Assembly: GCA_947631565.1 (NCBI GenBank)
Contig: CANRLV010000020.1
Span: forward strand, 1-36,936
Length of the DNA: 36,936 nucleotides
Reading direction: 5' to 3'
Source of the DNA: an uncultured Gemmiger sp.
GTDB taxonomy: Bacteria > Bacillota > Clostridia > Oscillospirales > Ruminococcaceae
Part shown: positions 1 to 36,936 of the stretch, piece after piece
How positions within the stretch are numbered: the stretch's first letter is position 1
How the letters are laid out: each line of letters starts with the position of its first letter
Made by a program: the position numbers and the translations under genes
The notes under the pieces: model-generated
Databases searched by the model: none
The model's input: only the letters and a program-made list of their open reading frames with translations
What the model was told of the DNA's origin: nothing

Positions 1-539
1 AAAAACAGCCCCATCAGCATGACCATGCCGCCGAGCACCGCCACCGCGATGTAGGTCTCGCCCGCACGCAGGGCGGCGGGGCTTTCCTCCTGCACGACCA
101 CCACATAGCTGGTGAAGGACATAACCTCAAAGAACAAAAAGGCGGTGAAAAAATCGCCCGACAAAAACACCCCGAGCGTGGCCCCGCAGGTGAGCAGAGA
201 AAAAAAATGGTAGCGGCTGCGGTGCCCCTCGTGCTGCAGGTATTCCCGCGCAAAAACCGTCGTCATCATCCACATAAAGGCGGCGATGCAGGCGTACAGC
301 GCTCGGAATCCGTCGGCCTTAAAACTCAGCCCGCGGCCGCACACGCCCGGGAGCCTGAGCGCGCATTCCGCACCGCTGACCACCGCGGCAAGCAGCAGCG
401 CGCAGGCAGCAAAGGCCGCGATGCCGGCGGCGCAGGCGATGCCGTCCCGTGCCGCTGCACTGCGGCGGCCGGCCAAAACGACGCCGCAAGCCAGCAGCAT
501 CGGCAAAAGGATGGGGATAAGGATCAAATACCCGCACAT
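1..539 (-). CDS. Proton/cation antiporter-like membrane subunit (NuoL/MrpA/MrpD type), 3' end outside window
   Basis: The first 179 codons of a polytopic membrane protein are present; the gene continues past the left edge. It starts at ATG 539-537, behind a GGAGGGAGCAGGTC ribosome binding site and 15 bases after the stop of the upstream antiporter gene. Hydrophobic segments begin at residue 3 (LILIPILLPMLLA). The segment FTAFLFFEVMSF carries the membrane glutamate of the proton-translocating antiporter family (Proton_antipo_M), and RYHFFSLLTCGATLG resembles TM4 of NuoL/M. It is the fourth such subunit in a row. Family knowledge: these subunits move H+ or Na+ across the membrane in Mrp antiporters, complex I and membrane-bound hydrogenases. 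Its exact class (MrpA-, MrpD- or NuoN-like) cannot be settled without the C-terminal part. Confidence 0.82.
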   Translation of the reverse strand, partial: MCGYLILIPILLPMLLACGVVLAGRRSAAARDGIACAAGIAAFAACALLLAAVVSGAECALRLPGVCGRGLSFKADGFRALYACIAAFMWMMTTVFAREYLQHEGHRSRYHFFSLLTCGATLGVFLSGDFFTAFLFFEVMSFTSYVVVVQEESPAALRAGETYIAVAVLGGMVMLMGLF

Positions 540-554
540 GACCTGCTCCCTCCT

Positions 555-2024
555 TTACAGTCGGCCCGCGGCAATGCGGGCGAGCAGCGCCAGCAGCCCG
601 CGCGAACCGACGCCCAGCGCCAGCATGGCGGCCATCAAGATCAGGAACGGCGCCTTCATATACCAGTTGGGATCCTGCGCCTGTGCCAGGCCGTGCTCCC
701 CCACCTTCCTGGGCGGGAAAAAGGCATCGACGATCGTTGCGTACAGATACCCGACGGTGAGGAAGGCGGAAACGAGCAGCGCCGCCACACCAAGCAGCGG
801 CAGCGTACCGCCAACATCCATGGCTGCCGTGGCCAGCGCCCATTTGCTCAAAAAGCCGGGCAGCAGCGGCGTGCCCGCCAGTGCCACACCACCCACAGTG
901 AAGGCAGCAAAGGTCACGGGCATGTAGCGGCCCAATCCGGTCAATTCCGGCACATACTGCCGCTGGGTCTTGTACAGGATCGCCCCGGCGCAGAAAAAGA
1001 GCGTTATCTTCATCACGCCGTGGAAGACCATATGCGCCAGCGCCCCGACCAGCCCGGCGGGCGTCATCAGCGTGACGCCAAAGAGGATATAGCTCAGATT
1101 GCTGACGGTCGACCAGGCCAGCCGGCGCTTTAAATGCGGCTCGCGCAGGGCCATGGCGGAGCCGAAGACGATGGTAAAGACGGCAAAGCCCATGGCCACG
1201 CTCTGCGCCCAGGTCCCGGCGAGCACGGCGGGGCCGAAGCAGTAAAAGGTCACCCGCATGACGGCAAACACACCGGCCTTGACGACGGCCACGGCGTGCA
1301 GCAGCGCCGTGACCGGCGTGGGCGCCACGCCGGCCGTGGGCAACCAACCGTGGAACGGGAACACCGCCGCCTTGACGCCAAAGCCAAAGAAGCACAGCAG
1401 GTACGCCGCCAGCACAAGCGGCTTTTGCGCCGTGTTCGCCGGCATAAAACCGCCGTAGACAAAATGCAGCGTCGGGTCGCCGAGACGGTAAAGCACCATC
1501 AGCCCGAGGAAGGCGCAGGCCGCGCCGCCGATGGAATACCCCAGATATTTCATGCCCGCCTTGACCGAGCGCACGTCGCGGGAATGCATGACCAGCGGCA
1601 GCGTGACCAGTGTGAGCAGCTCATAAAAGAGGTAGAGGGTGAGCAGGTCATCGCTCATGGCGATGCCGAGGGTAACGCCGTAGCTCATGGTGTAAAAAGT
1701 GAAGAAGCGGTCATCGCCGCTCTCGTGCTTGATGTACTCAAAGGCATATACGGAGGCCAGCGGCCAGAGGAAGGCCACCAGCCCGGTGAATACGGCGGAA
1801 AGGCCGTCCATATGCAGGGCGACCGTCAGCGTCGCCGTCAGTGGGAACAGCCGCAGTGTGCCCAGCGGGCAATGCAGCAGCAGGGCCAGCACCAGAAGCG
1901 AGGTGGCACCGACGGCGGCCAACACATATATCTCCCGCTGCCGCCGCTTTTGGAAGTGGAAAAGCGGCAGAGCCGCCCCGGCGAGCAGGGGCAGGAGCAC
2001 CGCGAACAGCATCAAAAATTTCAT
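555..2024 (-). CDS. Antiporter-like membrane subunit (NuoL/NuoM/MrpD family), third of four
   Basis: A 489-residue protein with about 14 predicted membrane helices. I start it at ATG 2024 (MKFLMLFAVLLPLL), preceded by GAAGGGAGGG; an earlier in-frame start would overlap the neighbour and add non-hydrophobic residues. It has the family glutamate in TLYLFYELLTLVTLP, and the lysines of KAAVFPFHGWLPTA and ALLHAVAVVKAG, which in family members lie on the ion path. The LHAVAVVKAG form is typical of NuoL/MrpD subunits. A hydrophilic tail of about 60 residues includes FFPPRKVGEHG. It lies 14 bases downstream of the previous antiporter gene and 15 bases upstream of the next, so it is co-transcribed. 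The predicted role is ion translocation in the cytoplasmic membrane; ion specificity cannot be read from sequence. Confidence 0.88.
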   Translation of the reverse strand: MKFLMLFAVLLPLLAGAALPLFHFQKRRQREIYVLAAVGATSLLVLALLLHCPLGTLRLFPLTATLTVALHMDGLSAVFTGLVAFLWPLASVYAFEYIKHESGDDRFFTFYTMSYGVTLGIAMSDDLLTLYLFYELLTLVTLPLVMHSRDVRSVKAGMKYLGYSIGGAACAFLGLMVLYRLGDPTLHFVYGGFMPANTAQKPLVLAAYLLCFFGFGVKAAVFPFHGWLPTAGVAPTPVTALLHAVAVVKAGVFAVMRVTFYCFGPAVLAGTWAQSVAMGFAVFTIVFGSAMALREPHLKRRLAWSTVSNLSYILFGVTLMTPAGLVGALAHMVFHGVMKITLFFCAGAILYKTQRQYVPELTGLGRYMPVTFAAFTVGGVALAGTPLLPGFLSKWALATAAMDVGGTLPLLGVAALLVSAFLTVGYLYATIVDAFFPPRKVGEHGLAQAQDPNWYMKAPFLILMAAMLALGVGSRGLLALLARIAAGRL

Positions 2025-2038
2025 GGCGTTCCCTCCCT

Positions 2039-3508
2039 TCAGCACAGGGCCGCGGCAAGAGCCGCGACAGGGCCGGTGAGCAGGCCTGGGCAAAGGCCGG
2101 TCAGCACCGTGAGGGCGGTGAGCACGGCCAGCGGTACGGTGATATACCGCCCCGGCTCCAGATGCGGGACATAGGCGGCGTCAAACCCCTCTTCGGGAAA
2201 AAACGCTGCAATCGTAATAGAAAAGAGATATCCCGCCGTCAGCAGCGCGCTGACGAGCAGCACCACCGGCCCCAGCCAATCAAAGATCGGGATGCCGCTG
2301 GCGAGCGACCCTTCGGCCAGCAGCCATTTGCTGGCAAAGCCGCCCAGCGGCGGTATGCCGATAAGGCCCAGCGACAAGACCGTAAAGCACCCCATCGTGA
2401 AAGGCATCGACCGGCCAATGCCGCGCAGCGCCCGCACATCGGTCTGGCCCGTTTTCAGGATCACGGCGCCGGCGATAAAGAACAGCCCGTTCTTGATGGC
2501 GGAATGGACGATGACATGCAGAACCGCCCCGGTAAAGGCGATCGGCTCCAGCAGCGCGAGGCCGAACAGGATGTACGAGACCTGGCTGACCGTCGACCAT
2601 GCCAGCCGCTTTTTGAACAATTTTTCCTTGTAGGCCAGCATGGAGCCCATAAACACCGTGACCAGCGCCAGTGCCAGCCATGCATACTGCGCCCAGGTCC
2701 CGCGCAGAAAAGCGGCCCCGAACTGGTAGTAGACGACACGGATGAGGCAGAGCACCCCGGCCTTGGTGATCACGCCGGAGAGCAGCGCCGAGGCCCCGGC
2801 CGGGGCCTCCGGGTGGGCAGCCGGCAGCCATGCGTGCAGCGGGAACAGCCCCGCCTTGGCCCCAAAGCCAAGTACAGTCAAAAACGCCGCGGCAACGACA
2901 AAGTCCTCGTGCCCGGCCAGCCTGGCCGGGTCCAGCGTGCCGCCGGGCACAAAGGCTGTGCCGGTACCGTAGGTGTGCATGGTGTAAAAGCCCAGCAGGC
3001 CCAGACAGGCGCCGAAGATGGAGTAGAACAGGTATTGATACCCACCCCGCCGGGCCGCCGCGGTCTGGGTATGCAGGACCAGCGGCAGCGCGAGCAACGT
3101 CATCAGCTCAAAGCCAAGGTAGAGCGTCAGGTAGTCGGCCGCGCAGCAAAGGACCATCAGCGCGCCCTCGGTAAGGAGCAAAAAGGCGTAGTAGCGGCCA
3201 AGGTGTTCCTCCCCGGCCATATACTCCTGCGCGAACAGGCCGGACAGCAGCCACATACAGGCCACGAGCAGGGCGAAGATGCGGCCCAGGGTGTCAAGCG
3301 CAAAGGTCACGCACAGATCGCCGCCCAGCGGGAGCAGCGGCAGCGTTCCCTTTGCCGCCGCGGCACAGAGCGCGGTAAGCCCGAGCTCCGCCGCCAGCGC
3401 CGCCGCCACAAAGCGGCGGCGGTTTTGTGCTGTTTTCAGGGCCGGCAGGGCAAGCGCTGATGCTGCAGCGAAGGGAAGCAGGATGGGCAAAAGCAGCAGA
3501 TACTCCAT
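2039..3508 (-). CDS. Antiporter-like membrane subunit (NuoL/NuoM/MrpD family), second of four
   Basis: A 489-residue polytopic membrane protein. ATG 3508 (MEYLLLLPILLPFAAA) is chosen because it follows GAGGTAAGC and lies 10 bases after the upstream stop. Family marks visible are TLYLGFELMTLLALP (membrane glutamate), KAGLFPLHAWLPAAHPEAP (lysine plus HxWLPxAH) and ALLSGVITKAG (lysine of the broken-helix region). The next conserved block, EKLFKKRLAWSTVSQVSYILFG, matches the family signature after TM9. Same length as the downstream neighbour (489 residues), which shares the AWSTVSxxSYILFG block; the two are probably duplicates that diverged. Part of the mrp-type operon. Likely function is proton or sodium transfer coupled to the complex. 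Confidence 0.88.
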   Translation of the reverse strand: MEYLLLLPILLPFAAASALALPALKTAQNRRRFVAAALAAELGLTALCAAAAKGTLPLLPLGGDLCVTFALDTLGRIFALLVACMWLLSGLFAQEYMAGEEHLGRYYAFLLLTEGALMVLCCAADYLTLYLGFELMTLLALPLVLHTQTAAARRGGYQYLFYSIFGACLGLLGFYTMHTYGTGTAFVPGGTLDPARLAGHEDFVVAAAFLTVLGFGAKAGLFPLHAWLPAAHPEAPAGASALLSGVITKAGVLCLIRVVYYQFGAAFLRGTWAQYAWLALALVTVFMGSMLAYKEKLFKKRLAWSTVSQVSYILFGLALLEPIAFTGAVLHVIVHSAIKNGLFFIAGAVILKTGQTDVRALRGIGRSMPFTMGCFTVLSLGLIGIPPLGGFASKWLLAEGSLASGIPIFDWLGPVVLLVSALLTAGYLFSITIAAFFPEEGFDAAYVPHLEPGRYITVPLAVLTALTVLTGLCPGLLTGPVAALAAALC

Positions 3509-3518
3509 AACGCTTACC

Positions 3519-5018
3519 TCACATCCCGAACATGGCCAGGCCGCGCCGTATGGCCCCCACCACGGCCTCGGAGCCCATGCCGAAGCCGAGGTTGAGCACG
3601 ATGAACGCTGCCAGCGCCAGCACGTACTCCCAGTGATACTGCTGGCGCACGCCGGCATAGGCGCCATCGTTGGGGCGGGTATACAGGTTGAAGACGATGG
3701 GAATATAGTATAAGGCGTTGAGCAGCGTGCTGACGGCGATGGCCGCGAAGGCGATGCCCGTCGTGACCGGGCTTGCCTGCAGGGCAGCCTGTGCCAGCTC
3801 CAGCTTGGTCACAAAGCCGGCAAACAGCGGGATGCCGACCATCGAGAGCGCGCCCACGCTGAAGGCCGCGCCGCCCAAGGGGTCCCGCAGGCCCGCGCCC
3901 GTGATGGCGGCGAGACTTTTGTGCCCGCCGGAAACATCCATAAAGCCGCCGGCACAGAGAAAGAGCATCGGCTTGGTCAGCGCGTGGGCCAAGATCTGCA
4001 CGCAGGCCGCGACCATGCCTGCTTCGCTGTGCAAACCGATGCCGACGTAGATGTACCCCACCTGTGCGATGGAGGAGTAGGCCAGCATGCGCTTGAGGTC
4101 CTGCTCCCGCAGGGCGTTGACGGAGCCGATGACCATGGCCAGCACGCCAAACAGGAACAAAAACTGACTGACCTGTTCCGAAACAATGATTTCCAATCCG
4201 AACACGCGGTAGAAAATTTTGATCAGCACGACGATATAGCCCTTGAGCACCAGGCCCGAGAGGATGGCGCTGGAGGACGGCGTGGCGCTGCCGTGGGCAT
4301 CCGGCAGCCAGGAATGGAACGGGAACAGCGCGCTCTTGACGGCCAGCCCGACCGAGAAAAAGCCGATGATGACGGTGATCGGCAATGAATACTCGCCGGC
4401 GGCAAAGATCGCCTGCACCCTGGCGGCGATGCTCTCCATCAGTAGCTCTCCGGTGATGCCGTAGAGCGTGACGATGCCGAGCAAAAACAGGCCGGAGCCG
4501 AGCAGGCTCATGATCAGATAGCGCGTGGTGGCCACGAGCGTGCGCTCCGAGCTGCGCAGCATGACCAGCGCGCAGGAGGCGATGGTGTTGATCTCGACAA
4601 AAACGTAGGCCGTGAACAGGTCGTTGGTGTAGATGAGGGCAAACAGCGAGCTCATCAGCAGCGAGCACATGGTGAAGTAGAGGTTCACCTTGCCGGGCTC
4701 ACAGTCGGCAAAGATATGGCGCATGCCGCCCAGCAGCGACAGCAGCATCACACCGGAAAAGACCGTGGCCAGCAGGGCCTCCAGCACGCCGATGCGTATC
4801 TCGTTGCCCCACGGCGCGCCCCACTTGCCCATACGGTAGACAAAACTGCTGCCGGTCTTGAGCGTATACGCCAGCACCGCGCCGCTCATCGCCGTTGTCA
4901 GAGCCAGCCAGCCAAGGCAGAGCCGTTTGGCCCCCTGCCCCGACAGCACCGCGCAAAAAACGCCGCAGGTCAGGCTGAAGACGATGGTGATAAACGGGAA
5001 ATTTTGCACAAACGCCAT
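3519..5018 (-). CDS. mrpD: MrpD/NuoM-like antiporter subunit, first of four
   Basis: A 499-residue membrane protein starting at ATG 5018, whose A is also the last base of the mrpC stop codon (TGATG), so translation is probably coupled. Its position directly after mrpC fits MrpD. Motifs: TAYVFVEINTIASCALVML (membrane glutamate), KSALFPFHSWLPDAHGSATP, ILSGLVLKGY (lysine) and EQDLKRMLAYSSIAQVGYI, the standard block after TM9 in MrpD/NuoM. Family knowledge: MrpD is an essential, directly ion-translocating subunit of Mrp Na+/H+ antiporters, and its relatives form the membrane arm of Mbh hydrogenase and complex I. The symbol follows the operon order. It could equally be named mbhH-like if the operon serves a hydrogenase. 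Confidence 0.88.
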   Translation of the reverse strand: MAFVQNFPFITIVFSLTCGVFCAVLSGQGAKRLCLGWLALTTAMSGAVLAYTLKTGSSFVYRMGKWGAPWGNEIRIGVLEALLATVFSGVMLLSLLGGMRHIFADCEPGKVNLYFTMCSLLMSSLFALIYTNDLFTAYVFVEINTIASCALVMLRSSERTLVATTRYLIMSLLGSGLFLLGIVTLYGITGELLMESIAARVQAIFAAGEYSLPITVIIGFFSVGLAVKSALFPFHSWLPDAHGSATPSSSAILSGLVLKGYIVVLIKIFYRVFGLEIIVSEQVSQFLFLFGVLAMVIGSVNALREQDLKRMLAYSSIAQVGYIYVGIGLHSEAGMVAACVQILAHALTKPMLFLCAGGFMDVSGGHKSLAAITGAGLRDPLGGAAFSVGALSMVGIPLFAGFVTKLELAQAALQASPVTTGIAFAAIAVSTLLNALYYIPIVFNLYTRPNDGAYAGVRQQYHWEYVLALAAFIVLNLGFGMGSEAVVGAIRRGLAMFGM

Positions 5019-5401
5019 CAGACCTGCTCCTTTCGGGCCAGACGCGTGATCTCGTCGATGTCCAGCGTGTGGAAGCGGTCATAGAGGCGGCAGGTCAGTG
5101 CGAGCAGAAAAGCCGTGACCGAGACCGAGACGACGATGCCCGTGAGCACCAGGCCGGTCGGGATGGGATTGACGTACAGCTTCGGGTCGGTGCGGCCCTC
5201 GGCCACGATGGGCGCGAGGCGCCCGGCGATATATCCCTTGGCGGCCAGATACAGGTAGATGCCGGAATCCATGAAGTTGAAACCGATGATCTTTTTAAGC
5301 AGGTTGCGGTGCATGAGCAGCGTGGTAAAGCCGATGCCGAACAGGATGACCGCCGCCGTCTCGTAATAATTGATGAAGAGCTCGCGCAGATGCTCTGCCA
5401 T
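5018..5401 (-). CDS. mrpC: MrpC/NuoK-like subunit
   Basis: A 127-residue protein with three predicted membrane helices. I use ATG 5401 (MAEHLRELFINYYE), which lies one base beyond the stop of the preceding gene; the longer reading adds charged residues lacking family similarity. The blocks NLLKKIIGFNFMDSGIYLYL and NPIPTGLVLTGIVVSVSVTAF correspond to the conserved TM2 and TM3 of MrpC/NuoK, where DPLPQALVLTAIVI is the usual form. A glutamate conserved in many NuoK proteins is not evident at the TM2 position, which reads FMDSGIY. The stop overlaps the mrpD start by one base. Predicted role: small membrane subunit linking MrpA/B-like and MrpD-like parts. Confidence 0.88.
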   Translation of the reverse strand: MAEHLRELFINYYETAAVILFGIGFTTLLMHRNLLKKIIGFNFMDSGIYLYLAAKGYIAGRLAPIVAEGRTDPKLYVNPIPTGLVLTGIVVSVSVTAFLLALTCRLYDRFHTLDIDEITRLARKEQV

Positions 5402-5402
5402 C

Positions 5403-6371
5403 TCACAGCCCCCCTTTGCGGAAAAGCGCATAGAAGCAGTACATCGTGCAGGCGACCTCAAGGCCGACGGCGATGTTGATGGGCAAAATAAGCCCGCCGC
5501 TCAAAATGGTGCCGGGGATGCCCAGCCATACGTGGTCGTCAAGGCCGTTGGCGCCCATGTAGATAAAATACGCCATCAGCAGCGCGTATGCCGTCAGGCA
5601 GGCGGTCTTGACCAGATGGTACACCGCATCGCCGAAAAAGCGCCCGGTGCGCTCGAAGCCGAAGGCGACGGAGTTCAAGATCAGGCCCGCGCCCATCAGC
5701 GCCCCGCCCGAGAAACCGCCGCCGGGCGATGACGTGCCGTTCAAGATAACGTACAGCCCAAAGATAAAGGCCAGCGGCACCAGCAGCTTGGCGGCCTTGC
5801 GCAGGATAAGGTCGCTGTTGGGCTCAAAGTCCATATCCTCGCCGGGGTGCGCAAGGTCGATAAAGCGGCCGCGCTTGCGGGCATAGGCGTCGATGCGCAG
5901 CAATACGATGACGCTGCACGCCGCCACGAACAGCACGTGCGCCTCGCCCAGCGTATCAAAGCCGCGGTAGGCCGAGATCATGCCGGCCACGGCGTTGGTC
6001 GTGCCGGTCTCGTCGACGGCGTGGGAGACATAGCGCTCCACCACCTCGTTGACGGTGGGGTTTTCGGCGCTGCCGAACGGCGGCAGAAAGGCCACCACGG
6101 AGAGCAGAACCCCGATCAAGGTGCAGCAGATGAGCACCGAGAGCACGCGGTAAAGGCTGTCAAAGACCTCCATCCCATGTTTGCCGAACCAGGCGGCAAA
6201 GCGGACGATGACCGGCTTCTCGGCGTATTGGGCCGCAGACAGCCAGCGGTTTTCCGGCGTGTCGGTGTCAAGGGTCGCCTTTTCATCGGCAGGCAGGGTG
6301 TAGTTTTCTTCGCGGAAGGTGCCGTCCTCGGCAAAGCGGACGAGCGCGGCAATCAGTCCGTCAGTTTTCAT
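5403..6371 (-). CDS. Fused MbhE-like/MrpB subunit
   Basis: A 322-residue protein from ATG 6371 (MKTDGLIAALVRFAED), overlapping the upstream MbhD-like gene by 11 bases. Residues 1-65 are hydrophilic. Residues ~70-170 contain two membrane helices flanking a loop with NPTVNEVVERYV and YRGFDTLGEAHVLFVA; the latter (RGFDTLGE) is the hallmark of the MbhE/MrpA C-terminal domain. From ~195 to the end is an MnhB domain with NGTSSPGGGFSGGALMGAG, the MrpB signature. In Bacillus these parts lie in MrpA and MrpB, and in Pyrococcus Mbh they are separate MbhE and MbhF genes; here they are one polypeptide. No frameshift is seen at the junction, so the fusion appears genuine. Confidence 0.85.
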   Translation of the reverse strand: MKTDGLIAALVRFAEDGTFREENYTLPADEKATLDTDTPENRWLSAAQYAEKPVIVRFAAWFGKHGMEVFDSLYRVLSVLICCTLIGVLLSVVAFLPPFGSAENPTVNEVVERYVSHAVDETGTTNAVAGMISAYRGFDTLGEAHVLFVAACSVIVLLRIDAYARKRGRFIDLAHPGEDMDFEPNSDLILRKAAKLLVPLAFIFGLYVILNGTSSPGGGFSGGALMGAGLILNSVAFGFERTGRFFGDAVYHLVKTACLTAYALLMAYFIYMGANGLDDHVWLGIPGTILSGGLILPINIAVGLEVACTMYCFYALFRKGGL

Positions 6372-6642
6372 CGGCGCCGCCCTCCCCGTCTTTGCCCGAG
6401 ACCTCGGCCTTGATGGCGTGTATCTTTTTGAGCGTGGCAAAAAACAGCAGGCTGGTCACACCCGCGCCGACGGCGGCTTCGGTGATGGCAAGGTCGGGCG
6501 CCTGCAGCGTGAGCCAAATCACCGACATGATGAGCGAAAAGCTCATGTAGATGACGATGGAGGAAAGCAGGTTGCGTGTGACGCTGACCGAGACGGCGCA
6601 GACGATGAGAAAGGTGAGCAGAATGGCGTCAAACCATGTCAT
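6361..6642 (-). CDS. MbhD-like (DUF4040) subunit
   Basis: A 93-residue protein with three membrane helices. The block LQAPDLAITEAAVGAG is the strongly conserved MbhD/MrpA C-terminal signature (APDVALTEAAVGAG in relatives), followed by TSLLFFATLKKI. It begins at ATG 6642, overlapping the mrpG stop by four bases (ATGA), and its end overlaps the next gene by 11 bases. The hydrophilic C-terminus (SGKDGEGGADEN) is acidic. In classical Mrp antiporters this domain is part of MrpA; as a free-standing gene it matches Mbh/Mbs-type complexes of archaea and bacteria. It should act as a structural subunit of the ion-translocating membrane arm. Confidence 0.85.
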   Translation of the reverse strand: MTWFDAILLTFLIVCAVSVSVTRNLLSSIVIYMSFSLIMSVIWLTLQAPDLAITEAAVGAGVTSLLFFATLKKIHAIKAEVSGKDGEGGADEN

Positions 6643-7037
6643 TGTGCATCCTCCTCCTTCCGGCTTTGGGCCAGGTCATGGCGGTGCAGCCCGATGCTGC
6701 TCTGCTCAAGGCCCTGCTCATCGTCCGGCTCGCCCTGGGCAGAATAGGGGCCGGCCGTGAACTCCATCAGCATGATGAGATGGCTGGAAACGGGGCTCGT
6801 GATCCACAAAAGCGCGACGATGGCCAGCAGCTTGACCGTGGTCGGGCAAAGCCCCTCGTAAAAGCAGATGCCGAGCACAACGCCCAGCAGGCCGAGCGTA
6901 TCGCCCAGCGCGGCGGCGTGCATGCGGTTGAGCGCAAACCTGAAGCGGTAGTTGCCCACGACTGCCGAGACGAGGAAGAACAGCCCCACGCACAGGCAGA
7001 CGGTGCCCAGGCCGAAGCGTACCCAATGCTCCGTCAT
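6639..7037 (-). CDS. mrpG: MrpG/MnhG-like subunit
   Basis: A 132-residue protein with three predicted membrane helices. The block FALNRMHAAALGDTLGLLGVVLG matches the MnhG family (RMHAATKADTLGLALVLLG in relatives), and LLWITSPVSSHLIM corresponds to the conserved TM3 (TAPVAAHLIARAA). The last ~40 residues (from GEPDDEQGLEQ) are hydrophilic and variable. The start ATG 7037 overlaps the mrpF stop by four bases, and the stop overlaps the MbhD-like start by four. In Mrp antiporters MrpG is needed for complex assembly; it has no known catalytic residues. Confidence 0.88.
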   Translation of the reverse strand: MTEHWVRFGLGTVCLCVGLFFLVSAVVGNYRFRFALNRMHAAALGDTLGLLGVVLGICFYEGLCPTTVKLLAIVALLWITSPVSSHLIMLMEFTAGPYSAQGEPDDEQGLEQSSIGLHRHDLAQSRKEEDAQ

Positions 7038-7396
7038 GGCTCATCCCTCCCCTGCTGTGCATCGTCCGGGTGCTCGGCCGTCTGCCGGCGGCTCTTGTTG
7101 TGGGCAGCGCGCCACTGGCGGTAAACGCCGATGTCCATCTTGGTCAGCACCGCCACGGCCAAGAAGCTGAACATGGCGTAGACGATGGCGATGTCAACCA
7201 GCCAATCCTCGTGCAGGCGCAGCACAAGGCAGGCGATGATGCAGATGGCCTGTGTGCCGATCATGTTGACGGCCACGATGCGGTCCGACATGCGCGGGCC
7301 GATCAGGGCTCGGAACAGCGCAGCCAGCGCACACAGGGCCAGAATGACCATGGCCGTGGTCAGGATCTGCGGCGCAAGGGTCGACAACGGGTCCAT
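7034..7396 (-). CDS. mrpF: MrpF/MnhF-like subunit
   Basis: A 120-residue protein from ATG 7396 (MDPLSTLAPQILTTAM), whose A is the last base of the mrpE stop (TGATG). A start five codons upstream is possible but would overlap more. The block FRALIGPRMSDRIVAVNMIGT is the MnhF signature (RLLRGPTLADRVVALDLLG in relatives), and WLVDIAIVYAMFSFLAVAVLTK is the third helix with the family aspartate. A hydrophilic tail with NKSRRQTAEHPDDAQQ follows. Expected role: small membrane subunit of the antiporter complex. Confidence 0.88.
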   Translation of the reverse strand: MDPLSTLAPQILTTAMVILALCALAALFRALIGPRMSDRIVAVNMIGTQAICIIACLVLRLHEDWLVDIAIVYAMFSFLAVAVLTKMDIGVYRQWRAAHNKSRRQTAEHPDDAQQGRDEP

Positions 7397-7860
7397 CAGT
7401 CCGCCTCCCAACGTTCGAGTGTTTGGACAAAGCAGCCGTCCGCCAGCCCCTCGCCCATCGTGCGGTCAAGGCAGTGCACAAGGTACACGCCCTCTTTGTT
7501 CAGACTGCCGGTGATGGTGCCGGGCGTCATCGTGATGGCGTTGGCCAGGAACACCCGCCCCATCTCGGTCCTGAGTCGGCCGGCCTTGAAGCGGACGACC
7601 GCCGGGTCTGGCTCCTTTTTGCCGTAGACATAGGGCAAAAGGACAAATGCGGAGCGAAAGATCTCGCGGACAAGAACGGCAAAAAAGGCGAGCAGGCGCG
7701 GCAGCCGTTTGAGGGTCTCCCAGTCACGCCGGGGGCTGTAATGCATAAAGCGGCAGCAAAACCAGTAGATCGCGGCCGAGACAGCAAGGCCAAAAAGGAC
7801 GGTCTGCCCGTCAAATCTGCCATTCAGCAGCACCCACACCGCAAAAAACAGAAAAAACAT
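7396..7860 (-). CDS. mrpE: MrpE/MnhE-like subunit, first gene of the operon
   Basis: A 154-residue protein starting at ATG 7860 with AGGAGGGT seven bases upstream. Two N-terminal membrane helices (MFFLFFAVWVLLNGRFDGQT and a following one) precede a cytoplasmic part. LLAFFAVLVREIFRSAFVL and the later NAITMTPGTITGSL and YLVHCLD blocks are diagnostic of MnhE (ANSITLTPGTLTVDL... LYVHALD in relatives). It is the first gene after the promoter. Family knowledge: MrpE is needed for full activity of Mrp antiporters and is present as MbhA in membrane-bound hydrogenases. Confidence 0.9.
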   Translation of the reverse strand: MFFLFFAVWVLLNGRFDGQTVLFGLAVSAAIYWFCCRFMHYSPRRDWETLKRLPRLLAFFAVLVREIFRSAFVLLPYVYGKKEPDPAVVRFKAGRLRTEMGRVFLANAITMTPGTITGSLNKEGVYLVHCLDRTMGEGLADGCFVQTLERWEAD

Positions 7861-7897
7861 GGCTTACCCTCCTGCTATTAAGGTACCTTCGTATGCC

Positions 7898-7926
7898 ATT
7901 TTATTGCTTTTTGCCCGCGTTGTAAA
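7898..7926 (-). promoter_or_regulatory. Sigma-70-type promoter of the mrp-like operon
   Basis: On the minus strand TTTACA (7926-7921) and TAAAAT (7903-7898) are separated by 17 bases. The -10 box lies about 40 bases upstream of the mrpE start, whose AGGAGGGT binding site lies between. No operator-like palindrome is seen next to it. Confidence 0.6.
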
Positions 7927-8307
7927 CGTTCAGAATCACCGAAAATGCAGTGTTAAAAGATAAAAATTCGTTGCAATTTCAAAGCCGGGTCCGGTGTGGG
8001 GAACATAGGCATCAACGCCCGCGCACAAGCCGCCATAAAAGCGCTCCGTGCGATGAAATAAGCGATAATATGCTGTATCGGTCATAATTTTCCCCACTAT
8101 GCTCGGCAGTTGAAAAAGCTGCTTACTGGTTTGGACGAGCGTGACGGCTATTTGACCAGCGAATTTTAAATAACGGTTATTCTACCAAGATTCTACCAAA
8201 ATGGGATTTTAGATTGAATCGTTATAACGTAGGAATCTTTAAATCGTAAAATATTCCCGGTATGCTTTTCATCATAGATTCATATAATTTTTGTGCCGGG
8301 CATAGTT
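7927..8307. other. AT-rich intergenic stretch between the mrp operon and the tRNA scar
   Basis: Base composition drops well below that of the neighbouring operons. Apart from the small minus-strand ORF it contains a decayed plus-strand frame ending at TAA 8170 (HYARQLKKLLTGLDERDGYL) with no start, and two direct 10-base repeats ATTCTACCAA at 8179-8188 and 8190-8199. I see no intact gene on the plus strand. Probably the eroded end of an element once inserted at the adjacent tRNA gene. Confidence 0.4.
7936..8085 (-). CDS. Possible small ORF, 49 residues, unknown
   Basis: An open frame of 49 codons starts at ATG 8085 with GTGGGGAAAATT just upstream and ends at TGA 7938-7936, ten bases before the -35 box of the mrp operon promoter. 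It reads MTDTAYYRLFHRTERFYGGL and then CAGVDAYVPHTGPGFEIATN. It has no membrane helix and I recognise no family. It lies in AT-richer sequence next to a tRNA scar, so it may be a remnant of an integrated element rather than a native gene. Chance occurrence is possible. Confidence 0.25.
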   Translation of the reverse strand: MTDTAYYRLFHRTERFYGGLCAGVDAYVPHTGPGFEIATNFYLLTLHFR

Positions 8308-8351
8308 CTCCGACTCTGAATGCCGCTGGCTCGAATCCAGTCAGGCGCACC
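8308..8351 (+). other. 3' half of a tRNA-Arg(CCG) gene, probable attachment-site scar
   Basis: From 8308 the sequence reads as a tRNA from the anticodon loop to the 3' end: loop CTCCGAC (anticodon CCG, arginine), 3' anticodon strand TCTGA, variable ATGCC, T-stem GCTGG/CCAGT closing a 7-base loop CTCGAAT, acceptor strand CAGGCGC, discriminator A and CC. The complementary 5' half (expected to begin GCGCCTG) is absent; the bases before 8308 do not pair. The T-loop starts with C instead of T. Tyrosine recombinases commonly integrate in this part of tRNA genes and leave such a displaced half, so I read it as an att scar. It cannot be a functional tRNA. Confidence 0.65.
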
Positions 8352-8354
8352 CAG

Positions 8355-8390
8355 AAGACCACCGCCTTATTATTAGGCGGTGGTCTTTTC
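8355..8390 (+). terminator. Rho-independent terminator after the tRNA half
   Basis: An 11-bp perfect stem AGACCACCGCC/GGCGGTGGTCT (8356-8366 and 8376-8386) with loop TTATTATTA is followed by TTTTCGTTTC. It starts five bases after the tRNA half, as expected for the native terminator of the tRNA gene. Confidence 0.85.
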
Positions 8391-8426
8391 GTTTCTAATG
8401 CTTATGACGGTACAGGCATTCACAAC

Positions 8427-8800
8427 CTACCGGGTATCTCCGCCCTTTGTCGGAGCGACGATACCGCTGATCCACCGGGCACTCCAGTCGGTGGACTTCT
8501 GAAGTCCCAGTTCAAAGGACGCGCTTACCGGCTCACATGGGACACTGTTTTCATCCCAGAGGGTGACGGTCCACTCCACCCGGTCCCGGCTGTGAAGAGC
8601 CTCGCCCTCATACGGAATATGAGTCATGCGGGAGAATGCGACCTTCCCGGTGTCCCAAACCGCCGCGCCGCCGCGCATCGCCGTGATCTGATACACCGTC
8701 TGAGTGACGCCTCCCTCACAGTGCCAGGAAAAGCGCGGCCGGTGATTCCCCAGACCCATGGGGTTTCAAGATATTCCATTCTCAAATGGTTGACTTTCAT
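8427..8800 (-). pseudogene. 5' fragment of a GH78 alpha-L-rhamnosidase, frameshifted and 3'-truncated
   Basis: ATG 8800 (MKVNHLRMEYLETP) with GAGGTG upstream begins a typical alpha-L-rhamnosidase N-terminus. After about 14 codons, near 8757, the frame must shift by one base to continue as GLGNHRPRFSWHCEGG, TQTVYQITAM, WDTGKV, SRDRVEWTVTLWDE and DWSARWISG. These blocks match the N-terminal beta-sandwich of GH78 enzymes. Similarity ends near 8460 and the frame stops at 8429-8427, so about 90% of the enzyme, including the catalytic (alpha/alpha)6 barrel, is missing. It starts eight bases after the GH2 stop, so the two fragments were once neighbours in one operon. Non-functional. Confidence 0.75.
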
Positions 8801-8808
8801 AGGGCACC

Positions 8809-10328
8809 TCACTTGTGCTTGATGACAGCTCTTGCGGTCGTTTTGCCGTCGGAGGCGGTGACCGTCAAATCGCCCACGCCCGTGCGGACGACGGCCAGTG
8901 CCCTTCCGTAATAGGTGGTGTATTTCCCCGCGTCGAACCGATCCTCCGTCCGTGGATCAGCGGAGCCAAAGGCCAGAAGCTCGCCGCCCTCCACGGTGAC
9001 GGCAACGGCACTGTCCGCGTTGGATTCCACTACGCCATTTTCATCGGTGACTGCCACCGGAATATATACAATCTCGCCTGTATCCGCCTCCGAAACCTCC
9101 GCGGCGACGGTGAGCCGTAGGGCCCCATTGGCGGAGGTAAGGGCGCTCCGCCCCATCTCCCGCCCGGAAGCGTCGAAGCTGACCGCCTCCAGCCTGCCGG
9201 GGTGATAGGCTGTCTTGAATACCGCCTTGCAAAGCTTGGTTTTCTTCTGTCTGAGGGATTTGCCGTCTTGGAACAGCTCTACCGTAGGCTGATTCGTGTA
9301 GACCTCAACGACGGCCTTCTTCCCCTCGCATCCCCGCCAGCTCCAGGAGGGGATAGCATTGGTGCCGCGCCAGACCATTTTGGCGGGCTTTGTGTCGTGG
9401 TTAATGGGTTGAACGGCGATCTTGGGCGCGTCCAACTGACCCCAAGCGGCCTGTGCCAAAAACATCTCCCCGTTGGGGTTGCCCAGAATGTCCATAGCCC
9501 CGGTGTCCGCCAGCAGCCATGGATAGGGCTTGTTGAAGCCCTTGCTGTCCGGGGTATAGCCCCAGGCCCCCAGGCCCGCTTCGCCCAGATAGTCCCATGC
9601 CGTCCACATGAAATCCCCGATGAGGTACGGGTATTCTTTTACCATCTCCCAGTTTTTGGCGATGTCCTGGGGGAAGGTCTCGCTGCCGAAGATGAGCCGG
9701 TCCGGGTGGAGCTTGCCGTCCAATGGATAGCGCCCGGAGGCGTAGTTGTAGCCGCAGATGTCCAGTGCGTCCATGACTGGACTCACCGCAGCATCGGCCT
9801 TTTTGGAGTTGGCGGACTTGTTCATGCCGGTGCCCACCATGTTGGTGACCATGTTGAACAGGGTCGAGTTCATCCCCGCCATGGCCTTGTCGCCGGACTC
9901 GTCCCGGCCTCCGCCGTTCTCGTCGTAGACCCCCTTGCCCTTCTTTGCCGAGGTAATGATCATCAGGTTGAAGCCCCCGGTGACGGGCCGTGTAGGGTCG
10001 GCCTCATGGAGCAGGGAAACCATTTCCTTGGCGGCCTCCACGCCTTCGTCTCTGGCAGGCTCGCTGACCTCGTTGCCGATGGAGTAGAGGATGACGCTGG
10101 GGTGATTGTAGTCCCGGCTTACTATAGCCAGCAGGTCGGACTTATAGTTCTCCCGCCACTGGGAGGCGTAGTCATATTTGTTCTTGTGGTTGTACCACAT
10201 ATCCCACGCCTCGTCCATGACGTACACGCCCAGCTTGTCGCAGGCGTCCAGCAGGGCGCGGGAGCAGGGGTTGTGGGAGGAACGAATGGCGTTGAAACCC
10301 GCGTCCTTGAGCATCTTCACCCGGCGGT
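8809..10328 (-). pseudogene. 3' fragment of a GH2 beta-galactosidase-like gene, 5'-truncated
   Basis: The minus-strand frame from about 10328 to TGA 8811-8809 encodes the catalytic and C-terminal part of a glycoside hydrolase family 2 enzyme. It opens with RRVKMLKDAGFNAIRSSHNP, then VYVMDEAWDMW, YSIGNEVSEP (acid/base glutamate), LIFGSETFP (probable nucleophile glutamate), GDFMWTAWDYLGE, and C-terminal Ig-like domains with VEVYTNQPTVELFQDGKSL. The usual first ~300 residues (sugar-binding and immunoglobulin domains) and the start codon are missing. Upstream of 10328 the similarity stops abruptly at a hairpin. The open frame continues by chance antisense to the helicase gene, but that part has no GH2 similarity. 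Both active-site glutamates survive, yet without the N-terminal domains it is unlikely to be active. Confidence 0.8.
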
Positions 10329-10363
10329 GCGGCGCAGGTTCCTTTTGCAAACCTGCGCCGCAT
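10325..10363. terminator. Strong hairpin at the junction between the GH2 fragment and the helicase gene
   Basis: A 12-bp perfect inverted repeat GCGGCGCAGGTT/AACCTGCGCCGC encloses CCTTTTGCA. No long T run follows on either strand, so it is only a weak terminator candidate. It lies exactly where GH2 similarity ends and 40 bases before the helicase start. Confidence 0.5.
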
Positions 10364-10398
10364 CCGTTTGCCATCAACGCCAGCAAGGAGTATGCCTT

Positions 10399-12204
10399 AT
10401 GAACGATCCCATCAAGACGGCCCATGAACGGGCCGATTCCATTTTCCGCGGGTTCCTGCCCGCGCACGGCCTCGCTGTGCGGGAAAGCCAGATCACCCTT
10501 TGCCACCAGATGCTGGATGCCCTGTTCGGCGGCAACATCCTGCTCTGCGATGCCGGCACCGGCATCGGCAAGACCTACGCTTACCTTGTCGCCTGCGTCC
10601 TCTGGCTGCAGGCCGACCGGCAGGGCGCACCGCAGCCCATCACCATATCCACCGCCAGCGTCGCCTTGCAGGATGCCATCCTCAAGGAGTATCTGCCGTT
10701 CCTTTCCTCCGTGCTGCTGGAGTGGCACATCATAGAGCAGCCTCTGCGCGGCGTGATCCGCAAAGGCAAAGAGCGCTTTGTCTGCGATGTCCGTCTCGCC
10801 CAGCGGCTGGAACAGATATCGGCGGATACCCGCCCGCGGACCCGCGCCAAGCTCTTGCAGCTGCTCAAGACCTGCGACATGGATGCGGTTCCCGGCCTTT
10901 CGGCCTTTGACCGCGCCCATGTCTGTGTGCCGGATCTCTGCCGCCGTGACTGCCCCGGCCGGGGGCGGTGCCGCTACCAGCAATACCTCAAATCCGCGCG
11001 CGGCATGGATATCACCTTTCAGATCTGCAACCACAATTACCTGCTGGCCGACGTCGGCCACCGGCAGCGCGGATTCCCGCCGCTGCTCAAAGACAGCCGC
11101 GCGCTGGTCGTGGACGAAGCGCACAAGCTGCCGGACGCCATCCGCCAGATGGATACCCGCTGTTTTTCGGATGCCGTGGGCGACGAACTCTGCGCCCTGC
11201 TGGCCGACGCGCAGTACACGAATACCGCCCGCCGCCTGTCCGGCGATCTGAGCGCCCTTTGGGCCGCTTTCGGCCAGGGCGGGGGTGTGTCCACCCCGGC
11301 AGGCCAGAACGCCGCCCAGAGCGTCCAAACGCCGTTTGCCGCCAATGTGACACAATGGGCGGCGCCGACTGCCGTGGTGCAGGAGCTGCGCCAGACGATA
11401 CGCCATCTGGCAGCCGGTTTGCCGCGCCAGACCGTCCACCGGCTGGAGGAAGCCGCCGCGACGCTGGAGCTTTTCCGGCAGGGCGATAAAAGCCATATCC
11501 TCTACATAGAGCGAGGCCCGCAGAACAGCGTCACGCTCTGCGCCGCCAGCCGGGACCCGGCCGCGGCACTGGCAGAAAACCTCTGGCCAAAGGGGCGGCC
11601 GGCCCTGCTCACCTCCGGCACACTGGCGGCGGGCGGCAGCTTTGTGCGTACCGAGCAGCAGCTCGGCCTTGCCGGGGATGCCCGCCTGCGCCGATGCCAG
11701 GCCGCCGCGCCGTTCAACTACCGGCACAACTGCCTGCTCTACCTGCCCACGCGGCCGCATCTGGAAGCAGAGGCAAAATACCTCGCCGCCGAGATCGAGG
11801 CGCTGGTGCTGGCCTGCCACGGTCATGCGCTGCTGCTGTTCACCAGCTATAAGCTCATGGACCTTGTACAGCGGCAGCTCGCCGGTCATCTGCCTTTCCC
11901 TGCGGTGCAGGCGTGGCGCGGCGGTCAACGGACGCTGGAATTGTTCAAGACCATGCCCAACGCCGTGCTGTTCGCAGCGGGGCCGTGCTGGGAAGGGATC
12001 GATTTCCCCGGTGACTGCGTCTCGCTGCTCATCATCCCGCGGCTGCCTTTCCCGGTGCCGGACATCATCAGCAACGCCGTGAAAGAGCAATACCCCGACC
12101 TGCGCGCATACATCCGGGCCGTAGTGGTGCCGGAAATGCAGCGCAAGCTGCGGCAGGGATTTGGCCGCGCCGTGCGGCTGGAAACCGGGGGTGACCTTGT
12201 ATGA
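10399..12204 (+). CDS. DinG/XPD-family ATP-dependent DNA helicase of an integrative element
   Basis: A 601-residue superfamily 2 helicase. Start ATG 10399 with AAGGAG eight bases upstream. Walker A DAGTGIGKT is at 51-59, the DEAH box (VVDEAHKL) at 239-242, and motif VI QGFGRAVRLET near the C-terminus. Four cysteines at 176, 181, 185 and 191 (CVPDLCRRDCPGRGRC) fit the iron-sulfur cluster of DinG/XPD enzymes. Family knowledge: these unwind DNA 5'-3' in repair and R-loop removal. The protein stops about ten residues after motif VI, where homologs usually continue for 30-50 residues, and its stop overlaps the next start (ATGA). Together with the following HTH and integrase genes it forms the typical end of a clostridial integrative element, so a role in element processing is likely. 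Confidence 0.85.
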   Translation: MNDPIKTAHERADSIFRGFLPAHGLAVRESQITLCHQMLDALFGGNILLCDAGTGIGKTYAYLVACVLWLQADRQGAPQPITISTASVALQDAILKEYLPFLSSVLLEWHIIEQPLRGVIRKGKERFVCDVRLAQRLEQISADTRPRTRAKLLQLLKTCDMDAVPGLSAFDRAHVCVPDLCRRDCPGRGRCRYQQYLKSARGMDITFQICNHNYLLADVGHRQRGFPPLLKDSRALVVDEAHKLPDAIRQMDTRCFSDAVGDELCALLADAQYTNTARRLSGDLSALWAAFGQGGGVSTPAGQNAAQSVQTPFAANVTQWAAPTAVVQELRQTIRHLAAGLPRQTVHRLEEAAATLELFRQGDKSHILYIERGPQNSVTLCAASRDPAAALAENLWPKGRPALLTSGTLAAGGSFVRTEQQLGLAGDARLRRCQAAAPFNYRHNCLLYLPTRPHLEAEAKYLAAEIEALVLACHGHALLLFTSYKLMDLVQRQLAGHLPFPAVQAWRGGQRTLELFKTMPNAVLFAAGPCWEGIDFPGDCVSLLIIPRLPFPVPDIISNAVKEQYPDLRAYIRAVVVPEMQRKLRQGFGRAVRLETGGDLV

Positions 12205-12422
12205 CCGCCGCATATCAATCCTATGCCGATTTGCCTCTTACGATGGACGCCCGTGCGCTGCAGGATGCGCTCGGTATTTCCCGCGCAGGGGCCTACCGCC
12301 TGCTGCATGACCCGCAGTTTCCGGCCATCCATGTCGGCTGCCGTATGCTTGTTCCCCGTGATAAATTCATCCTTTGGTTAGATGAGCAGACCGATAAAAA
12401 CAATGTGGTAATTCGTCAATAA
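12201..12422 (+). CDS. Excisionase-like helix-turn-helix protein
   Basis: A 73-residue protein whose ATG (12201) overlaps the helicase stop by four bases. TMDARALQDALGISRAGAYRL is a MerR/Xis-type helix-turn-helix, followed by the wing FPAIHVGCRMLVPRDKFILW, the usual form of helix_turn_helix_17 excisionases. Its place between a helicase and an integrase in the same direction supports a role as recombination directionality factor or regulator of the integrase. No own ribosome binding site is evident, so it is probably translated by coupling. Confidence 0.8.
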   Translation: MTAAYQSYADLPLTMDARALQDALGISRAGAYRLLHDPQFPAIHVGCRMLVPRDKFILWLDEQTDKNNVVIRQ

Positions 12423-12445
12423 TAACCCGAATCAGAACCCGAAGG

Positions 12446-12512
12446 TTGTTGGATTTGGTGATAGCTTTCCACCCGCCGTTGTGGTATCGTTGGTGTCACC
12501 AAAATCCAACAA
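12446..12512 (+). promoter_or_regulatory. Inverted repeat directly upstream of the integrase ribosome binding site
   Basis: TTGTTGGATTTGGTG (12446-12460) and CACCAAAATCCAACAA (12497-12512) are inverted copies differing by one T, 36 bases apart. The right arm ends next to the AAAGGAG site (12513-12519) of the integrase. It could be an operator, a recombinase arm site, or an mRNA hairpin that hides the ribosome binding site. Confidence 0.5.
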
Positions 12513-12526
12513 AAAGGAGCATAGCT

Positions 12527-13963
12527 ATGGAAAAAACGAACATCAAGCCGTTGCGCCGCGGCCACAACGAGGGCAACATCCGGCAGCGCACCGATGGCCG
12601 CTGGGAAGTGCGTCTCTCAGCGGGCATCGATTACAAAACCGGCAAGCCCAAGCGCACATCCACCTGCTGCAACACCCGGCAAGAGGCCATCGCCATCCTG
12701 CAAAAGCAAGCCCATGAGGTACGCACAAAGGGCTGGCGAGATCCGATGGGCGTGACGCTGGAAGAATGGTACGAGCATTGGTTGGATACCTATGTCAAAA
12801 ACAGCGTCAAGCAATCCACCTATCTCAGTTACAAGGGATACCTCAAAAAGCACTTTGCCTGCATTTCCAAAATCAAGCTCAAGGCACTGGATGCCGGTAC
12901 CTTGCAGGAGTTATATACCTTTAAATACGAGGAAGAAGATCTCTCCCCAAAAACATTGCGGAACATGAACATGGCCCTGCACAAATGCCTGGCCCAAGCC
13001 GTCAAAGAGGATCTCCTCACCACCAACGTCAGTGAAGCTGTCGTGCTGCCCCGCGCCGAGCGCCCGGAAATCGAGGTGCTGACCAATGAGCAGCAGCGCG
13101 AGGTCGTGAAGGCCAGCTACCGCCACCGTTACGGTGTATTTGTGCGGCTGGCCCTTTGCACCGGGCTGAGATCCGGCGAACTGATGGGACTGCAATGGGG
13201 TGACATCGACCTTGTAGCGGGAACCTTGCAGGTACGCCGCACCCTCAATCGCCTGCATAAGTATGAGGAAAACCCGGAAGGGAACAAGACGGAGATCGTT
13301 CTCTCCAGCCCCAAGACAAAGAACTCCCGCCGTATGATCCCGCTGACCCGTGGGGCGGTTGAGGACCTCAAGCGATGGCGCGCGGTCCAGCAGCATGACA
13401 AACAGGCAGCAGGGGCCAGCTATAAGGACGATGGCTTTGTGCTGGCCACTGAAACAGGGAAATATTTTGAGAAGAAAATGCTGTCCAAATACTACGAGCG
13501 CATCCTCAATGATGCAGGGGTAGGGCATTTTACCTTTCATGCCCTGCGCCATACCTTCGCAACCCGTGCCCTTGAACATGGGATGGATTACAAGACACTC
13601 TCGGCCTTGCTGGGGCATTATTCCGTCAGCTTTACGATGGACACCTATGTCCACTGCCTCGATGAACGCAAGCGCAACGAGATCGCCAAAATGGATGACC
13701 TGTATGACATTCCCGTTGATCTCCCCATTGACGGTACGACCTACCCGGTGCTGTGCAGACCGGCCGATGATGGCTGCACCCTGTATGTGCCGGATTTCCC
13801 CAACTTGGAGGTGAACGCGCCGACGATGCAGGAAGCGCTGATGAAGGTGAAGGAGCGCATCCTTGGCCGGATGCGGCTTTACATCCACCCGCCCGTGCCG
13901 TCCAAGCAGGAAAAAATCGTCGTTCCTGATACCTGTTTCCTGATGCTCGTGAACGTCGCATAA
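12527..13963 (+). CDS. Tyrosine recombinase/integrase with a HicB-like C-terminal domain
   Basis: A 478-residue site-specific recombinase starting at ATG 12527 behind AAAGGAG. Residues ~18-65 are an AP2-like arm-binding domain (GNIRQRTDGRWEVRLSAG). Residues ~75-165 are the core-binding SAM-like domain. The catalytic domain has Arg215 (CTGLRSGEL), a lysine in SSPKTKNSRRMIPL, His338-x-x-Arg341-His342 (FHALRHTFA), His364 (LLGHYS) and the tyrosine nucleophile at 374 (MDTYVH). All key residues are present. Past the usual end, residues ~404-450 read YPVLCRPADDGCTLYVPDFP and PTMQEALMKVKERILGRM, a HicB/UPF0150-like partial ribonuclease-H fold. The domain is in frame and unbroken. The protein should integrate and excise the element encoding the helicase and HTH protein; the target is unknown. 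Confidence 0.87.
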   Translation: MEKTNIKPLRRGHNEGNIRQRTDGRWEVRLSAGIDYKTGKPKRTSTCCNTRQEAIAILQKQAHEVRTKGWRDPMGVTLEEWYEHWLDTYVKNSVKQSTYLSYKGYLKKHFACISKIKLKALDAGTLQELYTFKYEEEDLSPKTLRNMNMALHKCLAQAVKEDLLTTNVSEAVVLPRAERPEIEVLTNEQQREVVKASYRHRYGVFVRLALCTGLRSGELMGLQWGDIDLVAGTLQVRRTLNRLHKYEENPEGNKTEIVLSSPKTKNSRRMIPLTRGAVEDLKRWRAVQQHDKQAAGASYKDDGFVLATETGKYFEKKMLSKYYERILNDAGVGHFTFHALRHTFATRALEHGMDYKTLSALLGHYSVSFTMDTYVHCLDERKRNEIAKMDDLYDIPVDLPIDGTTYPVLCRPADDGCTLYVPDFPNLEVNAPTMQEALMKVKERILGRMRLYIHPPVPSKQEKIVVPDTCFLMLVNVA

Positions 13964-14018
13964 TTCGGCAACGCTATGCAGCGCCATAAGGAAGTGATTT
14001 GAAAACAATCATCAAACA

Positions 14019-14053
14019 CTACCAAAATGAGCGTTACGCTATGTTAACATAGC
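14019..14053. other. Overlapping palindromes downstream of the integrase, candidate attachment region
   Basis: After the integrase come CTACCAAAATG (14019-14029), the palindrome AGCGTTACGCT (14030-14040) and the 16-base perfect palindrome GCTATGTTAACATAGC (14038-14053). The 11-mer CTACCAAAATG also occurs at 8193-8203. Att sites of such elements usually lie next to the integrase gene, but no long direct repeat proves it. Confidence 0.35.
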
Positions 14054-14092
14054 AATACTTCCGTGTTGTTTTGAATTTTGTTTGAAAAAATT

Positions 14093-14133
14093 AAAAGCCT
14101 TTTACGAGGAAAACATCATCGTAAAAGGCTTTT
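14093..14133. terminator. Bidirectional terminator after the integrase
   Basis: A 14-15 bp stem AAAAGCCTTTTACGA/TCGTAAAAGGCTTTT (14093-14107 and 14119-14133) with T-rich sequence on both sides. It ends the integrase transcript and separates it from the next gene. Confidence 0.8.
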
Positions 14134-14173
14134 AGCATTATCTGTTATATTTTGAAATCAACACAAAAACGAA

Positions 14174-14211
14174 ACCATGTCGTTCCAATTTCATGGTAAC
14201 GCCCCTATACT
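14174..14211 (+). promoter_or_regulatory. Candidate promoter of the frameshifted small membrane gene
   Basis: TTCCAA (14183-14188), 17 bases, TATACT (14206-14211). The inverted pair ACCATG/CATGGT (14174-14179, 14192-14197) surrounds the -35 box and could be an operator. The -35 match is weak. Confidence 0.35.
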
Positions 14212-14256
14212 TGCATTATCAGCTACCACTGAAATCTTATGGAACGGGGAATCACC

Positions 14257-14623
14257 ATGAACGCTGACAAAGTATATTCGGAAATGATTGCCAAAGAATA
14301 TGTGCCGAAGCTGTACTATAAAATGATTGCTTTGAAAAAGCTGGACCGCAAAGCCAAAAAGCGGGCGACAGCTGTTGCCTGTGCCTTTGGCTCTGTCTTG
14401 GCCGTCATGCTCGACGCTGGTCTTTGCCTGTCTGCACAGGCGGCCGAAGCGAATGATACTCAACCTGTTTATCACAAGCATCGTGATAAGGCTCACAGGC
14501 TTTATGGGGTTCGGTTTGAATTACCTGCTTTATAGAAAGCTGCTGAAAAGCGATAATCAGAAATACGCCTTTGACATCGTACAGCTTGCCGATGAAATCA
14601 TCGAAGCGACCGGGGAATCGTGA
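14257..14623 (+). pseudogene. Small two-helix membrane protein gene with a frameshift
   Basis: ATG 14257 with GGGGA upstream opens a frame reading MNADKVYSEMIAKEYVPKLY, then a helix AVACAFGSVLAVMLDAGLCL. The frame then turns hydrophilic. The neighbouring frame, entered around 14445-14455, continues as MILNLFITSIVIRLTGFMGF, LNYLLYRKLL and YAFDIVQLADEIIEATG up to TGA 14623. Joined with a one-base shift, the two parts give a ~120-residue protein laid out like the product of the convergent gene at 14632-15018: a soluble head, a helix with GxCx, a second helix, and a basic tail ending IxxLxDE. So this is a broken paralog, unless the missing base is a sequence error. Confidence 0.65.
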
Positions 14624-14631
14624 GCGTCACT

Positions 14632-15018
14632 TCATCTCATCAGTTCGTCCGACAGGCGCATGATCTCCGGCGCCAGCTTCGCCCGTTTGCGCTTGACCAT
14701 GTGCGTATAAATCGGCCAGGCAGCAATCACGCCAGTGATGCCGATGACCCCGATGACGATACCGGGAACAAACAGCTTGTCGCCCCATACCATCGTGCAG
14801 CACATCCCCACGCCCATGATCAGCGCGCTGACAATCCCGACGGCCAGCGATACGATGGTCGCTCCCTTTGTGGCGCTCGCATCCAGACGGCGCAACTGCT
14901 CCATTGAGGTCTCTTCTTTCGTCGGCGTTGGCTGAGTATATTTTTCCCGGATCTTCCGGATCTCTTCCTGTTCCTTTGCCGAATAGGTATAGGTAAAAGC
15001 TTCGTTCTTTTCTTCCAT
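14632..15018 (-). CDS. Small two-helix membrane protein with GMCC motif, last gene of the two-component operon
   Basis: A 128-residue protein from ATG 15018 with AAAGGAG upstream. Residues 1-50 are charged (YSAKEQEEIRKIREKYTQ). Residues ~52-75 (ATIVSLAVGIVSALIMGVGM) and ~82-105 (PGIVIGVIGITGVIAAWPIY) are membrane helices joined by CCTMVWGDKLFV. A basic stretch follows (KRKRAKLAPEIMRLSDELMR). The same plan is seen in the broken gene at 14257 and, duplicated, in the gene at 18330. It follows the 304-residue membrane protein by 26 bases and is thus under control of the response regulator. Function unknown; I cannot link it to a named family. Confidence 0.75.
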   Translation of the reverse strand: MEEKNEAFTYTYSAKEQEEIRKIREKYTQPTPTKEETSMEQLRRLDASATKGATIVSLAVGIVSALIMGVGMCCTMVWGDKLFVPGIVIGVIGITGVIAAWPIYTHMVKRKRAKLAPEIMRLSDELMR

Positions 15019-15044
15019 GATGCGCTCTCCTTTTCTCCGCCAAA

Positions 15045-15959
15045 TCACATCCGTGATGGATCCGAGCGGAGCTTTTTCAATTCCTTGTTTGCTCTGTATA
15101 TCATATAGGCAGCCATGAATATGACCAGCGTGCAGACGCCGCCGCCCACGGCGCCGGTCATAGCTTTGCGGAACATCGGGTCATCATCGCCCCCGAACTG
15201 CGCCAGCATGGCAGTCGTCAGTGACAGGATGGAAACCAGCGCCGCCACAAGATTGACGGCCTTCGTCGCTGACAGGATGGCGCTGTGATGGCGGCGGGTC
15301 CTGACGACGTTGACCGTGGCCGTGATGACCGCGTAAAAGGCGTATGCGGCCATTGCGTAGATGAGCAGCCCCGGATAACTGAAATGCCGGTTCTGATGGA
15401 CCATGAACACGACGATACCCGCCAGCGCCTGATTCATGACCAGCAATACGAACCCGCATAAGCGGTAACGGCGGAAGGCATCGGCTTCGTCGTCCGTCGA
15501 TCTGCTGCGGAGCAGGAACAGGCGCATGACGGCCAGCAGGATGTAATAGACCGCCAGCGCGATGAGCCATGCGGAATGATAATAGATACCTGTGGACAGC
15601 TTCAGAATGATATAGGCAAGATTGATCGTCAGCCCCACATGCAGGGAAAACCGGTTGCGGTAATAGATGTCTGACAGGTATCGTTTTCCCACCGCAGTGG
15701 AGCGAAACTTCCGCACAAGAAAAAGATCGGCAGCTTTCGCTTTGCATTTCTCCATCCAGCGGGGCAGATAACGCAGGCCGGTGATGGAAATGACCAGCGC
15801 GTAGGCGGATGCCAGATACGAGGCGTACTGCAAGGCAGGCTCTTGTATGGGGATCGCAAACACCGCGATCACAAACCCATATCCAAACAGAGCCAGCATG
15901 ACCGTCCATACAGGCGGCAGGCAGAATACCGATTTAAGAATTCTTTTGAATTTCTCCAT
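15045..15959 (-). CDS. Polytopic membrane protein of unknown function
   Basis: A 304-residue protein starting at ATG 15959, overlapping the end of the histidine kinase gene by 26 bases. About eight hydrophobic segments are visible (for example VWTVMLALFGYGFVIAVFAI, SAWLIALAVYYILLAVMRLF, AVNLVAALVSILSLTTAMLA and GGGVCTLVIFMAAYMIYRAN). A basic cytoplasmic loop (KCKAKAADLFLVRKFRSTAV) lies between helices 2 and 3. There is no ATP-binding motif and no transporter signature that I recognise. The tight coupling to the sensor kinase suggests it is either the target of regulation or part of signal sensing. Confidence 0.75.
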   Translation of the reverse strand: MEKFKRILKSVFCLPPVWTVMLALFGYGFVIAVFAIPIQEPALQYASYLASAYALVISITGLRYLPRWMEKCKAKAADLFLVRKFRSTAVGKRYLSDIYYRNRFSLHVGLTINLAYIILKLSTGIYYHSAWLIALAVYYILLAVMRLFLLRSRSTDDEADAFRRYRLCGFVLLVMNQALAGIVVFMVHQNRHFSYPGLLIYAMAAYAFYAVITATVNVVRTRRHHSAILSATKAVNLVAALVSILSLTTAMLAQFGGDDDPMFRKAMTGAVGGGVCTLVIFMAAYMIYRANKELKKLRSDPSRM

Positions 15960-17034
15960 CCGCGGCTCTCCTGATCTTTACGGTAAAGGCGCTGCCCTTC
16001 CCGATCTCGCTCTCAACGGAAATATCACCGCCGACGATATCCACCACCCGCTTGACAAGGGCCAACCCCAAGCCGTTGCCCTGCGTGGCATGGGAGGTGT
16101 CGCCCTGATAGAACTTTTCAAAAATATGCCGGCCGGTCTCTTTTGCGATGCCGCAGCCGGTGTCGGCCACCTCGACGGTCGCAAAATCTCCTTCGGTTTT
16201 CAGCGTAACGGACACCATGCCGCCGGGCTCGGTAAATTTCATGGCGTTGGAAAACAGATTGTTCCAGACGAGGGACAGCAGTTCCTCGTCTGATTCCACA
16301 AATACGTCTTCCGCAATGTCCGTTTCAATGTCGATGCTCTTTTTCTCCCATGTGCTTTCAAAGGTCAAAAGGCATTCGGCAAGCTGCTCGCCGAGGTCGT
16401 ACCGTTTCGCGGCGGGGTAGATCTGCTGGTTTTCCAGCCGGTTCAGCTTCAAAATATTTGTAATCAAATCTGCGAGGCGGCGGGACTGCCCGGTGATCGC
16501 CTTGGCGTACGCTATCCGCTGCGCTTCTGTCAGGCCGGGACTTTGGAGCATGGTTCCGTAATTCTGTATGACAGCCAGCGGCGTTTTGAGTTCATGGGAC
16601 ACGTTGGCGATGAAATCCGTCCGCAGGGTCTCCACGCCGGAAAGCTCCTGTGCCATGCGGTTGAAATAGTCGATGATGGTATCGAAGCCATCCTCGCCTG
16701 CAATGCCGGGAAGCGGCTCAATGCGTGCGGAAAAATCTCCGCGCATGATTTTTTCCGCGCCCTGCACGATGCGCCGCACGGGGCGCTCCACCATAAACCG
16801 GCGGCGCACGCCGTCGATGACGGTACACAGCAGGCTCAGGAAAATCACGTTGGCAAAGGTCGCTATGGCGGCCAAACGGACGCCGCGCTCGGTGTAGGTG
16901 ATCTCCATGGCACCCGCCAGCATTTTCAGAAACAGCAGCATACAGCAGGTGATAACAAAGGACATCAGCAGAAAAAAGGCGGCATAGTTCCGCAGAGCGA
17001 AAAGAAACCGCCTGCATTTTGAATCCTCTTTCAC
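15934..17034 (-). CDS. Sensor histidine kinase (OmpR-partner class, VanS-like)
   Basis: A 366-residue membrane kinase. Two membrane helices (~17-39 and ~52-72) enclose only a short outer loop of about 12 residues, so it may sense membrane stress or a partner protein. A HAMP-like linker (~73-130) follows. The H-box FIANVSHELKTPLAVIQNYG has the phosphorylated His147. N-box NNLFSNAMKF, G1 DTGCGI, F-box FEKFYQ and G2 GNGLGLAL are all intact. Its start (17034) overlaps the response regulator stop by four bases. Family knowledge: it autophosphorylates and passes phosphate to the cognate regulator. The signal is unknown. Confidence 0.92.
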   Translation of the reverse strand: MKEDSKCRRFLFALRNYAAFFLLMSFVITCCMLLFLKMLAGAMEITYTERGVRLAAIATFANVIFLSLLCTVIDGVRRRFMVERPVRRIVQGAEKIMRGDFSARIEPLPGIAGEDGFDTIIDYFNRMAQELSGVETLRTDFIANVSHELKTPLAVIQNYGTMLQSPGLTEAQRIAYAKAITGQSRRLADLITNILKLNRLENQQIYPAAKRYDLGEQLAECLLTFESTWEKKSIDIETDIAEDVFVESDEELLSLVWNNLFSNAMKFTEPGGMVSVTLKTEGDFATVEVADTGCGIAKETGRHIFEKFYQGDTSHATQGNGLGLALVKRVVDIVGGDISVESEIGKGSAFTVKIRRAADGEIQKNS

Positions 17035-17702
17035 AAAATCACCGCCTTATATCCGAGACCGTGAACGGTCTTGAGCGCAAACTCGGTGCAGCCTTCAAAC
17101 TTGCCGCGCAGCTTGGTCATGTACACGTCCACAGCTCTTGGCGCTGTACTCGTATCGGCATCCCAAAATTCATCCATGAGCTGGGTGCGGGTGAAGGTCT
17201 TGCCGGGATAGGACAGCAGCTTATAGAGGATATTGAACTCCCGCGTCGTCAAAGAAATTTCCTTGCCATCATAGACCGCCGTGCGTTCGTCCATGTCCAG
17301 CCGCAGCTTGCCGACCTCCAGCTTGTGGGAGGTGGCGATTTTCGCCCGCCTCAGCAGCGCCCCGATGCGCAGGAAAAGCTCGTCCAGGTCGATGGGCTTG
17401 ACCATGTAATCGTCGATGCCGATGTGGTAGCCCTTCTGCTTGGAGGCAAAATCATCGCGGGCCGTCATAAAGAGGATGGGGATGTCCTCGTTGAGAGCGC
17501 GCACCGTTTTCGCAAACTCATAGCCGTCGATGCCGGGCATCATAATATCGGAAACGATGAGGTCAAAGGTGCTTTGGTACATGGCGTCATAGGCTTCGTT
17601 TGCGTTAAGACACCCGACCGCCTTGTAACCGCTGCCGTTCAGAAAGGTACAGACCGTGCGGTTCAGGTCCTTGTCATCCTCCACGACTAAAATTCGGAAC
17701 AT
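17031..17702 (-). CDS. OmpR/PhoB-family response regulator
   Basis: A 223-residue protein. ATG 17702 (MFRILVVEDDKDLNRTV) is chosen as the start because it gives the standard receiver N-terminus and follows GAGAGGTC. The acidic pocket is VEDD, the phosphorylated residue Asp52 (LIVSDIMMPGIDGYEF), followed by ILFMTARDD and DDYMVKPID, giving a complete receiver. The C-terminal winged helix includes LTTREFNILYKLLSYPGKTF and the recognition region APRAVDVYMTKLRGKFEG, ending TVHGLGYKA. It should bind the direct repeats found upstream of its own gene and of the operon at 18698. Confidence 0.93.
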   Translation of the reverse strand: MFRILVVEDDKDLNRTVCTFLNGSGYKAVGCLNANEAYDAMYQSTFDLIVSDIMMPGIDGYEFAKTVRALNEDIPILFMTARDDFASKQKGYHIGIDDYMVKPIDLDELFLRIGALLRRAKIATSHKLEVGKLRLDMDERTAVYDGKEISLTTREFNILYKLLSYPGKTFTRTQLMDEFWDADTSTAPRAVDVYMTKLRGKFEGCTEFALKTVHGLGYKAVIL

Positions 17703-17730
17703 AGAAAAGACCTCTCTTTGCTTTTTCTGT

Positions 17731-17762
17731 AGTATAACATTCAAATGTTAAAGTTTTGTTTG
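17731..17762 (-). promoter_or_regulatory. Promoter of the two-component operon with 11-bp-phased direct repeats
   Basis: On the minus strand CAAACAAAAC (17762-17753) and TTAACATTTG (17751-17742) are repeats spaced 11 bases apart. The -10 box TATACT (17736-17731) follows the second repeat by five bases. There is no good -35 box, as at promoters activated by OmpR-type regulators. The same layout is present at 18752-18794. Confidence 0.55.
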
Positions 17763-17783
17763 CGTTTTGGCCTTTTCAAAAAA

Positions 17784-17820
17784 ATATGCGCCGCATGAGG
17801 TCACCCCTTTGCGGCGCATA
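17784..17820 (-). terminator. Terminator of the upstream membrane-protein operon
   Basis: On the minus strand TATGCGCCGCA pairs with TGCGGCGCATA and is followed by TTTTTTT. It lies about 65 bases after the stop at 17888 and before the response regulator promoter. Confidence 0.88.
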
Positions 17821-17887
17821 GGTAGGTTTTACAATCGTCCGTCGTTCCGGCAAACGATACGGCGGCACTGACAGCTGCGCTTGCCTT

Positions 17888-18316
17888 TCACACCTCCCGG
17901 CCGTGATGAACGGCGCCCGGAGTGGCGGCCTTCTTTTCCGCTTCTTCCTTCGCCGCGGCCTCACGCTGAGCCTGCTGTGCATGGAGGCGCTTTTCCGCAT
18001 CCTCCGCGGTTTCGCCCTCATGGGTCAGGAACTGCCCCACAAAGCCGTCCTCGACCCTTTTGAACGCGCCGGTCACGCCATCCTCGATTTTCTTATAACC
18101 GCCAACGACGCCTTCCTCGATCTTCTTGTACCCGCCGACAACGGCGTCGGCAATCTTTTCGTTTGCGCTTACGAGTTTTGATTTGTCCATGCCCATGATA
18201 AAACGCTCCTTTTCATTTACGATTGATTTGCCGGTTTTAAGGCAGATGACGGCGATGACCAATGCGGCCATACCGATCACCATCGTGATGATGACAGGGG
18301 TGATGTGCTTTTTCAT
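17888..18316 (-). CDS. Membrane-anchored protein with GGYKKIE repeats, unknown function
   Basis: A 142-residue protein from ATG 18316. Residues 3-28 form one membrane helix (ITPVIITMVIGMAALVIAVI). From residue 43 onward it is soluble, with near-repeats VVGGYKKIEEG, VVGGYKKIEDG, VTGAFKRVEDGFVGQFL, then a charged coiled-coil-like tail (AEDAEKRLHAQQAQREAAAK). An in-frame ATG at 18196 (MGMDKSKLVSANEKIADAVV) is preceded by AAAAGGAG at good distance, so a soluble form of 102 residues may also be made. The gene follows the upstream one by 13 bases and is followed by a strong terminator. I do not know the function of this repeat family. Confidence 0.75.
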   Translation of the reverse strand: MKKHITPVIITMVIGMAALVIAVICLKTGKSIVNEKERFIMGMDKSKLVSANEKIADAVVGGYKKIEEGVVGGYKKIEDGVTGAFKRVEDGFVGQFLTHEGETAEDAEKRLHAQQAQREAAAKEEAEKKAATPGAVHHGREV

Positions 18317-18329
18317 GGCAGCGTCCGCC

Positions 18330-18698
18330 TTATTTCAACCCCTTGATTACAGGGATGAGGCAGAGAAGCAGGACGATGCCAACAAGGCCCACGATGATGC
18401 CGGGAATCATCATGTTCCAGACGAGCACCATACACATTCCCACGCCGAGAACAGCGGCGCCGAAAATCCCCAGAAGTGCTGTGCCAATCGTCCTGGCGTT
18501 CAGTACGATGGCGGGTTTGCCGTCCATTTTCCGGCGGACCGGCACGATGGCCAACAGCATCACCGCGCCGATGGCACCGGCCGCCACACCCTGCTGCATG
18601 GCACCCCATTCCGGGAGCAGCGCCATGCACATACCAAGGGCAAAGAGGATACCGCCGACTGTGCCCATGATAAGAGTCACAAAGTTTTTCTTCTTCAT
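18330..18698 (-). CDS. Four-helix membrane protein with two GMCM repeats, unknown function
   Basis: A 122-residue, almost wholly hydrophobic protein from ATG 18698 (MKKKNFVTLIMGTVGGILFA). It contains an internal duplication: GGILFALGMCMALLPEWG with GAIGAVMLLAIVPVRRK, and GAAVLGVGMCMVLVWN with GLVGIVLLLCLIPVIKG. Each half is two helices with GMCM in the first and P(V/I) plus basic residues at the end of the second, like the single unit in the genes at 14632 and 14257. The ribosome binding site is weak (GGGGG). Its promoter carries the repeats expected for the neighbouring response regulator. Function unknown; a membrane-stress or immunity role would be speculation. Confidence 0.72.
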   Translation of the reverse strand: MKKKNFVTLIMGTVGGILFALGMCMALLPEWGAMQQGVAAGAIGAVMLLAIVPVRRKMDGKPAIVLNARTIGTALLGIFGAAVLGVGMCMVLVWNMMIPGIIVGLVGIVLLLCLIPVIKGLK

Positions 18699-18751
18699 TG
18701 TGGATAACCCCCGCCGTTTGTATTTCAAGCAATTTCTCACTTGCTGGCTGC

Positions 18752-18794
18752 ATTGTACCACCCAAATGTTTGTGAAATTTTTAAGTTTTGTTTG
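18752..18794 (-). promoter_or_regulatory. Second response-regulator-type promoter with three phased repeats
   Basis: On the minus strand -10 TACAAT (18757-18752) is preceded at five bases by CAAACATTTG (18772-18763), then an A/T-rich copy (18784-18775) and CAAACAAAAC (18794-18785), in 11-base register. Sequence and spacing match the promoter at 17731-17762. Confidence 0.55.
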
Positions 18795-18885
18795 AGAAAT
18801 ATTAAATCTGAACCTCGCAAGATATTTGTTGACATTTTCGTCACAGTATGGAACGCCAGCAAACGGTCACGAACATAGCTCAGAA

Positions 18886-18927
18886 ACAAAATCACCAGCC
18901 CTGTTGAACTCAGGTGCTGGTGACTTT
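18886..18927. terminator. Bidirectional terminator-like hairpin
   Basis: TCACCAGCCCTG pairs with CAGGTGCTGGTGA (one bulge) around TTGAACT, followed by CTTTTTAAC on the plus strand and T-rich sequence on the minus strand. No gene in this stretch clearly ends at it. Confidence 0.6.
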
Positions 18928-19074
18928 TTAACAAAAAATTTTCGTTCTTGTGCGGAAAACCGCGCCGTGTTCGGTTGCAGGGCCGGTCAAAATTCAACTC
19001 TGCAATCCGTTTTGGGGTCATTTTGGGGTCAAATTACCAGATTTTACCAATTTTCGGCCGAAAGGCAAAGAAAA

Positions 19075-19104
19075 AGAGCGCTGTATTTTTCGATACAACG
19101 CTCT
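19075..19104. repeat. Interspersed hairpin repeat, copy 1
   Basis: AGAGCGCTGTAT/ATACAACGCTCT closes the loop TTTTCG, with one C-A mismatch; a T run follows on the plus strand. The copy at 32702-32731 has the same stem with only the outermost pair changed, the same mismatch position and a similar loop (CTTGCG). This shows a dispersed element rather than two unrelated terminators. Confidence 0.65.
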
Positions 19105-19118
19105 TTTTTGTGGTTGCG

Positions 19119-19160
19119 GAGGCGCGATATATGGGTTTCCTGCGATTTTGTGGGGGTGGG
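19119..19160 (+). repeat. 43-base intergenic repeat, left copy
   Basis: The sequence from 19119 ending ATTTTGTGGGGGTGGG matches 21171-21213 at roughly 36 of 43 positions, including GATATATGG and TGTGGGGGTGGG. Both copies follow a hairpin and together they flank the ATPase and antitoxin genes. Confidence 0.6.
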
Positions 19161-19273
19161 GAATGGGATATTTGCCATAGGTAAATCTTTTTATGCTTGG
19201 TGTTCCTGACCGCTCTTTGTTTCGGGATATTCTATTGCATTTCAAATAGTGTTTCCCTATTTCGGGATTTTTG

Positions 19274-19302
19274 TTGACAAATACCGTCTTCTATGTCATA
19301 CT
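19274..19302 (+). promoter_or_regulatory. Promoter of the AAA ATPase gene
   Basis: Perfect TTGACA (19274-19279), 17 bases, CATACT (19297-19302). The GGAGGC ribosome binding site and ATG 19333 follow. Confidence 0.65.
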
Positions 19303-19332
19303 GTTATCATAATGTCGCTGGAGGCGGTCAGC

Positions 19333-20559
19333 ATGATCCAACGGATAGAGTACCTGAAAGCACTCGATTTATGGCGGGACAAAAATGTGATCAAAGTCAT
19401 AACCGGTATTCGCCGCTGCGGAAAGTCCACCCTGCTGGAGCAATTCCAGGAGCAGCTCCGCAAAAGCGGCGTCGAGGATGCACAGATCCTTTCGCTGAAT
19501 TTTGAAAAACTCGACTATGAAGACCTTTTGGATTATAAGGCGCTGTATCAATATGTCATGAGCCGCCTGCAGGAAGGAAAAACCACCTATGTATTCCTGG
19601 ATGAGGTCCAGCTGGTGCCGGATTTCCAGAAGGCGGTAGATAGCTTATACATCCAAAACAATGTGGATCTGTATATTACCGGTTCAAATGCCTGGCTTCT
19701 CTCCGGGGAACTGGCCACTCTTTTGTCCGGCCGGTATGTCGAGATCAATTTGCTTCCTTTCTCTTTTGCCGAATACTGCCGCGCCAGAGAAGTGTCCGGC
19801 GACGCGGCTCTTGCAGAGTATATGCGCTGGGGTGGGTTCCCGTATGTTGCATCGCTCGACAAGGTGCCGGAGCAGGCAGACACCTATCTGGAAGGCATCT
19901 ACAACACCATCATCGTGAAGGACATTGACCTTCGCCAGCGGCGCAGGGAATACGATCCCAACAAGCGCAAGGTGACCGATATCACCCTGTTAAAAAATAT
20001 CTCACGCTTTCTGGCTGGGTCGGTCGGCAGCCCTGTATCGGACAAAAGCATTGCGGACTATATCACTTCTTCCGGCAGAAGGGTCTCCCAAAGCACGATC
20101 AGTGATTACGTTGAGGCTCTGGTGGAGCCATATATCTTTTATCCTGTGCAGAGATTTGACGTTTCCGGGAAACAGCTTCTCAAACAGAACCGAAAGCTCT
20201 ACATTGCCGATTTGGGTCTGCGTCACCATCTGCTTGCCCGTCGGGAATATGATTTGGGCTATTCTTTGGAAAACATCGTATACTTTGAACTGCTGCGGCG
20301 GGGGTATCGCGTCAATGTCGGCAAGCTCGGCCAACGAGAGATCGATTTTGTCGCGGAGAAGAACACACGCAAGGTGTATGTGCAGGTCACGGCTTCCATG
20401 ACGGACACCGCCGTGTTTGAGCGTGAGATGGCACCGCTGCGGGCCATCCGCGACAACTATCCCAAAATCGTGTTGACGCTGGACCGCTTCACAGTCGGCA
20501 GCTACGAGGGGATCGAGGTCATCAACGCGGTGGATTGGCTGACGGAAAAATACGATTGA
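19333..20559 (+). CDS. AAA ATPase with DUF4143 domain
   Basis: A 408-residue protein. I choose ATG 19333 (MIQRIEYLKALDLWRDKNVI) because GGAGG precedes it; ATG 19312 lacks a binding site. Walker A GIRRCGKST is at residues 25-33, Walker B TYVFLDEVQ near 90, then ITGSNAWLLSGELATLLSGR (sensor/arginine region), making an AAA_14 domain. The C-terminal DUF4143 half has YNTIIVKDIDLR, YIADLGLRHHLL, NIVYFELLRRGYRV and the nuclease-like REIDFVAE. Family knowledge: many such proteins occur as single mobile genes in gut bacteria; the activity is unknown, though the EIDFV motif resembles PD-(D/E)xK endonuclease cores. It converges on a small antitoxin-like gene and is flanked by repeats. Confidence 0.9.
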   Translation: MIQRIEYLKALDLWRDKNVIKVITGIRRCGKSTLLEQFQEQLRKSGVEDAQILSLNFEKLDYEDLLDYKALYQYVMSRLQEGKTTYVFLDEVQLVPDFQKAVDSLYIQNNVDLYITGSNAWLLSGELATLLSGRYVEINLLPFSFAEYCRAREVSGDAALAEYMRWGGFPYVASLDKVPEQADTYLEGIYNTIIVKDIDLRQRRREYDPNKRKVTDITLLKNISRFLAGSVGSPVSDKSIADYITSSGRRVSQSTISDYVEALVEPYIFYPVQRFDVSGKQLLKQNRKLYIADLGLRHHLLARREYDLGYSLENIVYFELLRRGYRVNVGKLGQREIDFVAEKNTRKVYVQVTASMTDTAVFEREMAPLRAIRDNYPKIVLTLDRFTVGSYEGIEVINAVDWLTEKYD

Positions 20560-20584
20560 TACATCTGCTGCCGAGATGGCATCC

Positions 20585-20827
20585 TCATTGTGCCCGCACT
20601 TCATATGCCTTGCGGTTGCTGGACCGCAGGCGCTTGGAGACAGCCAGCACATCCTCGTCTGGCGAGGCTTTTTCATCTTCGATCTGGCTGAACTCTATCA
20701 GCACATAGCGTGGAGTGTTATTTTTGAAGATGACGACGGATCTGTTCTCGTACGCCATGCGCGCCACACGGGAAAAGTCTTGGTTGGCCTCGGTGATGGA
20801 GACGAGATTTTCGGTGTTGATGGTCAT
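20585..20827 (-). CDS. Phd/YefM-type antitoxin without a visible toxin
   Basis: An 80-residue protein from ATG 20827 (MTINTENLVSITEANQDFSR), with AGGAGGTG seven bases upstream. SITEANQDFSRVARM and SVVIFKNNTPRYVLIEFSQI are the two halves of the Phd/YefM DNA-binding fold. The C-terminal part (LAVSKRLRSSNRKAYEVRAQ), which should bind the toxin, is present. No RelE/YoeB/Doc-like toxin follows: 26 bases downstream the convergent ATPase gene ends. It may act as an orphan regulator or protect against a toxin encoded elsewhere. Confidence 0.8.
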   Translation of the reverse strand: MTINTENLVSITEANQDFSRVARMAYENRSVVIFKNNTPRYVLIEFSQIEDEKASPDEDVLAVSKRLRSSNRKAYEVRAQ

Positions 20828-20847
20828 GGAAAGCACCTCCTGCCCAT

Positions 20848-20880
20848 ATCATACACAAATCATAGGTAGAATACATTCTA
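20848..20880 (-). promoter_or_regulatory. Promoter and palindromic operator of the antitoxin gene
   Basis: Minus-strand -10 TATGAT (20853-20848). The palindrome TAGAAT-AC-ATTCTA (20867-20880) covers the -35 position. Phd/YefM antitoxins repress their own promoters through such palindromes, so this fits autoregulation. Confidence 0.5.
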
Positions 20881-21129
20881 TTTTTTTGCTTTCACTCACA
20901 CACTTCACACGCGTGCAAGTTTTTTGTTTGTAAACTTGCATGCGTGTGAGTTTTTGTTGTTAGTTTTTGTGTGAGCACTTTTTATCGTACTTTTAATGTG
21001 TCTCGTACACATCCTTACTTCTCGTGGTTACAAACATTTTTATGGTCAAGATGTTTATATTATCAGCGCCAGGGGTCGACGCGACAAAAACTTTACAAAA
21101 ATCCGCTGCCTTGTCCACGGCATAAAAGG

Positions 21130-21156
21130 AGCGGTATAACTTGACGTTATACCGCT
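21130..21156 (-). terminator. Terminator-like hairpin downstream of the surface operon
   Basis: An 11-bp perfect stem AGCGGTATAAC/GTTATACCGCT with loop TTGAC. On the minus strand it is followed by CCTTTTATG. It lies about 150 bases after the last stop of the 31.0-21.3 kb operon. Confidence 0.55.
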
Positions 21157-21170
21157 AAATAATTATTTAA

Positions 21171-21213
21171 GACGCAGTGATATATGGTTTTTCGGCGATT
21201 CTGTGGGGGTGGG
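21171..21213 (+). repeat. 43-base intergenic repeat, right copy
   Basis: Partner of 19119-19160. It begins 14 bases after a hairpin, as the left copy begins 14 bases after its own hairpin. The shared core is GATATATGG and TGTGGGGGTGGG. Confidence 0.6.
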
Positions 21214-21308
21214 TGGACACATAAATTCAATATGCGGCTTTTAAATTCAGTGATACCGCGCGGCCGGCACATTGCAGTTGTTTGGCTTCCTACTCCTTGT
21301 TTTGTGCT

Positions 21309-24300
21309 TTACAGGATCTTGCTGAACACCTTGCGGATGTAGATGATATCGCTCAGGCCCGGCCACTCACCTCCGGTCCCGGTCGGCTGGGCCGCCTCCA
21401 GATATTCATTTTCCAGCCTCAAGATCTTTACCATCGCCTTGCGGGTCTGGATCACGTCTGTCAATCCGACCAGCCCGTCGCCGTCGATATCGCAGGGGAC
21501 CATTGCCCTGACCTGTTCCCCCCGCACCGTGAGGATACAGCCTGTGCCCACATAGGCGCCTCCGGCCAGCGGCGTACCGTCCTTGTCCGCCGCATTCAAT
21601 TTATTGTTCTCGCCTTCGCCGAACAAGGCCTGCAGGGCATCCACACTCGTCCCGGCCTTCACGCCGTACAGAATGCCTTTCTCGACGGTGTAGCCATCCG
21701 GCAGAGACTGTTCCCAATGCGCATACAGCGTCATATCTTTACTGAACACTGTCTGGGCCGTTACCGGCTCGCCGCCCTTGGCCGCTGTGTACCAGCCAAG
21801 GAACGTGCACCCCGTCAGCGTGGGCTCGGGCAGCGACGTGACCTTGCCGTCGGCATCCGTCACCAGCATCATCTCGCCCGGAAGGACGCCACCCGCCGGT
21901 TCCAGCGCAAGCGCATACCCTTCCCGGTGCAGTACCGCTTCGACCGTGACATCGGTATCCGGCACCGTGACGGTCGTGTCATACGCCGTCTTGTCGGCAA
22001 AGATATCCTGACCGTTGCTGCTCCGCCAGCCTTCAAACGTAAACCCTGCCGGAACGTAGGCATAAACCTCGATGCGTTCCCCCGGATACGCCTGTGCCGC
22101 CAGCTCCATATTGCCGCTGATGATCATGTTGCCCGACTTCATCGTGACCGTCCGCTTCTCCTGCTGCGGCCGGTAAGTGTCCAGATCCGAGGCAAACGGT
22201 TCTCCGCCCCGCTCGCTCAGCGTATAGCTCACATCGTCCAGCGTCTTGCCGTTCACGCTGCTGTCATAGGTTTTGTTGGCCGTCAACGCGACGTCGGCAA
22301 AGTAAACATCGCGGATCCCGTTCTCCTGCTCGTCATATTCGGTGACCTGCACATCCATCGCGCCGGTGTCGGTGCCGACGTATTGGATATCATACAACTC
22401 CTCGTCGTAGAAATAGAAGGTTTTCCTGTCGCCCTCCACCACGACGCTGATATCACCGTTGGAATAGGCCTTTCCGTCGACGACATAGGCCGCCAGCTTT
22501 TGGCCGCGGTCATAGACGTACACATCGACCGGGCAGGCCACTTTGTACTTCTTCTTCATTCTCTCAAGGCTTTCGGCAAGGATATACTCATAATCTTCAT
22601 ATAGACCTGAATTTGGATAGTCTTCCTCAAGAAAGAAGATCCAGTTCACCGTCACGCTCTCATGTGCTTCATCGTAATCTTGCTGGATGTTTTCAATCGC
22701 CTTTTTAACTTTGGCCCGCTTGTCGCCGGAAGTACTGTCAAAGTGCTGGGCGATCTTGCTGACCAGCGCATTATCCAGCACATCGATAAACTTTTCTGCG
22801 CTCTTGCAGTCCTCCCGGCGCGCGGCGAACACCACATCAACCGCGCTCAAATACGCCTCTGCGCTCTCACTGCTGCCGTTCCGGCGGAAGCTGTTTGCCA
22901 GCGCTTCACAGCTTTTTTCTGCCAGGTCCTCAACGTCCAAGACGGCACACATAACGGCATACTGTTCCTGAAGGCTGTCAGCGCCAAAAAATGTCTCGGA
23001 AACGAATTTGCTGCTCTTATAAGCTGCAAACAGGATGTCCAGATACGGATAGGCCCGGTTGACCACCTGCTTGACATTTTTCCAGAGCTCGCCGGCCACA
23101 TACTTGCCGACCGCTTTGCCGATAACTTTTACTTCGCCATTGACGATCTCCTGCACGACCTCTTCGGCGCTCGCGTCAATGATCTTGATGCAGTCCTGCA
23201 GCGCCATACGCAGGTATTCGTTGTCGGCCGGGCACTGGGCGTACATCGTGCGCACGACCTCTTTGAGCGAATCCGACAGGTTGGCCAGTGCACAGTTGCT
23301 CTCCATCATTTCGACCAGCTCGGCCCCGCAGTCCACAATGTCCATGACCGTATCGAAATACTGAAATGCCTTTTCGACCTTGCCAAGGGGGGAGCGCTGC
23401 AAGAAAAGCTCTTCACATTTGCTGCGCATCTCGTCCTTCTGCTTTTTGTCCATCGCTTTGAACGCAGTCCGGTCAGAGATATCTATGTTGAGCTTGAGCT
23501 TGGCCCATGTCTTGAGCTGCGAATAGATGTCGCTGCCCGTCTTGGCAACATCGATGAAACCATTGGACACCGATATATCGGTCGCAGACTCCAGGACCTT
23601 CAGGATAATGGCCGAATAAACGTCCTTGGGCATGAACGCGAATTCGCCAAGGCTGGTGGGATTATCCAGTGTGTCCATCGCGGTCGTTGCCGCCACCCAA
23701 ATATTGGTACCGGTGGCAAAGCCATTGTTCTGCAGTTCCTGTACATACAGGCTGGACGGCGTCTGGACGGCCCATTCGTTTTTCATGATGCCGGCAAACG
23801 GCCGCTCCTCATCCAAAAGCAGGTTGGCATGGTAGACCTGAATGTCAAAGAAATCGCTCCCCACTGTGACCTGACAGTAGGCGCTGCGTCCGTCGGCCGT
23901 GGATACGGTGATGAGCGACCGCCCCGGCGCGATGCCGTTCAGCGTCACCTGTGAGGTAAGGCGCCCTGCTGTTTCTTCGCCGGACAGTCCTGGCGTGACG
24001 GTGACACTGTTCGTGTTGCTGCTGTTCCAGGTAAGAGCGGTGCCGTTCAGGCTGCCGCTGTGTTCCACCGTCGCCGTCGCCGTCACCTTGCCGCCGTCTT
24101 TGATCGCGGCGGAGGTGATATCCAGCGATATCTGCCCGTCAAACGGCATATCGCCGTCCTCCTCGGGCAGGACGCTTTGGTAGTGCCAGGCAACTTGGTT
24201 TAAGAACAATTCGGTCCTGTAAGTCTCTAACGAGATTTTCTTCCTGTCTTCAGCCGTACCGCCGTAATAGATATCCTTCAGTGCCCTGTAGTCAAATGCG

Positions 24301-25466
24301 CCATCCACACCGTCATCGATATAGGCCACACTGAGCGGGATAGAAACTTTCGTGAGATTTGAACATTTTGCAAATGCGTCATCCGATATAACACGTACGC
24401 CCTCTTCTATGGCGACACGTTTCAAATTTTCACAGGAAAAAAATGCCCGGTCACCGATACGTTCCACACTGCCGGGGATCCTGACCTCTGTCAGGGCATT
24501 GCAGTTTGCGAAAGAGGAATCGCATAAATATTCCACTCCATCCGGAATATTGATGCTTTTCAAGCTTGTACAACCTCCAAACGTGCCAAGACCAGACGAC
24601 AAACCGATATTGACCAGGCTGTTCGGCAGGCTTACCTCCTGCAGCTGCTCACACCCCATAAACGCTCCGCCGCCGATCGAGATGACGCCGTTGGGAATGA
24701 CGACTTTGGTAAGCTTCTTACAGTTTTGAAATACTCTACCTCCACCGATAACATCCCGTGTTCCGATGCTGAGCACACGGTGTCCGTCAATAAAGGCCGG
24801 GATCCGGAGCTCGCCCTCCACATCTTTATTACAATCCATCAGGATCACATCGTCATTGTTATCCAGATAGTAGGAGAGCACGGCGTTCGTGCCGGGCACC
24901 GCATAGGTTTCCCACTCTGACTCAGAAGGTGCCGGCCCTGATCCCCCGGTTTGTTTTTCGACTGTCAGCGACGCGTCGTACACTGGCGCAGTATATTCCT
25001 CCGCCGTTTTTGCTTCTGCGGTGTTTTCTTCCGGCAACGAGGATACTGTTGGTTCTGCAGGCATATCCGGCACCGGGGCCGCAGTCGGCGTTGGCGATGC
25101 CAAAGGCGCCGGCGTGGCAGTCTGTTCCGGCGCAGCCGTCGGCTCGGCGGACGGCTCCGCATCGGGCTCTGGCATCGGCGTTTGTGCTGGGGCCGGCTCT
25201 TCGGTCATTTCCGGCCCCGCTTCGGGCAGGGGCGGGCTCTCCGGGGCAGGGGCGGGCGTGGGGTCTGCCTGCGGTGTGGGTGCGGCCAGGTCTTCGCCGG
25301 GATTCTCTGCATCCGCACCGGTTTGCTCGGTTTCCGACTCGCCGGAAACAAGCGCATCCCCCGCCGGGCCGGACTTACCGTCCGCCGCCAGTGCCGCCGC
25401 CGGCACGTACAGCAGATTTGCGCTTAACATTACCGCCAACAGCAAGGCCGTCAGCCGCCTTTTCAT
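21309..25466 (-). CDS. Secreted LRR_5 protein with Ig-like, InlB-type and dockerin-like domains
   Basis: A 1385-residue secreted protein from ATG 25466, 27 bases after the transglutaminase gene. Signal peptide ~1-27 (MKRRLTALLLAVMLSANLLY). Pro/Glu/Thr-rich linker ~30-185. LRR_5 (BspA-like) repeats ~190-440 with the form FxxCxxLxxVxIPxxVxxI. Big_2-type Ig domain ~445-545. A long alpha-helical region of unknown fold ~550-1000. A beta module starting PVDVYVYDRGQKLAAYVVDG (~1010-1150). An InlB/Flg_new repeat with TGCTFLGWYTAAKGGEPVTA. An X-type module with GGAYVGTGCIL, and a C-terminal dockerin-like domain. The first loop is DIDGDGLVGLTD; the second (TGTGGEWPGLSD) lacks most calcium ligands. Expected to be held at the cell surface by a cohesin partner and to mediate binding to host or dietary polymers. 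Confidence 0.85.
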   Translation of the reverse strand: MKRRLTALLLAVMLSANLLYVPAAALAADGKSGPAGDALVSGESETEQTGADAENPGEDLAAPTPQADPTPAPAPESPPLPEAGPEMTEEPAPAQTPMPEPDAEPSAEPTAAPEQTATPAPLASPTPTAAPVPDMPAEPTVSSLPEENTAEAKTAEEYTAPVYDASLTVEKQTGGSGPAPSESEWETYAVPGTNAVLSYYLDNNDDVILMDCNKDVEGELRIPAFIDGHRVLSIGTRDVIGGGRVFQNCKKLTKVVIPNGVISIGGGAFMGCEQLQEVSLPNSLVNIGLSSGLGTFGGCTSLKSINIPDGVEYLCDSSFANCNALTEVRIPGSVERIGDRAFFSCENLKRVAIEEGVRVISDDAFAKCSNLTKVSIPLSVAYIDDGVDGAFDYRALKDIYYGGTAEDRKKISLETYRTELFLNQVAWHYQSVLPEEDGDMPFDGQISLDITSAAIKDGGKVTATATVEHSGSLNGTALTWNSSNTNSVTVTPGLSGEETAGRLTSQVTLNGIAPGRSLITVSTADGRSAYCQVTVGSDFFDIQVYHANLLLDEERPFAGIMKNEWAVQTPSSLYVQELQNNGFATGTNIWVAATTAMDTLDNPTSLGEFAFMPKDVYSAIILKVLESATDISVSNGFIDVAKTGSDIYSQLKTWAKLKLNIDISDRTAFKAMDKKQKDEMRSKCEELFLQRSPLGKVEKAFQYFDTVMDIVDCGAELVEMMESNCALANLSDSLKEVVRTMYAQCPADNEYLRMALQDCIKIIDASAEEVVQEIVNGEVKVIGKAVGKYVAGELWKNVKQVVNRAYPYLDILFAAYKSSKFVSETFFGADSLQEQYAVMCAVLDVEDLAEKSCEALANSFRRNGSSESAEAYLSAVDVVFAARREDCKSAEKFIDVLDNALVSKIAQHFDSTSGDKRAKVKKAIENIQQDYDEAHESVTVNWIFFLEEDYPNSGLYEDYEYILAESLERMKKKYKVACPVDVYVYDRGQKLAAYVVDGKAYSNGDISVVVEGDRKTFYFYDEELYDIQYVGTDTGAMDVQVTEYDEQENGIRDVYFADVALTANKTYDSSVNGKTLDDVSYTLSERGGEPFASDLDTYRPQQEKRTVTMKSGNMIISGNMELAAQAYPGERIEVYAYVPAGFTFEGWRSSNGQDIFADKTAYDTTVTVPDTDVTVEAVLHREGYALALEPAGGVLPGEMMLVTDADGKVTSLPEPTLTGCTFLGWYTAAKGGEPVTAQTVFSKDMTLYAHWEQSLPDGYTVEKGILYGVKAGTSVDALQALFGEGENNKLNAADKDGTPLAGGAYVGTGCILTVRGEQVRAMVPCDIDGDGLVGLTDVIQTRKAMVKILRLENEYLEAAQPTGTGGEWPGLSDIIYIRKVFSKIL

Positions 25467-25493
25467 TTTGCTTCACGCTCCTTGTTTTGTGCT

Positions 25494-27254
25494 TTACAGG
25501 ATTTTGCTGAACACCTTGCGGATGTAGATGATATCGCTCAGGCCCGGCCGGGTATCTTCGGTCCCGGTCGGCTGGGCCGCCTCCAGATATTCCTCCTCCA
25601 GCTTCAAGATCTTTACCATCGCCTTGCGGGTCTGGACCACGTCCGTCAGCCCCACCTGCCCGTCGCCGTCGACATCGCAGGGGACCACCACGGTCAGGGC
25701 CTGCTCCCGGCCCGGGAGCGTTACTTTGCAGCCGGTGCCTACATTCTGGCCGTCTGTCAGCGGAACATTGTTTTTATCGGTGATCACTACCTCGCCTGCC
25801 TGTTGCAGTTGGCTGCGCAGCTCTTCCGGCGAGGTTTCCTTTGTAACGCCCAGCAATCGGTTGCTGTCTTCTTCGATCTCGAACTGGTCCGGCAGCTCCG
25901 GCTCGGGTTCGCCTTCCTGGGGGAGCGGACAGGTAATCAGCGTGCAGTCCCTGCTGGTATTGCCTACCGAGAGATACAAAATGCCGCCGCTCTGCATGCA
26001 GCCATAAATATATTTATTCGGGGCGTCACAGGTATAAACGGTTCGGATCGTTTCTTCCGGCAGGGTGATTTGATACACATTCCGATTATCATTATAGTAC
26101 AGTCGATCCCGCTCGGCGGAGAGCATGGCAGATTCATTGGAAATATTCGTTTCCGCCACTTTCGTTACGGTGCCATCCGCTGCCTGCCGAACAACGCTGC
26201 CGGCAGAAATATAATAAACGCTGCCGTTATTGAAAACCAGACTGCTCGTAACATTGCTCCATAGCTGACCGCTGTCGTACTTTGTATCCCCGCAAGTCAC
26301 CGCGGCTTTCCAGTCATGGTGTTTTTCCTCTGACCAGCCGGCCGTCTTCATTGCGTCATCACTGAGCAAAAAGAAGACATGCAGCGCCCGGCCGGGTTTG
26401 TCGGCGGTGGGGTCGTCCCATGTGACATCCACATGGTACCATTGCCCGTCCAACTGGACCGCGTTCCATGTGTGGTCCATCTCATCGCTGTCAACATTGA
26501 CGACCGGGACCCCGCTGCGCTGGAGCAGGTCGGTATAGGCCAGCATATAGCCCTGGCAGACGGCTCTTTGATCCACCAGCGCATTGTATGCATTGTAATT
26601 GTGGTGCTCCGTGTCATAGGTGCAGTGCTGGGCAAGATAATCGTGCAGGACCAGCGCCTTCTGGCAGGAGTCCAGCCCCTGCGGCAGGCTTGACAGCACT
26701 TTCTTGATGGCAGCTTCATAAATATTTATATCTTCCTGCGTATACGTCAGATCATAACGCGGCTTTATGGCAACGACCGCATCCCCCCTGTAAGAATAGC
26801 GAAAATATCCATCCACATAAAAAAGCTGCGGATTTGCGTTCAAAAAAGTAAAATACAGCGTTTCGATCTCTGTTGTGGGGATGTTGTAAGCAGAGAGGTC
26901 AATGACCTCCTGCCAATTTTCAAGACCGTTGCGTATCGTTTGCCATTCGGGGGAACCGGTGCCCGGCATGGTATAGGCCTCAGCCGTGAGGGCAAGCGGG
27001 GTGGGGCGGTCGGTGGATACGCTGCCGAACTGGTAAAGACAGTTTGTAACGTCCGCCGCTTCTTCCCGGATCTCGGCACTGTCATCGGCCGGGGCCTCCG
27101 CCGCCGGCTCCGTCGGCTGCGGAAGGGCTGCTTCTTCCTGCACGGCTGCCGCCGCACCGTCCGCTGGCAGAGTCTCCGCCGCCGCCGCGGGCACAGCAAA
27201 AAGCATAAGCATCGCTGCGAAACAAGCCCATCCATAAAACCATTTGTGCTTCAC
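25494..27254 (-). CDS. Secreted transglutaminase/protease-like protein with dockerin-like tail
   Basis: A 586-residue protein starting at GTG 27254; the GTGA overlaps the stop of the cohesin-like gene, and AGGAGG precedes it. Signal peptide ~1-26. A papain-like transglutaminase domain (~125-285) has Cys233 (AVCQGYMLAYTDLL), His261 (DHTWNAVQLDGQWY) and Asp276 (HVDVTWDDP), the complete triad of the bacterial transglutaminase-like superfamily. Residues ~315-440 look like a beta-propeller-like or DUF5050 segment (SVYYISAGSVVRQ, DRLYYNDNRNVYQ). The X-module (~455-525) contains NRLLGVTKETSPEELRSQLQ and GQNVGTGCKVTL. The dockerin-like end has loop DVDGDGQVGLTD. Family members cleave, cross-link or deamidate proteins; which one applies cannot be read from sequence. 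Translation coupling to an anchor protein suggests display at the cell surface. Confidence 0.87.
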   Translation of the reverse strand: MKHKWFYGWACFAAMLMLFAVPAAAAETLPADGAAAAVQEEAALPQPTEPAAEAPADDSAEIREEAADVTNCLYQFGSVSTDRPTPLALTAEAYTMPGTGSPEWQTIRNGLENWQEVIDLSAYNIPTTEIETLYFTFLNANPQLFYVDGYFRYSYRGDAVVAIKPRYDLTYTQEDINIYEAAIKKVLSSLPQGLDSCQKALVLHDYLAQHCTYDTEHHNYNAYNALVDQRAVCQGYMLAYTDLLQRSGVPVVNVDSDEMDHTWNAVQLDGQWYHVDVTWDDPTADKPGRALHVFFLLSDDAMKTAGWSEEKHHDWKAAVTCGDTKYDSGQLWSNVTSSLVFNNGSVYYISAGSVVRQAADGTVTKVAETNISNESAMLSAERDRLYYNDNRNVYQITLPEETIRTVYTCDAPNKYIYGCMQSGGILYLSVGNTSRDCTLITCPLPQEGEPEPELPDQFEIEEDSNRLLGVTKETSPEELRSQLQQAGEVVITDKNNVPLTDGQNVGTGCKVTLPGREQALTVVVPCDVDGDGQVGLTDVVQTRKAMVKILKLEEEYLEAAQPTGTEDTRPGLSDIIYIRKVFSKIL

Positions 27255-28255
27255 TTTCTTTTCCTCCTTTTATGTACGAAAACCGCCGCTGTAAGCAGCA
27301 CAAGGCCGATAAGCGCGGTCCCTGCTGCCCGTTTTATCAACATTTGCCGCTGCCACGCTTCGCGGGCAGGATGCTGTTCTGTTTCCGGTCCCTGTGTCGC
27401 CCCGCGCAACGGCTGTGGGGGTACACTCTCACTGTCGCCCGTTTCATCGCCCGTACCGCTTATGGCTTCGCCGCCTGTACCGTCTTCGGTTTTGCTGCCG
27501 GCCTCACTGCCTGTGCCGCCGCTGTCCGCCGGCGGCGCGCCCGTATCGGGTCGGGCGGTCGGCTGCGTTTGGCCGCCGCTGCCGCTCCCTGCGGGAGAGG
27601 GCGTCTGCGCCGGCGGCACATCCTGCTCACCGGCTTCGGCGGCGGGGGGCTCCGGTATCGGTTCGGCCGGCGGGATCTCCGCCGGATCAAGCTCCTGTTT
27701 TTCCGCCCCGGCCTCGGAATAATGGGGCACCGGTGTGGGTTCGACTACCGCGGTGCCGGTCACCGTCACCGACCCCACTATTACTTCGGTATCCAGTTGG
27801 AGCACATCATTGCCCTGTGCGCCGACCGTTTCCTTTTCCGCACAAAGCAGGGGCGGCCCGCTGCTCTCTTTGAGGGCCTTTACCGTCACCTGTGCCCATT
27901 CGGTGCCGGCCGGTATCGGCGCGGCGCCGTTGCCGTCATCAAGATACAAAAGGACCATGCGGTCGCCCAAATAGCTGTACGAAAGCTCGGATTCTGCTAT
28001 CCCGCTGCCTGCCTGAACGGAATCGAACTGATAGCCGTCGGCAAAAGTCATGGTAAGCCTCGCCCCCGCCAGCGGCAGTGTACACTGCTCCACCGTCACG
28101 CTTAACGTGACCGTTTGCCCGGTCTGTACCTCTGTTTGCTGCGGCTGGAACAGCAGCTGTGCCGTGCCGTTCGCCGCAGCGGCCGGCAGAGCGGACCATA
28201 CGCCAAGTGCCAAAAATGCGCTCGTCAAGGCGCCTAAAAGCCTTTTTTGGACCAT
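27251..28255 (-). CDS. Membrane-anchored protein with a cohesin-like domain
   Basis: A 334-residue protein from ATG 28255 behind GGGAGC. Signal peptide 1-28 (FLALGVWSALPAAAANG). Residues ~30-165 have the pattern of a cohesin: EVQTGQTVTLSVTVEQCTLP, LAGARLTMTFADGYQFDSVQ, LGDRMVLLYLDDGNGAAPIP, AGTEWAQVTVKAL. A Pro/Glu/Gly/Thr-rich linker follows (~170-295), then a membrane helix (~309-328, GTALIGLVLLTAAVFV) and a basic tail HKRRKRK. No LPxTG motif is present, so it is held by the membrane helix. The next gene, encoding a dockerin-like protein, overlaps it by four bases. I infer that this protein tethers dockerin-bearing partners to the membrane. A generic Ig-like fold is the alternative. Confidence 0.72.
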   Translation of the reverse strand: MVQKRLLGALTSAFLALGVWSALPAAAANGTAQLLFQPQQTEVQTGQTVTLSVTVEQCTLPLAGARLTMTFADGYQFDSVQAGSGIAESELSYSYLGDRMVLLYLDDGNGAAPIPAGTEWAQVTVKALKESSGPPLLCAEKETVGAQGNDVLQLDTEVIVGSVTVTGTAVVEPTPVPHYSEAGAEKQELDPAEIPPAEPIPEPPAAEAGEQDVPPAQTPSPAGSGSGGQTQPTARPDTGAPPADSGGTGSEAGSKTEDGTGGEAISGTGDETGDSESVPPQPLRGATQGPETEQHPAREAWQRQMLIKRAAGTALIGLVLLTAAVFVHKRRKRK

Positions 28256-28295
28256 ACTGTTTTGCTCCCGTTCTGTCCCCGTAAACGCCGAATCA

Positions 28296-28343
28296 AAAAG
28301 CGGAAGAAACGAACCAGCTTTTTGCTTCGCTTCTTCCGCTTTA
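28296..28343 (-). terminator. Intercistronic hairpin between the two anchor genes
   Basis: On the minus strand AAAGCGGAAGAAGCGAA pairs with TTCGTTTCTTCCGCTTTTTG (one mismatch) and ends in a short T run. It lies between the stalk gene stop (28355) and the next start (28255). It may stop part of the transcripts or protect the upstream mRNA. Confidence 0.65.
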
Positions 28344-28354
28344 TTGGATCGGCT

Positions 28355-30997
28355 TTACTCTTTGCGCTTATAAAGTTTTACGCAGCATGCAGCCAGCATC
28401 AACGCACTTGCCAGGAAGGTGACCCACACAAACCCGGTGTTGGAATCATCTGCCGTGCGCGGGATCGTTGTCACGGCAACAGGCGCAGGTGCGGGAGCAG
28501 GCGTCGGCGCAGGCTTGACTTGCTGTGTCTGCGCGTTTTTGTTTGCCTCCTCCTGGCGGCGGCGCTCTTCCTCTTCCTTCGCTTTCCGATCCGCCTCTTC
28601 TTTCTCCTTGCGAAGCTTCTCAATGGTGCTTACGGCGTTCGTAAAGTCTTTATATACGTCCTCGGTCAATGCATCCGACAGCTCTTCATCCGTCATGTGA
28701 TATGTATCCCGCAGCGTTTTGACCTTATCGGCAATGCTCTGGACGGCACCTTCATTCTCAAGCGTGACGGTTTTCGGCAATTTTTTGACGGCGGCGGTCA
28801 CCTCTGCAAGCAGCTTTTCGGCTTCCTGCTGCATCTCTTCTGCTTTGTTGTAGTTCGGGAACGCCTCGGCGAACTCATCGGGATTCATGTTATACTTGCT
28901 GTTGCTGCCAAGGTCTCTCATTTTGCCCTGGATCTCTTCATAAGGCTTCATATCTCCGTTATACTTCCACGTTTCCAGCGCTTTGTTCATTTCTTGCCTG
29001 CAATCTTCGATCTCTTTTTCCATCGCCTTGACGGCCGCCTCGTACGTTTCGAGGTAGGTATATACACCCTCCTTCTTGAGCGGACAGTCTCTGGATTCCA
29101 GATCCTCAATCTCCTCCGGCAGCTCCTTCAGAACCGCTTTGTCGGCGTATGTGACGTCATTCTCGGCATGTGCTTTCATCTCGTCGACGAAATCGCTCAT
29201 CCGCGTTTTCAGGGCCGCAACGCCGTTCCGGCAGGCATCGATTTTTTTCTGCTCCTCCGCGGTAAACGTGTCGCCGAGCGCCTCTACCCGTTTCTGCAGC
29301 TTGTCACATTCCTCATCGTCGTAGTAATGTGCATCCGCTTCTCCGTGCAGATTTTCCACATCTTCGGTCAACTCCGCGCGTTTTATCTCTACCTCAGCCA
29401 GAGCGTCGACGGCGCCCTTCAGCGCGGTCATCTGCACGTCCTCCAGCGTTTTGCCTTTGTCGGCGAATTTCGTATTGAACTTTTCCACAAGCCCGTTGAT
29501 ATCGGCCTTGTCCGCCATCGTTATCGTTCTCTTGTCGTAGTTCTTTGCATTGACTTCGGCAACAAACTTATTCCACTCCTCCACGAGAGCAGCGTACTGG
29601 GCGTTTATGTCGTTCATCGTCGTTTGCGCATCGCCAAGCACTTTTGCCGTATTATCCTCATACGTTTCACTCAGCGTCTTGATCCGGCCATTCAGTTTCT
29701 CTATTCTATCCTCGTAGTCAAAGCTCATGCCGGTCTTCCCGATATCACCCGCCAAGGTGCCGATGTCCTTCTGGAGCGACCCGATCTCTGCGATGTCTCC
29801 CTCGACGGTACTGTAGATCTCCATGTATTCATCGTAACCGAACTCATTGCCGGGGACACTGGCCGCTACCAAGCGGTCGACGTCCGGCTTGAGCGCCACG
29901 GCCTCCACAAATATCTCGTCCGGCGCGGCACCGCTCGCTTTGAGACCCTGCAGAGCCTGAACTTTTCCCTTTACAGTATCGATCAAGCTCTTTATTTTGC
30001 CTGCTGTTTCCTTTGCGCTCTCCAGATTGGTCGTATGCAGCTTGCCCTGGGCCGTTGGATCGACCGCATTTTTCAACCTCTCTGCCTCTTCAATATCTTT
30101 GTCCGTCTCACCATACACATAGGACCCGGTCAAAGCATCCAGCGCCTCTTGTGCCGCGTTGAAGGCAGCGGCATCGATCGTAATGGACACCCTGGCCGTC
30201 ATTCCGGCCCGGTCCGTGGCCTCGATGTTATAGGTAACAACGGTATTGCCCGCGGTCAGGTTGTCGGGATCGCCGCCCTGAACCACCACGATCGTGCAGG
30301 GGCCGTTTTTGTCGCTCGCGCTCACCTTGAGCGGCTGAGAATAATAGGTCTGCCGCTCGGACTCCATGGCAGTGCCATCCACCAAAACCTGGGGGGGCAC
30401 GGTGTCAAACGCCGCATCCTTGTAGGGATTTACGATCGAGTCTTCCATCTTTGCCTTAACGGCCGTTCCTAATGTACCGTCACCGCCAAAGCGGAAATCG
30501 ATCGATTCCGGCTGGATGATAAGGCCTTTTTCGATGCCGTCAGGCAGTTCCGATTTTACCTGCATATAGAAGGTATACAGCAGGTGCCTTCCCTGCGGCG
30601 CTTCAGGCGGGTCGTCATAGAGATTATTGAATTGACCGGAGATTCTGCGAGCATTATCCTCCGCAGAGTATAGCGGCGGATCCTTATCGTCCAAAACATC
30701 CTCATAATCCGGCCCTACGCCGCCTTTATTATTCCGGCCCTCTTTCTGCGGCTCCAATACGGTCGGATCGAAGTCAAAGTTAACACTGCCGCCCCAAAAA
30801 TAACCGCTCGGCGGCGTGGCATACACAGAGACCTTGATCTTGTCGTCGGCATGCAGAAACTCCGGTTGACCTTCGCCATCATACTCTACGATATACTCGA
30901 GCTTTACAACGGGCGGTTCCTCCGCAAAGGCTGCCACCGGGAACATGGCCAGCGCCATTGCGAGGGCACAGACAAGAGAAATCAGACGCGTTTTCAT
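28355..30997 (-). CDS. Surface stalk protein: cohesin-like head, long helical rod, C-terminal cell-wall/membrane anchor
   Basis: An 880-residue protein from ATG 30997 with AAGGAGG upstream. Signal peptide 1-25 (LALAMFPVAAFAEE). Residues ~30-195 look like a cohesin-type beta sandwich: HADDKIKVSVYATPPSGYFW, GGSVNFDFDPTVLEP, HLLYTFYMQVKSELPDG. An Ig-like domain follows (~200-285: PPQVLVDGTAMESE, TYNIEATDRAGMTARVSITI). Residues ~290-800 are almost wholly alpha-helical, with heptad-like stretches, ending in a charged coiled coil (EKEEADRKAKEEEERRRQEE). A Pro/Ala linker leads to TTIPRTADDSNTG, a membrane helix and KLYKRKE. IPRTADDS resembles the sortase motif IPKTGDxS with G changed to A. I infer an extended rod that projects a dockerin-binding head. 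No dockerin is seen in the protein itself. Confidence 0.75.
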   Translation of the reverse strand: MKTRLISLVCALAMALAMFPVAAFAEEPPVVKLEYIVEYDGEGQPEFLHADDKIKVSVYATPPSGYFWGGSVNFDFDPTVLEPQKEGRNNKGGVGPDYEDVLDDKDPPLYSAEDNARRISGQFNNLYDDPPEAPQGRHLLYTFYMQVKSELPDGIEKGLIIQPESIDFRFGGDGTLGTAVKAKMEDSIVNPYKDAAFDTVPPQVLVDGTAMESERQTYYSQPLKVSASDKNGPCTIVVVQGGDPDNLTAGNTVVTYNIEATDRAGMTARVSITIDAAAFNAAQEALDALTGSYVYGETDKDIEEAERLKNAVDPTAQGKLHTTNLESAKETAGKIKSLIDTVKGKVQALQGLKASGAAPDEIFVEAVALKPDVDRLVAASVPGNEFGYDEYMEIYSTVEGDIAEIGSLQKDIGTLAGDIGKTGMSFDYEDRIEKLNGRIKTLSETYEDNTAKVLGDAQTTMNDINAQYAALVEEWNKFVAEVNAKNYDKRTITMADKADINGLVEKFNTKFADKGKTLEDVQMTALKGAVDALAEVEIKRAELTEDVENLHGEADAHYYDDEECDKLQKRVEALGDTFTAEEQKKIDACRNGVAALKTRMSDFVDEMKAHAENDVTYADKAVLKELPEEIEDLESRDCPLKKEGVYTYLETYEAAVKAMEKEIEDCRQEMNKALETWKYNGDMKPYEEIQGKMRDLGSNSKYNMNPDEFAEAFPNYNKAEEMQQEAEKLLAEVTAAVKKLPKTVTLENEGAVQSIADKVKTLRDTYHMTDEELSDALTEDVYKDFTNAVSTIEKLRKEKEEADRKAKEEEERRRQEEANKNAQTQQVKPAPTPAPAPAPVAVTTIPRTADDSNTGFVWVTFLASALMLAACCVKLYKRKE

Positions 30998-31064
30998 AAG
31001 GGCCTCCTTACGGAACTTTTGGCTCTCCCCGAGCTTTGTGCCGCCATGTGTTTTTGTGGAAATC

Positions 31065-31093
31065 TTGACAAGACACATGATTTCGGCTATAAC
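31065..31093 (+). promoter_or_regulatory. Near-consensus promoter of the XRE-type regulator
   Basis: TTGACA (31065-31070), exactly 17 bases, TATAAC (31088-31093). Transcription would start near 31100, giving a leader of about 190 bases before ATG 31290. The divergent stalk gene starts at 30997, so both could share control sites here. Confidence 0.7.
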
Positions 31094-31143
31094 AAAGAGT
31101 ATCTAGAGACCAATTTTAGCCCTTTTTCGGCCAGGCCACAAGA

Positions 31144-31193
31144 TGCGGCATTTGATGCGGCGGCCCGTAATTTTATCATGCCGCACTTTTTTG
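31144..31193 (+). terminator. Possible leader terminator upstream of the regulator
   Basis: TGCGGCAT (31144-31151) pairs with ATGCCGCA (31178-31185), followed by CTTTTTTGG. It lies between the promoter and the regulator start. The 26-base loop makes it weaker than a typical terminator; attenuation is possible. Confidence 0.35.
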
Positions 31194-31289
31194 GCAAATT
31201 GCTGTTCTTCCCATCGCGTTTTTGGTGAAAATTGTGCTTTTTTGTGCCGCGTTGTGGCAAAAAGCCAACGTGACAAGGAGAAATACCAT

Positions 31290-32677
31290 ATGTTGGATAT
31301 CGGACGGGAAATTGAAAATCTTTTGAATGAATGCAGTGAAAGCGTTGCCGAGATCGCGCGCCGCTCCCATATCGACCGCTCTACTTTATATAAAATCGTG
31401 AACGGACAGCGCCTGCCCACCGCGGAGCAGCTGGACGCGCTGATGCACAGCCTGCGTGTGACGCCCGGGCAGCGGCGGACCCTTTTGGAATGTGCGGAAG
31501 CGCTGCGCCTTGGCCCGGACGAGCAGCGGCAAAATGCACAGACAGAGGAGCTGCTCGGCGTTCTTTTGAACGCTGACCGTGCCGTTAAATCACCCCCCCC
31601 CGCGAGGAAATTTTGTGTTCTGACGAAATTTTGTATGATCCTTCGGCCATTTCAAGCCTGCTGTACGGGCTTTTGCGCCGGCACGCCCGGCATACCCCCG
31701 AACAGCCCGTGATGCTCTCGGGCGGGCATCTGCCGCTGCTGGCGGACTGCGTGCAGCAGGCCTTTGCCGGCAATGCGGCCCCCGTTCCGGTATGGCAGAT
31801 CCTGTATTATGTAAAAAACACATCGACCCCACACAGCCGGGCCCAAAATTTGCACGCCTTTGCAGACTGTGTGCCGCTGCTTTTGTGCCGCGGCGCACAA
31901 TACCAGGCGCGCGTGTGTTACCGGCAGGCCGCGGCGGACGGTCTCTTTTCGCTGCTGCCCCATTTTGTACTTTTGGCGGACCGGGCGCTCTTTTTCAATG
32001 CAGACGGTCAGGCGGCCGTGTATGAAGCGGATCCCGAAACCGTAGGGCTGCTGCGGCGCGAGTTCAGCAAACAGTTTTTTGCCCAGGCCAGCCTGCGGGC
32101 CCTGCACCGTGTGGATGAGGCTCCGGCCGTTGTGCGCCGGCGTTTGGCCGCTGACTGTACCGCCCGGTTTTCGGTCCGGGCCGCGCCGCCGGCGCTCTCG
32201 CTGCTGTCTGCCGAAGCGCAGAAAAGCCTTGCCGGCGAGCTGCCGGCGCTCAGCGATGCCCTGCCGGCTGCCGGACCGGACCTTGACATGCATTATTATT
32301 TCAGTGAAGCAGGCTTTTGGCACTTTATCCGTACCGGGGCCGTGCCGGATCTGCTGCCCGCACTTCTGCCGCCGCAGATTCGCAGGAAGGTTTTGGCCGC
32401 CATGACCGCCGCCGTCCGGCGCGGAAATCCCTCACTGTGTATGCTGTCCGTTCCCTTTTTGTCTGCACCGGACAGCATGCGCTACATGGAGATCTTTGAA
32501 GGGCGGGGGGTCCTGTTCGGTCTGGGGGAGGCCGGTCTCCGGGTCGAATACCTGCTGGAGGAGAGTACCATCACCGCTATGCTGGTGAAATATTTTATCA
32601 AACTGGAAAGCAGCAGCAAAGCCTGTGATGCCGAATATTTGCTGCACCTGACAGAGCTTTCGCAGGCGGACCTGTAA
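31290..32677 (+). pseudogene. XRE-type HTH regulator interrupted at a run of nine C residues
   Basis: ATG 31290 with AAGGAG nine bases upstream opens a frame with an N-terminal HTH: SVAEIARRSHIDRSTLYKIV, NGQRLPTAEQLDALMHSLRV. The frame runs through C9 (31593-31601) and ends uselessly at 31712. The neighbouring frame is open from the same place (CGC at 31601, REEILCSDEILYDPSAISSL) to TAA 32677 and encodes a ~350-residue alpha/beta region with FADCVPLLLCRGAQYQARVC, DLDMHYYFSEAGFWHF and LLEESTITAMLVKYFIKL. A C10 or C7 tract would give one 462- or 461-residue protein. I therefore read it as one gene, off in this sequence. A TTG at 31613 with GAGG upstream could start the second half alone. The C-terminal domain is not one I recognise. 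It lies divergent to the stalk gene. Confidence 0.7.
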
Positions 32678-32701
32678 ATGCCTTTCCGGGCAATGTTGAA
32701 A

Positions 32702-32731
32702 GGAGCGCTGTATCTTGCGATACAACGCTCC
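32702..32731. repeat. Interspersed hairpin repeat, copy 2
   Basis: GGAGCGCTGTAT/ATACAACGCTCC with loop CTTGCG, followed by CTTTTGTTG on the plus strand. Near-identical to 19075-19104. It probably also ends the regulator transcript. Confidence 0.65.
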
Positions 32732-32831
32732 CTTTTGTTGTTGGGGGCAGGGCGCAGGGCCGGCCTTGCCGGTTTGCCTGCACCGCTGTTTTGGCAGCGA
32801 GCCGGATGCGGGGATAGCGGCTCCTTCCTTT

Positions 32832-34808
32832 TTACAGGATCTTGCTGAACACCTTGCGGATGTAGATGATATCACTCAGGCCCGGCCTTCCATCTTCGGT
32901 CCCGCTCGGCTGGGCCGCCTGCAGATATACACCATCCAGCTTCAGGATATTTACCATCGCCTTGCGGGTCTGGACCACGTCCGTCAGCCCCACCTGCCCG
33001 TCGCCGTCGACATCGCAGGGGACCACCACGGTCAAATCCTGACCGTTCAGCCTGACCCGGCTGCCGGTGCCGATATACGCACCCGTTTGGTTGGTGATCT
33101 CCAGCGGCGTTTCCGAGCAAAAGAACGCCTGCAGATCGCTGGCCGTCGTTTCAGCGGCAACACCCCTCAAGGTATTCCCTTCCTGCCGAATCACGATGGG
33201 GCGGAACGCAAAACCGTATTTTTGTGCGTATGCCTGTGCGGTAGAGCCCTCCATACCCGAGATGCTGATCCCCTTATAACCCGGACCAAAGGCATATTGG
33301 TCGGCGGGGATCCCGCATTGCGGGTTCTTGATGACGATGTTGGAAAGCTTATCGCAATAAGCAAAGTTGTTGCTGCTGATGCTTTCCAGGCTTGCCGGCA
33401 AAACGATTGACGTCAGCTGCGGGCAGCCGCTGAAGATGGACCCGCCCGTTATGGCTGTGACGCCCTCGCCAAGGATAACGCTTTTTAAATTCCGGCACAT
33501 ATAAAACGTGCCCCATTTCTCCAATGTGCGGACACTGCCCGGGACAGCGACCTCCTCGATCGTGCTGTAGCCAAACGTATAATACCCGATCTTTGTAACG
33601 GTTTTTGGTATGCTTACCCTGGTCACATTGCTGTACATAAATGCTTCGTCTGCAATTTCTGTTACTCCCTCGGGGATGGTGCAGGTGCCGGAGCGCATGG
33701 CCGGATATTGCAGAAGCCTGGTTTTTTGCTTATTGTACAGCACGCCATCGGCAGAAGAATACGCGCTGTTTGCCGGCGAAACGTTGATGGCGGTCACCGG
33801 CGCACGGTAAAATGCGGACTCGTCAATAGCCGTAACCGTGTCAGGAATGGTAACCGTTCTGGCATATTCATTGTGGGTGAACGCATTGCCGCCGATCTCC
33901 TTCACGCCGGAAGGAATGGCCACATCGGCTGTCTGCTTCTGGCAGGCAAGCAGAATGCCGTTGACAACACAAAAGTCTCCCTGTGCCTGCTGCCACGGCG
34001 TACCGTCGAAATCGTCAACGCCAAAGGTCCTGACGCTGCCGGGGATGGAGATCTCCTGCAGGCTGCTGCAGTTTTGGAACACATAATGCCCCAATCCCCG
34101 TACGCTGGAAGGGATCGAGATGCTTTTCAGGCTTGTGCAGTTCTGAAAAGAAAAGCAAACAATCCATGTCACAGTAGAGGGGATGGTCACCTTTTGCAGA
34201 TTTTTGCAGTCATGAAAGGCGCCCTTGCCGATATCGGTAACACCGTTTTGGATCACGATCTCCCGAATATCGTTCAGATAATTCTCCCATGGGCGGATCT
34301 TTGACTGCGCTGTACTCCACATATCGCCCATATCGCCGGTCCCGCTGATGGTCAGCACACCGTCCGTGCTCAGCGACCAGCGCAGGTTGCTGCCGTTCCA
34401 GTTGTATTCGCTGCTGCCGTTGGCACCGAATATACCGGAAGCACGTTCGGAGATAGGCATGATCTCATTTTCCGCTGCCGCGGCCGGGGCATCCGGCTGA
34501 GGAAGCCGACCCTCCGCATCGTTCCCGGTCTGCCCGGATCCCCGTTCGGCGTTTTCTGCCGTTGTTTCCTCTTCTGCGGTGATTTCGGTTTCCGTTTCGG
34601 GCTCCGGCGCCGGGGAACTGTCTTGTGCGGGCGCCGTACTTTTTACATCTGCATTTTCTTCGCCCTCGGGGGCCGTTTCCGGGAATTCTTCAAAAAGGAC
34701 CGTCTCCGACGGCTCTGCCGGCAGCCGTTCATCCTGCGCAAAGGCCGGCAAGGCCATGTTCAAGCCCATGGCTGCACACAGCAGCAAGGCTGTCATGCGC
34801 TTTTTCAT
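32832..34808 (-). CDS. Secreted LRR_5 protein with dockerin-like tail
   Basis: A 658-residue protein from ATG 34808. Signal peptide 1-25 (MTALLLCAAMGLNMALPAFA). Acidic linker ~27-140 rich in Glu, Pro and Ala. YNWNGSNLRWSLSTDGVLTI and GTGDMGDM (~145-175) match the short beta module that often opens BspA-like proteins. LRR_5 repeats follow to ~540 (GKGAFHDCKNLQKVTIPSTV and similar). Then an X-module (NTLRGVAAETTASDLQAFF, GAYIGTGSRVRL) and the dockerin-like end: first loop DVDGDGQVGLTD, second TGTED replaced by SGTEDGRPGLSD. This copy is the most divergent of the four tails. The gene follows the next LRR gene by 28 bases in the same operon, with an AAGGAGG site just after that stop. Predicted surface adhesin or binding protein displayed through a cohesin. 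Confidence 0.87.
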   Translation of the reverse strand: MKKRMTALLLCAAMGLNMALPAFAQDERLPAEPSETVLFEEFPETAPEGEENADVKSTAPAQDSSPAPEPETETEITAEEETTAENAERGSGQTGNDAEGRLPQPDAPAAAAENEIMPISERASGIFGANGSSEYNWNGSNLRWSLSTDGVLTISGTGDMGDMWSTAQSKIRPWENYLNDIREIVIQNGVTDIGKGAFHDCKNLQKVTIPSTVTWIVCFSFQNCTSLKSISIPSSVRGLGHYVFQNCSSLQEISIPGSVRTFGVDDFDGTPWQQAQGDFCVVNGILLACQKQTADVAIPSGVKEIGGNAFTHNEYARTVTIPDTVTAIDESAFYRAPVTAINVSPANSAYSSADGVLYNKQKTRLLQYPAMRSGTCTIPEGVTEIADEAFMYSNVTRVSIPKTVTKIGYYTFGYSTIEEVAVPGSVRTLEKWGTFYMCRNLKSVILGEGVTAITGGSIFSGCPQLTSIVLPASLESISSNNFAYCDKLSNIVIKNPQCGIPADQYAFGPGYKGISISGMEGSTAQAYAQKYGFAFRPIVIRQEGNTLRGVAAETTASDLQAFFCSETPLEITNQTGAYIGTGSRVRLNGQDLTVVVPCDVDGDGQVGLTDVVQTRKAMVNILKLDGVYLQAAQPSGTEDGRPGLSDIIYIRKVFSKIL

Positions 34809-34814
34809 TTTTGC

Positions 34815-35240
34815 TTCATCCTCCTTGTTTTGTGCTTCACAGGATCTTGCTGAACACCTTGCGGATGTAGATGATATCGCTCAGGCCCGGCCACTCATCT
34901 TCGGTCCCGGTCGGCTGGGCCGCCTCCAGATATTCCTCCTCCAGCTTCAAGATCTTTACCATCGCCTTGCGCGTCTGGACCACGTCCGTCAGCCCCACCA
35001 GCCCGTCACCGTCGATATCGCAGGGGACCACCACGGTCAGGGCCTGTTCCCGGCCCGGAAGCGTCACCTTGCAGCCGGTGCCTACATTCTGGCCGTCTGT
35101 CAGCGGAACATTGTTTTTATCGGTGATCACTACCTCGCCTGCCTGTTGCAGTTGGCTGCGCAGCTCTTCCGGCGAGGTCTCCTTTGTAACGCCCAGCAAT
35201 CGGTTGCTGTCTTCTTCGATCTCGAACTGCTCCGGCAGCT
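34815..35240 (-). repeat. Shared 3' cassette: X-module, dockerin-like end and following ribosome binding site (copy also at 25480-25903)
   Basis: The ~400 bases coding for the X-module, dockerin-like domain and the post-stop AGCACAAAACAAGGAG are nearly identical between 34815-35240 and 25480-25903, with only a few mismatches in the 160 bases I compared in detail. Shorter dockerin-only copies are at 21285-21500 and 32832-33010. The neighbouring upstream domains are unrelated, so the cassette has been copied as a unit. Confidence 0.75.
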
Positions 35241-36936
35241 CCTGCTCCGTCGGCGGGGTGCCCACCGTCACCTCACAGCTCGCGCTCACGTCCCCGACCT
35301 GTACCGTAACAGCGGTGCGGGCATTGTTCTTGACGGCCTTGACCAGACCCGCTGCGCTCACGGTGGCAACGGTGCCGTCGACCGGGGTCCAGGTGACCTC
35401 ATCGGTGAAGTTTTCGGGGGTGACGGTAAGGGCCATCTGCGCTGTGCCGTTGTGGTTCAGCGCGACGGCCGTCGGCGCCAGCTTGACGCCGGTCGCCTTG
35501 ACAAGACGCTCCCTGAATGTATACCTGTTGGTCTCCGCGTAGGTCTGCGCGTAGGTACCGCCGACGCCGTAGATGACGAGGCAGTCCGGGTAGCTGAAGG
35601 AGGTCGTATCGATTTTGCTCGTTCCGCGGGGGATGGTCACATCCACCAGCGTGGTGCAGTTTTTGAACGCGTTGGCGCCGATGGTCGTGACATTGTAGGG
35701 GATGACGATCCTGGCCAGGCTGTCACAATGCTCGAAGGCATACGTCGGGATGGACGGCAGAGCGGTGCTGAGGTGCATATCGGTGAGCGCATCGCAATCC
35801 TGGAAAGCATAGCTACCCAAAGAGGTAACGCAGTCGGGCATCGTAAAGCTTGTCAGGCCGTCACAGTTTTGGAACGCATAACTGCCAAGCGTGGTCACCG
35901 TGCCCGGAAGCTCCACCGCGGTGAGCCCATTGCAACCGCGGAACGCATAAGAATCGATGCGTTCCAGCGCCGGGCTCCACTCCACGGTTTTGAGGGTCGT
36001 GCAGCCGTCAAAGGCCGATTCATAAATTCTGGTAACGGTGTCGGGCAGGCGGATGTCTGTCAGGGCCTTACAGTTTTGGAACGTTTTGGTCGGCACGGTT
36101 TTTAATGTGGCCGGAAGCTGCGCGCTTTCCAGCGCCGTGCACCCGGAAAAGACCCAGTCCCCCAAGGTCACAACGGAATCCGGTACCTTTATGCTGGTAA
36201 GGCCTGTGCAGTCGTTAAAAGCACTATCATCAATCGTTGTCAGCGAGTTGGGAAACGACACGTTATTTAATTGCGGGCATTTCTTAAATGCCGAATTCTC
36301 TATTGTTGTCAGGCTGCTGCCGAATTTGACCTGTGACAAATTTTCACAGTACGCAAAGGCATACGAATCGATCGTCGTGACCTTGTCCGGGATCGTTACC
36401 GAAGCAAGTCCACTGCCGGCAAACAAACCTCGCCCGATCTTTGTCGTTCCCTCGGCAAAGCTCACATTGCGCAAAGAGCTGCATCCCGCAAATGGCCCCT
36501 TGGTGCTGTCCATCGTGGATTCAACATCCTTGGGCAGCGATACCGTCGTCAGGCTTGTGCAATCCGCAAAGGCTCTATAGTCTATTTTTTTCAGATACGG
36601 CGGCAAATCAACCCGGGAGAGACCTGTGCAGTCTTCAAAGGCGTATGCTTCAATCGTTGTCAACGAACTGGGCAGATCCAATCCCTTTAATTTTGTGCAG
36701 TTTCCAAAAGCTCCGTTCTTTATCGTTGTCAGGCTGCTGCCAAACTTGACCTGTGTCAGATCCGCGCAATACCAAAATGCATACGAATCAATCGTCGTGA
36801 CCGTGTCCGGAATCGTTATCGAAACAAGCCCGCTGCTGGCAAACAAACCTCGCCCGATTTTTGTCGTTCCCTCGGCAAAGCTCACATTGCGCAAAGAGCT
36901 GCATCCCGCAAATGGCCCCTTGGTGCTGTCCATCGT
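34837..36936 (-). CDS. LRR_5 protein with Big_2 and dockerin-like domains, 5' end outside window
   Basis: At least 699 residues; the frame is open to the right edge, so the start and signal peptide are not seen. About 20 LRR_5 repeats of ~23 residues fill the first ~455 residues. They include a 140-residue (420-base) tandem duplication beginning with MDSTKGPFAGCSSLRNVSFA. A Big_2 domain follows (ATGVKLAPTAVALNHNGTAQ, EVTWTPVDGTVATVSAAGLV). The X-module is almost identical to that of the transglutaminase protein (NRLLGVTKETSPEELRSQLQ), and the dockerin-like end has loop DIDGDGLVGLTD. LRR_5 proteins of gut bacteria are typically surface adhesins. It belongs to the same operon as the gene at 34808. 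Confidence 0.88.
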   Translation of the reverse strand, partial: TMDSTKGPFAGCSSLRNVSFAEGTTKIGRGLFASSGLVSITIPDTVTTIDSYAFWYCADLTQVKFGSSLTTIKNGAFGNCTKLKGLDLPSSLTTIEAYAFEDCTGLSRVDLPPYLKKIDYRAFADCTSLTTVSLPKDVESTMDSTKGPFAGCSSLRNVSFAEGTTKIGRGLFAGSGLASVTIPDKVTTIDSYAFAYCENLSQVKFGSSLTTIENSAFKKCPQLNNVSFPNSLTTIDDSAFNDCTGLTSIKVPDSVVTLGDWVFSGCTALESAQLPATLKTVPTKTFQNCKALTDIRLPDTVTRIYESAFDGCTTLKTVEWSPALERIDSYAFRGCNGLTAVELPGTVTTLGSYAFQNCDGLTSFTMPDCVTSLGSYAFQDCDALTDMHLSTALPSIPTYAFEHCDSLARIVIPYNVTTIGANAFKNCTTLVDVTIPRGTSKIDTTSFSYPDCLVIYGVGGTYAQTYAETNRYTFRERLVKATGVKLAPTAVALNHNGTAQMALTVTPENFTDEVTWTPVDGTVATVSAAGLVKAVKNNARTAVTVQVGDVSASCEVTVGTPPTEQELPEQFEIEEDSNRLLGVTKETSPEELRSQLQQAGEVVITDKNNVPLTDGQNVGTGCKVTLPGREQALTVVVPCDIDGDGLVGLTDVVQTRKAMVKILKLEEEYLEAAQPTGTEDEWPGLSDIIYIRKVFSKIL

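What the first reader, a model, noticed from the sequence alone, without database searches (positions are those of the whole stretch)
21309..36936. A cohesin/dockerin-like surface system whose cargo is LRR proteins and a transglutaminase
Seen: two anchored secreted proteins with cohesin-like beta-sandwich heads (27251-28255, 28355-30997) and four secreted proteins ending in the same X-module plus dockerin-like domain (loop D-x-D-G-D-G-x-V-G-L-T-D) in one locus. Known: cohesin-dockerin pairs build cellulosomes, and Ruminococcus flavefaciens dockerin proteins include some non-enzymatic and protease-like members. Inference: this is a small dedicated surface complex that displays adhesin-like LRR proteins and a protein-modifying enzyme, not a glycan-degrading cellulosome; no glycosidase is in the locus.
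Basis: partly seen in the sequence, partly recalled or inferred. Interest (0 to 1): 0.9.

Follow-up and report, generated by a model that had tools for sequence, protein, structure and literature searches.

The report
Dedicated cohesin–dockerin surface display locus
An unnamed bacterium carries a compact gene cluster in which two surface anchors appear built to clip on secreted adhesin-like proteins and a transglutaminase-like enzyme through the plug-and-socket used by cellulose-degrading machines, although none of these proteins looks like a sugar-degrading enzyme.

Summary
Four proteins in 21309-36936 end in one X-module plus dockerin-like tail, the only four found in the 89%-complete genome. 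A tail profile matches solved dockerins (best E 1.7e-6). CohA is a borderline Pfam cohesin. CohB has no Pfam cohesin hit, but its family aligns to cohesins (hhalign 95%, controls at most 0.5%). CohA, CohB and related tails recur in a second species of the genus and in another genus, each with a divergent HTH regulator beside CohB. Binding is inferred; both structure models failed. R. flavefaciens already has LRR-, transglutaminase- and one-loop dockerins, the last binding an anchored cohesin. So this is a new variant of a known kind: a stand-alone, two-anchor version with no sign of a cellulosome.

The parts
34837..36936 (-). LRR3: BspA-type LRR protein, Big_2 domain, C-terminal X-module and dockerin (tail 34840-35229); N-terminus beyond the contig end
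   Evidence: (LRR_5 E 5.2e-182; Big_2 1.1e-8)
32832..34808 (-). LRR2: BspA-type LRR protein with signal-peptide-like start, X-module and dockerin tail (32835-33200)
   Evidence: (LRR_5 E 5.7e-59)
31291..32677 (+). HTH (Cro/C1-type) regulator divergent from CohB, read in two frames (ORFs 31143-31712 and 31613-32677)
   Evidence: both pieces match the G137 regulator, 2e-19 and 3e-19; both match the G214 regulator, 6e-12 and 7e-9; HTH_3 E 1.1e-7 in the first piece, no Pfam match in the second
28355..30997 (-). CohB: signal-peptide-like start, cohesin-like head (30407-30925), HYR-like stretch (Pfam HYR only E 0.17), long repeat region that looks helical by eye, sortase-like C-terminus
   Evidence: start codon at 30997 preceded by AAGGAGG
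28287..28353 (-). Strong hairpin (terminator-like) between CohB and CohA
   Evidence: -44.8 kcal/mol, z -6.3, 0 of 200 shuffles as stable; a U-run follows the inner stem
27251..28255 (-). CohA: signal-peptide-like start, single cohesin-type head (27740-28180), Pro/Gly/Thr-rich linker, hydrophobic anchor with KRRKRK tail
   Evidence: PF00963 E 5.1e-5; over cut-off
25494..27254 (-). TG: transglutaminase-like protein (core about 26427-26669) with X-module and dockerin tail (25497-25886); GTG start overlaps the CohA stop
   Evidence: (Transglut_core E 6.7e-8)
21309..25466 (-). LRR1: LRR / InlB B-repeat protein with signal-peptide-like start, X-module and dockerin tail (21312-21683)
   Evidence: (LRR_5 9.7e-36, Flg_new 3e-14)

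Best explanation
This is a dedicated, non-cellulosomal cohesin-dockerin display system. CohA (membrane-anchored, short) and CohB (probably sortase-linked, on a long stalk) present cohesin-type heads. LRR adhesin-like proteins and a transglutaminase-like enzyme are secreted with no anchor of their own and are held at the surface when their X-module/dockerin tail docks on one or both heads. Shown: the genes, the dockerin homology, the cohesin-type profiles, the co-occurrence of anchors and related tails in three genomes, and a tail signature seen in these loci and not in the comparison modules. Inferred: binding, its calcium dependence, which head takes which face, adhesion as the purpose, and control of CohB by the divergent HTH regulator. 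The tail probably docks through helices that keep R-[K/R] in both repeats, stabilised by one calcium in loop 1 instead of two.
For: Dockerin: profile A4 (the four window tails plus three from relatives) finds solved dockerins first (2ccl, 1ohz; E 1.7e-6, 5.1e-6) and modules in 56 of 396 family genomes at E<=1e-5. Cohesin: CohA Pfam hit; hhalign to a 30-cohesin profile, CohA family 82% and CohB family 95%, against at most 1.4% and 0.5% in 30 control runs (1 reversed, 29 column-shuffled). Co-occurrence: a search with the window's CohA alone hits G000 and G214 of 35 genus genomes; a CohB profile made from the window and G137 hits the same two of the 35, G214 at E 4e-31; G137 of another genus has CohA, CohB and an X-dockerin protein in one row. 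Signature: R-[K/R] in 14 of 14 repeats of these loci, 0 of 44 elsewhere. Neighbour rule: in G001 and G196, with one PF00963 hit and one X-dockerin hit each at the thresholds used, the two genes are adjacent. Precedent: both R. flavefaciens group-2 dockerins tested, a group in which only the first repeat was recognised, one of them on an LRR protein, bind the anchored ScaE cohesin.
Against: No binding test and no usable structure: X-module/dockerin model pLDDT 62, residues 84-120 (most of the dockerin) under 50; CohB head model pLDDT 48; no fold match with E<=0.001. CohB here scores 15.7 bits on the cohesin HMM only as two stretches; its best single stretch (6.8) is below the best of 300 shuffles (7.1). 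CohA of G137 and G214 (4.6 and 4.9) are below it too and have no Pfam cohesin hit at E<=1. The PF00963 search gave no match in the own genome. The tails stay below the Pfam Dockerin_1 cut-off (12.9 and 12.3 of 22.9 bits for two, no match for the other two). Loop 2 is degenerate. Profiles A3 and A4 contain the three CohA and seven tails, so their strong scores there are by construction; with the window-only tail profile, tails of G115 (5e-18), which has no strong CohA or CohB, rank above that of G137 (1e-15). The comparison set for the signature is one genome in 20 of 22 modules, and 8 of the 14 repeats are from near-identical window modules. In R. flavefaciens most LRR dockerins did not interact in the array.
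Confidence: 0.62

Rival explanations
1. The tails are dockerin relics or generic cell-surface modules that no longer dock, and the two anchored proteins are independent adhesins with Ig-like heads that sit in the same cluster.
For: Loop 2 has lost its ligands in 7 of 7 modules; CohA and CohB match Pfam Cohesin only marginally or not at all; no structure.
Against: The last 17 residues are identical in the four proteins here; R-[K/R] is kept in both helices across two genera; CohA and CohB hit the same 2 of 35 genus genomes, both with X-dockerin cargo.
Confidence: 0.2
2. The locus is one branch of a larger cellulosome-like complex whose scaffoldins and enzymes are elsewhere in the genome or in the missing 11%.
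For: The genome is a 140-contig draft, 89% complete, and the contig ends inside LRR3. First-look filters can miss divergent modules (disagree on the own genome).
Against: One Pfam cohesin and four dockerin tails found in all, none over the Dockerin_1 cut-off and none on an enzyme of polysaccharide breakdown; in G214 (90% complete) and G137 (96%) the tail profile also finds only the locus cargo, 2 and 1.
Confidence: 0.1
3. The transglutaminase-like enzyme is the point of the system: docked beside the LRR proteins it cross-links or trims surface proteins, so the complex is a surface-remodelling device rather than an adhesion device.
For: A transglutaminase-like protein with an X-dockerin is next to CohA both here and in G214; Cys, His and Asp of the recalled catalytic triad are present in both (read by eye from the translations; Pfam Transglut_core is matched only by the window's protein).
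Against: None was seen next to CohA in G137; many bacterial proteins of this superfamily are peptidases (recalled); no substrate known.
Confidence: 0.08

Closest known systems
Ruminococcus flavefaciens group 4b dockerin operon (ORF01263-01267) and group 2 LRR-Doc
   Same: Head-to-tail transglutaminase-like-Doc and LRR-Doc genes with conserved C-terminal parts and variable N-terminal parts; group 2 dockerins show only the first calcium repeat, and the LRR-Doc ZP_06144651 binds the ScaE and ScaH cohesins (PMC2930009: passages and section 11; PMC5301203: passages with parts of Table 1)
   Different: There they are a few among 223 dockerin proteins of a cellulosome; here they are all that was found, next to two anchors and a regulator; sequence relation to groups 2 or 4b not tested
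R. flavefaciens CttA / ScaE (XDoc with single anchored cohesin)
   Same: Secreted adhesin with C-terminal X-module plus dockerin held by a single-cohesin surface anchor (PMC5301203 passages)
   Different: CttA binds cellulose by CBMs and ScaE is sortase-anchored; CohA looks membrane-anchored, and a second, stalked anchor is present
Limousia mucinolysome
   Same: Cellulosome-like complex with a purpose other than cellulose (PMC12997984: abstract and one passage)
   Different: Multi-enzyme glycan-degrading system; no glycosidase cargo here
   Same: One X-dockerin surface protein next to one cohesin protein with a C-terminal hydrophobic anchor
   Different: Dockerins with a canonical or near-canonical second loop and K at the signature position; no CohB match

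Membership tests
Cohesin (PF00963) | Match to the Pfam profile | tested here: inconclusive
   CohA 23.9 bits and 26.5 bits against a cut-off of 24.1, no match; CohB none; CohA of G137 and G214 and CohB of G137 none at E<=1
Cohesin (PF00963) | Profile-profile similarity to known cohesins above controls | tested here: met
   82% (CohA family, 3 sequences) and 95% (CohB family, 2 or 3 sequences); best of 30 control runs 1.4% and 0.5%
Cohesin (PF00963) | Nine-stranded jelly-roll fold | tested here: inconclusive
   CohB head model pLDDT 48, no fold match with E<=0.001; CohA not modelled
Dockerin type I (PF00404) | Match to the Pfam profile over its cut-off | tested here: not met
   12.9 and 12.3 bits against 22.9 for two tails, none for the other two; the session's own profile does match solved dockerins
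Dockerin type I (PF00404) | Two F-hand repeats with intact calcium loops | tested here: not met
   Loop 1 intact in 6 of 7 modules of the three loci, loop 2 in 0 of 7
Dockerin type I (PF00404) | Internal symmetry of the two recognition helices | tested here: met
   5 to 11 of 16 residues identical between helix 1 and helix 3; shuffles of helix 3 reach this 0 of 5000 for six modules, 19 of 5000 for the seventh
Dockerin type I (PF00404) | Calcium-dependent binding to a cohesin | not testable with these tools
   Needs purified domains
Cellulosome | Dockerin-bearing polysaccharide-degrading enzymes and multi-cohesin scaffoldin | tested here: not met
   Four dockerin proteins (three LRR, one transglutaminase-like) and one Pfam cohesin found in the genome
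BspA-type LRR proteins (PF13306) | LRR_5 repeats | tested here: met
   E 9.7e-36, 5.7e-59 and 5.2e-182
Transglutaminase-like superfamily (PF01841) | Profile match over cut-off | tested here: met
   33.2 bits, cut-off 23

The most novel reading that the evidence does not exclude
The one-calcium dockerin is a two-faced clamp: one helix docks on membrane-anchored CohA and the other on wall-anchored, stalked CohB, so each cargo protein is handed from membrane to wall or tied to both at once. Stand-alone cohesin-dockerin adhesion loci of this kind, with no polysaccharide-degrading role, would then be a general display system in this bacterial family, and X-dockerin/cohesin neighbours in other genera would be its simpler forms.
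Probability: 0.15. Interest if true: 0.78.

Novelty: new variant of a known kind. Interest (0 to 1): 0.6.

Why it matters
Cohesin-dockerin pairs are known mainly from glycan-degrading complexes. In R. flavefaciens, LRR and transglutaminase dockerin proteins are numerous and described as unrelated to traditional cellulosome activities; most LRR dockerins did not interact in the microarray, although the table parts I saw list LRR-Doc entries with partners (Doc 4, 7, 18, 27) (PMC5301203 passages). A locus that holds only such cargo plus two anchors makes the role of such proteins testable with six genes, and offers a candidate one-calcium docking pair with a distinct recognition signature.

Tried and rejected
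Structure prediction of the four-row X-module/dockerin alignment and of the single CohB head gave poor models, and fold searches with them found nothing with E<=0.001. No head was modelled with a tail. Sequence search of the PDB with the CohA profile gave no match; with the CohB profile only ScaB adaptor 3l8q at E 0.27. Viral-contig scans for CohA, the tail and CohB found no relative. Plasmids held neither CohA nor the LRR2 tail. The genome-contig scan gave two weak loci (goat-rectum Clostridia MAG, Prevotellaceae MAG) whose tails were only printed. G216 (same genus) has a giant protein with a degenerate X-dockerin tail followed by a secreted protein scoring 20 bits on the cohesin HMM (best stretch 10.4) but with no Pfam cohesin hit, and G224 a short X-dockerin-like protein; neither has the signature by eye, and both were left out of the signature and loop counts. 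G196 has a second, weak CohA-profile match on another contig (E 4e-4), not followed. GC of the locus half of the window is 0.56 against 0.58 for the rest; four other stretches of the genome have 0.59-0.70, too few to argue transfer.

Literature: terms tried were dockerin with LRR, transglutaminase and cohesin (5 of 5 listed), non-cellulosomal cohesin or dockerin (47, 18 of 18), cohesin-dockerin with Faecalibacterium (51, 14 of 14), with adhesin and gut terms (52, 20 of 110 listed), BspA (93, none), single-binding or degenerate dockerin (94, 3 of 3), MAG scaffoldins (95, 9 of 9). None of the titles and abstract beginnings that I saw described such a stand-alone locus; the library holds openly licensed papers only. 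Peer et al. 2009 on non-cellulosomal modules was not held, so it was not read.
Full report
Anatomy. The window is one whole contig (C20) of a 2.47-Mb, 140-contig genome, 89.2% complete. On the minus strand, in order of transcription: LRR3 (cut by the contig end) and LRR2, 28 bases apart; then, past a plus-strand regulator, CohB; then CohA, whose stop overlaps the GTG start of TG; then LRR1 27 bases on. A very stable hairpin with a U-run lies between CohB and CohA (-44.8 kcal/mol, z -6.3), so CohB is probably a separate unit from CohA-TG-LRR1. CohB starts at 30997 behind AAGGAGG.

Tails. All four cargo proteins end in one module of about 120-130 residues: an X-module, then a dockerin-like domain. 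A profile of these four (A1) finds only these four places in the genome at E<=1, and Dockerin_1 reaches 12.9 and 12.3 bits at two of them, under its cut-off, and nothing at the other two. With three further modules from relatives (profile A4) the best PDB matches are C. thermocellum dockerins (E 1.7e-6 and 5.1e-6); calmodulins follow from about 1e-3 on. The modules of TG and LRR3 are 378 of 393 bases alike, and the likeness stops about 410 bases upstream of the stop codon; a 300-base repeat that begins just downstream of the stops is present at all four genes (74-95% to the reference copy). Cargo fronts therefore seem to be exchanged upstream of a homogenised tail cassette (inference).

One calcium loop, two helices. 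By a strict 12-residue pattern, two loops are seen in 13 of 22 comparison modules (20 from G115, one each from G196 and G001), one loop in the other 9, and two loops in 0 of 7 modules of the CohA/CohB loci. Most of those 9 have a near-canonical second loop in register; at its first ligand position the comparison modules have Asp in 21 of 22, these loci in 0 of 7 (counted by eye). One of the seven, the giant cargo of G214, lacks a canonical loop 1 as well. Yet the helix after each loop is alike within a module (5 to 11 of 16 residues), and the fifth and sixth residues after the loop are R-[K/R] in 14 of 14 repeats against 0 of 44 in the 22 comparison modules, which have K first. Eight of the 14 come from the four near-identical window modules, and the comparison is dominated by one genome.

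Heads. CohA is at the Pfam Cohesin threshold (23.9 bits, 26.5, cut-off 24.1). On a profile built from 30 PF00963 heads of the family, CohB of G137 scores 26.7 bits, CohB of G214 18.2, CohB here 15.7 (two stretches, the better 6.8) and CohA here 13.6; the best of 300 shuffles is 7.1, non-cohesin proteins of the loci reach at most 2.8, and CohA of G214 and G137 are below the shuffle mark at 4.9 and 4.6. Family against family, hhalign gives 82% for CohA (3 sequences) and 95% for CohB (94.6% with 3 sequences, 95.3% with 2), with the best of 30 control runs at 1.4% and 0.5%; the tail alignment against the same profile gives 0.4%. So CohB is cohesin-like mainly through its relatives, CohA on Pfam plus profile evidence carried mostly by the window's own sequence. 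Structure prediction did not help.

Anchors. CohB: signal-peptide-like start, head, HYR-like stretch (Pfam E 0.17), repeats that look helical, then IPRTAD and a hydrophobic stretch; its relatives end in IPATGD (G214) and SPSTGD (G137). Sortase matches lie at four places elsewhere in the genome. CohA and its relatives end in a hydrophobic stretch and a basic tail with no LPXTG by eye; the NCBIfam LPXTG_anchor model scores CohA 14.3 bits, under its cut-off of 15.9, over the hydrophobic part only.

Relatives. A search of 35 genomes of the genus with the window's CohA found 2: this one and G214 (39% identity, E 4e-30). The CohA profile, which contains the sequences of G000, G214 and G137, found strong matches in 2 of 396 family genomes (this one and G137; six others at 1.5e-5 to 4.4e-4) and in 1 of 394 genomes of the order (this one). 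G214 has a giant X-dockerin protein, CohA and a transglutaminase-like X-dockerin protein in a row, and on another contig CohB with the divergent regulator. G137 has regulator, CohB, giant X-dockerin protein and CohA in a row. The giant proteins are 35% identical over 2392 residues; apart from the tail, TG here and TG of G214 gave no alignment at the threshold (one best stretch per pair shown). CohB was sought in 45 chosen genomes (the 35 of the genus and 10 others) with a profile of the window and G137: strong in G000, G137 and G214, weak in G115 (1e-6, outside the head part), none in the other 41. Tail profile A4 contains the tails of the three genomes, so its strong scores there (E below 1e-40) are by construction; two other genomes of the genus have weak tail matches without CohA (G224, G216). 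With the window-only profile A1, tails were found in 4 of 197 family genomes: G000, G115 (20 places, best 5e-18), G137 (1e-15) and G196 (5e-9); so by overall score the tail of G137 is not closer than those of G115, and what sets these loci apart is the loop and helix pattern.

Simpler pairs. In G001 and G196, genomes with one PF00963 hit each at E<=0.001 and one X-dockerin hit each at E<=1e-5, the two genes are adjacent, and the cohesin protein (over the Pfam cut-off in both) has a C-terminal hydrophobic stretch. G115 has a sortase-type protein with a cohesin-like head (18.9 bits) beside a transmembrane-type cohesin protein (44.1 bits). Cohesin next to X-dockerin cargo is thus a recurring arrangement in this family.

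Caution on counts. The first look of the genome search can miss divergent heads: the own genome is a hit but has no match with the same family. Absences are therefore weak evidence.

Mechanism. Most likely the cargo is secreted, docks through its tail on CohA, CohB or both, and is so displayed; the regulator may control CohB. Steps shown: gene content, homology, co-occurrence, signature. Steps inferred: binding, calcium, partner choice, purpose.

Known background. R. flavefaciens FD-1 has 28 LRR and 10 transglutaminase modules on dockerin proteins, a probable operon of four transglutaminase-like-Doc genes and one LRR-Doc gene (group 4b), and group 2 dockerins in which only the first calcium repeat was recognised (PMC2930009: passages and section 11). 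A later binding study reports that both group 2 dockerins tested recognised ScaE and ScaH, that most LRR dockerins did not interact in the microarray, and lists LRR-Doc entries with partners in its table (Doc 4, 7, 18, 27) (PMC5301203: passages). Cell-surface dockerins with two cohesin faces, of different or identical specificity, are known (PMC5141474: abstract and passages). What is new here, as far as the searches show, is the stand-alone locus with its own two anchors and regulator, and the signature.

Noticed in passing
window 8809-12213, minus strand: A GH2-type ORF whose first ~630 residues do not match GH2 while the TIM barrel and C-terminal domains do; it looks 5'-truncated, with a 1000-codon ORF on the opposite strand (9202-12204). 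It has no dockerin match.
   Followed up: partly
window 12446-13963, plus strand: Phage-type integrase gene between the GH2 fragment and a two-component system, about 7 kb from the locus; no attachment site was looked for.
   Followed up: no
window 31143-32677, plus strand: The HTH regulator reads in two overlapping frames, while the homologues in G137 and G214 are single ORFs; either a real frameshift or an assembly error.
   Followed up: partly
window 36266-36936: A 251-base direct repeat (86% alike, spacing 420) inside the LRR3 coding region, cut by the contig end.
   Followed up: no
L121 1-9771 (G216, same genus): An LRR-like ORF (by eye) and a giant multi-domain ORF in the same frame separated by one stop codon; the giant ORF ends in a degenerate X-dockerin tail and is followed by a secreted protein with a weak cohesin score.
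   Followed up: partly
phage record MT836518.1, 103-432: A human-faecal contig deposited as a phage encodes a relative of the LRR2 tail (31% identity, E 1e-7).
   Followed up: no
L014, L017-L019, L023 (G115:C38): A tandem array of five proteins of about 1300 residues, each ending in an X-dockerin, in a genome with 20 such matches.
   Followed up: no
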